From Halichondria panicea (Eukaryota; Porifera; Demospongiae; Suberitida; Halichondriidae), in NCBI RefSeq assembly GCF_963675165.1, contig NC_087387.1, positions 5,358,990 through 5,422,989 of the forward strand: DNA of 64,000 nt, in the 5' to 3' direction. Under the pieces are notes generated by a model. The model did no database searches. It saw nothing but the letters and a program-made list of their open reading frames with translations, and was not told the DNA's origin. The position numbers and the translations under genes are program-made. Positions 1 through 64,000 of this stretch are shown piece after piece (the first letter of the stretch is position 1; each line of letters begins with the position of its first letter).

Positions 1-519
1 CACATACATTGCGACCGAGCAATAAACTAGTGTTTCCTTTGCAGCTTCCACACAGAACACCAGTCCGATTTTTATCACAAATATCATCATTTGAAAAAGT
101 GAAGCTTCCCTCAGTAATACAGTATCTGTTAGGACAGCTTTCATACCAACTCATTGCTCCTTGATAATTAGGTTGATTTGCTGGTGCCCTCCAATAGCTT
201 TGAAATTCAATTTTCTTCTGATGTCATCCGTTATCTCACAGCTTTGTAGAAAGTTACTGATTTGCTTGTCACAGACACAGCTGGCATTATCTTGGTCTAG
301 TGGAAAGCCATTCGGGCATAACTCAAATAGTACATTTAGTTCCAGTACCTTCTCACCGTCTAGAAATGACTCGCCCACATTCAATATCAGAACTTCCATG
401 TTTGCCTTGGATTTCACAGTGAAGCTTACTTCATTACACTCTTTAGCGCTAACTCTTTGAAGCTTCCCGTCTGTAGTTAGAGAAGACGTCGTATTATCAT
501 CACTGTCAATCGATAACCA
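1..519 (-). pseudogene. Copy A: truncated beta-helix/multi-TM receptor-like gene fragment
   Basis: This is the 3'-ward part of one member of the array family, running off the left edge. Read on the minus strand it encodes the ectodomain segment from the IDSDDNTTSSLTTDGKLQ block through the Cys-rich CVCDKQISNFLQSCEITDD block to the NRTGVLCGSCK knot, at about 90% identity by eye to copies G and J. Two breaks are visible. At about position 216 a 4-nt deletion relative to the paralogues (CTTCTGATGTCATCC here, CTTCTGAAAGTTGTCATCC elsewhere) shifts the frame. At about 515-519 the homology stops and is replaced by spacer sequence ending in ACCATGCACACAAACAAC, which in intact copies lies upstream of a start codon. 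The first half of the gene is therefore missing. An ATG at 552 lies in spacer-derived sequence and makes an accidental open frame. I infer a deletion-born pseudogene. Confidence 0.85.
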
Positions 520-981
520 TGCACACCACACCATGCACACAAACAACAACATTGTGTCTCTCTAAGCTAGGCTCACCTCACCTCCACTAAAGTGAATGGG
601 TCTGCTTCTTGCAGGATAGCTAAATCAACTCAACTAGCTGTATCTACTACTAGTTTTAGCCATCATGTGACATAATTAGTAATTTCTAATGATATTTATA
701 TGGTGAGAAAAATGTCACTGCTAAGTTCATTCATTTTTGTTGGAGAAATGAATTGCGGGGCCAAATACTTACACAAGTTGAAGATGTAAATAATTAATCA
801 TGCTTCGTCTAAAACGATACAACACAGCTGACAATCTCTACAACAAACATAGCATCTACACAACATTAAAGACAGAGTCTCTATAGCACAACTATTAGAT
901 TTCAAAACAAAATGCTGGTACATCGTATTATAATTATAAGCAACAAAATCAACCGCTTTTATTTAGAGAGACAATCGAGTC
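520..981. other. Spacer between copies A and B
   Basis: There is no gene here. The sequence from about 525 to 981 aligns closely with 19010-19476, the spacer next to copy F, including the motifs ATGCACACAAACAAC, CACCTCCACTA, GTGGGTCTGCTTCTTGCAGG and the TATA module. It is one end of the segmental duplication that also contains copies B and F. Confidence 0.8.
663..757 (-). promoter_or_regulatory. Conserved TATA-containing spacer module
   Basis: On the minus strand this stretch reads through CATATAAATATCATTAG, a TATAAATA core, flanked by CATTTCTCCAAC and TTATGTCACATG. The same roughly 95-bp block recurs in every spacer of the left half of the array. Here it faces the truncated copy A. Core-promoter function is inferred from the TATA core, its conservation and its position upstream of start codons. 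Confidence 0.45.
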
Positions 982-3900
982 TCAATGTATTTGGCTTTCC
1001 AGTAATGGCTCTCTCAGATCAACTTGATATGTAGTGGTCATCTCAGCCACACTATGAGTAACTTTGTTAGCCTCCAATTCAGCTGGCTCATTTATAATTA
1101 GTTTTTGTTTCTTAATTACTCCAATTTTCTTGGTTAAAGCTTCCATCCTTTCCTTTAACATAGGAAGCTTCTTGAGTCGCCAGTAAACGTGCACAATTAT
1201 AATCCCGATAAAAGTTAGTAGTGCTATCGTAATCGATATGTATGTGGCGATTTCTCTATGACCGTTGATTGAAGAATTCAGAGAATATGAGGTAGCTGCT
1301 GCAAGCACACCTAGGTTCACCAAGAAGGACATCTCTAAGTGTGTCAATCCAACTCTTGTCATATATTCCTCCAGTCACCCTGAACATAGATATAGCAACA
1401 ATACAAGTGGTAATAATAGCAAGAAGGTTTATATGCCGATTTTCTCCGAATGCAAATAAAATTAGTAGCACGGCTCTCATCATGATACTAAGTCCTGCCC
1501 AGTAGCGATGGTTGGGTTTGAAAGGGATCAGGTATGCGTGTATGAAAGGCTGAAGTCTCAATCGTCGAATAATTTTTGAAATGAAATCACTTTTTTGTAA
1601 AACCTGTGCAGAGAACAGTACAAACATGTAGGGTGTCAGTAGCAATAGGAGAAACACTGATGCGACTATGATAAGAGTCAAATGATGCCCAGAGGCATAA
1701 TCAACGTTTCCGTCATATCTCCAAACTGCTGTTCTCATGTTTCCAGGGTTATTGATAGTCGAATAGTAGAAAATACTGATGATATTTTGGGCTAGTGAGT
1801 TGAAAGACAACAAGATTATGGTAGCAAGAACAGCTACAGGGTCACTGGTACTGAAAAACTTCGATACCCGTACAGAGTATCGGCATAGAACAACAATCAG
1901 GCCTGCTAGTATCCAGATGTAGACTGGGAATACGAACTGTAGTCCACTGTATGCAATCTGAGTCATGCCGTCGTAGAAACATGTTTCGATTCCGAAATCG
2001 AGGTTCAGCCATGATATGAAGATGGTATAGCTACGGAAGAATCCCTTTGGGAAGAACACGGTCTGATTGCTGTTCAAAATGTTTGCGTAGAAGATGAGTC
2101 CATTTATAGTTCCTGAAGCCACTGTCATTTGCAATAGGAAGATTAAAGCAACCACTAATATTCCAGCCACTGCAAAAACAACCAATAGTGCCAAGTATGC
2201 ATTATCTGAACAGTCCCCACACACATCTCCACCAAGCATTAAACTAGTGTTCATTTTGCAGCTTCCACACAGTACACCAGACCGATTGTTGTCACAAATA
2301 CCATCATTTGAAAAAGTGAAGTTTCCCTCTGTAATACAGTATCTGTTAGGACAGTTTTCATACCAACTCATTGCTCCTTGATAATTAGATTGATTTGCTG
2401 GTGCCATCCAATAGCTTTGAAATTCGATTCTTTTCTGAAATATTTCGTCCGTTATCTCGCATCTTTGCAGATAATTACTAATTTTCTCATCGCAGACGCA
2501 GCTGTAATTCTGTATGTCACTTGGAAAACCGTCTGGGCACAACTCGTTGAAATGTACATTTACATAAAGTGTTTTGTCATCATCCAGAAATGACTCGCCC
2601 ACATTCAACACAAGGACTTCCATATCTACCTCGGATTTCACAGTAAAACTGACACTCATGCATTTTTCAGGATTGGCACTTTGAAGCTTCCCGTCTGTAG
2701 TTAAAGAAGACGTCGTATTGTCATCAGTGTCGATCGATAATAAAGCAGACTGCAAATTCCTTCGAACTGGTTCTGACATATTGTCCCCATAAAATGTTAG
2801 AGTTCTTACCATCACAGAAAATGGTTTTCCTTTACTTGCTGATACGTTCAATGGAGCATTTTTTTCACAACTTTTTCTTGTATCGTTTTCACAGAAACAA
2901 AACCAATAGCTATCCGATGCAAATGCAGGTACTGAATTTCCTGACTTTACATTGAGTGTTTTATTCAAGTCCTTCAAAGCTGGATACGTAATCTCTGAAT
3001 TATCTATGACATCAAAGTTGACATGTATGACACTGCCCCCAGGGTATGCTTTGTTGTGTTGAAATGTGAGAGAAGCGTTAAGATTTCCAGGGTTGATAGG
3101 ACCAAACAAACACGTGTTCTGATCATTAATACACTGAACCTGGTCGACAGATGTTCCAATAAAAATGGCCCCTCCTTTTATTGCGGAGTTGTACTCAAAA
3201 AGGAGATTAGTTTCCTTATCGAGTTCAAGTCGACACTTTTGGTCGATAAAAATTGCCCCTCCAATCTTTGCTGAGTTATTTTTAAATATTCCATTTCCGC
3301 TAAACTTCACAATAGAAGTGAGTGTTGCGTACACTGCACCACCATCTTCATTGTCATAGAGATTTTCAATGAACAAATAATCGCCACCTAATGTTAGTGT
3401 ACTGTTTTGTACAATGGCAAGAGCACCATCTCTGTAGCCATCATCAATATTGTTACGATAAAAAGTTGAGTTGCCGTTTATATACAAATCGGAGTTCACA
3501 CCGAACACAATTCCAGCATTATCTTGAAAGTAGATCTGACCGTACAAGTGAATAATAGCATTGTACCCAGATAAAGGGGATCTTGAATTGTTTTTAAACG
3601 TTATATGACCATTGACTAATACTTGAGAAGTGTCAACTAGAATAAGCCTTTCACGAAGTATTGTATTATTAGAAGCTTTTAGTGTTCCGTTGAGGATGAT
3701 CAGTTTTGATCCTTTCGCCAGTGACATTATTTGAAATCCATTGTGATTACCATTCAGAAGTAGAGATGCTCCCTCCATTAAAGATATATTGGAGCCCACA
3801 GATTGAATTGATGTGATGTAACCTTTGTTTGCAACAGACTCAATTGTCCCATTTATATTTACTTGACTGTTACTGATATATAGTCCAGCAGTGGTTTTGT

Positions 3901-4786
3901 ATTTGTCACCAATCTCTTTATTATCAATGGAGTATAAAGTCCCGTGAAATTCCATGTTCACCTCACTCAGGAATAATGAACCACCTAGACAGACACGATT
4001 TCGATTAAATGACCAGTCTCCATTCACAACTGCCTCAACATTACTCAAGGCCATTACACCAAACGGTCCAACATTATCAGTCACATAAACACTCTCAGCT
4101 GTTAGGAAACCACCATCGATTCGAAATACCACCTCTTCTGCATTAGGGAAGCTGCTGTAGACACACTCAGAATCATATTCTCCAATACCGTTGTTAAAGA
4201 TGCTGAGGTCATTTAATGAGGTATTTCCTAAGTTTTGTATGCTGACAATTGTAGCAAGTGAGTTTTTGTTATTGGTAATCGCAAGGTTAGTGAGCTCAAC
4301 ATTTGAGCTGTCTTTAATGTAGAGAGCACCAGAGGTGGTGTTAGCTACACTGATGTCCATCATCTTCACTGTGTTGATGTTGGTCAAGCTGATACCAGGC
4401 AAATCACCTTCACCGCACAAAACAAAGGCCACATTCTGAATAGTTACGCTTGTCAAATCATTGAACGATAAAGTGGCATTTTGTCGACAGTAGATGGTGG
4501 TATTTTCAGTTCCGTTTAGAGAGAAGCTCTCGGTACTGGTACCATTTAATAAAAAGTCTGAATCGAGATAATATTGACCAGGAGTTAGTATAAACTTGGA
4601 AGGGAGGTAACTACTTGTATTGAGGGCATACTCAGACAAAGTCTGACAGTCGGGGAACTGATAGGAACAGGAGCACTCTAGATCTTGTTGGCAGCTGTCG
4701 GGTTTAACGTGAATCAGTTGCTCTTGGGCATTGCAAATAATCAGAATTGTTAGGAGTAGAAGTACTTTCAATCTTGTTGAAGCCAT
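982..4786 (-). pseudogene. Copy B: beta-helix/multi-TM receptor-like gene with one frameshift
   Basis: This is a single-exon member of the array family. The start is ATG at 4786 (MASTRLKVLLLL signal peptide) and the family stop follows LREPLLESQIH at 982. The order is signal peptide, Cys-rich CSCSYQFPDC, beta-helix-like ectodomain with GGAVY/GGAIF repeats, Cys knot NRSGVLCGSCK, about 8-10 membrane segments and a cytosolic tail. The product is nearly identical to copy F, so the two share a recent duplication. One extra base at about 1335-1337 (CATCTCTAAGTG against CATCTCCAGTG in F) shifts the frame inside the SWIDTLEMSF segment. It would remove the last two hydrophobic helices and the tail. 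The rest is open, so this could be a very young pseudogene, an allele or a sequencing error. Function of the family is unknown; a cell-surface protein is inferred. Confidence 0.88.
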
Positions 4787-4945
4787 GATCTTGATGCTTT
4801 AGCTATTAATTCAGTACACACTCAGACTGAAACAGAATTGAAAATACTGTATAAATTCAGATACACATGCAGTGTCACAAATTTAATGCACAGTGACACT
4901 GAAAGTCAAACCCAATGGCCTTTCGTTTTTATACTAACATGCATG

Positions 4946-5012
4946 TACTTCTAATGATATTTATATGGTGAGAAGAATGTCACTGCATGCTAAGTTCATT
5001 CATTTTAGTTGA
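4946..5012 (-). promoter_or_regulatory. TATA module upstream of copy B
   Basis: GATATTTATA at 4956-4965 is TATAAATATC on the minus strand, about 170 bp upstream of the copy B start. The spacing is shorter than the roughly 290-520 bp seen upstream of copies C to F, because part of the leader region is missing here. Promoter function is inferred. Confidence 0.4.
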
Positions 5013-5204
5013 ATCCAAATGCTCACACAAGTTGAATGTAAACAATATTGATATTTCGTCTAAACAATAGTCTAAGAGCTTTCATCAAAGATAGCATCAA
5101 CTCAGTAAAACAGAATCTCTAGCACACATCAAAACAAAATGCATGTTGGTACACGGTAACTATTATAACAATGTTATGCAACAAAATGGACAGCAATTAC
5201 GATC

Positions 5205-5231
5205 GAGTCTCAATGTATTTGGCTTTCCAGA
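5205..5231 (-). pseudogene. 27-bp terminal relic of a deleted array copy
   Basis: The sequence GATCGAGTCTCAATGTATTT and the following GGCTTTCCAG match the stop codon and last codons of intact copies (for example at about 19468-19496). The next base begins 5'-flank sequence. The coding remnant is about 7 codons. The shared CAG at the join is possible microhomology. Confidence 0.7.
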
Positions 5232-5520
5232 CTGAAACCTAATAATTATTGAGAATACGTAACTATAGTCACACACAATTAATACACATGCAGTGTCATG
5301 AACAGTGACACTGAAAAGTCAAACCCAATGGCTTTTCGTTTTAATACTAACATGCACACCACATGCATTACACAAACAACACTGTTGAGTGCTATCTAAG
5401 CTATAATTATAGAAGCTCATCCTCACCTCTACTATGTGGCTTCTTCAAAAATGGGTGGGTCTGTTTCTGCAGGCTAATAGCTAGATCATGTAGCTAGTAA
5501 ATTACTCTAAACTCTACAAC

Positions 5521-5638
5521 TAGCCTCGATCCCAGGCCGAGTTTTCGCTTTTATAACGGTTAGGCAAACAACTAGCCTCGATCCCAGGCCGAGTTTTCGC
5601 TTTTATAACGGTTAGGCGAACAACTAGGATCGAGGCTA
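5521..5638. repeat. Tandem 52-bp repeat made of inverted-repeat element arms
   Basis: Two direct copies of a 45-bp arm beginning TAGCCTCGATCCCAGGCC start at 5521 and 5573, separated by AAACAAC. A short reverse-complement end (AGGATCGAGGCTA) closes the unit at 5638. The arm is the same as in the 94-bp palindrome at 35638-35731, so this looks like a rearranged copy of the same non-autonomous element. Confidence 0.75.
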
Positions 5639-5663
5639 TAATTATCTACAACTAGCTCTAGCC

Positions 5664-5762
5664 ATCATGTGACATAATTAGTAATTTCTAATGATATTTA
5701 TATATATGGTGAGAAGAATGTCACTGCTAAGTTTATTCATTTTAGCTGGAGAAATGAATGTC
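5664..5762 (-). promoter_or_regulatory. Orphan TATA module in the B/C spacer
   Basis: A full module with TATAAATATC on the minus strand and flanking CATTTCTCCAGCT. No start codon of the family follows within normal distance; the next one downstream was apparently removed with the deleted copy. Confidence 0.4.
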
Positions 5763-6012
5763 AAAAAATTAATAACATGCAGTTGAAGATGTAGAAACAA
5801 AATTGATGCTTCGTCTAAAATGATACAACAAAAGTCTAAACCTTACGATCGAGATACAGCTAGAATAGTATCTACTCAGTAAGACTGAATTACAAATTAC
5901 ATCAAAACAAAATGCATGTGGTACATGGTACAGTATCTATGATGGTACTAACAATGTTATATAAGGAACAAAATGGACATACAGCTTTATATTCTTATAG
6001 GGACAATCGAAT

Positions 6013-9000
6013 TCAATGTATTTGGCTTTCCAGCAATGGCTCCCTCAGATCAGTTACAGGTGTCAGCTCAGCCACGCTCTGTGTGACTTTGTTAGCCTCC
6101 AATTCAACCGGCTCATTTATAATTCGTTTTCGGCTCTTGATTAATTTTATTCCTCGTATTTTTTTAGCAAAAGCTTCCATCCTCTCCTTCACCATTGGTA
6201 GCTTCTTGAGTCGCCAGTAAACATGCACAACTATAATCCCGATAAAGGTTAGCAGTGCTATCGAAATCGATAAGTATGTGGCAATTGCTCTATGATCATT
6301 GATTGAAGAAATCAGAGAATATGAGGTAGCTGCTGCAAGCACACCTAGGTTCACCAAGAAGGACATCTCCAGTGTGTCAATCCAACTCTTGTCATATATT
6401 CCTCCAGTCACCTTAAACATAGTTATAGCAACAATACAGATGGAAATGATAGCAAGAAGATTTGTATGCGGATTATCTCCGGATCCGAATGCAAATATGG
6501 TTAGTAGCATGACTCTCATCAATAGACTAAGTCCTGCCCAGTAGCGATAGTTGGGTTTGAAAGGGATCAAGTATGCGTGTATGAAAGGCTGGAGTCTCAA
6601 TCGTTGAAGGATTTTCGAGATGAATTCACTTTTCTGCAAAAGTTGGGCCAAAAAAAGTACAAGTGTGTATGCCAGTAGCAATAGGAGAAACACTGATGCG
6701 ATTATGATAAGAGTCAAATGACGCCCAGAGGCAAAATCAACACTTCCGTCGAATCTCCAAACTACTGTTCTCGTGTTACCAGGGTGTTTGATGGGTGAAT
6801 AGTAGAAAAGGGTGAGGATATTTTGGGCTAGTGAGTTGAAAGACAACAAGATTATGGTAGCAAGAACAGCTACAGGGTCGCTGGCACTGAAAAACTTCGA
6901 TACCCGTGCCGAGTATCGGCATAGAACAACAATCAGGCCTGCTAGTATCCAGATATAGACTGGGAATACAAATAATAGTCCACTGTATGCAATCTGATTC
7001 ATGCCGTCGTAGAAACATGTTTCGATTCCGAAATCAAGGTTCAGCCATGATATGAAGATTGTATAGCCACGGAAGAATCCCACTGGGAAGAACACAGTTC
7101 GATTGCTGTTCAAAATGTTGGCATAGAATATGAGTCCATTTATAGTTCCTGAAGCCACTGTCATTTGCGATAGGAAGATTAAAGCAACCACTAGTATTCC
7201 AGCTAATACAAAAACAACCAATAGTGCCAAGTGTGCATTATCTGAACAGTCCCCACATACATCTCCACCAAGCATTAAACTAGTGTTCATTTTGCAGCTT
7301 CCACACAGTACACCAGACCTATTGTTAACACAAATATCATTGTCTGAAAAAGTGAAGCTTCCCTCTGTAATACAGTATCTGTTAGGGCAGCTATAATACC
7401 AACTCATTGCTCCTTGATATTTAGATTGATTTGCTGGTGCCATCCAATAGTTTTGAAATTCGATTTTCTTCTGAAAGTTGTCATCCGTTATCTCACAGCT
7501 TTGTAGAAAGTTACTGATTTGCTTGTCACAGACACAGCTGGCATTATTTACGCCAAGTGGAAAACCCTCTGGACACAACTCGTTGAAATGTACTTTTACA
7601 TAAAGTGTTTTGTCGTTGGACTCGCCCACATTCAATTTAAGGACTTTTGTGTCTGCCTTGGATTTCACAGTAAAACTGACAGTCATGCATTTTTCAGGAC
7701 TCACACTTTGAAGCTTCCCGTCAGTAGGTAGAAAAGACGTATTGTCATCAGCGTCAATCGATTCCAATGTAGACCGCAAATTCCTTAATCGAACTGGTTC
7801 TGACATATTGTCTCCATAAAATGTGAGCGTCCTCACCATCACAGAAAATGGCTTTCCCTTGCTTGCTGATACATGCATTAGATTTCTTGTACAACTTTTT
7901 CTTGAATCGTTTTCACAAAAACAGAACCAATAGTTATCAGATGCAAATGCAGGTACTGAATTTCCTGGCTGCACGTTGAGTGTTTCTTCCAAGTCCTCCA
8001 AAGCTGGATACGTAATCTCTGAGTTATCTATAATATCAAAGTTGACATGTATGACACTGCCCCCAAGGTATGCTGTGTTGTGTTGAAATGTGAGAGATAC
8101 GTTAAGACTTCCAGGGTTGATAGGACCAAACAAACACATGTTCGGATCAACACACTGAATCTGATTGACAGATGTTCCAATGAAAATGGCACCTCCGTTT
8201 ACGGCAGTGTTGCTTACAAAGTGTAGATTAGTTTCATTGTAGAGTTCAAGTCGAGATTGTTCCTCAAGGAAAATTGCACCTCCATTATTTGCTGAGTTAT
8301 TTTCAAATGTTCCGATTCCGCTAAGCTTAACAACAGATTGGGCTCTTGCATATATTGCACCACTGTCCACAACTTCATTTCTATTTTCAAGAAATGTATA
8401 ATTGCCACCCAGTTTTTCAAGCTGCTTTGATAAAATATAGCAAGAGCACCATCTTTGAAGCCATCATCAACATTGTTGCGATAAAAGGTTGAGTTACCGT
8501 CTATATCCAGATGAGAAGTCACAGCGAACACAACTCCAGCATTATCTTGAAAGTAGATCTGACCGTACAATTGAATAATAGCATTGTGCACAGAAAAAGG
8601 GGATTTTGAATTGTTGATAAATGTTGTATGACCATTGAATATCACTTGAGAATTGTTCACTAGAATAAGCCTTTGACGCATTGTGTTATTACAAGCCGTT
8701 AGCGTTCCGTTTTGAATTACCAGCTTTGTTCCTTCTGCCAGTGACATCGCTTGAAGTCCATTGTGATTACCATTCAGAAGTAGAGATGATCCCTCCATTA
8801 AAGATATATTAGAGCCCAGAGATTGAATTGATGTGATGTAACCTTCGTTTGCAATTGATTCAAGTGTCCCATTTATATTTACTTGACTGTTACTGAAATA
8901 TAATCCAGCATTGGAATTGTCTTTTTCGCTGATACCTTTGTTTTCATTTGATAATAAAGTCCCAGTTAATTCCATGATGACCTCACTCAGGAATAATGAA

Positions 9001-9797
9001 CCTAGACAAGCACGATTTAGTTTAAATGACCAGTCTCCATTCACAACTGCCTCAACATTACTCAAGGCCATTACACCAAACAGTCCAACATTATCAGTCA
9101 CATCAACACTCTCAGCTGTTAAGAAACCACCATCGATTCGAAACACCACCTCTTCTACATTAGGGAAGCTGCTGTAGACACACTCAGAATCATATACTCC
9201 AATACTGTTTCTAAAGATGTTGAGATTATTTAAACTCGTAACAATTGAGTTTTGTATGCTGACAATCGTAGCAAGTGAGTTTTTGTTATTGGTAATCGCA
9301 AGGTTAGTGACCTCAACATTTGAGCTGTCTTTAATGTAGAGAGCACCAGAGGTGGTGTTAGCTACACTGATGTCCATCATCTTCACTGTGTTGATGTTGG
9401 TCAAGCTGATACCAGGCAAATCACCTTCACCGCACGAAACAAAGGCCACATTTTGAATAGTTACGCTTGTCAAACCATTGAATGATAAAGTGGCATTTTG
9501 TCGACAGTAGATGGTGGTATTTTCAGTTCCATTTAGAGAGAAGCTCTCAAAACTGGTACCATTTATCGAAAAGTGTGAATCGAGATAATATAGACCAGGA
9601 GTTAGTATAAACTTGGAAGGGAGGTAACTACTTGTATTGAGTGCGTACTCAGACAAAGTCTGACAGTCGGGGAACTGGTAGGAACAGAAGCACTCTTGTG
9701 GGCAGCTGTCAGGTTTGACGTGAATCAGTTGCTCTTGGGCATCGCAAATAATCAGAATTTTTAAGAGAAGAAGTACTTTTAATCTTGTTGAAGCCAT
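6013..9797 (-). pseudogene. Copy C: beta-helix/multi-TM receptor-like gene with mid-gene frameshift
   Basis: The start is ATG at 9797 (MASTRLKVLLLL) and the stop after PLLESQIH is at 6013. The family layout is complete: signal peptide, CFCSYQFPDC, beta-helix-like ectodomain, YWFCFCEND block, NRSGVLCGSCK knot, membrane domain and long tail. Between about 8411 and 8440 the sequence between CACCCAG and AGAGCACC is 5 nt longer than in copy E. This shifts the frame after DGALAI, just before the GGAIF repeats. The upstream frame reads on out of register for about 75 codons to a stop near 8214. The downstream part stays open from about 8370 to the end. The ectodomain has a private block reading VNNSQVIFNGHTTF where D, E and F have VDTSQ-type sequence. 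It is probably non-functional unless the indel is an assembly error. Confidence 0.87.
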
Positions 9798-10427
9798 GAT
9801 CTGGATAAAATTGCTATTAATTTAGTACCCGCTCAGACTGAAATGTTAATTATTGGAATACTGTTACACACAATTAATACACATGCAGAGTCACACAAGC
9901 ACAGTGACACACTGAAAAGTCAAACCCACAATGGCCTTTTGTTTACTAACATGCACACACAGACAACATTGTTTATAGTCGAGTCTAGACCTCACCTCAA
10001 CTGTGTGGCTTCTCCAAAAGGGGGTGGGTCTACAGGCTATAGTAGATCAGAGGATTATTGTGACAAAGAACAGCTAACTACTTGTATTTCTACAACTAGA
10101 TCTAGCTATCATGTGACATAATCTAGTCACTTCTAATGATATTTATATGGTGAGAAGAATGCATATGTCACTGCTAAGTTCATTCATTTTAGCTGGAGAA
10201 AAGAATGCCAAAATTAATATCTACTTACACATGCAGTTGAAAAATTGATGCTTGTAAAACGATACAACAAAAGTCTAAAGCTTACAATCTCTACAGCCAA
10301 GAGAACATCTAAATCTAGCTACTCAGAAAGACAAAACAAAATGCATGTTGGTAGATCTACATGGTACTAACAATGTTATAAAAAACAACAAAATGAACAG
10401 TTTTTATATTATAGGGACAATCGAGTC
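9798..10427. other. Spacer between copies C and D
   Basis: A 630-bp spacer with no gene. It contains the 5' flank of copy C (CTCAGACTGAAATGTTAATTATTG), GTGGGTCTACAGGC, the TATA module and the 3' flank of copy D (ACAAAATGCATGTTGGTAG). Confidence 0.75.
10110..10207 (-). promoter_or_regulatory. TATA module upstream of copy C
   Basis: GATATTTATA at 10138-10147 gives TATAAATATC on the minus strand, about 340 bp upstream of the copy C start. If it is the core promoter, the 5' leader would be about 300 nt. Function is inferred from conservation among spacers. Confidence 0.45.
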
Positions 10428-13400
10428 TCAATGAATTTGGCTTTCTAGTAATGGCTCCCTCAGATCAACGTGATAAATTGCAGGGGTCAGCTCAGCCACG
10501 CTCTTAGTGACTTTGTTAGTCTCCAATTCAGGCGGCTCATTTATAACTCGTTTTTGTCTCTTGGCTAATTTAATTCCTCGCATTTTTTTGGCAAAAGCTT
10601 TCATCTTCTCCTTCAACATTGGCAGCTTCTTGAGTCGCCAGTAAATGTGCACAATTATAATCCCGATAAAAGTTAGTAGTGCTATCGTAATCGATAAATA
10701 TGTGGCAATTTCTCTATGACCGTTGATTGAAGAATTCAGAGAATATGAGGTAGCTGCTGCAAGCACACCTAGGTTCACCAAGAAGGACATCTCCAATGTG
10801 TCAATCCAACTCTTGTCATATATTCCTCCAGTCAACTTGAACATAGTTATAGCAACAATACAGGCTGTAATGATAGCAAGAAGGTTTATATGCCGACTTT
10901 CTCCAAGTGCAAATATGGTTAGTAGCATGACTCTCATCAGGAGACTAAGTCCTGCCCAGTAGCGATGGTTGGGTTTGAAAGGGATCAAGTATGCGTGTAT
11001 GAAAGGCTGAAGTCTCAACTGTCGAAGGACTTTCGAGATGAATTCGTTTTTTTGCAAAACCTGTGCAGAGAACAGTACAAGCGTGTATGGTGTCAGTAGC
11101 AATAGGAGAAACACTGATGCGACTATGATAAGAGTCAAATGATGCTCAGAGGCATAATCAACACTACCGTCATATCTCCAAACTGGTGTTCTCATGTTCC
11201 CAGGGTTATTGATAGTCGAATAGTAGAAGATACTGATGATATTCTGAGCTAGCGAGTTGAAAGACAACAAGATTATGGTAGCAAGAACAGCTACAGGGTC
11301 GCTGGTACTGAAAAACTTCGATACCCGTACAGAGTATCGGCATAAAACAACAATCAGGCCTGCTAGTATCCAGATGTAGACTGGGAATACAAATAGTAGT
11401 CCACTGTATGCAATCTGATTCATGCCGTCGTAGAAACATGTTTCGATTCCGAAATCAAGGTTCAGCCATGATATGAAGATGGTATAGCTACGGAAGAATC
11501 CCACTGGGAAGAACACAGTTTGATTGCTATTCAAAATGTTGGCGTAGAAGATAAGTCCATTTATAGTTCCTGAAGACACTGTGATTTGCATTAGAAAGAT
11601 TAAAGCAACCACTAGTATTCCAGCCACTGCAAAAACAACCAATAGCGCCAAGTGTGCATTATCTGAACAGTCCCCACATACATCTCCACCGAGCATTAAA
11701 CTAGTGTTCATTTTGCAGCTTCCACACAGTACACCAGACCTATTGTTAACACAAATATCATCATTTGAAAAAGTGAAGCTTTCCTCAGCGATACAGTACC
11801 TGTTAGGGCAGTTTTCATACCAACTCATTGCTCCTTGATATTTAGTTTGATTTGCTGGTGCCATCCAATAGCTTTGAAATTCGATTCTCTTCTGAAAGTT
11901 TTCGTCTGTTATTTCACAGCTTTGTAAAAAATTATTGATTTTCTCATCACAGACACAGCTGTAATTTTGTTCGTCACTTGGAAAACCATCTGGACACAAC
12001 TCATTGAAATGTACATTTACATAAAGTGCCTTCTCGCCATCAAGAAATGACTCGCCCACATTCAATATAAGAATTTCCATGTCTGCCTTGGATTTCACAG
12101 TGAAGTTTATTTCAGTACACTCTTTAGCGCTAACTCTTTGAAGCTTCCCATCTGTAGTTAGAGAAGACGTCGTATTGTCATCACTGTCAATCGATAATAA
12201 TGCAGACTGCAAATTCCTTCGAACTGGTTCTGACATATTAATATTCCCATAAAATTTGAGTGCTCTTACCATTACAGAAAATGGTTTTCCCTTGATTGCT
12301 GATACGTTCATTGGGGCATCATTTCTTGCACACCCTTTTCGTGAATCGTTTTCACAGAAACAAAACCAATAGCTATCAGATGCAAGAGTAGGTACTGAAT
12401 TTCCTGAAGCTATTTTAAATGTTTCTCCCAAGTCCTCCAAAGCTGGATACGTGATCTCTGAATCATTGATGATATCAAAGTTGACGTGCATGACACTGCC
12501 CCCAGGGTATGCTTTGTTGTGTTGAAATGTGAGAGAAGCGTTAAGATTTCCAGGGTTGATAGGATGAAACAAACACTTGTTCGGATAAGTAACACACTGA
12601 GCGTGGTCGACAGAAGTTCCAATAAAAATGGCACCTCCTTTTACTGCGGAGTTGTACTCAAAGAGGAGATTTGTTTCCTTGTCTATTTCAAGCCGAGACT
12701 CTTGATTAAGGAATATTGCCCCTCCATTCTTTGCCGAGTTATTTCGAAATATTCCATTTCCGCTAAACTTCACGGTAGATGTGACTGTTGCGTACACTGC
12801 ACCACCATCTTCATTGTCATAGAGATGTTCAATGAACAAATAATCGCCACCTAATGTTAGTGTACTGTTTTGTTGAATAGCAAGAGCACCATCACTGTAG
12901 CCATCATTAACATTGTTACGATAAAAAATTGAGTTGCCATTAATATTCAAATCCGACTTCACAGCAAACACTATTCCAGCATTATCTTGAAAGTATATCT
13001 GACCGTACAAGTGAATAATAGCATTGTACCCAGATATAGGGGATCTTGAATTGTTTTTAAACGTTATATGACCATTGACTAATACTTGAGAAGTGTCAAC
13101 TAGAATAAGCCTTTGACGTACAATTGTATTATTACAAGCTTTTAGTGTTCCATTGAAGACGATCAGTTTTGATCGTTCTGTTAGTGACATCACTTGAAAT
13201 CCATTGTGATTACCATTCAGAAGTAGAGATGCTCCCTCCATTAAAGATATATTAGAGCCCAGAGATTGAATTGATGTGATGTAACCTTTGTTTGCAACAG
13301 ACTCAATCGTCCCATTTATATTAACTTGACTGTTACTGATATATAGTCCAGCAGTGGTTTTGTATTTGTCACCAATCTCTTTATTATCAATGGAGTATAA

Positions 13401-14246
13401 AGTCCCGTGAAATTCCATGTTCACCTCACTCAGGAATAATGAACCACCTAGACAGACAAGGTTTCGTTCAAATGACCAGTCTCCATTCACAACTGCTTCA
13501 ACATTACTCAAGGCCATTACACCAAAGGGTCCAACATTATCAATAATATAAATACTCCCAGCTGTCATTATACCACCATCGATTCGAAACATCACCTCTT
13601 CTGCATTAGGAAAGCTGCTGTAGACACACTCAGAATTATATTCTCCAATACTGTTGTTTAAGATGCTGAGGTCATTTAACGTGGTAGTTCCTGAGTTTTG
13701 TATGCTGACGATGGTAGCAAGAGAGTTTTTGTTATTGATAATCACGAGGTTAGTGAGCTCAACATTTGGGCTGCTGTCTTTAATGTAGAGAGCACCAGAG
13801 GTGGTGTTAGCTACACTGATGTCCATCATCTTCACTGTGTTGATGTTGGTCAAGCTGATACCAGGAAAATTACCTTCACCGCATGAAACAAAGGCTACAT
13901 TCTGAATAGTTACGCTTGTCAAACCATTGAACGATAAAGTGGCATTTTGTCGACAGTAGATGGTGGTATTTTCAGTTCCGTTTAGAGAGAAGCTCTCGGT
14001 ACTGGTACGATTTATCGAAAAGTCTGAATCGAGATAATATTGACCAGGAGTTAGTATAAACTTGGAAGGGAGGTAACTACTTATATTGAGGGCATACTCA
14101 GACAAAGTCTGACAGTCGGGGAACTGGTAAGAACAGAAGCACTCTTGTGGGCAGCTGTCGGGTTTGACGTGAATCAGTTGCTCTTGGGCATTGCAAATAA
14201 TCAGAATTATTAAGAGAAAAAGTACTTTCACTCTTGTTGAAGCCAT
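10428..14246 (-). CDS. Copy D: intact beta-helix/multi-TM receptor-like protein (1272 aa)
   Basis: An intact single-exon family member. I chose ATG at 14246 because MASTRVK aligns with all paralogues; an in-frame ATG two codons upstream (14252) is not conserved. Residues 1-20 are a signal peptide. CFCSYQFPDC follows at about 35-45. Residues about 60-600 form a beta-helix-like ectodomain with many N-x-S/T sites and the repeats DGGAVY, NGGAIF and KGGAIF. A Cys-rich block YWFCFCEND and a knot NRSGVLCGSCKMNTS precede about 8-10 hydrophobic segments over the last 400 residues. The tail is Lys/Arg-rich (KKMRGIKLAKRQKR) and ends PLLESQIH. The beta-helix repeats resemble those of polymorphic membrane proteins and other parallel beta-helices. 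The fold and surface location are inferred and the function is unknown. Part of the ectodomain is shared almost exactly with B and F, which suggests conversion. Confidence 0.9.
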   Translation of the reverse strand: MASTRVKVLFLLIILIICNAQEQLIHVKPDSCPQECFCSYQFPDCQTLSEYALNISSYLPSKFILTPGQYYLDSDFSINRTSTESFSLNGTENTTIYCRQNATLSFNGLTSVTIQNVAFVSCGEGNFPGISLTNINTVKMMDISVANTTSGALYIKDSSPNVELTNLVIINNKNSLATIVSIQNSGTTTLNDLSILNNSIGEYNSECVYSSFPNAEEVMFRIDGGIMTAGSIYIIDNVGPFGVMALSNVEAVVNGDWSFERNLVCLGGSLFLSEVNMEFHGTLYSIDNKEIGDKYKTTAGLYISNSQVNINGTIESVANKGYITSIQSLGSNISLMEGASLLLNGNHNGFQVMSLTERSKLIVFNGTLKACNNTIVRQRLILVDTSQVLVNGHITFKNNSRSPISGYNAIIHLYGQIYFQDNAGIVFAVKSDLNINGNSIFYRNNVNDGYSDGALAIQQNSTLTLGGDYLFIEHLYDNEDGGAVYATVTSTVKFSGNGIFRNNSAKNGGAIFLNQESRLEIDKETNLLFEYNSAVKGGAIFIGTSVDHAQCVTYPNKCLFHPINPGNLNASLTFQHNKAYPGGSVMHVNFDIINDSEITYPALEDLGETFKIASGNSVPTLASDSYWFCFCENDSRKGCARNDAPMNVSAIKGKPFSVMVRALKFYGNINMSEPVRRNLQSALLSIDSDDNTTSSLTTDGKLQRVSAKECTEINFTVKSKADMEILILNVGESFLDGEKALYVNVHFNELCPDGFPSDEQNYSCVCDEKINNFLQSCEITDENFQKRIEFQSYWMAPANQTKYQGAMSWYENCPNRYCIAEESFTFSNDDICVNNRSGVLCGSCKMNTSLMLGGDVCGDCSDNAHLALLVVFAVAGILVVALIFLMQITVSSGTINGLIFYANILNSNQTVFFPVGFFRSYTIFISWLNLDFGIETCFYDGMNQIAYSGLLFVFPVYIWILAGLIVVLCRYSVRVSKFFSTSDPVAVLATIILLSFNSLAQNIISIFYYSTINNPGNMRTPVWRYDGSVDYASEHHLTLIIVASVFLLLLLTPYTLVLFSAQVLQKNEFISKVLRQLRLQPFIHAYLIPFKPNHRYWAGLSLLMRVMLLTIFALGESRHINLLAIITACIVAITMFKLTGGIYDKSWIDTLEMSFLVNLGVLAAATSYSLNSSINGHREIATYLSITIALLTFIGIIIVHIYWRLKKLPMLKEKMKAFAKKMRGIKLAKRQKRVINEPPELETNKVTKSVAELTPAIYHVDLREPLLESQIH

Positions 14247-14518
14247 GATCATAATCTGGATAAAATTAATGTTTTAGTTATTGATTTACATGTAGTACCG
14301 GCTCAGACTGAAACCTAATAGAGCTAATTATCGAGAATATATTTACACAAACAACACTGTTGAGTGCTATAATTATAGAAGCTCACCTCTACTATGTGGC
14401 TTCTTCAAAAGTGGGTGGGTCTGTTTCTGCAGGCTAATATAATAGCTACATGTAGATCATGTAGCTAGTAAATTACTCTCAACTACATGTATCTCCTATC
14501 ATAATACTAGTTTTAGCT

Positions 14519-14609
14519 ATCATGTGACATAATTAATGATATTTATATGGTGAGAAGAATGCATATGTCACTGCTAAGTTTATTCATTTTAGTTGGTGAA
14601 ATGAATGCC
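14519..14609 (-). promoter_or_regulatory. TATA module upstream of copy D
   Basis: GATATTTATA at 14538-14547 reads TATAAATATC on the minus strand, about 292 bp upstream of the copy D start. Flanks match the other modules (CATGTGACATAATTA on one side, GGTGAAATGAATGCC on the other). Confidence 0.45.
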
Positions 14610-14728
14610 AAAATTAATATCTACTTACACATGCAGTTGAAGGTGTAAACAAAATTGATGCTTCGTCTAAACCGATACAAAAAAGTCTAAAGCTTACAAT
14701 AGAGCAGAGATGCAGCTAAGATAACATC

Positions 14729-14785
14729 GTAATGAGAATCTGTCTTACTGAGTAGATTCTACTCAGTAAGACAGATTCTCATTAC
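14729..14785. repeat. Perfect palindrome, 28-bp arms with 1-nt centre
   Basis: The left arm 14729-14756 (GTAATGAGAATCTGTCTTAC and on) is the exact reverse complement of the right arm 14758-14785, with a single T between them. It lies 70-127 bp beyond the copy E stop on the minus strand, so a 3' UTR transcript could fold into a perfect hairpin. Only the right-arm sequence (CTACTCAGTAAGAC) has a counterpart in another spacer, near 5874, so the left arm looks like a local inverted duplication. Confidence 0.9.
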
Positions 14786-14855
14786 ATCAAAACAAAATGC
14801 ATGTTGGTACATGGTACTAACAATGTTATAAGATTTTTATAGGGACAATAGAGTC

Positions 14856-17800
14856 TCAATGTATTTGGCTTTCTAGCAATGGCTCTCTCAGATCAACTTG
14901 ATAAGTTGCAGAGGTCAGTTCAGCCACGCTCTTAGTGACTTTGTTAGCCTCCAATTCAGACGGCTCATTTATAATTAGTTTTTGTCTCTTGTGTAATTTT
15001 ATTCCTCGCATTTTTTTGGCAAAAGCTTCCATCTTTTCCTTCATCATAGGCAGCTTCTTGAGTCGCCAGTAAACATGCAGAATTATAATCCCGATAAAAG
15101 TTAGTAGTGCTATCGAAATCGATATATATGTGGCAATTTCTCTCTGCCTGTGGATTGAAGAATTCAGAGAATATGAGGTAGCTGCTGCAAGCACACCTAG
15201 GTTCACCAAGAAAGACATCTCCAGTGTGTCAATCCAACTCTTGTCATATATTCCTCCAGTCACCTTGAAGATAGTTATAGCAACAATACAAGTGGTAATA
15301 ATAGCGAGAAGGTTTATGAGCTGATTTTCTCCGGATCCGAATGCAAATATAATTAGTAGTATGACTCTCATTAGGAGACTAAGTCCTGCCCAGTAGCGAT
15401 GGTTGGGTTTGAAAGGGATCAAGTATGTGTGTATGAAAGGCTGAATTCTCAATCGTTGAAGGATTTTCGAGATGTAATCGCTTTTCTGCAAAACCTGTGC
15501 AGAGAACAGTACAAGCGTGTATGGTGTCAGTAGCAATAGGAGAAACACTGATGCGATTATGATAAGAGTTAAATGATGCTCTGAAGCATACTCAACGTTT
15601 CCGTCGTATCTCCAAACTGCTGTTCTCATGTTACCAGGGTTTTTGATAGCCGAATAGTAGAAAATGATGATGATGTTCTGAGCTAGTGAGGTGAAAGACA
15701 ACAAGATTATGGTAGCAAGAACAGCTACAGGGTCGCTGGCACTGAAAAACTTCGATACCCGTACAGAGTATCGGCATAGAACAACAATCAGGCCTGCTAG
15801 TATCCAGATGTAGACTGGGAATACGAACTGTAGTCCACTGTATGCAATCTGATTCATGCCGTCGTAGAAACATGTTTCGATTCCGAAATTTAGGTTCAGC
15901 CATGATATGAAGATGGTATAGCCAGGGAAGAATCCCTCTGGGAAGAACACGGTCTGATTACTATTCAAAATGTTGACGTAGAAGATGAGTCCATTGATAG
16001 TTCCTGAAGCCACTGTCATTTGCGATAGGAAGATTAGAGCAACCACTAGTATTCCAGCCACTGCAAAAACAACCAATAGCGCCAAGTGTGCATTATCTGA
16101 ACAGTCCCCACAAACATCTCCACCAAGCAATAAACTAGTGTTTCCTTTGCAGCTTCCACACAGTACACCAGACCTATTGTTGTCACAAATATCATCATTT
16201 GAAAAAGTGAAGTTTCCGTCTGTAATACAGTATCTGTTAGGACAGTTTTCATACCAACTCATTGCTCCTTGATATTTAGATTGATTTGCTGGTGCCATCC
16301 AATAGCTTTGAAATTCAATTCTCTTCTGAAATATTTCGTCTGTTATTTCACAGCTTTGTAGAAAATTCCTGATTTTTTCGTCACAGACACAGCTGTAATT
16401 TTGTTCGTCACTTGGAAAACCATCTGGACACAACTTGTTGAAATGTACATTTACATAAAGTGCTTTGTTGCCATCCAGAAATGACTCGCCCACATTCAAT
16501 ACAAGGACTTCCATATCTGCCTCAGATTTCACAGTAAAACTGACTTCCATGCATTTTTCAGGACTAGCACTTTGAAGTCTCCCGTCTGTAGTTAGAGAAG
16601 ATATCGTATTGTCATCAGTGTTAATCGATAATAGTGCAGACAGTAAATTCCTTCGAACTGGTTCTGACATATTAATATTCCCATAAAACTTGAGTGCCCT
16701 CATCATCACAGAAAATGGTTTTCCTTTGATTGCTGATATGTTCATTGGAGGATCATTTCTTGCACAACCTTTCCGTGAATCGTTTTCACAGAAACAAAAC
16801 CAATAGCTATCAGATGCAAGAGTAGGTACTGAATTTCCTGAAGCTATTTTAAATGTTTCTCCCAAGTCCTTCAAAGCTGGATACGTGATCTCTGAATCAT
16901 TGATGATATCAAAGTTGACGTGTATAACACTGCCCCCAGGGTATGCTGTGTTGTTTTCAAATGTGAGAGAAGTGTTAAGATTTCCAGAGTTGATAGGATG
17001 AAACAAACACGTGTTCGGATCATTAATACATTGAACATGGTCGACAGATGTTCCAATGAAAATGGCCCCTCCATTTTCTGCAGAGTTTCCATTAAACAGG
17101 AGTTTAGTTTCTTTGTCGAGTTCGAGTCGAGACTTTTGATCAATGAAAATTGCCCCTCCATTTTTTGCTGAGTTATTTAGAAATGTTCCATTTCCGCTAA
17201 ATGTAACAGTAGATGTAATTGTTGCGTATATTGCACCACCGTCTTCATTGTCATAGAGATTTTCAAGAAACGTGTAATTACCACCCAGTTTTAAAGTGCT
17301 TTGTACAATGGTAAGAGCACCATCTTTGTAACCATCATCAACATTGTTGCGATAAAAGGTTGAGTTGCCATTTATATCCAAATCGGATTTCACTGCATAC
17401 ACTATTCCAGCATTATCTTGAAAGTGGATCTGACCGTACAAGTGAATAATAGCATTGTACCCAGTTAAGGGGGCTAGTGGAGTGTTGATGAACGTTATAC
17501 GACCATTGACCATCAACTGAGATGTGTCAACTAGAATAAGCCTTTGACGTATTGTGTTATTACAAGCTGTTAGTGTTCCGTTGATGATGATCAGTTTTGA
17601 TCTTTCGGCCAGTGACATCACATCAAATCCATTGACATTACCATTCAGCAGCAGAGCTGATTCCTCCTTTAAAAATATACTAGAGCCCACAGATTTAATT
17701 GATGTGATGTAACCTTCGTTTGCAATTGATTCAAGCGTCCCATTTATGTTTACCTGACTGATATTGAAATATAGTCCAGCAGTGGATTTATATTTTTCAT

Positions 17801-18671
17801 TAATCTCTTTGTTTTCAATGGAGAATAAATTCCCAGAAAATTCAATGTTCACCTCACTCAAGAATAATGAACCACCTAGACAGACAAGGTTTCGTTTAAA
17901 TGACCAGTCTCCATTCACAACTGCCTCAACATTACTCAAGGCCATTACACCAAACGGTCCAACATTATCAGTCACATAAATACTCTCAGCTGTTAGGAAA
18001 CCACCATCTATTCTAAACACCACCTCTTCTGCATTAGGGAAGCTGCTGTAGACACACTCAGAATCATATTCTCCAATACTGTTGTTAAAGATGCTGAGAT
18101 CATTTAATGTGGTATTTCCTGAGTTTTGTATGCTGACAATCGTAGCAAGTGAGTTTTTGTTATTGGTAATCACGAGGTTAGTGAGCTCAACATTTAAGCT
18201 GTCTTTAATGTAGAGAGCACCAGAGGTGGTGTTAGCTACACTGATGTCCATCATCTTCACTGTGTTGATGTTGGTCAAGCTGATACCAGGCAAATCACCT
18301 TCACCGCATGAAACAAAGGCCACATTCTGAATAGTTACGCTTGTCAAACCATTGAATGATAAAGTGGCTTTTTGTCGACAGTAGATGGTGGTATTTTCAG
18401 TTCCGTTTAGAGAGAAGCTCTCAGTACTGGTACCATTTAATAAAAAGTCTGAATCGAGATAATATTGACCAGGAATTAGTATAAACTTGGAAGGGAGGTA
18501 ACTACTTGTATTGAGTGCGTACTCAGACAAAGTCTGACAGTCGGGGAACTGGTAGGAACAGGAGCACTCTTGTGGGCAGCTGTCGGGTTTGACGTGAATC
18601 AGTTGCTCTTGGGCATTGCAAATAATCAGAATTATTAGGAGAAATAGTACTTTCACTCTTGTTGAAGCCAT
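14856..18671 (-). CDS. Copy E: intact beta-helix/multi-TM receptor-like protein (1271 aa)
   Basis: An intact single-exon family member. The conserved start MASTRVK is at 18671; an upstream in-frame ATG at 18698 would add nine residues that are not conserved. It has the full layout: signal peptide, CSCSYQFPDC, long beta-helix-like region, YWFCFCEND, NRSGVLCGSCKGNTSLL knot, 8-10 membrane segments and the tail KKMRGIKLHKRQKL...PLLESQIH. Private ectodomain features include VDTSQLMVNGRITFIN followed by PLAPLTGYNA, and FLKEESALLLNGNVNG where others have FLMEGASLLLNGNHNG. The membrane domain is almost the same as in D and F. Like the other copies it has no intron, in contrast with the genes to the right of 49.9 kb. 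A surface role is inferred; no ligand or pathway can be read from the sequence. Confidence 0.9.
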   Translation of the reverse strand: MASTRVKVLFLLIILIICNAQEQLIHVKPDSCPQECSCSYQFPDCQTLSEYALNTSSYLPSKFILIPGQYYLDSDFLLNGTSTESFSLNGTENTTIYCRQKATLSFNGLTSVTIQNVAFVSCGEGDLPGISLTNINTVKMMDISVANTTSGALYIKDSLNVELTNLVITNNKNSLATIVSIQNSGNTTLNDLSIFNNSIGEYDSECVYSSFPNAEEVVFRIDGGFLTAESIYVTDNVGPFGVMALSNVEAVVNGDWSFKRNLVCLGGSLFLSEVNIEFSGNLFSIENKEINEKYKSTAGLYFNISQVNINGTLESIANEGYITSIKSVGSSIFLKEESALLLNGNVNGFDVMSLAERSKLIIINGTLTACNNTIRQRLILVDTSQLMVNGRITFINTPLAPLTGYNAIIHLYGQIHFQDNAGIVYAVKSDLDINGNSTFYRNNVDDGYKDGALTIVQSTLKLGGNYTFLENLYDNEDGGAIYATITSTVTFSGNGTFLNNSAKNGGAIFIDQKSRLELDKETKLLFNGNSAENGGAIFIGTSVDHVQCINDPNTCLFHPINSGNLNTSLTFENNTAYPGGSVIHVNFDIINDSEITYPALKDLGETFKIASGNSVPTLASDSYWFCFCENDSRKGCARNDPPMNISAIKGKPFSVMMRALKFYGNINMSEPVRRNLLSALLSINTDDNTISSLTTDGRLQSASPEKCMEVSFTVKSEADMEVLVLNVGESFLDGNKALYVNVHFNKLCPDGFPSDEQNYSCVCDEKIRNFLQSCEITDEIFQKRIEFQSYWMAPANQSKYQGAMSWYENCPNRYCITDGNFTFSNDDICDNNRSGVLCGSCKGNTSLLLGGDVCGDCSDNAHLALLVVFAVAGILVVALIFLSQMTVASGTINGLIFYVNILNSNQTVFFPEGFFPGYTIFISWLNLNFGIETCFYDGMNQIAYSGLQFVFPVYIWILAGLIVVLCRYSVRVSKFFSASDPVAVLATIILLSFTSLAQNIIIIFYYSAIKNPGNMRTAVWRYDGNVEYASEHHLTLIIIASVFLLLLLTPYTLVLFSAQVLQKSDYISKILQRLRIQPFIHTYLIPFKPNHRYWAGLSLLMRVILLIIFAFGSGENQLINLLAIITTCIVAITIFKVTGGIYDKSWIDTLEMSFLVNLGVLAAATSYSLNSSIHRQREIATYISISIALLTFIGIIILHVYWRLKKLPMMKEKMEAFAKKMRGIKLHKRQKLIINEPSELEANKVTKSVAELTSATYQVDLREPLLESQIH

Positions 18672-18811
18672 GATCTGGAAAAAATTAGTTAGTACCACAT
18701 GCAGACTGAAACCCTAAGAATACTGTTAGATCTACATGTATAGTCACACACAGTTATTACACAGTGACACTGAAAAGTCAAACCCACAATGGCCTTTCGT
18801 TTTTACTAACA

Positions 18812-19026
18812 TGCACACCACATCATGCACACACACACCATGCACACACACACCAAGCACACACACACCAAGCACACCACACCATGCACACACACACCAT
18901 GCACACACACACCATGCACACACACACCAAGCACACACACACCATGCACACACACACCAAGCACACACACACCAAGCACACACACCAAGCACACACACAC
19001 CATGCACACACACACCATGCACACAA
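18812..19026. repeat. 15-bp minisatellite (CCATGCACACACACA / CCAAGCACACACACA)
   Basis: About fourteen units alternate between two variants, with one short interruption (ACCACACC) near 18876. Successive CATGCAC starts are exactly 15 bp apart. Because 15 is a multiple of 3, all frames stay open through the array and give spurious His/Thr-rich or Cys/Val-rich reading frames on both strands. Single-unit traces of the motif occur at about 525-545 and 5350-5380. Confidence 0.9.
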
Positions 19027-19165
19027 ACAACATCATTGTGTCTATCTAAGCTAGACTCACCTCACCTCCACTATGTGGCTTCTCGAAAAGTGGGTGGGTC
19101 TGCTTCTTGCAGGATAGCTAAATCAACTCAAATAGCTATATCTACTACTAGTTCTAGCTAGCTAT

Positions 19166-19256
19166 CATGTGACATAATTAGTAATTTCTAATGATATTTA
19201 TATGGTGAGAAGAATGTCACTGCTAAGTTCATTCATTTTTGTTGGAGAAATGAATT
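19166..19256 (-). promoter_or_regulatory. TATA module upstream of copy E
   Basis: GATATTTATA at 19193-19202 (TATAAATATC on minus) lies about 522 bp upstream of the copy E start. The extra distance against other copies is made up mainly by the minisatellite, which would sit in the 5' leader if this is the promoter. Confidence 0.45.
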
Positions 19257-19476
19257 GCCGGGCCAAATACTTACACAAGTTGAAGATGTAAACAATTAAT
19301 CATGCTTCGTCTAAAACGATACAACACAGCTACAACAAAGATAGCATCTACACACAGTATTAAAGACAGAGTCTCTAGCACAACTATTAGATTTCAAAAC
19401 AAAATGCATGCTGGTACATCGTATTATAATTATAAGTACAAAATCGATCGCTTTTATTTATAGAGACAATCGAGTC

Positions 19477-22400
19477 TCAATGTATTTGGCTTTCCAGTAA
19501 TGGCTCCCTCAGATCAACTTGATATGTAGTGGTCATCTCAGCCACACTATGAGTAACTTTGTTAGCCTCCAATTCAGCTGGCTCATTTATAATTAGTTTT
19601 TGTTTCTTAATTACTCCAATTTTCTTGGTTAAAGCTTCCATCCTTTCCTTCAACATAGGAAGCTTCTTGAGTCGCCAGTAAACGTGCAGAATTATAATCC
19701 CGATAAAAGTTAGTAGTGCTATCGTAATCGATATGTATGTGGCGATTTCTCTATGACCGTTGATTGAAGAATTCAGAGAATATGAGGTAGCTGCTGCAAG
19801 CACACCTAGGTTCACCAAGAAGGACATCTCCAGTGTGTCAATCCAACTCTTGTCATATATTCCTCCAGTCACCCTGAACATAGATATAGCAACAATACAA
19901 GTGGTAATAATAGCAAGAAGGTTTATATGCCGATTTTCTCCGAATGCAAATAAAATTAGTAGCACGGCTCTCATCATGATACTAAGTCCTGCCCAGTAGC
20001 GATGGTTGGGTTTGAAAGGGATCAGGTATGCGTGTATGAAAGGCTGAAGTCTCAACCGTCGAATAATTTTTGAAATGAAATCACTTTTTTGTAAAACCTG
20101 TGCAGAGAACAGTACAAGCGTGTAGGGTGTCAGTAGCAATAGGAGAAACACTGATGCGACTATGATAAGAGTCAAATGATGCCCTGAGGCATAATCAACG
20201 TTTCCGTCATATCTCCAAACTGCTGTTCTCATGTTTCCAGGGTTATTGATAGTCGAATAGTAGAAAATACTGATGATATTTTGGGCTAGTGAGTTGAAAG
20301 ACAACAAGATTATGGTAGCAAGAACAGCTACAGGGTCACTGGTACTGAAAAACTTCGATACCCGTACAGAGTATCGGCATAGAACAACAATCAGGCCTGC
20401 TAGTATCCAGATGTAGACTGGGAATACGAACTGTAGTCCACTGTATGCAATCTGATTCATGCCGTCGTAGAAGCATGTTTCGATTCCAAAATCGAGGTTC
20501 AGCCATGATATGAAGATGGTATAGCTACGGAAGAATCCCTTTGGGAAGAACACGGCCTGATTGCTGTTCAAAATGTTTGCGTAGAAGATGAGTCCATTTA
20601 TAGTTCCTGAAGCCACTGTCATTTGCAATAGGAAGATTAAAGCAACCACTAATATTCCAGCCACTGCAAAAACAACCAATAGTGCCAAGTATGCATTATC
20701 TGAACAGTCCCCACACACATCTCCACCAAGCATTAAACTAGTGTTCATTTTGCAGCTTCCACACAGTACACCAGACCGATTGTTGTCACAAATACCATCA
20801 TTTGAAAAAGTGAAGTTTCCCTCTGTAATACAGTATCTGTTAGGACAGTTTTCATACCAACTCATTGCTCCTTGATAATTAGATTGATTTGCTGGTGCCA
20901 TCCAATAGCTTTGAAATTCGATTCTTTTCTGAAATATTTCGTCCGTTATCTCGCATCTTTGCAGATAACTACTAATTTTCTCATCGCAGACGCAGCTGTA
21001 ATTCTGTATGTCACTTGGAAAACCGTCTGGGCACAACTCGTTGAAATGTACATTTACATAAAGTGTTTTGTCGTCATCCAGAAAGGACTCGCCCACATTC
21101 AACACAAGGACTTCCATATCTGCCTCGGATTTCACAGTAAAACTGACACTCATGCATTTTTCAGGATTGGCACTTTGAAGCTTCCCGTCTGTAGTTAAAG
21201 AAGACGTCGTATTGTCATCAGTGTCGATTGATAATAAAGCAGACTGCAAATTCCTTCGAACTGGTTCTGACATATTGTCCCCATAAAATGTTAGAGTTCT
21301 TACCATCACAGAAAATGGTTTTCCTTTACTTGCTGATACGTTCAATGGAGCATTTTTTTCACAACTTTTTCTTGTATCGTTTTCACAGAAACAAAACCAA
21401 TAGCTATCCGATGCAAATGTAGGTACTGAATTTCCTGATTTTACATTGAGTGTTTTATTCAAGTCCTTCAAAGCTGGATACGTAATCTCTGAATTATCTA
21501 TGACATCAAAGTTGACATGTATGACACTGCCCCCAGGGTATGCTTTGTTGTGTTGAAATGTGAGAGAAGCGTTAAGATTTCCAGGGTTGATAGGACCAAA
21601 CAAACACGTGTTCTGATCATTAATACACTGAACCTGGTCGACAGATGTTCCAATAAAAATGGCCCCTCCTTTTACTGCCGAGTTGTACTCAAAAAGGAGA
21701 TTAGTTTCCTTATCGAGTTCAAGTCGAGATTTTTGGTCGATGAAAATTGCCCCTCCACTCTTTGCTGAGTTATTTTTAAATATTCCATTTCCGCTAAACT
21801 TCACGGTAGAAGTGAGTGTTGCGTACACTGCACCACCATCTTCATTGTCATAGAGATTTTCAATGAACAAATAATCGCCACCTAATGTTAGTGTACTGTT
21901 TTGTACAATGGCAAGAGCACCATCTCTGTAGCCATCATCAATATTGTTACGATAAAAAGTTGAGTTGCCGTTTATATACAAATCGGAGTTCACACCGAAC
22001 ACAATTCCAGCATTATCTTGAAAGTAGATCTGACCGTACAAGTGAATAATAGCATTGTACCCAGATAAAGGGGATCTTGAATTGTTTTTAAACGTTATAT
22101 GACCATTGACTAATACTTGAGAAGTGTCAACTAGAATAAGCCTTTCACGAAGTATTGTATTATTAGAAGCTTTTAGTGTTCCGTTGAGGATGATCAGTTT
22201 TGATCCTTTCGCCAGTGACATTATTTGAAATCCATTGTGATTACCATTCAGAAGTAGAGATGCTCCCTCCATTAAAGATATATTGGAGCCCACAGATTGA
22301 ATTGATGTGATGTAACCTTTGTTTGCAACAGACTCAATCGTCCCATTTATATTAACTTGACTGTTACTGATATATAGTCCAGCAGTGGTTTTGTATTTGT

Positions 22401-23274
22401 CACCAATCTCTTTATTATCAATGGAGTATAAAGTCCCATGAAATTCAATGTTCACCTCACTCAGGAATAATGAACCACCTAGACAGACAAGGTTTCGTTC
22501 AAATGACCAGTCTCCATTCACAACTGCCTCAACATTACTCAAGGCCATTACACCAAACGGTCCAACATTATCAGTCACATAAACACTCTCAGCTGTTAGG
22601 ACACCACCATCTATTCTAAACACTACCTCTTCTGCATTAGGGAAGCTGCTGTAGACACACTCAGAATTATATTCTCCAATACTGTTGTTAAAGATGCTGA
22701 GGTCATTTAATGTGGTATTTCCTGAGTTTTGTATGCTGACAATTGTAGCAAGTGAGTTTTTGTTATTGGTAATCACAAGGTTAGTGAGCTCAACATTTGA
22801 GCTGTCTTTAATGTAGAGAGCACCAGAGGTGGTGTTAGCTACACTGATGTCCATCATCTTCACTGTGTTGATCTTGGTCAAGCTGATACCAGGCAAATCA
22901 CCTTCACCGCACGAAACAAAGGCCACATTCTGAATAGTTACGCTTGTCAAACCATTGAACGATAAAGTGGCATTTTGTCGACAGTAGATGGTGGTATTTT
23001 CAGTTCCGTTTAGAGAGAAGCTCTCGGTACTGGTACCATTTAATAAAAAGTTTGAATCGAGATAATATTGACCAGGAGTTAGTACAAACTTGTAAGGGAG
23101 GTCACTACTTGTATTGAGTGCGTACTCAGACAAAGTCTGACAGTCGGGGAACTGGTAGGAACAGGAGCACTTTTGTGGGCAGCTGTCAGATTTAACGTGA
23201 ATCAGTTGCTCCTGGGCATCGCAAATAATCAGAATTTTTAGGAGAAGAATTACTTTCAATCTTGTTGAAACCAT
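19477..23274 (-). CDS. Copy F: intact beta-helix/multi-TM receptor-like protein (1265 aa)
   Basis: An intact single-exon copy used here as the reference. The start MVSTRLKVILLL is at 23274. Residues 1-20 are a signal peptide; 32-45 is the Cys cluster SCPQKCSCSYQFPDC. Residues about 65-590 are a beta-helix-like domain with repeats GGAVY (480), GGAIF (507), GGAIF (536) and GGSVIHVNF (581). YWFCFCEND is near 625 and the knot NRSGVLCGSCK near 833-843. Hydrophobic membrane segments fill 863 to about 1200. The tail of about 60 residues ends PLLESQIH. Residues about 365-430 form the most variable block between copies (VDTSQVLVNGHITF type here). No Pfam-type enzymatic motif is visible. It is nearly identical to copy B apart from B's frameshift. 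Surface expression and multipass topology are inferred from the signal peptide, glycosylation sites and hydrophobic runs. Confidence 0.92.
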   Translation of the reverse strand: MVSTRLKVILLLKILIICDAQEQLIHVKSDSCPQKCSCSYQFPDCQTLSEYALNTSSDLPYKFVLTPGQYYLDSNFLLNGTSTESFSLNGTENTTIYCRQNATLSFNGLTSVTIQNVAFVSCGEGDLPGISLTKINTVKMMDISVANTTSGALYIKDSSNVELTNLVITNNKNSLATIVSIQNSGNTTLNDLSIFNNSIGEYNSECVYSSFPNAEEVVFRIDGGVLTAESVYVTDNVGPFGVMALSNVEAVVNGDWSFERNLVCLGGSLFLSEVNIEFHGTLYSIDNKEIGDKYKTTAGLYISNSQVNINGTIESVANKGYITSIQSVGSNISLMEGASLLLNGNHNGFQIMSLAKGSKLIILNGTLKASNNTILRERLILVDTSQVLVNGHITFKNNSRSPLSGYNAIIHLYGQIYFQDNAGIVFGVNSDLYINGNSTFYRNNIDDGYRDGALAIVQNSTLTLGGDYLFIENLYDNEDGGAVYATLTSTVKFSGNGIFKNNSAKSGGAIFIDQKSRLELDKETNLLFEYNSAVKGGAIFIGTSVDQVQCINDQNTCLFGPINPGNLNASLTFQHNKAYPGGSVIHVNFDVIDNSEITYPALKDLNKTLNVKSGNSVPTFASDSYWFCFCENDTRKSCEKNAPLNVSASKGKPFSVMVRTLTFYGDNMSEPVRRNLQSALLSIDTDDNTTSSLTTDGKLQSANPEKCMSVSFTVKSEADMEVLVLNVGESFLDDDKTLYVNVHFNELCPDGFPSDIQNYSCVCDEKISSYLQRCEITDEIFQKRIEFQSYWMAPANQSNYQGAMSWYENCPNRYCITEGNFTFSNDGICDNNRSGVLCGSCKMNTSLMLGGDVCGDCSDNAYLALLVVFAVAGILVVALIFLLQMTVASGTINGLIFYANILNSNQAVFFPKGFFRSYTIFISWLNLDFGIETCFYDGMNQIAYSGLQFVFPVYIWILAGLIVVLCRYSVRVSKFFSTSDPVAVLATIILLSFNSLAQNIISIFYYSTINNPGNMRTAVWRYDGNVDYASGHHLTLIIVASVFLLLLLTPYTLVLFSAQVLQKSDFISKIIRRLRLQPFIHAYLIPFKPNHRYWAGLSIMMRAVLLILFAFGENRHINLLAIITTCIVAISMFRVTGGIYDKSWIDTLEMSFLVNLGVLAAATSYSLNSSINGHREIATYISITIALLTFIGIIILHVYWRLKKLPMLKERMEALTKKIGVIKKQKLIINEPAELEANKVTHSVAEMTTTYQVDLREPLLESQIH

Positions 23275-23606
23275 GATCTGGATAAAATTAATGTTTTAGT
23301 TATTAATTTAGTATCCGCTCAGACTGAAACATTAATTATTGAGAATACTGTTACATGTAAAGCCACACACAATTAATACACATGCAGTGTCACACAAGCA
23401 CAGTGACACTGAAAAGTCAAACCCACAATGGCCTTTCATTTACTAACATGCACACAGAGACAACATCGCTCACCTCAACCGTGTGGCTTCTCCAAAAGTG
23501 GGTGGGTCTGCTTCTGCAGGCTATAGCTAGATCAGAGTAGCTAGCTAGCTGTAGCTAGCTAAATTGCTCTTAACTACTTGTATATCTACAACTAGATCTA
23601 GCTATC

Positions 23607-23705
23607 ATGTGACATAATTGGTCACTTCTATAATGATATTTATATGGTGAGAAGAATGCATATGTCACTGCTAAGTTCATTCATTTTAGCTGGAGAAATG
23701 AATGC
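23607..23705 (-). promoter_or_regulatory. TATA module upstream of copy F
   Basis: GATATTTATA at 23635-23644 (TATAAATATC on minus) is about 361 bp upstream of the copy F start, with the full conserved flanks CATGTGACATAATT and AGCTGGAGAAATGAATGCC. Confidence 0.45.
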
Positions 23706-24384
23706 CAAAATTAAATTACAATGCAGTTGAAAAAGTCTAAAGCTTACAATTTATTTAATACTCAGACTGATTGCTATAAGAATAACCAACTCTCACAATT
23801 TGAAACCATTATTATATATATATTCTTCTTTGTATTCTTCTTTGGAGCCTAATTAAATTTTCGTTTCTCCAGATTGAAAGTTATTGCTAAAGAAATACTA
23901 GCCACAAACAATTATTACACAGTGTCACGCAAGCACATGCAGTGACACTGAACACTCATGCAAACCTATTCGTTTACTAACGTGCACATCATGTACACAG
24001 CTAGTCATGCAGACAACACTGTTTATAAATTAGCTCACCTTAGTGTAGATCTATAATTAACAAAAATTATAAAATAATAATTATACTGGTTAAGTGGCTT
24101 CTTCAAATATGGGTGGGTCTGCGCTTCTGCAGGCACTATAAATTGTTCTCAACTATAATCTACTAGCTATCATGTGAGGTATACATGTATATTCATGTTG
24201 GTAAGAGGAGTGTCACTGCTAAGTTTATTCATTTTAGTTGCAGAAATGAATGCCATTACATAATTATAGATACTCCCTAATTCTTTATATGCACAGGTGT
24301 TTGAAGCAATACAACAATAGTCAACAATCAGTAGGAGAGATTTCCTAGCAAGAGTAAACTACCGAATTTTGTCAGACATCAATA

Positions 24385-24607
24385 ATCGTTAGCTAAAAGT
24401 GCAAAAAGAGATTGATTCTAACTAACTGCACACACCAATAGGTGACTAGATCTATGCATGGGGCTACTAACCAGCGAAAATTTGGATGGGCCAACCAGCC
24501 GGAGCTGTGATCACTAGAAAAAATTGTCCAATAAATCGATTTTCGGTGAGTGTGATCTATTTCCGTTTTTGGCAGAACTACACAGCTAGAGCTAACTGAC
24601 ACATACT
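24385..24607 (-). repeat. Dispersed repeat, partner of 38741-38985
   Basis: The reverse complement of this stretch aligns with 38741-38985 through shared strings such as TGTGTCAGTTAGCTCTAGCT, TTTTTCTAGTGATCACAGCT, TTTTCGCTGGTTAGTAG and CAGTTAGTTAGAATCAATCT. Estimated identity by eye is about 80%. No coding potential is recognised. Confidence 0.75.
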
Positions 24608-24756
24608 GGGCTCAATCTAGATAGAGTACAGTCTAGTACATGAACTGGTGGAGCAATTTCAGAGTCAGTGAATCTTGAAAAGCTGAGCTAGAGAGTAGCT
24701 ATAGTTTGTGTCTGACAAATGTAAAAGTGTGTCCAGCACAAAAACTAGACTCTAGT

Positions 24757-25151
24757 TAGTCTCATGAATCAGCCGCAACTTGGAAAGTCCGTCTGAGCAC
24801 TTTAGTGTAGAGGTCATTCCACAATGGAATGTTAATTGTCATTACGTCAGTGTCAAAACCAGAAGAATTTAATTACTTCCAACTAGCCGCTATGAATTTT
24901 TGTTTGGCTTGCTCCAAGAACGTTGCTAAAAGAACAAGAAAAGATTGCACAGCAGTCAACTTGACTGGCTAACAGTAGCCTCAGCCAGGCTGATTAGCGG
25001 CTAGCTATAAATACGTCTTAACGTATAGAACGCATACACTTCTTGTCACTTTTATTTCCTTTTAATTTCGTCAATCCTCGATCTGATTGGTCAGGCCGGA
25101 ATTCCGACCTGGCCAAAAGGACTTTCCAAGTGCGGCTGATTCATGAGACTA
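24757..25151. mobile_element. Non-autonomous inverted-repeat element (MITE-like), about 395 bp
   Basis: Terminal inverted repeats of about 33 bp are TAGTCTCATGAATCAGCCGC (24758 onward, continuing to AAGTCC at 24790) and its complement at 25119-25151 with one 1-bp gap. The 9-bp sequence GACTCTAGT occurs on both sides (24748-24756 and 25152-25160), consistent with a target-site duplication. A 9-bp duplication would fit a Mutator-like or related transposase, but no transposase is present. Confidence 0.75.
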
Positions 25152-25394
25152 GACTCTAGTAGACTCTATAGCTCAGTAAATTATTAGGAACATCGGCATG
25201 CACTGCTTGCACTCATGTATAGTGAGTATATAGGTAATAATGTTTCATCAAGATGTGCATGTTATTGGGGACTGATACCTGGTACACTAATAACACTCAA
25301 CTTCAGCAAAAACAGGCAGTATAATAACAGATGGCTTTCAAACAACAAACAGGCAGTATAATAACAAAATAGGAGTTTTAACGTATTAATTTGC

Positions 25395-28300
25395 TCAGCT
25401 TTCCAGTAATGACTCTCTTAGAGCAGGCTGGTACACTGCTCTCATTTTAATTACACTTTGAGTAACTTTCTTACTCTCCATTTTAGTCGGCTTGTTAATT
25501 GTTAGCTTTATATAGACTTTATCCTTCAATGCTGGCAGCTTCTTGAGTCGCCAGTAAATATGTACAATTATAATCCCAATAAAAGTTAGCAGTGCTATCG
25601 AAATCGATATAAAAGTAGCGATTTCTCTATGAGAGTTGATCGAAAAATTCAGAGAATATGAGGTAGCTGCTGCAAGCACACCTAGGTTCACCAAGAAGGA
25701 TATCTCTAGTGTGTCAATCCAACTCCTGTCATATATTCCTCCAGTCACCTTGAACATAGTTATAGCAACAATACAAGTGGTAATGATAGCAAGAAGGTTT
25801 ATATGCTGGTTTTCTCCAAATGCAAATATAGTTAGTAGCACGACTCTCATCATGATACTAAGTCCTACCCAGTAGCGATGGTTGGGTTTGAAAGGGATCA
25901 AGTATGCGTGTATGAAAGGCTGAACTCTCAATCGATGAAGGATTTTCGAGATGAATTCGCTTTTTTGTAAAATTTGGGCTGAAAAAAGTACTAATATGTA
26001 TGGTGTCAGTAGAAATAGGAGAAACACTGATGCGACTATGATAAGAGTCAAATGATCCTCAGAGGCATAATCAACATTTCCATCATATCTCCACACTCTT
26101 GATCTGTTGTTCCCTGGGTTATTGATGGATGAATTGTAGAAAATATTGATGATATTTTGGGCTAGTGAGTTGAAAGACAACAAGATTATGGTAGCAAGAA
26201 CAGCTACAGGGTCGCTGGTACTGAAAAACTTCGATACCCGTACAGAGTATCGGCATAGAACAACAATCAGGCCTGCTAGTATCCAGATGTAGACTGGGAA
26301 TACGAACTGTAGTCCACTGTATGCAATCTGATTCATGCCTTCATAGAAACATGTTTCGATTCCGAAATCGAGGTTCAGCCATGATATGAAGATGATATAG
26401 CCACGGAAGAATCCCACTGGGAAGAACACAGCCTGATTGCTGTTTAAAATGTTGGCGTAGAAGATGAGTCCATTTATAGTTCCTGTAGTCACTGTGATTT
26501 GCGTTAGAAAGACCAGGGCAACTACTAGTATTCCAGCCACTGCAAAAACAACCAATAGTGCCAAGTATGCATTATCTGAACAGTCCCTACAAACATCTCC
26601 ACCAAGCATTAAACTAGTGTTTCTTTTGCAGCTTCCACACAGTACACCAGACCTATTGTTTTCACAAATACCATCATTTGAAAAAGTGAAGTTTCCCTCT
26701 GTAATACAGTATCTGTAAGGGCAGCTTTCATACCAAGTCATTGCTCCTTGATATTTAGATTGATTTGCTGGTGCCATCCAATAGTTTTGAAATTCGATTT
26801 TCTTCTGAAAGTTGTCATCCGTTATCTCACAGCTTTGTAGAAAGTTACTGATTTGCTTGTCACAGACACAGCTGGCATTATCTTCGTCAAGTGGAAAACC
26901 ATTCGGGCATGACTCAAAGAGTACATTTAGTTCAAGTGCTTTCTCGCCATCCAGAAATGACTCGCCCACATTCAATATCAGAACTTCCATGTCTGCCTTG
27001 GATTTCACAGTGAAGCTTACTTCATTACACTCTTTAGCACTAACTCTTTGAAGCTTCCCGTCTGTAGTTAGAGAAGACGTCGTATTGTCATCAGTGTCAA
27101 TCGATAATAAAGCAGACCGCAAATTACTTCGAACTGGTTCTGACATATTAATATTCCCATAAAACTTGAGTGCTCTCACCATCACAGAAAACGGTTTTCC
27201 CTTGATTGCTGATATGTCTATTGGAGGATCGTTTCTTGCACAACTTTTCCGTGAATCGCTTTCACAGAAACAAAACCAATAGCTATCAGACGCAAGAGTA
27301 GGTACTGAATTTCCTGAAGCTATTTTGAGTGTTTCTTCCAAGTCCTCCAAAGCTGGATACGTGATCTCTGAATTATCTACGATATCAAAGTTGACATGTA
27401 TGACACTGCCCCCAGGGTATGCTTGGTTTTGTTGAAATGTGAGAGAAGCGTTAAGATTTCCAGGGTTGATAGGATGAAACAAACACTTGTTCGGATCATT
27501 AACACACTGAACATGGTCGACAGATGTCCCAATGAAAATGGCACCACCTCTTACTGCAGAATTGCTCACAAAATAGAGTTCAGTTTCTTTGTCAAGTTCA
27601 AGCCGAGACCTTTGATCAAGGAAAATTGCACCTCCACTCTTTGCTGAGTTGTTTTCAAATTTTCCGATTCCGCTAAACGTAACAACTGATTCGAGTATTG
27701 CAAATATTGCACCACCATCCGCATTTTCATACCTGTTTTCAAGAAATGTATAATTTCCACCCAATTTTAAGGTGCCAAGTTGAAGAGCAAGAGCACCATC
27801 TTTGAAGCCATCATCAACATTGTTACGATAAAAAGTTGAGTTGCCGTTTATATCCAGATCAGACCTTAGAGTATACAGAACTCCTGCATTCATGGAAAAC
27901 TCGATTTGACCATACAAATGAATTTTAGCAACGAAACCAATAATAGGAGATATTGAATTGTTGATAAACACGATATTACCATTGACTACCATTTCAGATG
28001 TATCCAGCATAATAACAGCTATACGAAGTTTGTTATCACAAACTTTTAGTGTTCCGTTTTGAATCACCAGCTTTGATGATCCTTCTGCCAGTGACATCGC
28101 TTGAAGTCCATTGTGATTACCATTCAGAAGTAGAGATGCTCCCTCCATTAAAAATATATTAGAGCTTACAAATTGAATAGATGTGATGTAACCTTCGTTT
28201 GTAACAGACTCAAGTGCCCCATTTATATTTACTTGACTGTTACTGAAATATAGTCCAGCAGTGGTTTTGTATTTGTCACTGATACCCTTGTTTTCACTTG

Positions 28301-29147
28301 ATAATAAAGTTCCAGTTAATCTCATGATGACCTCACTCAAGAATAATGAACCACCTAGACAAGCACAATTTTGTTCAAATGACCAGTCTCCATTCACAAC
28401 TGCCTCAACATTACTCAAGGCCATTACACCAAACGGTCCAACATTATCAATCACATAAATACTCCCAGCTGTCAATATACCACCATCGATTCGAAATACC
28501 ACCTCGTCTGCATTAGGGAAGCTGCTGTAGACACACTCAGAATCATATTCTCCAATACTGTTGTTTAAGATCTTGAGGTCATTTAATGAGGTATTTCCTG
28601 AGTTTCGTATGCTGACGATGGTAGCAAGTGAGTTTTTGTTATTGGTAATCGCAAGGTTAGTGAGCTCAACATTTGAGCTGTCTTTAATGTAGAGAGCACC
28701 AGAGGTGGTGTTAGCTACACTGATGTCCATCATCTTCACTGTGTTGATGTTGGTCAAGCTAATACCAGGCAAATCACCTTCACCGCACGAAACAAAGGCC
28801 ACATTCTGAATAGTTACGCTTGTCAAACTATCGACCGATAAAGTGGCATTTTGTCGACAGTAGATGGTGGTATTTTCAGTTCCGTTTAGAGAGAAGCTCT
28901 CAGTACTGGTGCCATTTCTTGAAAAGTTTGAATCGAGATAGTATTGACCAGGAGTTAGTATAAACTTGGAAGGGAGGTCACTACTTGTATTGAGTGCGTA
29001 CTCAGACAAAGTCTGACAGTCGGGGAACTGGTAGGAACAGGAGCACTTTTGTGGGCAGCTGTCGGGTTTGACGTGAATCAGTTGCTCTTGGGCATCGCAA
29101 CTAATCAGAATTGTTAGAAAAAGTACTTTCAATTTTGTTGAAGCCAT
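25395..29147 (-). CDS. Copy G: intact beta-helix/multi-TM receptor-like protein, second tail type (1250 aa)
   Basis: An intact single-exon copy starting MASTKLKVLFLTILISCDAQ at 29147. Domain order is as in the family: signal peptide, CSCSYQFPDC, beta-helix-like ectodomain with DGGAIF, SGGAIF and RGGAIF repeats, CFCESDSRKSC, NRSGVLCGSCKRNTS knot, multipass domain and tail. Two features place it with J in a second subgroup. The variable block near residue 375-440 is of the VDTSEM/VNGNIVF and GQIEFSMNAG type. The cytosolic tail is shorter (KDKVYIKLTINKPTKMESKK) and ends at LLES without the QIH of the other copies. The 5' flank differs from copies B-F beyond about 29150. Function is unknown; a cell-surface role is inferred. 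Confidence 0.9.
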   Translation of the reverse strand: MASTKLKVLFLTILISCDAQEQLIHVKPDSCPQKCSCSYQFPDCQTLSEYALNTSSDLPSKFILTPGQYYLDSNFSRNGTSTESFSLNGTENTTIYCRQNATLSVDSLTSVTIQNVAFVSCGEGDLPGISLTNINTVKMMDISVANTTSGALYIKDSSNVELTNLAITNNKNSLATIVSIRNSGNTSLNDLKILNNSIGEYDSECVYSSFPNADEVVFRIDGGILTAGSIYVIDNVGPFGVMALSNVEAVVNGDWSFEQNCACLGGSLFLSEVIMRLTGTLLSSENKGISDKYKTTAGLYFSNSQVNINGALESVTNEGYITSIQFVSSNIFLMEGASLLLNGNHNGLQAMSLAEGSSKLVIQNGTLKVCDNKLRIAVIMLDTSEMVVNGNIVFINNSISPIIGFVAKIHLYGQIEFSMNAGVLYTLRSDLDINGNSTFYRNNVDDGFKDGALALQLGTLKLGGNYTFLENRYENADGGAIFAILESVVTFSGIGKFENNSAKSGGAIFLDQRSRLELDKETELYFVSNSAVRGGAIFIGTSVDHVQCVNDPNKCLFHPINPGNLNASLTFQQNQAYPGGSVIHVNFDIVDNSEITYPALEDLEETLKIASGNSVPTLASDSYWFCFCESDSRKSCARNDPPIDISAIKGKPFSVMVRALKFYGNINMSEPVRSNLRSALLSIDTDDNTTSSLTTDGKLQRVSAKECNEVSFTVKSKADMEVLILNVGESFLDGEKALELNVLFESCPNGFPLDEDNASCVCDKQISNFLQSCEITDDNFQKKIEFQNYWMAPANQSKYQGAMTWYESCPYRYCITEGNFTFSNDGICENNRSGVLCGSCKRNTSLMLGGDVCRDCSDNAYLALLVVFAVAGILVVALVFLTQITVTTGTINGLIFYANILNSNQAVFFPVGFFRGYIIFISWLNLDFGIETCFYEGMNQIAYSGLQFVFPVYIWILAGLIVVLCRYSVRVSKFFSTSDPVAVLATIILLSFNSLAQNIINIFYNSSINNPGNNRSRVWRYDGNVDYASEDHLTLIIVASVFLLFLLTPYILVLFSAQILQKSEFISKILHRLRVQPFIHAYLIPFKPNHRYWVGLSIMMRVVLLTIFAFGENQHINLLAIITTCIVAITMFKVTGGIYDRSWIDTLEISFLVNLGVLAAATSYSLNFSINSHREIATFISISIALLTFIGIIIVHIYWRLKKLPALKDKVYIKLTINKPTKMESKKVTQSVIKMRAVYQPALRESLLES

Positions 29148-29214
29148 GATCTGGATAAAAAAGAGTATCTTTTACTGATTTAATATGTCAAGTCAGACGA
29201 GCCTAGCTATATCT

Positions 29215-29343
29215 ATATACTGTATAGCGGGTAATTTCCGTTGGTGTACGAACAACCCATTTACTGTATTAAAATAATTTTCGTATGATGTTCTTCAATA
29301 TGAAAATTTCCAACATACGAAAATAACCCGCTATACTGTATAT
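29215..29343. mobile_element. Short inverted-repeat element, 129 bp
   Basis: The ends are ATATACTGTATAGCGGGTAA and the complement of ATATACAGTATAGCGGGTTA. The terminal TATAGCGGGTAATTT is shared with the element at 58521-58730. There is no coding capacity. The family is probably a MITE with an absent transposase. Confidence 0.7.
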
Positions 29344-29799
29344 GCAGCTAATAATAGCCACACAATATTACTCGGTGTCACTGCACATAGATGTAGTATC
29401 CAACCTGTAATAGTTATATTTCCTCATGCAGCTAGATCTAGAATTTTTTTGCTTCTCCAAAATTGCATGGGCTTTGACTTAATAGCTATCCCTACATAGC
29501 TACTAATACCTTAGTACTATAATTATAGCTTCATGTGACAATTATTAGAATGATATCAGTGGGAGAAATGTAGCTTGCAAGTTCAGTTTAGTGGAACAAT
29601 TGTTTAATGAGAGTCCTAGAGTACAGTATCAATCATCAAACGTCATCATAATTATGTTGGACACAGATATCTTCACTAGACAGATATGATATAAAAATCA
29701 TTTTTTAAAGCGAATTTGTTAACCTACCTCTTCTCTATAATTATTGTAGCTTTATACATTAAGAATTGTTTGTGTTACAGCTGAAAGTAGACACCGTAC

Positions 29800-30240
29800 G
29801 CGATTGCAATCGTCGGATAAAATAAACGTATAAGTTCAAACATTCTCACCAGTATAGACTCATACAAAAATGTAAGAACAGATAACTAGAATTATAGTGG
29901 GACTCTTTAATACAGAGATCTATAATTTCAACTCACTTGCTGAATGAACGTTGCACTTCTTTTCACTAACTTTTTTATATAGCAAAGCACCAGTTTAATA
30001 AATATACTGCCAAGTTTGCATTGTATTGTGTATAATAATTGTGGCCCATGTGAGCTGGATGCTGCATTAGGTGGTAGCATTGTGTGTTGTGTGACATGTG
30101 AGAGGACTGTTTTAGTAGTGTCATATTGTGTTAGCTATCACCTGGCACACCAAACACAACAAACTACTTTATAGTATTGTTTCTGTGTCACCCCAGACAG
30201 TGCATGTGCCATGTTACACTACATAATAATTTTAAGGTAG
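29800..30240. repeat. Duplicated flank, direct copy at about 36350-36800, inverted copy at about 39590-40090
   Basis: Shared strings include CTCATACAAAAATGTAAGAA, GTGGGACTCTTTAA, TCAACTCACTTGCTGAATGA, GTGTGACATGTGAGAGGACT and TTATAGTATTGTTTCTGTGT. It lies upstream of copies G, H and (inverted) I, and so marks duplications that included 5' flanks. Confidence 0.75.
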
Positions 30241-30885
30241 TTGCATTGTGTGTGCTGTGTTCCAGGTGTATAATAGTTGAGGTCATGTGTCCCCCATCAA
30301 AAAGATTTTTTTATTGCAAATAAAAGTGGTTTAGTTTAGGCTTATGTCCATCTCGGCTGTGAGACCAGGTCAATAGAGGGCGGAGCTTTGGAAGTGTGAG
30401 CACCATGAATGCATTGAATGGCTGATCGGAGAAGAGAGAAGGTAAGGCAGCAGCGGAGCCAGGCCAGGGTGGTTGAGTATGATTGCTCCCATTTGTCAGC
30501 AAGACATACAGAATGAGATAACCTTTTGTAAAAAATAGTGGTTTCCGTGGCCGTAATTTTTTTAGCGTGTACTTAATTTCGCGTTAATTACAAATTCGCT
30601 AAAATTAGTATTCTTATCATATATAGTAACAGTAAGGTATTAGAAATCTGGAATTCATGTATAGACGCCCTCGACCGTTGTACGGAAGGAGGCAAGCTTT
30701 AAGGGTAGCTGTCAGAATACTATAAGATGGGCTACAGAAACCTTCAATCAAACCATCTATCTACTTCCTTCAATCCACTTCCGTTCGTTGTGACGTCATT
30801 GTTTTACTGACCATAAATGTTGTTATCTGGATCCGCCAGATACCGGCGGATGGTTAGCCTATGCGCAAGCAGTTGATACCAGTAC

Positions 30886-30903
30886 GGCCTGGGATCGAGG
30901 CTA
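30886..30903. repeat. Solo end of the CCTCGATCCCAGGCC element family
   Basis: GGCCTGGGATCGAGGCTA is the exact reverse complement of the arm end seen at 5521 and 35638. No matching partner arm is visible nearby, so this is a fragment or a solo terminus. Confidence 0.55.
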
Positions 30904-31145
30904 TACAGCATGCATATCTACTTCATTTTTTTTACAATGTACACATGTCCCTATTCTCCACTACCAGGTGTTGTCTGAGATAAAAAAGAAAACCTCGCGC
31001 CCAAAATTCGCCCTGAAATTTAACTTACATATGAATGACGTTGTAACGGATTGGAGTTATGCATGTGCAAGCGAGGTATACGGTAGTGTGTTGCATAGAT
31101 AGAAGAGGAGACTGGCATGGATGTTACTTCTATCTATGGTTTATG

Positions 31146-31147
<2 letters not shown>

Positions 31148-31235
<88 letters not shown>
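31148..31235. repeat. GT dinucleotide microsatellite, about 44 units
   Basis: An uninterrupted TG/GT run. It produces a Val-Cys repeat reading frame that is not a gene. Confidence 0.97.
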
Positions 31236-31236
<1 letters not shown>

Positions 31237-31858
31237 CTGTGTAGACTGCTACAGCTCAAGGATCAATGAAGTACATGCAAAGTAAGAGTTTCTATACAAG
31301 TAAAATGAAGTGTGCTGACACACTAAAATGGTCGCATAGTTATAGAACACTATTTTGAATAATTATGCGACAATAATTATTATGCATTTTAGTGTGCTCA
31401 CTGCAATTCATTTTTGACAGAGTAGGATAAGACGAGCCTTCATGAGCTTTTATCATGTATATAAATCAAGAGTTCATTAATTTTAAACTCTTGATTTATG
31501 TTGCCCATGTGAGTTGCACGGATCAAAGCAATCCAGTGCTCTGTTTATGGCATGTTGCATCACTATATGCCATAGCAACCATAAAGCAACAATAAGACTG
31601 ATTTGCTTTTAGGTTCCCACCAAATAACTCAAACTGTCCCTTTTAAGGGTTCTTTTAGCAGTAGAATTAATCAGCAGTAGAATGAGCATAGACTGCATGG
31701 TACTCCTACTGAAAATTTGCAGATTTCCCTATTCCAAATTACAATAAAACAAAACGCATGTCACGGCATTACCCAAATGCATAGATCTACTAATATGCTA
31801 ATTTAAACTAAAGCAATAAATAAGCATGCAGCGTATATAATAGTTATAGGGATGAGTC

Positions 31859-34800
31859 TCAATGTATTTGGCTTTCTAGCAATGGCTCCCTCAGATCAAC
31901 TTGATATGTAGTGGTCATCTCAGCCACACTATGAGTAACGTTGTTAGCTTCCAATTCAGCCGGCTCATTTATAATTAGTTTTTGTTTCTTAATTCCGCCA
32001 ATTTTATTGGTTAAAGCTTCCATGCTGTCCTTCAACACTGGCAGCTTCTTGAGTCGCCAGTAAACATGCACAACTATATATAATCCCAATGAAAGTTAGT
32101 AGTGCTATTGAGATCGATATATATGTGGCAATTGCTCTATGATCGTTGATTGAAAAATTCAGAGAATATGAGGTAGCTGCTGCAAGCACACCTAGGTTCA
32201 CCAAGAAGGACATCTCCAGTGTGTCAATCCAACTCTTGTCATATATTCCTCCAGTCACCTTGAACATAGTTATAGCAACAATACAGGTGGTAATGATAGC
32301 AAGAAAATTTATATGCTGGTTTTCTCCAAATGCAAATATGGTTAGTAGCATGACTCTCATTAGGAGACTAAGTCCTGTCCAGTAGCGATGGTTGGGTTTG
32401 AAAGAGATCAAGTATGCGTGTATGAAAGGCTGAAGTCTCAATCGTTGAAGAATTGTCGAGATGAATTCGCTTTTTTGTAAAACTTGTGCAGAGAACAGTA
32501 CAAGTGTGTATGCCAGTAGCAATAGGAGACTAATGCAACTATGATAAGAACCGAATGATCCCCTGAGGCATAATCAACACTTCCGTCATATCTCCAAACT
32601 TTTATTCTATTGTTCCCTGGGTTATTGATAGTCGAATAGTAGAAAATACTGATGATATTTTGGGCTAGCGAGTTGAAAGACAACAAGATTATGGTAGCAA
32701 GAACAGCTACAGGGTCACTGGTACTGAAAAACTTCGATACCCGTACAGAGTATCGGCATAGAACAACAATCAGGCCTGCTAGTATCCAGATGTAAACTGG
32801 GAATACGAACTGTAGTCCACTGTATGCAATGTGATTCATGTCGTCGTAGAAGCATGTTTCGATTCCGAAATCGAGGTTCAGCCATGATATGAAGATGATA
32901 TAGCCACGGAAGAATCCCACTGGGAAGAACACGGTCTGATTGCTGTTTAAAATGTTGACGTAGAAGATGAGTCCATTTATAGTTCCTGAAGATACTGTGA
33001 TTTGCGATAGGAAGATTAGAGCAACCACTAGTATTCCAGCCACTGTACAAACTACTAATAGCGCCAAGTGTCCATTATCCGAACAGTCCCCACACATTTC
33101 TCCACCGAGCAATAAACTAGTGTTCCCTTTGCAGCTTCCACACAGTACACCAGACCTATTGTTGTCACAAATATCATCATTTGAAAAAGTGAAGTTTTCC
33201 TCTGTAATACAGTATCTATAAGGACAGCTTTCATACCAACTCATTGCTCCTTGATGTTTAGGTTGATTTGCTGGTGCCATCCAATAGATTTGAAATTCAC
33301 TTTTCTTCTGAAAGTTGTCATCCGTTATCTCACAGCTTTGCAGATAATTACTGATTTGCCTGTCACAGACGCAGCTGGCATTATCTTTGTCTAGTGGAAA
33401 ACCATCCGGGCATGACTCAAAGAGTACATTTAGTTCAAGTGCTTTCTCGCCATCCAGAAATGACTCGCCCACATTCAATATCAGAACTTCCATGTCCGCC
33501 TTGGATTTCACAGTGAAGCTTACTTCATTACACTCTTGAACGCTAACTCTTTGAAGCTTCCTGTCTGTAGTTAGAGAAGACGTTGTATTATCATCACTGT
33601 CTATCGATAATAATGCAGACCACAAATTTCTTCGAATAGGTTCTGACATGTTAATATTCCCATAAAATTTGAGTGCTCTTACCATTACAGAAAATAGTTT
33701 TCCCTTGATTGCTAATATGTCTAATGGAGGATCGTTTCTTGCACAACCTTTCCGTGAATCGTTTTCACAGAAACAAAACCAATAGCTATCAGACGCAAGA
33801 GTAGGTACTGATTTTCCTGAAGCTATTTTGAGTGTTTCTTCCAAGTCCTTCAAAGCTTGATACGTGATCTCTGAATCATTGATGATATCAAAGTTGACAT
33901 GCATGACACTTCCCCCAGGGTATGCTGTGTTTTGTTGAAATATGAGAGAAGCATTAAGATTTCCAGTGTTGATAGGACCAAACAAACACGTGTTCAGATC
34001 ATTAACACACTGAACGTGTTCGACAGATGTCCCAATAAAAATGGCACCTCCTTTTATTGCGGAGTTGTTCACAAAACGGAGTTCAGTTTCATTGTAGAGT
34101 TCAAGCCGAGACATTTGATCAAGGAAAATTGCACCTCCACTCTTTGCTGAGTTGTTTTCAAACTTTCCGATTCCACTAAACCTAACAACAGACGTGAGTA
34201 TTGCATATATTGCACCACCACCGTCCGCATTTTCATATCTATTTTCAAGAAACATGTAATAGCCACTCAAATTGAGGGTACTTTGTTGAATAGCAACAGC
34301 ACCCTCTTTGTAGCCATCAGCAACATTGTTACGATAAAAAGTTGAGTTACCGTTTATATCCAGATCAGACCTTAGAGCATACAAAACTCCTGCATTCATG
34401 GAAAACTCGACTTGACCATCCAAGTGAATTTTAGCAATGTAACCAATAAGAGGAGATTTTGAATTGTTGATAAACATGATATTACCATTGACCATCATTT
34501 CAGATGTATCTACTTTAATGACACGTTTACGAAGTGTATTATTACAAGCCATTAGGGTTCCGTTGAGGATGATCAGTTTTGATCCTTCTGCTAGTGACAT
34601 CACTCCAGCTCCGTGATTACCATTCAGAAGTAGAGATGCTCCCTCCATTAAAAATATATTAGAGCTCACAGATTGAATTGATGTAATGTAACCTTCGTTT
34701 GCAATTGATTCAATTGTCCCATTTATATTTAGCTGACTGTTTTTGAAATATAGTCCAGCAGTGGATTTTTCTTTTTCACTGATACCCTTATTTTCACTGG

Positions 34801-35583
34801 AGGATAGAGTCCCCTGAAATTCAATGTTCACCTCACTCAAGAATAATGAACCACCTAGACAGACAAGGTTTCGTTCAAATAATCAGTCTCCATTCACAAC
34901 TGCCTCAACGTTACTCAAGGCCATTACACCAAACGGTCCAACATTATCAGTCACATAAATACTTTCAGCTGTAAGGATACAACCATCGATTCGAAACACC
35001 ACCTCTTCTGCATTAGGAAAGCTGCTGTAGATATACTCAGAATCATATTCTCCAATACTGTTGTTAAAGATGTTGAGGTTATTTAATGAGGTATTTCCTG
35101 AGTTTTGTATGATGACGATCGTAGCAAGTGAGTTTTTGTTATTGATAATCACGAGGTTAGTGAGCTCAACATTTGAGCTGTCTTTAATGTAGAGAGCACC
35201 AGAGGTGGTGTTAGCTACACTGATGTCCATCATGAGAGTGTGCGTAACGTCACCACAGTCGGCAATAAAGAAACAATCTGCACTTTATTTAAGTTGGAAA
35301 ACTCTGACCAAACTGATATAGCAGATGGTGACGGGGTACCTCTTTGTACACACCACTATGGGATATCGTTGATGTTCGTCAAGCTTATACCAGGCAAATC
35401 ACCTTCACCACACGAAACAAAGGCCACATTCTGAATAGTTACGCTTGTAAAACCATTGAACAATAAAGTGGCATTTTGTCGACAGTAGATGGTGGTATTT
35501 TCAGTTCCGTTTAGAGAGAAGCTCTCAGTGATGGTACCGTTTAGTGAAAAGTCTGAATCGAGAAAATATTGACCAGGAGCCAT
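31859..35583 (-). pseudogene. Copy H: multiply broken chimeric receptor-like pseudogene
   Basis: Family homology covers the whole interval but at least five lesions are visible. About 55 codons at the N-terminus, including the signal peptide, are missing: the start MA is joined directly to PGQYFLDSDF, while the 5' flank GTTCTAAGAGAATGG equals that of copy J. About 120 bp of foreign sequence replaces a few bases at about 35234-35356. A Trp codon has become TGA at 34883-34885. Relative to paralogues there is a 4-nt loss at about 32530 (GGAGACTAATGCAACT) and a 4-nt gain at about 32075 (ACTATATATAATCCC). The ectodomain is J-like (VDTSEMMVNGNIMF, GQVEFSMNAG), while the tail (IKKQKLIINEP...QIH) is B/F-like. 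So the copy is a recombinant as well as dead. Confidence 0.9.
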
Positions 35584-35637
35584 GTTCTAAGAGAATGGTA
35601 TATAATATTAACTTGGTACTACATGTATATCACAGTC

Positions 35638-35731
35638 TAGCCTCGATCCCAGGCCGAGTTTTCGCTTTTATAACGGTTAGGCGTTCGCCTAACCGTTATA
35701 AAAGCGAAAACTCGGCCTGGGATCGAGGCTA
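35638..35731. mobile_element. 94-bp palindromic foldback element with 9-bp target duplication
   Basis: Arms 35638-35683 and 35686-35731 are exact reverse complements (46 bp each) with TT between them. The outer end is TAGCCTCGATCCCAGGCC. The flanks are ATCACAGTC at 35629-35637 and ATCACAGTC at 35732-35740, a 9-bp target-site duplication. The paralogous flank of copy J (about 49431-49441, TATATCACAGTCATGCAATT) has one copy of the target and no insertion. This shows a real insertion event. Confidence 0.93.
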
Positions 35732-35741
35732 ATCACAGTCA

Positions 35742-36355
35742 TGCAATTGCACAATGCCACACACGCATGCAGTATAGGTGTTATTAATTTAGCTAGAGTT
35801 AATTAAAGTGAAGTAAAGTAAAGATTAAATACTCATGCACTGCATTAGGCTACACTGAATGCAAGTATAATATACACCTTATGCACACTGTCATGCACAC
35901 ACGTAGATCTACTGCTAGCTTGTCTAGTCTGAAGTAATAGCTCACATATTTAACTATTTAGATCTATATAGTAAGTCTAGCTATTGTAACTGCATGTATG
36001 TGTAACTTGTATGTTATTTCTATAATATTTATGCATTCAATGGTTATGTGGGAAATGGGAGGCTTCCTTCATAGTTGAACAATGACTACCATATTAGCCC
36101 TCTCTCACATACATCATGCAATATGAATGGAAGCTGCATCAACATGCATCAATCATCACTAGATCACAAGAATTAATATTGCCGTGTTTTAGTGATGTAA
36201 TCAATTACAACAAACTCAGTGAGAGCGAGAATTTGCTAGCCTAATAATTATATAAGTTGACCCCAAAAGAAAAAAATAGCTATATTTTCGTCTATTATAA
36301 CATAGTCCCGAGCTCCTACAATCCCAACAGCAATGACACAGCTATTATGGGAGCG
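35742..36355. repeat. Segmental duplication, partner of about 49442-50036
   Basis: Shared strings include GGAGGCTTCCTTCATAGTTG, ACATGCATCAATCATCACTA, AATATTGCCGTGTTTTAGTG and CCTACAATCCCAACAGCAAT. The right end of the homology includes a degraded copy of a C-terminal membrane-anchor exon that is intact at 49965-50040. Confidence 0.8.
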
Positions 36356-36356
36356 T
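36275..36356 (-). pseudogene. Relic of the membrane-anchor exon found at 49965-50170
   Basis: On the minus strand CATTGCTGTTGGGATTGTAGG and TTATAGACGAAAATA match the last exon at 49965-50040 (IAVGIVGALGLYYYRRK). Base changes disrupt the frame after IAVGIVGA. It was carried here as the end of the segmental duplication. Confidence 0.6.
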
Positions 36357-37534
36357 ATAATTGCAATCGTTGGCCCGATAAAATAGACGTAAGTTCGAAC
36401 AGTTGCTGATATTCTCACCAGTAAGAACTCATACAAAAATGTAAGAACAGATAACTATAATTATATAGTGGGACTCTTTAAGTGTTAATAGATCTAATCT
36501 TCAACTCACTTGCTGAATGAATGAATGAATGTTGCACTCTTTTCTTTTTTTTCCTTAACCTTTTTGAAACATTGCCACATCATACTGCCATGCAGGTTTG
36601 CATTATAATAATTGCATGTGGCCCATGTGAGCTGAATGCTGCATTAGGTAGTAGCATTGTGTGTTGTGTGACATGTGAGAGGACTGTGTTAGGTAGTGGC
36701 ATTGTGTTAGCTATCACTTGGCACACCAAACACAACAAACTACTTTATAGTATTGTTTCTGTGTCACCCCAGACAGTGCATGTGCCATACTAGGTATGTG
36801 TGTTGCATGTGCCATGCAGGTGTTGAGGTCATGTGTCCCCCACCGATACATTTTATTATAGGCCAGGGTATACTACTATAGTAAAACTATACATACAGAT
36901 ATGCATGTATTTCCCACACCTTGTATCGCTGCCACTTATGTGACTAAACTCAATTGGCTTGCCTGCAAAAACTGCAGCTCTATGCATGCATACAGGTATA
37001 TATCATTAATTTTTCACGCATTCCCTCCTTTTTCAATAGTTTTGTATCCACATTAGTTCAGTGTGTTGTGACTCTGTTCTAGTGCTCAGAGCATTATTGT
37101 AATTAATGTTGTCTACCTCACTGCACTGGTTTTATGTAAAAATGTTGATAGCAATGTGTACGTTGTTAGTGCTTTTGTTGCTGAAATTAATTGACAATGT
37201 TGTATACAGTAATTATATACGACTATACATGTATAGGTGGTGCATGTATGCCTCATCCTATCAGTGGAGTAGGAACAGTTAAAAGGTTAGGGGGGCCACT
37301 TGGGTGGTGCAAAGTAATGGGATTGCCCCTGGCGCAGAGCACCGGAAAATTTGAAACAGGAAGCCACACCTTCTCATAATGACGTCATAATTAGATGCGG
37401 CCTACAAGCTTATTAGCTCTGAACAAGAACTAAAGTCTATATAATAACTCTCAAAGTCCACACACACACACACACTGAAGTATACATTCAAGTTGTACAA
37501 TAATGCCATATACTACAGAATTGCTTTCAAAATA

Positions 37535-37834
37535 AGGCCATGCAAAGTCAATTTGTAGTTTCTCAGGCCCTCGCGCTTGGAAATTGACTGCTTTCCAAAT
37601 CATGTGACCTCAAATTAGAGGCACTAAAAGACGATAAATTTGTATGGGTTTTTGGTCATGAATATAATTATGACTAAAATTAAATTATGCACTTCCGCTT
37701 ATTGAGGAAGTTAGGGGTGTGTTCAATTAAAATTCTATGAATATCATTAGTATAATTTAATATTCAAATGCCTCAATCCGCTTGCTATTTTAGGAATAAT
37801 CGCCTGCGAAACTACAAATTGACTTTGCATGGCC
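37535..37834. mobile_element. 300-bp foldback element with about 32-bp inverted ends
   Basis: The left end GGCCATGCAAAGTCAATTTG (from 37536) and the following TAGTTTCTCAGGC are the complement of the right end at 37803-37834 with one mismatch. There is no coding potential and no clear target duplication. Confidence 0.65.
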
Positions 37835-38639
37835 TAAATACCCGGTATGAGTATTATCATTCGGAAATGTCCAAAAAAGCCAATCCTTTTTTCATTCTGC
37901 TTACAAATTCATGCTTTCTCCTTTTCAACTAGTGTTCAAGCTGGCGCTGTGCTAATGCCTCTCGCCATGTTTTTGCTTTCGCTTAAAAGTATTAGAGTGT
38001 TATATTAGTATTAAAGTTAGCTTATCTATATAAAGTCACTGAGAAGAAAAGACTTATTTTCATGCATCTATTGTTGTATTATGTGGCTTACCAGGATCTC
38101 AAGAAAGAAGAAAATTGATTCTTCCAGGATCTGTAGTTCAGTGTATATAATATCTAAGAAGAAAAGACCTGTGTACATGCATATTGTTATCTATATTGTT
38201 ATATGGTAGTGTTTTGTGGCTTATATACCAGGCCCTCAAGACAAAGATGATTCTGCCAGGAGGATCTTGGGATATTATTTTTGGGGAATGAGCGCGCATG
38301 CGCATTACATCCACAGGAATAATTAAAGGGTGTGTCCAAAGAGATCAATTTCACAAATGGCTACTGCTAGCGAGCTGTTTTAAAAGATATTTTCTGAGTA
38401 TTGTAGCTAACAAAAAGCTAGCGCTTTAGTGCAAGGCTAACTCATATGTTGAATAGAAAGTTTGTGCGGACAGATGATGCTATGAAAGATTCTGAAGAGA
38501 CTGCAACAGCCTTCAATGTGAGTCAAACTAGCCATAACTCGAGAAAGAAGCTTTAGTTTGCTAATCCACGAATCAAAATCCAAGAGAACGTGGCTAGAAG
38601 CCTATAGAAGCTGTTAGTTTTCGTTACATTGCAACCGTT

Positions 38640-38985
38640 GAGCAGTTATAGCTGGAATACACACACACACACACAGACAGACACACACACAGTCAGCTTT
38701 ACCGTATCCCTCGTGCGGCTACGCCTCGAGGCATAATTAGTATGTGTCAGTTAGCTCTAGCTGTGTAGTTTTGTAAAAAACGGAGATAGGTTTCACTCTG
38801 GCGAAAATCGATATATTCGGCAGTTTTTTTCTAGTGATCACAGCTCCTACTGGAAGTAACTTGGCCCATCAAAATTTTCGCTGGTTAGTAGTCCCATAGC
38901 CATCTATTAGTGCATGTGTGCAGTTAGTTAGAATCAATCTCGTTTTTTACGTGCATTAGCTGACAAAATTTGGTCGTTTACTCTA
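38640..38985 (+). repeat. Dispersed repeat with partners at 24385-24607 and 56631-56700
   Basis: The part 38650-38745, including TCAGCTTTACCGTATCCCTC and GTGCGGCTACGCCTCGAGGC, is found in reverse complement at 56631-56700. The part 38741-38985 is found in reverse complement at 24385-24607. So one composite repeat is represented by two different sub-segments elsewhere. Confidence 0.75.
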
Positions 38986-41163
38986 GTAGAATTATTACCA
39001 AAAACTGGTCCTCAAGCTACCTAACTCTCTGTTCTACACTAAACCTCCTGACTACTATAGCTACCAGAAGAAGAATACAGAAATTATAGTAAACTCTGTT
39101 ACAAGATACTAAAGGGTAAATCCTGCGTTCCACACTGCACCACACCCATGCACTATATAGCCTCGATTCCAGGCCACAGCTACACACTCAGTCTCTCTTC
39201 ATGCTGAGGGTTGTATAGTACTGCATAGGGTATTAAGACAGAGACTCCAGAGGCCAGACAAGCTTCGGTAAAGTGACCAAACATTAATTAATTAATTCTT
39301 GCATTCATCAAGCTTAGTATGGAGTTGGATATCCTTTAAGGAGATGCCAGACAGTTTGGCGGCAGACTTTCAATCCACTGCTTTCAAGGTGTACCATGAG
39401 TGCATGTCACTGTGCATATAAGTGGCAGCGATAGAAGGGCATGGGAAATACATAACTGTGTGCATGTATAGTTTGACTTTACTAGTATATTCTGGCCCCA
39501 CCTATAATTATATCGATAGGGGACCGGACACGTACATCACCTCAACTATGCACATATGCCATACACCTGGCACACAACACACACAATGCAATTACCTTAA
39601 CTGTGTTAGCTTTCACATGGCACACAAAACACATTGTTGCTGTGTGCCATGTTATACTACATATTTAAGGTAGTTGCATTGTGTGTGTTGTGTTCCAGGC
39701 GTATGGCACACAGCATAACAGTGTGTTTTGTGTGCCATGTGAAAGCCAACGTGCACAATGTCACTACCTAAAGCAGTAGTCTCACAATGCTACCACATAG
39801 TGCAGCATACCGATTCAATTTCAGCTTACATGGGCCACAATTATTAGACACAATACGAATGCAAATTTGGCAGTATATTTATGGTTGAACTGGTGCCTTA
39901 CTAGAAGAACATTGACTAACAAAAGCTAGTGAAAAGAAGAAAAGAGTGCAACATTCATTCAGCCAAGTGAGTTGAAATTAGATCACTATAGATCTCTGTT
40001 CTTACAGTTTTGTATGAGTCCTTATGGCAAGAATATCAGCACTGCATGTCCGAACTTACGTTTATTTTGTCTGACGACGATTGAAACCACGTATGATGTC
40101 TTTCAGTTAATGTAAAGCTACAAAGATACGTTAAAAAATTAGCTTTAAAATTAAATCATGTCTGTATCTTTTATAGTTTGAAGATATCAGTGTCCGACAT
40201 AATTATGATAACGTCCGATGATTAATATACTTTAGTTTATTATCAACAATTTAGGTCTAAGTGACTCGTAGTAAAGAGAGATTCCATGCACTGAACTGAA
40301 CTTGGAAGCTACATTTCTCCCACTAATATCAATCAGTAACGTAACATGAAACTAGCGGTATATATTAGTAGCTATATAGCTAGTAGGTATATAGCTATTA
40401 AATCGGAGACCACTTTTGGAGAAGCCAAAACTACTAGATCTATAGCTTATAGATGAGCATACAGATGAGCTTATAGTGAGCTTCATTCAGTGCATTGATG
40501 TATATGTTAGAGGGTTGATGTTAGTTTCACTTTGCTGTGCAGTGTGACACAGTGTAATTATGTGTGGCTATTACCAGGAGCAGATGAGGGGATGGAGCGT
40601 CTTACTACGCGGTGGATTCCGTATAGTCTAACCTTGTACAAATTATGCATATATGTCAAACCATAGGCTAAGTGTTGCAAACATTATTCATTGTGATATT
40701 AGATCAAACGTGTTATAATTATCAGCCACAGATGTGCAGAGCATTACAAACAAGGAAATGTGGTTAAGACAATAGTGAATCCGCAATACTATGCATAGCT
40801 CCATCATTATAGGCCCTAATAAATTATGCTCGGAATAATTTTAGGACATCAATGTCCATTTTTGGTAAAGATTTTTACATTAAGTTTTGCATAATGACCT
40901 TTTCGTGGCAAATTAATGCTGGATGTCTACGTCTTAATTTTGTCTACAGTCACATTCCTGATTTTTATGAGAAGAATCGTATTTTTTTATGAGAATAATA
41001 GGCAAATTTTTCAAGAATGAATAATGGGTGGAAAAAAAGCATAATTTATCAGGGCCTAATATTTATCTGCTTCTGCTATTACTTTTAGCAATTAGCTAGA
41101 CATATAGCTAGGCTAGCTTGCCTGACTCTGGTATAGTAAAAGATACTCTTTTTTATCCAGATC

Positions 41164-44100
41164 ATGGCTTCGAATTCAACAAGATTGAAAGTCCTTTTTC
41201 TCCTAACAATTCTGATTATTTGCAATGCCAAAGAGCAACTGATTCACGTCAAACCCGACAGCTACCCACAAAAGTGCTCCTGTTCCTACCAGTTCCCCGA
41301 ATGTCAGACTTTGTCTGAGTACGCACTCAATACAAGAAGTGACCTCCCTTCCAAGTTTATACTATCTCCTGGTCTATATTATCTTGATTCACACTTTTCG
41401 ATAAATGGTACCAGTACCGAGAGCTTCTATCTAAATGGAACTGAAAATACCACCATCTACTGTCGACAAAAACCACTTTATCGTTCAATGGTTTGACAAG
41501 TGTAACTATTCAGAATGTGGCCTTTGTTTCGTGCGGTGAAGGTGATTTGCCTGGTATCAGCTTGACCAACATCAACACAGTGAAGATGATGTACATCAGT
41601 GTAGCTAACACCACCTCTGGTGCTCTCTACATTAAAGACAGCTCAAATGTTGAGCTCACTAACCTCGTGATTACCAATAACCAAAACTCATTTGCTACGA
41701 TTGTTAGCATACAAAACTCAGGAAATACCACATTAAATGACCTCAGCATCTTCAACAACAGTATTGGAGTATATATACGAATCTGAGTGTGTCTACAGCA
41801 GCTTTCCTAATGCAGAAGAGGTAGTGTTTAGAATTGATGGTGGTTTCCTAACAGCTGAGAGTGTTGATGTGACTGATAATGTTGGACCGTTTGGTGTAAT
41901 GGCCTTGAGTAACGTTGAGGCAGTTGTGAATGGAGACTGGTCATTTGAACGAAACCTTGTCTGTCTAGGTGGTACTTTGGCCCTCAATAAAACAGAATTG
42001 CAATGTAGGGGCAATCTGTATTTTTTTGAGAATAAAGGAATCAACGAAAACAATAAATCTACTGCTGGACTTCTCTTGAACAACAGTGCCACACTTAACT
42101 TAACAGGAAACATTAAGTCAAGTGGAAATGAAGGATATAATATTATGTCAGTTCAATCAATTTCCTCACACATATCCACGATAAGAGGAGTGCTTAATCT
42201 AACGAGCAATCCGGGTGATTGTAAAGGCATCTCATTAACGAGGGATTCGAAATTGACAATTAAGGATGGAGCCCTAGTAGTTCATAACAACGTGTTTCGC
42301 CGGCAAATAATTTTGGTTGATAACTCGGAACTTTCGGTCAGTGGAATTGTATCAGTTGTTAATAATCCATCGCAAATTGTTGTGTACAATGGAAAACTAA
42401 CTCTACGTGGCGACATCCAATTTCAAGGGAACGCTATTTCAAGGGTATGCTTCACGGTCAACGATTAATATAAGCGGTAATTCCACTTTCACAAGTAACA
42501 ACATAAAAGATAATTTTAAAGGTGGTACTCTTACTGTAATACAAAGCACTTTATTAGCATACCCTGGGGGCAGCGTTATACATGTGAACTTTTACCACAT
42601 AAAAACTCTTGACGTTGAGTAAACTGCTTTAATTGACTTGAATCGAACAATAACTTCACTCACCAATAATTCAGTCCCCATGTTTACATCCGACAGCTAC
42701 TGGTTTTGCTTTTGTGAAGATGATCGAGAAAAGTGCTCTGACAGATCTCAGAATATAACTGCATTCAAAGGAGAGAGATTCTCTGTAAAAGTCAGAGCTA
42801 TCAAATTCTACGGGAGCAATATGTCAGAACCGGTACGAAGCACTTTAGAGTCTTCCCGAGAGCAAGTGGATATTGGGGATCTATCAATTACTGCCTCTCT
42901 TATCGGGAACGATGGTAGGCTACTAAGTGTTAGCGCAACGGAGTGCACCAGCATTAACTTCACGGTTAAATCTTCGGCAGACAATGAAGTAATTATTATG
43001 AATGTTGGCGAATCATTTTTTGATATGGAGAAGTCGTTGAAAGTGAATGTTAATCTAAACCCCTTTTGTCCTGATGGATTTCCATTCAATGAGAAGCGGG
43101 ACTCTTGCGTCTGTGATGAAAGCATCAAGAAATTTCTACTCAGCTGTGACGTTAACGATAAATTTCAGAAGAGAATAGAGTATCCAGCATTTTGGATGGG
43201 GCCTGCAAATGACTCCACGTATCAAGGTGCCGTAAATTGGTATGACAAATGTCCTCATCGTTTCTGTATCACAAGTGGCACATTTACTTTTTTGGATGAT
43301 GGTATTTGTGACAACAATAGGTCTGGTGTACTGTGTGGAAGCTGCAAAGGAAACACTAGTTTATTGCTCGGTAGTGATGTATGTGTGGACTGTTCAGATA
43401 ATGCATGGTTGACACTATCGGTTGTTTTTGCAGTGGCTGGAGTACTAGTGGTTGCTTTAATCTTCCTATCTCAAATGACAGTGGCTTCAGGAACTATAAA
43501 TGGACTCATCTTCTACGTCAACATTTTGAACAGCAATCAAGCTGTGTTTTTCCCAGAGGGATTTTTCCGTGGCTATACCATCTTCATATCATGGCTGAAC
43601 CTCAATTTCGGAATCGAAACATGCTTCTATGAAGGCATGAATCAGATTGCATACAGTGGACTACTATTTGTATTCCCAGTCTACATCTGGATACTAGCAG
43701 GCCTGATTGTTGTTCTATGCCGATACTCTGTATGGGTATCGAAGTTTTTCAGTACCAGCGACCCTGTAGCTGTTCTTGCTACCATAATCTTGTTGTCTTT
43801 CAACTCACTAGCTCAGAACATCATCAATATTTCTTACTATTCATCAAAAACCCTGGTAGATCTAACATGAGAACGGTAGTTTGGAGATATGACGGAAACG
43901 TTGATTATGCCTCTGGGCATCATTTGACTCTTATCATAGTCGCATCAGTGTTTCTCCTATTGCTACTGGCATACACACTTGTACTGTTCTCTGCACAAGT
44001 TTTACAGAAAAATGATTTCATCTCAAAAATTCTTCGACGGTTGAGATTTCAACCTTTCATACACGCATACCTGATCCCTTTCAAACCCAACCATCGCTAC

Positions 44101-44616
44101 TGGGCAGGATTTAGTCTCCTGATGAGAGTCATGCTACTAATTATATCAATTGCATTTGGAAAAAATCAGCATATAATCTTCTTGCTATCATTACCACTTG
44201 TATTGTTGCTATAACTATGTTCAAGGTGACTGGAGGAATATATGACAAGAGTTGGATTGACACACTGGAGATGTCCTTCTTGGTGAACCTAGGTGTGCTT
44301 GCAGCAGCTACCTCATATTCTCTGAATTCTTCAATCAACGGTCATAGAGAAATTGCCACATATAATTATATCGATTTCGATAGCACTACTAACTTTTATC
44401 GGGATCATAATTCTGCACATTTATTGGCGACTCAAGAAGCTGCCAATGGTGAAGGAGAGAATGGAAGCTTTTGCCCAAAAAATGCGAGGAATTAAATTTG
44501 CCAAAAGACAAAAACAAAAGATAACGATAATCAATCCGACTAAATTGGACGGTAAGAAGGTTTCTCGAAGTGTAATTCGAATGAGTGTTCTAAGGGAGCC
44601 ATTACTAGAAATCTAA
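41164..44616 (+). pseudogene. Copy I: inverted, mosaic and multiply broken receptor-like pseudogene
   Basis: This is the only plus-strand member. The start MASNSTRLKVLFLL is at 41164 and the family end LREPLLEI at 44616. Frame breaks are visible at about 41474 (1 nt lost in CAAAAACCAC) and about 41768 (GGAGTATATATACGAATC). There is an in-frame stop at 42620-42622, and further shifts near 43855, 44150-44215 and 44360. About 600 bp of the GGAIF repeat region is missing between about 42540 and 42560. The first 820 bp and the region 43260-43850 are near-identical to the array. The stretch 41985-43250 is much more diverged (for example LNKTELQCRGNLYFFENKG, SSADNEVIIMNVGESFFD). This suggests an old copy with its ends overwritten by gene conversion. 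Confidence 0.88.
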
Positions 44617-45630
44617 CTATACTGATAAAAATTATACGCTAAGAGTAAATTTATAGCTATGTGTTATTACGATTAGTACAGCCTGTTTTGTTAAATTTTA
44701 GCAAGTGCACATTTATCCAGTACACATGCACATAATTATTATATCATGCTTCATCATGCACGGCTATACACGAGCGCAAGCAGTGCGTGCGGTTCTTATA
44801 ATAAAGTTGACTTTATACATACGCTAGTGAAAGATTGCTATAGAAGTTAGATACACCAAGCTGCACCAATCAGATTCGCATTATTTGTGTCAAGTTTGTC
44901 TGTAGTTGATACACAAAATACGGCCTGGTATTCTATTGCATAAATGATAGTGCACATGCACAAACTGATTATAAATCTACTCTGTGCATAAGAATATGCT
45001 TGTAATAAATTGTTTTGTAGAACAGACTAATTAATGAATTCATTGTATTGCGGAAGGAGGATGTGAAGGATGTTCACACTGTCAATAATCCATATCAACA
45101 CACAACAGCTGGTCTCCCTATTTATTGCCTATAGCAATGACAGTTGTGGCTTGCCTGCAAAAACTACGACTAGTATGCATGCATGCAGGTATATATAACT
45201 TTGCTGTTTTTATTCAGTATAATTATCTGTTTCATTTCTGCTCGTATATAACTTTATGTTATGTTATCTTATGTAGCTTTGACACATCTACCGAGGCATC
45301 GCCACCCGTGCATGCAGTTCTTTCATTATGATATATTTTATGCAATGAGTGTATAGCTAGTATATAGACAGACAAGCTTAACACAAAGTAATTGCAGCTA
45401 GGTATATTTAGGCTATATAAACCTCAAATCTGGCATGCATATGATTATAGTAGCGAGATATTATAATTACCTAAGTAAATTTTTATGCTTGCACTCATGT
45501 ATATAGCAAAATGACTCAGAGTATAAGAATTATAGAAAACAATGTTTTACCTATGCTGGGAACGTGGTACACTAATAACTCTAACTAACAAGTATCTATT
45601 GACGAGTCTTGCATGCACGTATTAGTTTGC
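44617..45630. other. Spacer between the converging 3' ends of copies I and J
   Basis: About 1 kb of AT-rich sequence with no gene or repeat that I can identify with confidence. Copies I and J converge on it. Confidence 0.6.
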
Positions 45631-48600
45631 TCAGCTTTCCAGTAATGGCTCTCTTAGAACAGGCTGGTACACTGCTCTCATTTCAATTACACTTTGAGTA
45701 ACTTTCTTACTCTCAAATTTAGTCGGCTTGTTAATTGTTAGCTTTTGTTCTGGCACTTTATCCTTCAACACTGGCAGTTTCTTGAGTCGCCAGTAAATGT
45801 GCACAATTATAATCCCAATAAAAGTTAGCAGTGCTATCGAAATCGATATAAAAGTAGCGATTTCTCTATGAGAGTTGATTGAAAAATTCAGAGAATATGA
45901 GGTAGCTGCTGCAAGCACACCTAGGTTCACCAAGAAGGACATCTCCAGTGTGTCAATCCAACTCTTGTCATATATTCCTCCAGTCACCTTGAACATAGAT
46001 ATAGCAACAATACAGGCCGTAATGATAGCAAGAAGGTTTATATGCTGGTTTTCTCCAAATGCAAATATGGTTAGTAGCATGACTCTCATCAGGAGACTAA
46101 GTCCTGCCCAGTAACGATGGTTGGGTTTGAAAGGGATCAAGTATGCGTGTAGGAAGGGCTGAAGTCTCAATCGTTGAAACATTTTCGAGATAAAATTGCT
46201 TTTCTGCAAAATTTGAGCTGAAAAAAGTGCAAAGGTGTATGGTGCCAGTAGCAATAGGAGAAACACTGATGCGACTATGATAAGAGTCAAATGATCCTCT
46301 GAGGCATAATCAACACTTCCATCATATCTCCACACTCGTGTTCTATTGCTCCCTGGGTTTTTGATGGATGAATAGTAGAAAATATTGATGATATTTTGGG
46401 CTAGTGAGTTGAAAGACAACAAGATTATGGTAGCAAGAACAGCTACAGGGTCGCTGGTACTGAAAAACTTCGATACCCGTACAGAGTATCGGCATAGAAC
46501 AACAATTAGGCCTGCTAGTATCCAGATGTAGACTGGGAATACAAATAGTAGTCCAGTGTATGCAATCTGATTCATGCCGTCGTAGAAACATGTTTCAATT
46601 CCGAAATCGAGGTTCAGCCATGATATAAAGATGATATAGCCACGAAAGAATCCCTCTGGGAAAAACACAGTTTGATTGCTGTTCAAAATGTTTGCGTAGA
46701 AGATGAGTCCATTGATAGTTCCTGAAGCCACTGTGATTTGCGATAGGAAGACCAGAGCAACTACTAGTATTCCAGCCGCTGCAAAAACAACCAATAGTGC
46801 CAAGTATGCATTATCTGAACAGTCCCCACAAACATCTCCACCAAGCATTAAACTAGTGTTCATTTTGCAGCTTCCACACAGTACACCAGACCGATTGTTA
46901 ACACAAATATCATCGTTTGAAAAAGTAAAGTTTTTCTCTGTAACACAGTATCTGTTAGGACAGCTTTCATACCAACTCATTGCTCCTTGATAATTAGGTT
47001 GATTTGCTGGTGCCATCCAATAGCTTTGATATTCGATTTTCTTCAGAAAGACGTCGTCCGTTATCTCACAGCTTTGCAAATACTTACTGATTTCATTGTC
47101 GCAGACACAGCTGGCATTATCTTCGTCAAGTGGAAAACCATTTGGGCATGGCTCAAATATTACATTTAGTTCGAGTGCTTTCTCACCATCCAGAAATGAC
47201 TCGCCCACATTCAATATCAGAACTTCCATATCTGCCTTGGATTTCACAGTGAAGCTTACTTCATTACACTCTTTAGCGCTAACTCTTTGAAGCTTCCCAT
47301 CTGTAGTTAGAGAAGATGTTGTATTGTCATCAGTGTCAATCGATAATAAAGCAGACCGCAAATTCCTTCGAACTGGTTCTGACATATTAATATTCCCATA
47401 AAACTTGAGTGCTCTCACCATCACAGAAAACGGTTTTCCCTTGATTGCAAAGATGTCTATAGGAGGATCATTTCTTGCACAACCTTCTCGTGAATCGTTT
47501 TCACAGAAACAAAACCAATAGCTATCAGATGCAAGAGCAGGTACTGAATTTCCTGAAGCTATTTTAAATGTTTCTTCCAAGTCCTTCAAAGCCGGATACG
47601 TTACCTCCAAATTATCTACGATATCAAAGTTGACATGTACGACACTGCCCCCAGGGTATGCTTTGTTGTGTTGAAATGTGAGAGAAGCGTTAAGATTTCC
47701 AGGGTTGATAGGACCAAACAAACACGTGTTCAGATCATTAATACACTGAACCTGGTCGACAGATGTCCCAATAAAAATGGCACCTCCTTTTACTGCAGAA
47801 TTATTCACAAAACGGAGTTCAGTTTCATTGTAGAGTTCAAGCCGAGACATTTGATCGAGGAAAATTGCACCTCCATTTTTTGCTGAGTTGTTTTCAAATT
47901 TTCCAATTCCGCTAAACCTAACAACAGACGTGAGTATTGCAAATATTGCACCACCGTTTGCATTTTCATATCTATTTTCAAGAAACGTATAATTTCCATT
48001 CAAATTGAGGGTACTTTGTTGAATAGCAACAGCACCCTCTTTGTAGCCATCAGCAACATTGTTATGATAAAAAGTTGAGTTGCCGTTTATATCCAGATCA
48101 GACCTTAGAGTATACAGAACTCCTGCATTCATGGAAAACTCGATTTGACCATTCAAGAGAATTTTAGCAATGTAACCAATAAGAGGAGATTTTGAATTGT
48201 TGATAAACACGATATTACCATTGACTATCATTTCAGATGTATCAACTTTAATGACACGTTTACGAAGAGTGTTATTACAAGCCATTAGGGTTCCGTTGAG
48301 GATGATCAGTTTTGATCCTTCTGCTAGTGACATCACTCCAGCTCCGTGATTACCATTCAGAAGTAGAGTTGATCCCTCCATTAAAGATATATTAGAGCTC
48401 ACAGAATGAATTGATGTAATATAACCTTCGTTTGAGATTGATTCAATTGTCCCATTTATATTTACCTGACTGTTTTTGAAATATAGTCCAGCAGTGAATT
48501 TTTCATTTTCACTGATCTCCTTATTTTCAATGGAGGATAGAGTCCCCTGAAATTCAATGTTCACCTCACTCAGGAATAATGAACCACCTAGACAGACAAG

Positions 48601-49383
48601 GTTTCGTTCAAATGACCAGTCTCCATTCACAACTGCCTCAACGTTACTCAAGGCCATTACACCAAACGGTCCAACATTATCAGTCACATAAATACTCTCA
48701 GCTGTTAGGACACCACCATCGATTCTAAACACCACCTCTTCTGCATTAGGAAAGCTGCTGTAGATACACTCAGAATCATATTCTCCAATACTGTTTTTAA
48801 AGATGCTGAGGTTATTTAAACTTGTAACAGTTGAGTTTTGTATGATGACGATCGTAGCAAGTGAGTTTTTGTTAATGGTAATCGCAAGGTTAGTGAGCTC
48901 AACATTTGAGCTGTCTTTAATGTAGAGAGCACCAGAGGTGGTGTTAGCTACACTGATGTCCATCATCTTCACTGTGTTGATGTTGGTCAATCTGATACCA
49001 GGAAAATCACCTTCACCGCACGAAACAAAAACCACATTCTGAATAGTTACGCTTGTCAAACCATTGAACGATAAAGTGGCATTTTGTCGACAGTAGATGG
49101 TGGTATTTTCAGTTCCGTTTAGAGAGAAGCTCTCAGTGATGGTACCATTTAGTGAAAAGTCTGAATCGAGATAATATTTACCAGGAGTTAGTATAAAATT
49201 GGAAGGGAGGTCACTACTTGTACTGAGTGCGTACTCAGACAAAGTCTGACAGTCGGGGAACTGGTAGGAACAGGAGCACTCTTGTGGGCAGCTGTCGGGT
49301 TTGACGTGAATCAGTTGCTCTTGGGCATCGCAAATAATCAGAATTGTTAGGAGAAAAAAGACTTTCAATCTTGTTGAAGCCAT
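45631..49383 (-). CDS. Copy J: intact beta-helix/multi-TM receptor-like protein, second tail type (1250 aa)
   Basis: An intact single-exon copy starting MASTRLKVFFLLTILIICDA at 49383. It has the signal peptide, CSCSYQFPDC, a beta-helix-like ectodomain with NGGAIF and KGGAIF repeats, CFCENDSREGC, the NRSGVLCGSCKMNTS knot, the multipass domain and the short tail KDKVPEQKLTINKPTKFESKK ending LLES. It shares the VDTSEMIVNGNIVF and GQIEFSMNAG block with G and H. Its 5' flank (GTTCTAAGAGAATGG onward) is shared with pseudogene H rather than with G, so promoter and coding histories differ. It is the rightmost copy; beyond it lie unrelated intron-containing genes. Function is unknown; a cell-surface role is inferred. 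Confidence 0.91.
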   Translation of the reverse strand: MASTRLKVFFLLTILIICDAQEQLIHVKPDSCPQECSCSYQFPDCQTLSEYALSTSSDLPSNFILTPGKYYLDSDFSLNGTITESFSLNGTENTTIYCRQNATLSFNGLTSVTIQNVVFVSCGEGDFPGIRLTNINTVKMMDISVANTTSGALYIKDSSNVELTNLAITINKNSLATIVIIQNSTVTSLNNLSIFKNSIGEYDSECIYSSFPNAEEVVFRIDGGVLTAESIYVTDNVGPFGVMALSNVEAVVNGDWSFERNLVCLGGSLFLSEVNIEFQGTLSSIENKEISENEKFTAGLYFKNSQVNINGTIESISNEGYITSIHSVSSNISLMEGSTLLLNGNHGAGVMSLAEGSKLIILNGTLMACNNTLRKRVIKVDTSEMIVNGNIVFINNSKSPLIGYIAKILLNGQIEFSMNAGVLYTLRSDLDINGNSTFYHNNVADGYKEGAVAIQQSTLNLNGNYTFLENRYENANGGAIFAILTSVVRFSGIGKFENNSAKNGGAIFLDQMSRLELYNETELRFVNNSAVKGGAIFIGTSVDQVQCINDLNTCLFGPINPGNLNASLTFQHNKAYPGGSVVHVNFDIVDNLEVTYPALKDLEETFKIASGNSVPALASDSYWFCFCENDSREGCARNDPPIDIFAIKGKPFSVMVRALKFYGNINMSEPVRRNLRSALLSIDTDDNTTSSLTTDGKLQRVSAKECNEVSFTVKSKADMEVLILNVGESFLDGEKALELNVIFEPCPNGFPLDEDNASCVCDNEISKYLQSCEITDDVFLKKIEYQSYWMAPANQPNYQGAMSWYESCPNRYCVTEKNFTFSNDDICVNNRSGVLCGSCKMNTSLMLGGDVCGDCSDNAYLALLVVFAAAGILVVALVFLSQITVASGTINGLIFYANILNSNQTVFFPEGFFRGYIIFISWLNLDFGIETCFYDGMNQIAYTGLLFVFPVYIWILAGLIVVLCRYSVRVSKFFSTSDPVAVLATIILLSFNSLAQNIINIFYYSSIKNPGSNRTRVWRYDGSVDYASEDHLTLIIVASVFLLLLLAPYTFALFSAQILQKSNFISKMFQRLRLQPFLHAYLIPFKPNHRYWAGLSLLMRVMLLTIFAFGENQHINLLAIITACIVAISMFKVTGGIYDKSWIDTLEMSFLVNLGVLAAATSYSLNFSINSHREIATFISISIALLTFIGIIIVHIYWRLKKLPVLKDKVPEQKLTINKPTKFESKKVTQSVIEMRAVYQPVLREPLLES

Positions 49384-49964
49384 GTTCTAAGAGAATGGTA
49401 GAATATAAACTTGGTACTATACATGCATGTATATCACAGTCATGCAATTGCACAATGCCACACATGCATGCAGTATAGGTGTTACAATTAATTTGATATA
49501 GATCTAGCTCGATTTAATTAATAAAAAAGTTTAGATTAAATCTCATGCACTGCATTATAGGCTACAGTATGCATGAGTATATAATATACACCTTATGCAC
49601 ACGTACTGCTAGCTTGTCTGGTCTGAAGTAATAGCAGCTCACCTATATTGTAGATTTAACTATTTAGCCTGCATGATCTAGTAAGTCTAGCTATTGTAAC
49701 TGCTGATGTATAGCTTATTACACTATTTATGGGTTATGTGGGAGGCTTCCTTCATAGTTGAACAATGAATACCATTAGACCTATACCCTCTCCCACACAC
49801 ATCATGCAGAATGGAAGCTGCATCAACAACATGCATCAATCATCACTAGATCACAAGAATTAATATTGCCGTGTTTTAGTGATGTAATCAATTACAACAA
49901 ACTCAGTGAGAGCGAGAATTTGCTAGCCTAATAATAAGTTGACCCCAAAAAACCAAAAAAATTG
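49384..49964. other. 5' flank of copy J, edge of segmental duplication
   Basis: No gene. It is near-identical to the H flank at 35584-36280 apart from the palindromic insertion there. At about 49431-49441 it preserves the empty insertion site TATATCACAGTCATGC. Confidence 0.75.
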
Positions 49965-51081
49965 CTATTTTCGTCTATAATAATAGAGTCCCAGAGCTCC
50001 TACAATCCCAACAGCAATGACACCAGCTATTATTGGAGCAGCTAGAGAGTGTGTTTGTGAGACAGTCTGAACACTAGGTTGGTCCTCACTGGGGGGTCCA
50101 TTGAGGGTACCTCTTCTAGAGTGAGCTGGTGTGTCGAAGTGGAGGTCCAGGTACTGGCCATTGGGTACATCTGTGAAGAGGAAAACAGTTCAACTGACAG
50201 TGTTCAGGACATGGCCATGCTATACTAACTAATAATACAGCATAATTATTAAGTCACTGTTCACCTGAAAGCCACCTCAACATGTTAAGGTACTGTACAC
50301 CCTGATGAATTTACTTAAGGAAACTATTAATTTTAGAGGAAGGGATAAGCTAAATTAAGTCACTCGACATGTTAGGTACATCCAAGTAAACAGATGAATT
50401 AACTTAAAGGGGAACTTGAGAGGGCCTAACAGTTACATATAAGTGGTCGCATTATTTTGGGGATGCTATCAAACTGCTGTCTAAAGAGGTACACTAAAAC
50501 TCACTGGGATGCAATCCAGGCCGACCGTTGCCAGGCAACACCACCCCACCCCCCGTGAGGTCGACGCCCACCAGCCGAATTGTTGATGCATTAGAGCACA
50601 CAGACGCAACCGAACCTCTCCTACTGTATCGGAGGCTGCGCTCCTCGAAATTTATTTCTTCTTGACGAAACTGTTCTGACACCAACTTTGTTGGACTTGG
50701 ACTTAGAACATTGGAATTGAGTATTCGGTGCTGGCATTGAATTGAGCTCACTTCAATGGATCCTGCTGATAGACTTCTAGTTAGCGAGCGTTTTCGGTCA
50801 CGGGGGTTGTCATGGAGACTGTTCTGGGCGTGCTCAGTAGAGTCGGCTTCTGTGAACAACACTTCGACGCTGATTACACGCCGTAAGCGGTTTAGAGTTG
50901 GTCGTGGTTGAAAAGACTGCTGATCATGTAAACACGTTTGTGGAGGGGTTATTTGGATGATGTTGGGATGGTTCGGTAAAGGGTCATCAAAGGAATTGGC
51001 TTGATGTGTAGAAGACGGGGTTGGATCATCATACATGTTCTGTGTGTGTTGTGTGTAGCATGTAAAACTTACATAAGGCAT
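49965..51081 (-). CDS. Two exons encoding a Ser/Arg-rich region and a C-terminal membrane anchor
   Basis: The last exon is 50170-49965. A strong acceptor (TTTTCCTCTTCACAG) precedes it. It encodes VPNGQYLDLHFDTPAHSRRG and ends in a hydrophobic anchor, SLAAPIIAGVIAVGIVGALG then LYYYRRK and stop. The exon before it ends at 50505 (donor GTGAGT, phase 1). It encodes a polar Ser/Arg-rich region including RDRKRSLTRSLSAGS and SLRYSRRGSVASVCS. This exon could begin at an ATG at 51081 (giving 260 aa) or, more likely, at an acceptor at 51039 (CACACACAG before AACATG). In the second case it would be a 3' part of the Bcl-2-like gene just upstream, joined in phase 0. I cannot decide between the two. No homologue of the Ser/Arg-rich part is recognised. 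A tail-anchored membrane protein is inferred. Confidence 0.55.
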
Positions 51082-51183
51082 AATGTTGTTACAAGTACGC
51101 TATTAGATCGGAGATTGATAATTCTAAAACAGTTATGATAATCGGTATAATTATATCCACAGTTACAGCATCATTATTAGTGA

Positions 51184-51407
51184 CTATCGAAGAGCTACAT
51201 GCAAAACGGCTAAGTACGGGCACTTAAAGTTACCTCCCAAAACTGGCCATTGAATACTCAGAGTTAGCAGTTGGCGTAGCTGGTAAAAACCGTATACACA
51301 CACAACAAGTGCACTCACCAGACCAATGCTGAAGCCAGTGTCCGGATAATCCTCGTAGTCCATATGTGGTGTGGTCTCAACCTGTTCATAGCACTCCACC
51401 AACCGAC

Positions 51408-51441
<34 letters not shown>

Positions 51442-54400
51442 TGGGGGGGGGGTACAATCGGATTTAAACAGCATACCAGTATGTGTACTAACTACGTACT
51501 GCATACAAACTGTTCGTAGGCTTTCAATGCCAAACATGTAAATTTAGATACAGCCTACATACATGTAAATAGTTACAACTGTAACACACACTGTTGCCGG
51601 GCTCAGAAAAATCTCGCTAAAAATCGGTTTGTTGACTGTAAAAAAATTACTATTGTATACATCACACACTCACACCCACGCATACATTCACACACCCATA
51701 CACATACTCACCCACCCACCCACGCACACACCCACTCACCCATCCTCCAATGCCGAGCAGGTAGTCAGAGGCGTATGCATCCACCACTAAATGTGTGAAG
51801 TCATTCACTCTATCACCGAGATTAGGCAGCATCTCCGCAAGTCTGCGACCGAAACAAGTTATCAAAAATATGCTATCTTGTATTTTCTGTCCTTCGACTA
51901 AGAGATGTTTCGAAGCATTGCTGAAACTTTCGTACGATACAGCGTTGCTCAAACTCTGCAAAGCTGCCGGAGTTTTGATCGTCTCCCAAAACATATCATC
52001 CATAGCTCTGTTTAGTTGATTATCGTACTGTTGGTCGATTCGGTCACCGATTGTTCGTAATTTGTAGCTGATATAATCACTCTTGGTTGGTTCGTTATCG
52101 AGCTTCTTAATAAATTGCAAAAACAACGGATCTCTAAATGCGTGAGCTGGTATGCCATTTCTGGGTTCCATATCTGGTGCCGGTATGCAGTGTCCCAGTT
52201 CCATACTTAGAGAGGGTTCCAATACTTGATTCACACGTCTACTACACGAATGTCTTGTTGTGATTTGAGTTTGAGTTTCAACTACTTCCAATCTGCCACT
52301 TTCAGAAGGCACAAAATCAACAAAATCAGTTGATATTTGCCGCGTGTACGTGCTCACTAGTGTGGAGTTTGAGGTAACCTCTTCAACTTCTTGTTTATTT
52401 AGTGATAAATTCTGGTGAGTTGCACGTTCAAAATCCACAGAGAAAGGGTTAACCTCGACGGTGGCGGGTGTGTAGTAGCCACGCGGTGTAGGTCGATCAC
52501 AGAGTGGAGCTTGAGAGTTAAATATTTGCGGAGTAGAAAAATATCGTTTCCGTGGTAGTGCTGTTGGTGAGGTCTTATCGACAGTAGTTCGATTATTGTC
52601 GTGACTATAACTCTTTTTCTGAGATCTAGGAGCTGGTAGATCAGCTACGCGATCATTGCCTTCGTTGTGTTGCGATTCAACCGAATGTGGCGATTCCAAA
52701 TCATCATCATCTTTATTATCCAAAGCATCGCCATCTTCACATACTCTGAAACAGTTACTTTGTTTGTCTGTAGACTTCTCACTTCTCACGTTGTCATCTC
52801 CGTCACTAAAAGTACCCGATTCTGATTCTGACATGTATCCATCTTCATCATTTTGTTCAATCTCTTTGAGCGTAGTTACTGGGGGTGGCAAATAGGTCAT
52901 GTGATCGTCATGTGATGAGAATCCATTGCCTATGTAACTGCCTTCGCTTTGTACTTCTTCGTTGGCCATTAGTAATAGTTCAGTTTTATCGTCAATTGAT
53001 TCTGTCTGGGAAGATGATTGCTGTCTCAGCGTTGGTAATGGTGGTCCGCTAGCTACCTCCAGATCATGTGAGGCGTCCTGAAGATCATGTGATTTCACAG
53101 GCATGTCATGTGACCCGCTGGATGGTAGAGGGGGCCAGTTTGCACTCACACCAGGTGGTGACGTCAACTGTTGTGTTTGTTGTTTGGGAGGGTTTCTTGG
53201 TATATGAAGTCTCCTCTTTGTATGACTGACGTCGTTTAGTACTTGCTCTTCAAGAGCTTTTGTGCTGAGTTTATGAGTGGAATAGAGTTTTCTTCTCTCG
53301 GCCGATTTCTTTCTCGGTTTAACGTGAACATCATCCATAAGATCATCGAGGCTAGAGCTGGCATGTCGTGTCATGCGTGACTTTCGCTTGCCAGTTTTAG
53401 TAATACCACCTTTGAGTTTCCGGCCAAGACTTGACAGCTTGCTGGTGGAGGGTGGATGGTCGTCTTCACTCCGCTTCTTGCTTCGTAAAGAGGCGGTCAA
53501 CTTATTCTTCAACACTGAAGCTTTGGAGAGCATTTTCACTTTGATGGAGTGTTTTTTTGGCATGGTATCACTACTGGATCTGTGAGGCATATCTCGGTCT
53601 ACTGGAGGAGCATACGGAAAGTTCTTCACATTTGCTTTTTTGATCTCAATAGCTTGTATACTTTGTATCTGTGTTGAATTTAGTCTCTGCAAAACACGGC
53701 GATTTTTGGACGGATCTCTGAGGAAATTATTGATATACATTTGACTCTCTTGTCGTACGAACTCTGCACTCCGCACGTCATCTTCTCCCTCGCCCGTTAT
53801 CAGTATACTACTGCTTCCAGCTCTCTGTTTTGAAGTTGGATTGACGTAGAGACGATGGTTAAACATCCGATGTCCGCTGGATTTCATTCGACGATCGGCA
53901 AGTTTCTTTTGAACGATACGACGTCTTCGTAAAGTGTCCAGTTCTTCGTTTTGCGATTCTTTCATAGCTTTTAATCGATCCAATTTCTGCTGATCCGATC
54001 TCTGTTGATAACGTAGCTCTTCACTTGGACGACGTTTCTTCGTCTCTTGATTTTCGTCTTCTTGTAAAGTGGGTGTGTCTTTATGTCCCAGAGACAGGGG
54101 CTTATCACCGAGTGGTCCCGTGACAATCTTTGAGAGGAGGTTTCGTGCTAGCTTGGTTCCAATAGGGTTATAAATCACTTCTCTAACCTGTGGTAGTATA
54201 AACGCAAAGTATATAATTTGATCTCACATGTAAATGGACTTTAATAGTTATCATCAGTTGAAATTATACGTGGTATAGCCTTACATGTACGTGTACACGG
54301 CAACCAAGGAGTCAACTACACCAGTGGTCACATGGAATTGTGGCACAACATACATGTACCGTGACCGTGACAGTTACAATGAGGTGAATGAACATGTGAC

Positions 54401-54539
54401 TACTTACACCGTGACATTTATAAAGATATTGTTGTTCTATAGCCTTTGATATGTATTGAGGATAATCCATCAAAGAGTTCAAAGAGATAATTTCCCAAAG
54501 GTAGACAAAACGAAAACTAAAAAGCCCAAACAAACCCAT
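51184..54539 (-). CDS. Bcl-2-family (BAK/BAX-like) protein with a very long N-terminal extension
   Basis: Predicted exons are 54539-54408, 54187-51740 and 51408-51184, giving 934 aa; both joins are phase 0 with GTAAGT and GTGAGT donors. BH3 is at about 754-768 (LRTIGDRIDQQYDNQL, very like BAK). BH1 is at about 805-824 (LLVEGQKIQDSIFLITCFG). BH2 spans the last intron (LLGIGGW then GRLVECYEQ). A hydrophobic anchor follows at about 884-905 (TGFSIGLVSALVVCVYGF). In human BCL2 the coding intron also falls directly after the BH2 Gly-Gly-Trp, which supports homology. The family controls mitochondrial outer-membrane permeability in apoptosis. Residues 1-750 are mostly polar, with a conserved-looking start (YLWEIISLNSLMDYPQYISK), a basic coiled-coil-like part (LDTLRRRRIVQKKLADRR) and Lys/Ser-rich stretches. 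BAK and BAX are about 190-210 aa, so the extension is unusual. The first exon is uncertain. Confidence 0.8.
51410..51439. repeat. GT microsatellite at a splice acceptor
   Basis: A short GT run. On the minus strand it is a CA run ending in CACAG immediately before the last BH2/anchor exon (starting at 51408), so it forms the acceptor tract. Confidence 0.9.
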
Positions 54540-55272
54540 AGCTACAGCTACGTAGAGCTACAGTATTCCCAAGTAACAGTGTACTGTGACGTCATGATAG
54601 GCTAACTGTACTGGCTAGCTAAAACAGATTAATCATCACTCAGTGTTATTATTATTATAAACAATACGCCAGTAAACTACATTATGGTGGCTAGAGCTAG
54701 GGGTGTAGCAACGTGCCTTGTTCATCCGTCCCACACAATCCAACTCTTGTCTACACTGCATATCCAGTCTCTCGTCCATCATAGTCTCCATAGCGTCCAC
54801 CCCATCACTACCAACTCCATGCACCTCCACTGACATAGCAGCTTCACTGCTTTGGAAGTCGGTATTTTCAGTTGGAGTTCTTTCTTGAGATTCAGCGGTA
54901 GTCCAGACCTTGTAGCTTGTGTAGACCACAGCGATGCTTTGACATAAAAGCACTTACGGTGGTAGCTTGTTTATTATTGTAAAAGTACAAGAGATAAACA
55001 AACCTTGCTCTGTAAAAGGGGAAAATCCCCAGTTTATGCCGTCATATTTGTGCACTGAAAGAGGGTGGGGCTGTTTTTTTTTTTTTGCAACTGTTACAGT
55101 GACGTCATCAACGTCGCCATTTATACATTGATCTCGGGGTCAAGCCGCGGATTGCAAGCAGGTGCATTCACAGTATAGTAGTAGATCTACAGCTACACAG
55201 TACAGTACAGGTTCGTATTTAATTTCTTTATCATAGTTTCTCTGAGCATAGCTACCCTACTAATACACAGTC
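54540..55272. promoter_or_regulatory. Region between divergent genes, with two TGACGTCA palindromes
   Basis: This separates the minus-strand Bcl-2-like gene from the plus-strand TPX2-motif gene. Perfect CRE-type palindromes TGACGTCA occur at 54587-54594 and 55100-55107, about 50 bp and 170 bp from the two predicted start codons. A T-run lies at about 55073-55086. A shared bidirectional promoter is an inference. Confidence 0.35.
54636..54953 (-). other. Possible additional exon, acidic (uncertain)
   Basis: On the minus strand an open stretch contains MSVEVHGVGSDGVDAMETMM followed by DERLDMQCRQELDC. Its composition looks protein-like and it lies just 5' of the first predicted exon of the Bcl-2-like gene. 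A possible acceptor at 54520 (GGGCTTTTTAG before TTTTCG) would let it splice in. I could not find a donor that fits well. Confidence 0.2.
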
Positions 55273-57951
55273 ATGAGTTCTATGGAGAGGAAAGGATCTA
55301 TATCCTCCACTTGCTCTGACTCGAGTGCGGAGGAGACAAGAGACGGCGTTGGAAAGAAGATAAAGGCAAGTTACAGCATGTATCCACATGCTACAAGATC
55401 GTGCTGCATGTAACGTAGACCTTCTGTGACAGGTAGCCAGCTGATGTAAGTTAGTTCTATTTCATAGACTATGCTCTCAAAGACTCATTAGCTGGCTTTA
55501 TGCTATCATATCTTATCATATCATGTACGTCTAGTCTAGCTAGCTATGGTCTTTGATTGGAATCATTGAGCACGACCAGCTGATTATTCACAGCACGGAG
55601 CACATGCATTCACTCACCCACACCACCCACACACACACAGATCCCAGTCACAGTACCCAAGCCCTTCAGTTTCACACTCTACTCGCGACTACAACAACGT
55701 CGAGATTTTGACGATGATCTAAGAAAAAGACAGCATGCTGCCGAGGAGAGAGACAGAATATCCCGAGAACGACAAGAGAGGGAAGAAGAACTAGAGCTCA
55801 AGAAATACAGGAAATCCCTCAACTTTAAAGTATGTCCAGTGGAGGCTAGCATCGTTAACAGCTTCATTGTTTTATAACTCTAGCTTCAAGTGTTAATTGA
55901 CTTCCACTGAGTGCACTTGTATTCTCACATGGATGCTCATTTTGTGTATAGGCCTTTTTACTTTACCGGCAGGTGCTTTAATATCCTGTGGCATTTCCTG
56001 TTAACGTCAACAGTTAGTGTACACCAGATAGTCGTGATAGACCAAGCACTAATCTCTTATGCTGTGGCCTACTAGGTTAAACATAGCACATGTGTACGTT
56101 GATTACCACAAAGTTATTCTCTGAATAAACATACTAAGTATCGATGTGTGGTTTTACTTGCAACGCTGTGTTTCTTGGCCATACATAAATATTAAAGCTT
56201 GATGGTGTGTGAGTGTACGTGTGTGCGTGTGCGTGCGGTTTACTTTATATTGTGTACTTAAGTTCTTTATTGAGTTAATTGTGTCTCTTGATAAACTATC
56301 AATGTTATTTGTTTGCACTTGCACAGCATTCGGCCCCCACTGTCTAAACATGTAACCTACACATGTGGCTAAAAATAATAGTGCCCATAGAAGCAATGTC
56401 TCTGTTCTCCAACTCATGTACTAATTTTTAGAATATAAATATGCATACTTATAAAAGCTTGGTTGGAAATTGCAAATTTATGAGGTTTGGCTGAAGTTCA
56501 GAGGGACTGATTTGCTTTAATTAAGTACCCTCTTGAGATAAGTATGTGTGGCTTCACAAGTGGTTGGATGTTTGGCCTTGGAATAATTGATAGGTACCTG
56601 CTTTGTGTACGCATAATTAGAATGATCACATCATTATGCCTCGAGGCGTAGCCGCACGAGGGATACGGTAAAGCTGACTGTGTGTGTGTCTGTGTGTCTG
56701 TGATCACATCATTTTAGATTATCAATCAGTTGAAGTGTGAGATTGTTTATGAGGTTAAGTACAGTATACCTCATAGTAGTGTGAGATTGTTATGATGTGT
56801 TAGGTTAAGTACAGTATACTTCATAGTGTACCTGTTTTTTTGTGATTCTTTCCTTTCCTGTATATAGTCTAACTTCATTCAGTGCCCCAGCCATCATTGC
56901 ATTCAACAAGCCAACACTTGTCCTGAGGTTGTGTCTATAATTCATTAGCAAACCTCTACACATGTTTTTTCATTACAATTGTGGTCCAAGAACATTGTTT
57001 AAAATGTAAAATGTATGTTTAGCTAGTCACATGTGTGGTAGTAAAGTACACCTTTCAACTGTACACACCCTAATAGCCACTCATACGTATTATTTTTTAG
57101 AGGTTATAATTATATCATGTAATTATGTGGTATAGGTGTACCAGTATTCACTAAGAGCCCATACATTTTCCAATTTCAAAATGAAAGGAGGATTCATTTT
57201 GTAGCTCTTATGGAGGCCATCACATGGTGTGTTTACCTAGTAATGATTTTGAGTGTACAGTATTGAAACAACTATTAATAGCTCTGGTAGTTAGACGGCC
57301 AAGCCCTATACGGTGTCAACTAGCACCATCTCCATTGCTAAGTACATTAATAGAAACTTGTCCCCTTGCGTTGCCAGATGTCACTATCTCCTAATTACTG
57401 CAACAAAAACTGTACCCATACAAGTGATATCTGTGACTGTGTGTCTCTATAGAAGTTCCCCTTAACAGTTCCTTCAATGGTGGTCACTAATGAACATGTA
57501 GTGTCATTGTCCAGTGCTGTAACATAATTACAGTACATGAAGTACTGTGCATATGTTCTCTAGCATTATCAAAATTTGGGCTAAACAGTAATTAGTTGGT
57601 TGTAGTCGTGTGTATAAGGTCTGTTGTGTTTACTTGCACTTCACTGGCTTCTGTTTACCAATCGTTAATTTGCAAAATCAATTATTGATACTCTGTCATT
57701 TTACACTATTCAACTATGCCCCTCCCCTCCCCTCCCCTCCCCTGTAGGCCAACCCGATTCGGAGTTACTCTGGCATCTACCCGAATCCGAGTGAAAAGGA
57801 ATTGACGATACCACAAGGACCTCGACTACTGACTGAGAATCGATTACGCACAAATCCCGAGGATAACCCCCGGGCCGATTCTCGAGGGAGCAGCGATCAC
57901 AGTGACATTGTGTATTCAACTTATTCGTATAATGGACCCACTGTACTTTGA
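55273..57951 (+). CDS. Small TPX2-motif protein, likely microtubule-associated (161 aa, three exons)
   Basis: Exons are 55273-55365, 55641-55829 and 57748-57951, all phase 0. The first donor is GC rather than GT (ATAAAG then GCAAGT), a typical GC-AG intron. The second is GTATGT and the acceptors are CACACACAG and CCCCTGTAG. Residues 1-31 are Ser-rich. Residues 32-100 match the TPX2 repeat pattern: VPKPFSFTLYSRLQQRRDFD, a charged helix (RDRISRERQEREEELELKK) and YRKSLNFKANPI. In TPX2/WVD2-type proteins this motif (PF06886-like) binds microtubules. FAM161-type proteins have a similar start, so they are an alternative. The C-terminus is Ser/Pro-rich and ends YSYNGPTVL. It lies divergent to the Bcl-2-like gene. 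Confidence 0.7.
55830..57747 (+). other. Second intron of the TPX2-motif gene
   Basis: A 1.9-kb intron. It contains the dispersed repeat piece at 56631-56700 and ends in a CCCCT-repeat polypyrimidine tract (about 57718-57742). I see no additional exon that would keep the frame. Confidence 0.6.
56631..56700 (-). repeat. Dispersed repeat piece, partner of 38650-38745
   Basis: GCCTCGAGGCGTAGCCGCAC and GAGGGATACGGTAAAGCTGA are the reverse complement of 38690-38735, including the adjoining CA/GA-rich tract. Confidence 0.75.
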
Positions 57952-58142
57952 CCTTGCTTAGTGCAGCTCGTTCTCGTTCAGTTATATACATGCTCAGGTA
58001 CAAATTCAGAAATTAACCAACAATGTATGTATTGTCATTAATTATTTAATTGTTCTGCTTCTGTGTAACGGCTTTGAAAGCTGCTTCTTTGTTGGTGTTC
58101 AATTGTTCCAATGTGTTGTACATGTTTGGTTGGCACCACCAC

Positions 58143-58163
58143 TGTGTGTGTGTGTGTGTGGGT

Positions 58164-58200
<37 letters not shown>
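58143..58200. repeat. GT microsatellite
   Basis: A GT run with one GGGTGGG interruption at about 58160. Not coding. Confidence 0.95.
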
Positions 58201-58202
<2 letters not shown>

Positions 58203-58520
58203 CTATTGTGTGCACTACGTATTATTATTGCGATATACATTGTTTATTCGGATATTAAAAATTGAAAAATGATAACCTTGCATCTTATCATGTGATACTA
58301 ACAATAATTCATAATAAAATTAATATGCATGTGTAATATACGTCCACAAGCACAATCATGCATGCAGTAACATGCATGTTCTCAATTGCAAGTACAAACA
58401 GTGTTTCGCTCAATTGCAAGTACCTATAATGGGAGGGGGGGTGGATCGACTATCTCACAAGGATTGCCAGGGTAACCATGCAAATGTGACCCCCGCCCCC
58501 TCCCTCCCTACAGTTCTCAA

Positions 58521-58730
58521 TACCGTATAGCGGGTAATTTTCGGGGGACAAAATATTCGTGGTTCAGCAATATTGAGACATTTCGTGGATAATATTTTCG
58601 TGGTTGCTGCTTGGATTGTAGGTAAAGGTAGGCAAGGTCGCTTCATTCGTGGGTAAAATATTCGTGGTCAGACCTCCAACCACGAAAACCACGAATATTT
58701 TGCCCCACGAAAATTACCAGCTATACGGTA
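58521..58730. mobile_element. 210-bp inverted-repeat element (MITE-like)
   Basis: Ends of about 42 bp match as reverse complements with three or four mismatches, beginning TACCGTATAGCGGGTAATTT on the left. The terminus is shared with the 129-bp element at 29215-29343. The interior is rich in ATATTCGTGG in both orientations. Confidence 0.8.
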
Positions 58731-58866
58731 TATATAGCAATCAGGGTCGATCCATAATAACGGAATGTACGAAACTTCCCATGTATTTATACTTAACGAG
58801 CTAGTGATAGCCACTGATAATTATACTCTCATCTGCATGTAGTACCTCCTTGCATCTTGTGAATTA

Positions 58867-58935
58867 ATGTGATGGCAGTAGGAACAAATGGTCGTGACTA
58901 TAGCTTGCATGTGTGGTAGCAATGCGTTTCCATGC
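58867..58935 (-). pseudogene. Relic of a kinase-Kelch exon 3 start
   Basis: TGATGGCAGTAGGAACAAATGG and TGTGGTAGCAATGCGTTTCC match 59891-59951 in the intact gene (GTAATGGCAGTAGGAACAGTTGG; TGTGGTAGCAATGCGTTTCC). Only about 70 bp remain and the frame is broken. Confidence 0.65.
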
Positions 58936-59018
58936 AGTGCATGCTATATAATTATAGAGATTCTATATAAGTGAACATAATCATTATACAATAATTATAC
59001 ATGTACATCGCTGAATTA

Positions 59019-61854
59019 CTAGTGTGTAATAGACGGGATTGATGTGTACACAGTTCTGACACCATAGCTACCTCTTACACCACCAAGTATATACAGTTTT
59101 CCAGATAGTTCAATGCAAGAACAACAATACAATTTCCTGGGAAGGTCACCACATTGTGTCCACTGGTCTTTGGTGGGATCGTACAGATGGATGCTTGAGA
59201 TACCGTTACCCCCTCGCACATTATCACTCCCCCCCACAGTCAGGAGGGTGTTGCCGATGGCGATGGGAGATGACCGATAGAATGGCACGTTTGCGACAGA
59301 TTTCCACACACCAAAACTAGCTCCTGATATCAGGGAGGGTACATGAGCTCGAAACACTTCTTTAGTGAGTTGACGTACGAGATACAGTGTGTCTCCAATT
59401 AGGCAAGTTCTGTGGTGATTATTAGTGTTGGGAAGTGGCTCAGCTGTGATCCATTTGTTACTAGTGGTGTCCAGAATGTTCACTTCAGCTATCTTACGGT
59501 CATTTGTGCCATATCCACCGATAACGATAAGATTGTTTTGATATGCAACAACTTCCGGCAAAGATAATGCTATTGGCATGGGGGGAAGTAACTTGACCCA
59601 TTGTCGAGACCTCTCATGGAATGTTAGGATGGTATTCTCTTTCTCTTTAGTAGACTTTTCCTGACCTCCGACCACTAGCAGTTGACCTCTCAGTGTTGCT
59701 ACGGTGAACCATATCACAGACAGTGGAGGACATCGCAGCTCATTCCAGCTCTCCTGATCTGGTGTGTACATTAGCAAAATGTCAGTCCAGTTATTCATGC
59801 CTCTCATGTACGCCTTCCCGTTGATAGCCACAGGATGATCGAGCACATTTATCCCCTCTGGTATGTCCTTGCATGTTTTCCAGTTGAAGGTAATGGCAGT
59901 AGGAACAGTTGGTTGTGGTGTGGTCGATTTGTGTGGTAGCAATGCGTTTCCAGCGCTCAAATGAACAATCTTGATTCCTTTTGTGCTTTTGTTTGTGGTT
60001 GTCTGTAAATAAAGTGAACATTATAATTATGTCATGGATCAAGTTTGTCAGAGTGGTGGTATATTGTGCATTTGTTGTTGCCATCTCAACCCATACCCCA
60101 CTACATGACACCACCACCCTTTTTGTGGGCATATATTTCTTATCAAGCTTATATAGGCAACGTCATGATATTAAGACATTTTGAGGCACAACTATAATTA
60201 TTATGCCGGCAATATCCCCTCACACAGTCACCCACCTCTCTCTGTCCTGAGCGCTGAGGTGTGTCCTGCCGAGGCTGTATCTGTAGAGACCCCACTGAAC
60301 TGGAGAGACGATAAATTTCTCTACGTTGAGCATCTAACTGCTCTTGTTGGAGAGTGGTCAGTTCTTCCAGTCCACGCACTTGCTCTCGTTTCTCAGCTTG
60401 AAGACGATCGATAGTTGCTTGTAATCGAGTGTCTTTCACAGAGATTTGATGTAAAATATGATTTACTTGACCTGACATTTCAAAATTTTCTCTCTGAAGT
60501 TGATTGATTACAACATCTCTTTGTTCGATTTCTTCCAAATGTAGTACTTTGATCGCATCAATTTGAGCTTGTTTCTCATCGGCAACTCTTTCAGCAACTT
60601 GCTGTATCTTTTCTTCCTTCACAGCCACCTGTTGAATCAGTTCCAGCTTGGTCTGGGTGCAGTTCTGAGGGAGTGTTGTTCCAACCTCCTCCAATCCTCT
60701 CAACACCACCACAGCAGATGGTCGATCTTCTTGATCAAACTCTAGGCAATTGAGGGTCAACTGGACTAGGGGGTGGGTCTCACCAAGAGCTGCTTTCGCT
60801 GGTTGGATATAATGTTCACGGCGCTCGATTTCTGACCGAGCAACCAGCCTTCGAGTAGCAGGATCTCGATATGTTGCAGGTTTGAGATCTTTGGGGAAGG
60901 TTTGTGTCAGTGTGAACAGAGATACTACACCAAAGGAGAAAATGTCTATGGCAGTGTTGTATCGTGTGACCCCTTCCTCTTGAGCTGCCTCTGGTGGCAT
61001 GTACACACCAGTGCCTGGCATTTGAGTCATCGAGGCAGCTAGCCGACCAGGCTGAATGTTCACAATCCTAGAAACACCCAAGTCTGCTATCTTGGCATTG
61101 AGACCATTATCAACTAGAACGTTCTTGGCAGACAGATCACGATGGGCAATGGGTGGAGTGCGGCTGTGCAGATAGACCACCCCTCGGCCAGTCCCCGTCA
61201 GAAGGTGCACTTTGAGGTCAATAGGAATGTTGGGGCTGGTTTCCAGAAGATTGTCGAGGCTGGTTTGTAGCTTCTCCATCAGTAGGACAGAGAGTTGGGC
61301 TCCAGGGAGATAGCACACCCCCAGGAACTGTACTATGTGAGGGTGACGGAGTTGGCTCATCAGCTTACACTCCTCCACGAAATCAGTCACCCATTTCTCA
61401 ACCTATATGGGTTATAGGCCCATACTATAATTATCAATATAATTATCAGTTGATTGCACTGATGGGGCCATGAGACAGTGGGTGGGTCTACAGTCAGTGA
61501 AGGCATGCAGACTAGCTAGATCTAGCTATAGATAGATGAGGATTGCCACAATGATGGGATGGGATGGGGGACAATATGCAACCAGGGATGGACAGACAGT
61601 AAGTATAGGGAAGTTCGATCAGTAAATTCATTCCTTAGTCTAAAGTGACTAGAAAAACAACAGTGTTGTGCTACCTGCTGTGGAGAGCCCAGGTTGACAA
61701 GCTGTTGGTGCAATTTCTTGGCAGCTACCGTTGCTCCAGGTATCTCTACCTCCTCCACACTGCCATAAGCGCCTGCTCCTAGTACGCGTCCAGTCAACTC
61801 AACTGTAGCAACTGTGAACTGCTCCAACTCCAAAGAAGTAATTCTTGTAGCCAT
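59019..61854 (-). CDS. Protein kinase / coiled coil / Kelch-repeat fusion protein (776 aa)
   Basis: Exons are 61854-61675, 61402-60236 and 60002-59019, all phase 0; donors are GTAGCA and GTGGGT, acceptors CATATAG and TTTACAG. The kinase domain covers about residues 19-300. It has a glycine loop GAGAYGSV, a Lys in VAAKKL, HRDLSAKN as catalytic loop, DLG in place of DFG, and GTGVYMPPEA as activation-segment end. This is the pattern of tyrosine-kinase-like Ser/Thr kinases. A charged coiled coil follows (about 315-425, for example DRLQAEKREQVRGLEELTTL). Exon 3 encodes about five Kelch-type blades (LLVVGGQE, LIVIGGYG, LLTVGGSD and LYILGGVRG with Trp/Tyr spacing). The invariant catalytic residues are present, so activity is likely. 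Kelch repeats usually bind protein partners. The architecture suggests a scaffold-linked signalling kinase; its pathway is unknown. Confidence 0.82.
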
Positions 61855-62619
61855 TTTGCAAAAGTACACTCTAATGCAAACAAAGTAGAGGTGCATGTGT
61901 CTTGTAGTACATGGGTGGATATATGCTGATTGTGGTGTCTTGTAGTACATGGGTGGGTATCAACAACACTTACATATAGTCTAATTAATTAACTCGATCA
62001 TCTAGGTCGGAAATACCCGCCATGCAACCCGCAACAAAATAAACCCTGTAGTGCATGGCTGTACATGGATTTCTACTTCAATGGGGGACATGACAAAATG
62101 TAATATTCAGATCAAAAGTGAACCATGTCATACAATACATAAAGGAACTATATAATGAGAACGCGTATTAAAGTACATCCAAAAACTGTGTGTAATTGAT
62201 TAATAATTATGCACACAAAGTTGATGCGACTATAACCTTCTCCAATAAAAAGTGCATACAGTTTACCAATGCAAGAGTACATTTTTGCGTGGGAAGATCA
62301 CCACATGCCTAGTGTAGTATCCACTGGTCTTGGGTGAGATCATACACATGGATGGATGCTTGAGGTAGCCTATTATGTATATATATATATATATATATAT
62401 TCATATTCATCACCATGAGTATAGCAGCTTATACTTATTTTTAAATCCCCCCTTTGGTACATTGAACAATATTTACAAATTCTTCAATACTTAATTTGCA
62501 CAAAGGAATAATCATCCTATTATAATAGTCCCTATAAATTATACAAACTGAAATGATAAACTACAACAGGTCATTTGGGTAACCAGTACAAATTAAAGTA
62601 ACTCTAACTCATAGCCATG
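61855..62619. other. Region between the kinase-Kelch and arylsulfatase genes
   Basis: No complete gene. It contains a degraded piece of a Kelch exon at about 62256-62375 and an AT dinucleotide run at 62379-62400. Confidence 0.6.
62256..62375 (-). pseudogene. Relic of a Kelch exon 3' end
   Basis: ATACAGTTTACCA, GGGAAGATCACCACAT, GTATCCACTGGTCTT and GGATGGATGCTTGAG parallel 59089-59205 of the intact gene (ATACAGTTTTCCA, GGGAAGGTCACCACAT, GTGTCCACTGGTCTT, CAGATGGATGCTTGAG). The frame is interrupted by insertions. Confidence 0.65.
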
Positions 62620-63210
62620 CTAAAGACTGATGTCTTGCAACAAGTTGCTACGGCAACAGTATGGGAATGGCTCGCAGCCGGGTACTGCACATGGTTGGGC
62701 GGAGTCATCTTGTCCCATCAACACTTCAGATTGTTCCCATTCTAAGTCATACAGCAACTGTTGTCGAATCTACGGTGGCAGATGCACATTAGTACAAATT
62801 ACAATCATGTACAATTACATGTGCACGACAGTATATAGAACCCCTGGCCTCTGAATGCAGACTCCCTGAAATAAGATACCATGTTCCAAGAATTAGTGCA
62901 GTGTACCGTGAGTGTTTATTGTTTACATGATTGATTATGTGAGGTATGTTACTCATTCTCAATGTTGTACGTATGACAAAATAGGTCTGCATGGTGATCA
63001 TTACCATCCGTAACACAGTACTTTAAATACAGTACTTCTTAATTACCATTTCTATCTTCTCTAGCACTCTTATATATTTGGTGGCGTCCAGTGGGCGGAG
63101 CTCCCCGGGGTCAGCGTTGAGGTTGAACAGTAGTGGGGGGTCGTGAGCAACTAGGGGGGTATTGGAACGACACACCTCATCCGGATAATCGTTAGGACAG
63201 AGACCACTGG

Positions 63211-63286
<76 letters not shown>

Positions 63287-63897
63287 AGGGGGGGGGGGTT
63301 GGTCATAGGGCAGATAAAAAATACATTGAGCACATAATTATGGAATCTATAATTGTATACTCTCACTCACCCTTGAGTATAGTAGTGAGCCTTGTACGAC
63401 TTCCACCTCAGTGCATACGGTCCTTGAGTCTCGTTGGCAAACTCGGGGAAATAAGCAAACCAGTCGCGATTACTCTGAATGAAAAAATAAATGTATACAT
63501 AATACATAATTATAGACAGACACATGCAGACACACACACATGCACATAATATCAATAATTACAGACTTTTATTTGTTCTGTTTCAGATTAAACTGCACGT
63601 AATTAAGAGCAAAGTTGTGCTTAAACTTGATATATACCAGTTCACTGCATGGGTTAGACTACACGTATACTATACACACTTTTCCATTCTTGTTGTACAA
63701 CAGAGAGGACAAGTCGGTTCCATCGATCTTTGTGTCTTTAGGGAGCTCTGCCCCCGCCATACTGAATATGGTAGGGAGAAGGTCAAGTGTTGATGCCAGC
63801 TGGTGTGTGCGTCCATGGCCACCAGGCGATGCCGGGCACCCTCATTTCTCCCTCCCAAGTTGAGGCTTTGCCACACCGCAGTGGACCAGCACTCCCT
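62620..63897 (-). CDS. Arylsulfatase A-like sulfatase, 3' exons only (partial)
   Basis: Four exons are visible: 63897-63680, 63474-63371, 63206-63047 and 62769-62620. Phases agree (0, 2, 0) and donors and acceptors are GT-AG. The encoded pieces follow the C-terminal part of arylsulfatase [73 protein letters not shown] and a Cys-rich end [13 protein letters not shown]. Sulfatases of this group hydrolyse sulfate esters in the lysosome or outside the cell. The N-terminal catalytic part with the formylglycine Cys is beyond the right edge. Within the first visible exon, near 63812-63820, the frame changes between AWWP and RTHQLAS and a few residues expected there are absent. A small deletion is likely, so this copy may be defective, allelic or misassembled. 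Confidence 0.78.
63212..63287. repeat. GT microsatellite in an arylsulfatase intron
   Basis: A long GT run followed by a G-run, just upstream (minus strand) of the exon starting at 63206. It supplies the CA-rich tract before the acceptor AACCAG. Confidence 0.95.
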
Positions 63898-64000
63898 CTG
63901 TTATCTCCTTGACTCAAGTCAGGTCTATCATATAGAGGAGATACAAGATTAGATAACATGGTGTTATAGGTGCATAGCAAAATTATGAATTTGTGAAAAT

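Follow-up and report, generated by a model that had tools for sequence, protein, structure and literature searches.

A tandem array of beta-helix genes with a multipass membrane module in the sponge Halichondria panicea, and the larger genome-wide family to which it belongs

The stretch of 64,000 nucleotides from the sponge Halichondria panicea analysed here (the window) raises the question of how a run of long, related genes for putative surface proteins arose, how far it extends, and what such proteins might do. The original prediction described ten copies, of which five were intact, two carried single frameshifts and three were fragments or mosaics. A tblastn comparison of copy C with the window recovered the same tally over positions 2-49383 (Table 1), bearing out the description of a clustered, expanding and decaying surface-protein locus. 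Chance can be excluded as an explanation for the array, since 300-bp blocks were found in eight copies at 74-100% identity. Copies E and A share 97% protein identity. The array continues to the left of the window, where a further intact copy (L008, C11:5353360-5357160) is 72% identical to copy C. Furthermore, it lies inside a 6.8-Mb contig (C11) of the 131-Mb, 39-contig assembly and thus does not represent a contig-edge artefact. Ten Wnt matches in this genome (best E 5.3e-54), spread over separate short frames in the manner of exons, support its animal nature, whereas none of 14 control genomes gave such a match.

Between the copies, a 15-bp tandem repeat of 15 units separates copies D and E (18810-19033), and a 52-bp repeat of 2.2 units lies between copies A and B (5516-5627). 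In the interval from 29.2 to 41.1 kb, for which a transposon origin was considered, the frames of at least 70 aa comprise fragments of copy G along with short frames. Beyond the array, all on the minus strand, are two long frames (50497-51081 and 51665-53965) with no Pfam match at E 0.01, an adjoining kelch-repeat frame (59022-59960; Kelch_1, 3.6e-21) and a nearby protein kinase frame (60152-61390; Pkinase, 1.9e-29).

Table 1. Copies of the array in the window and the parts of reference copy C (residues in copy C numbering).
Feature	Position	Strand	Description	Basis
Edge fragment	2..522	-	residues 684-859, two frames; runs on left of the window	tblastn
Copy A	985..4789	-	one frameshift near residue 1153	tblastn
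Copy B	6016..9800	-	one frameshift near residue 466	tblastn
Copy C	10431..14252	-	intact, 1274 aa, reference copy	tblastn
Copy D	14859..18674	-	intact, ATG at 18671	tblastn
Copy E	19480..23274	-	intact	tblastn
Copy F	25398..29150	-	intact, ATG at 29147	tblastn
Copy G	31862..35604	-	broken, several frames, one TGA	tblastn
Copy H	41161..44610	+	inverted, broken, mosaic of segments 39-97% identical	tblastn, inverted repeats
Copy I	45634..49383	-	intact	tblastn
Copy C, acceptor-like pyrimidine tract and CAG	14253..14272	-	ends 3 nt before ATG	
Copy C, putative signal peptide	14187..14252	-	residues 1-22	hydropathy only (hydrophobic 2-20)
Copy C, predicted right-handed parallel beta-helix	12615..14072	-	residues ~61-546	predicted structure; Chlam_PMP repeat near residue 527-543
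Copy C, stalk	11754..12614	-	residues 547-833	model pLDDT <50 over nearly the whole length
Copy C, juxtamembrane Cys-rich motif	11667..11753	-	residues 834-862	alignment; DUF7630-like in some other members
Copy C, membrane module	10653..11651	-	residues 868-1200	hydropathy: ten hydrophobic segments
Copy C, C-terminal motif LREPLLE	10443..10463	-	residues 1264-1270	conserved in alignment

Each intact copy encodes about 1,250-1,275 aa in a single uninterrupted coding frame, in which a putative signal peptide, a beta-helix, a stalk of ~290 residues, a Cys-rich juxtamembrane motif, ten hydrophobic segments and a short tail follow one another. The predicted joining of a beta-helix ectodomain to a multipass domain with a short tail therefore holds. 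Of the GGAIF-repeat beta-helix ectodomain of about 840 residues, the beta-helix stands, but it accounts for only ~485 residues, the remainder being stalk.

The copies of the array make up a single clade within a far larger, genome-wide family with about 200 members or more. A DNA pattern back-translated from a membrane-module motif is found 222 times in the 131-Mb genome, compared to a single occurrence of its reversed control, and a stricter motif (W-L-N-L-D-F-G-I/M) 27 times, compared to none; these counts refer to modules, broken ones included, and miss variants. Searching the genome with copy C gave at least 43 stretches (36 of 506 first-look candidates scored), while the divergent module of locus L027 gave at least 92 matches on at least 16 contigs, 35 of them on contig C6 (92 of 409 candidates scored; L027 itself is counted, the window copies are not). 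Of these 92 matches, 74, the query included, lie in frames of 1,000 aa or more, and five contain a stop codon. A frame of 2,847 aa at C6:3203926 (L041, C6:3196400-3206300) was rejected as an artefact of an upstream run of N read as open, hence 74 and not 75. The modules are also clustered: among the 100 places listed of the 222, all on contigs C1-C6, 75 have a neighbour within 30 kb, compared to 9.6% expected if 222 places were scattered at random.

In a tree of 33 rows, copies A, B (membrane half), C, D, E, F and I form one clade together with L008 and the dispersed locus L004 (C16), with support of 100/100, and its sister is L011 (C9). When seven module-carrying relatives were scanned against Pfam, Chlam_PMP was found in five (over the cut-off in four) and Beta_helix in two, both of which also carry PMP; L026 showed only DUF7630 below the cut-off and L014 no match. 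A Chordopox_A35R match in L033 (E 3.4e-4; 21 bits, with the cut-off at 27) was taken as chance. Outside this genome, searches of viral contigs and genome contigs with two peptide patterns each, of limited sensitivity, confirmed no relatives. Two further observations concern the organization of the family. In C6:1272764-1489851, pairs of modules on opposite strands, ~2.6-2.8 kb apart, recur several times (e.g. 1389446+/1392257- and 1479600+/1482411-) and look like a duplicated two-gene unit. L020 (C5:6041269-6042675) is a fragment that matches residues 1-468 at 69% identity and is interrupted by twelve stop codons; it resembles a pseudogene of the array clade that was dispersed long ago.

In regard to the growth of the array, the 800-bp flanks of copies A-E and of L008 match one another, some of them running into the adjoining copy. 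Since such matches extend beyond the coding sequence, covering for instance 489 columns at 80% upstream of B and E and 491 at 88% downstream of A and E, the array grew by tandem duplication at the DNA level. The flanks of F, I and L004 gave no match to the array flanks. After duplication, gene conversion or recombination has likely homogenised both ends of the genes more than the middle, because three patterns in the alignments point in this direction. The first is uneven dS, which is about 0.08-0.19 at residues 1-240, reaches 0.77 in mid-protein and is 0.15-0.33 in 60-codon windows over 871-1200; the second is long shared runs, with p<=0.005 in 12 of 21 pairs by a shuffle test that ignores regional differences in rate; the third is that different parts of the copies give different trees.

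Across the 28 pairs of eight copies, the mean dN/dS of the helix was 0.38, that of the stalk 0.21 and that of the membrane part 0.27, with 0.35 in the tail (21 pairs), and the highest mean in any 60-codon window of the eight copies was 0.60. In our own implementation of the M1a/M2a test, p was 0.0135 for residues 61-250, 0.17 for both 251-430 and 431-610, 1 for the stalk and 0.0015 for the membrane part. We regard this signal as equivocal and do not count it as positive selection, because the copies are mosaic. The check for positive selection that had been suggested together with the original prediction thus gave no clear pattern of diversification focused on the ectodomain, M2a being favoured weakly in residues 61-250 and more in the membrane part.

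These results bear on two alternative explanations of the locus. It could be a self/non-self (allo-)recognition locus, as the clustered, mosaic and decaying copies and the expanded repertoire would suggest. We consider this very unlikely, given that the selection tests show no ectodomain-focused pattern, that homogenisation is among the strongest in the N-terminal third of the ectodomain, and that the wider family is spread over at least 16 contigs instead of forming a single locus. Alternatively, the expansion could be a mostly neutral birth-and-death process in which copy number has little functional meaning. Half of the ten copies in the window are broken and dN/dS of 0.2-0.5 indicates moderate constraint only, yet most matches to the L027 module retain their long frames and mean dN/dS stays below 1 in every 60-codon window, so that this explanation also appears improbable.

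The genes had been called intronless, which is true of the coding frame, but their starts suggest an intron in the 5'UTR. A YAG preceded by at least eight pyrimidines in 12 positions ends 3 nt before the ATG in five of seven starts in the window (C, D, E, F and I), while copy B has seven pyrimidines and copy A no such tract; as a background, 33 of the 2,661 ATGs in the window (1.2%, the five copies included) carry the same tract at -3. Copies F and I keep it despite upstream flanks unlike those of the other copies. Among 21 loci listed, the tract stands at -3 in seven and within 44 nt in 12, and there is none at L016, L017, L019, L021-L024, L026 and L027 (for L026 the analysis covered only 6 nt upstream, and the ATG chosen in L024 and L027 is doubtful). 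An intron in the 5'UTR is thus likely for the array subfamily, judging from the tract itself, with spliced-leader addition as the alternative. A retroposed origin of the dispersed L004 was considered and is not supported, as this locus keeps the acceptor-like tract before its ATG, which a spliced copy would be expected to lack.

For the membrane half of the proteins, an alignment of thirteen family members, 34-86% identical to the first, extends over 460 residues. It contains 34 invariant columns, which span the Cys motif and the membrane region and include polar or charged positions within or beside membrane segments. Averaged hydropathy of the alignment shows ten hydrophobic segments. Judging by the balance of K+R to D+E, loops 157-172 (2.8/0.6) and 246-283 (6.4/1.2) would lie inside and loop 192-226 (1.3/2.7) outside, while the tail is only slightly basic (13.6/11.3). 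An outside N-terminus and these loop charges fit an odd number of crossings, so that the best reading of the module would be nine crossings and one further segment, re-entrant or amphipathic. An AlphaFold2 model of the module from ten rows, all from the window, reached a pLDDT of 34.3, i.e. no usable fold.

The original prediction did not recognise a named family with this architecture, and searches of Pfam (13 members) and of PDB sequences found none for the membrane part. Pfam matches up to E 10 included no convincing family for the module, no transporter or channel at a credible score, no GPCR family and no TRP-like PF06011; the best match of the set was DUF7630 (E 0.0026, in four of the 13 members), which is limited to the Cys-rich segment preceding the first helix. 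A PDB profile search with the membrane alignment found nothing credible, its best hit (E 0.65) falling on a repetitive charged stretch. With 150 of 349 candidates scored, DUF7630 (PF24633) exceeds the Pfam cut-off at no fewer than four further places in the genome, and two of these overlap with members recovered by the L027-module search; it also occurs below the cut-off in L036 (19.2 bits), as it does in L026, with no match in the three window copies scanned.

A conserved membrane half could mean that the proteins are transporters or channels, in which this module does the work and the beta-helix serves as a sensor, filter or cap. In keeping with this, a comparison of 16 representatives drawn from 26 long frames shows the membrane part to be the more conserved in all 120 pairs (mean 42.3%, compared to 30.5%), invariant polar or charged columns lie at the membrane segments, and the number of crossings is about nine. 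However, the Pfam and PDB searches returned no credible transporter, channel or relative, and hundreds of copies with divergent ectodomains would better fit a repertoire than a housekeeping transporter, which makes this explanation rather unlikely.

At the end of the tail, LREPLLE or a close variant was found in 24 of 36 loci, some of which are pieces of one copy. The 12 misses consist of eight broken or partial copies, one locus with a different longest frame, and three true misses (L027, L033 and L035). The motif differs in spacing from the consensus of the canonical acidic-dileucine signal. The tails of L034 and L036 (C6) carry LREPALD followed by a conserved PLTTEDYRPAPPPP, proline-rich and tyrosine-containing extension, which the window copies do not have.

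As for the ectodomain, the modelled helix has the coils of a parallel beta-helix, which places it in the right-handed beta-helix (pectin-lyase-like) superfamily. PF02415 (Chlam_PMP) matches all three window copies scanned (1.6e-7, 6.2e-7 and 3.6e-7), and the NCBIfam POMP_repeat matches both copies scanned below its cut-off, while no autotransporter domain matched in the three window copies or in the seven relatives, and the C-terminal region is a series of hydrophobic segments in place of a beta-barrel. In Foldseek, no PDB structure matched the modelled helix at an E-value of 1e-3 or lower, a PDB sequence search with a whole copy found nothing, and adhesin or self-associating beta-helices, namely antigen 43, PfbA and Vag8, are among the structural matches of the model. 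These matches, together with the large, stalked ectodomain and its many sequons, are compatible with adhesion or matrix anchoring, where homotypic or matrix-binding beta-helix proteins would serve cell sorting and tissue assembly. On the other hand, nine passes are unusual in a simple adhesin and a common fold proves no function, and we consider pure adhesion unlikely. The proteins of the family are probably glycosylated.

We propose, with a probability of roughly 0.45, that the family comprises surface, probably endocytic, receptors or adhesins with a ligand-binding beta-helix. The ectodomain would face outside and the tail inside, with nine crossings between them. The helix could bind extended ligands along its side, with microbial glycans or those of the animal's matrix as the most likely candidates, although beta-helices may also act as enzymes or purely as scaffolds. 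The membrane module would be an anchor and perhaps transduce a signal or move the ligand, and LREPLLE might couple the protein to trafficking adaptors, as expected of an endocytic or phagocytic receptor or adhesin. Duplication and gene conversion would offset the steady loss of copies to pseudogenes and so keep their number high. A role in microbe or self/non-self recognition is possible.

A bolder version, which we hold to be fairly unlikely, is an undescribed class of animal surface receptors, in which ~200 or more genes with uninterrupted frames, combining a bacterial-type PMP beta-helix, an unclassified nine-pass module and a tail signal, would form a repertoire that distinguishes microbes, food and self. 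Their 5'UTR exon and intronless coding frame would resemble those of chemoreceptor genes of which one is expressed per cell. Were the family to serve as a repertoire for recognition or uptake, it would represent a large animal surface-gene set so far without a name, with no Pfam family found for its membrane half, and offer a concrete, testable way in which such an animal could sort cells and particles. Should it serve adhesion alone, the constant combination of a beta-helix with a nine-pass module would still be an architecture not met in the literature searched.

Expanded families of surface proteins are already a known kind in invertebrates. Sponge SRCR genes are likewise an expanded, lineage-specific set of surface receptors (PMC10855680), and the family studied here differs from them in its ectodomain, its uninterrupted coding frame and its multipass anchor. 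Our literature search, beyond which most subscription journals lay, found no paper on a beta-helix and nine-pass family. Neither this combination nor a name for the membrane module was found in Pfam or in the literature searched. The Cys-rich motif resembles DUF7630, a motif of 45 residues, in its position directly before the first membrane helix. Compared to pectin-lyase-like beta-helix proteins, such as phage tailspikes, alginate epimerases and lyases, and Vag8, the helix has only 8-14% identity and is fused to a membrane module. The ectodomain is also similar to that of the chlamydial Pmps, which likewise form a multigene family and whose GGAIF-type repeats recur here in a modelled right-handed beta-helix. 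Pmps are autotransporters with a C-terminal beta-barrel, whereas the proteins of the array end in a helical multipass domain and a tail, and are encoded in an animal genome.
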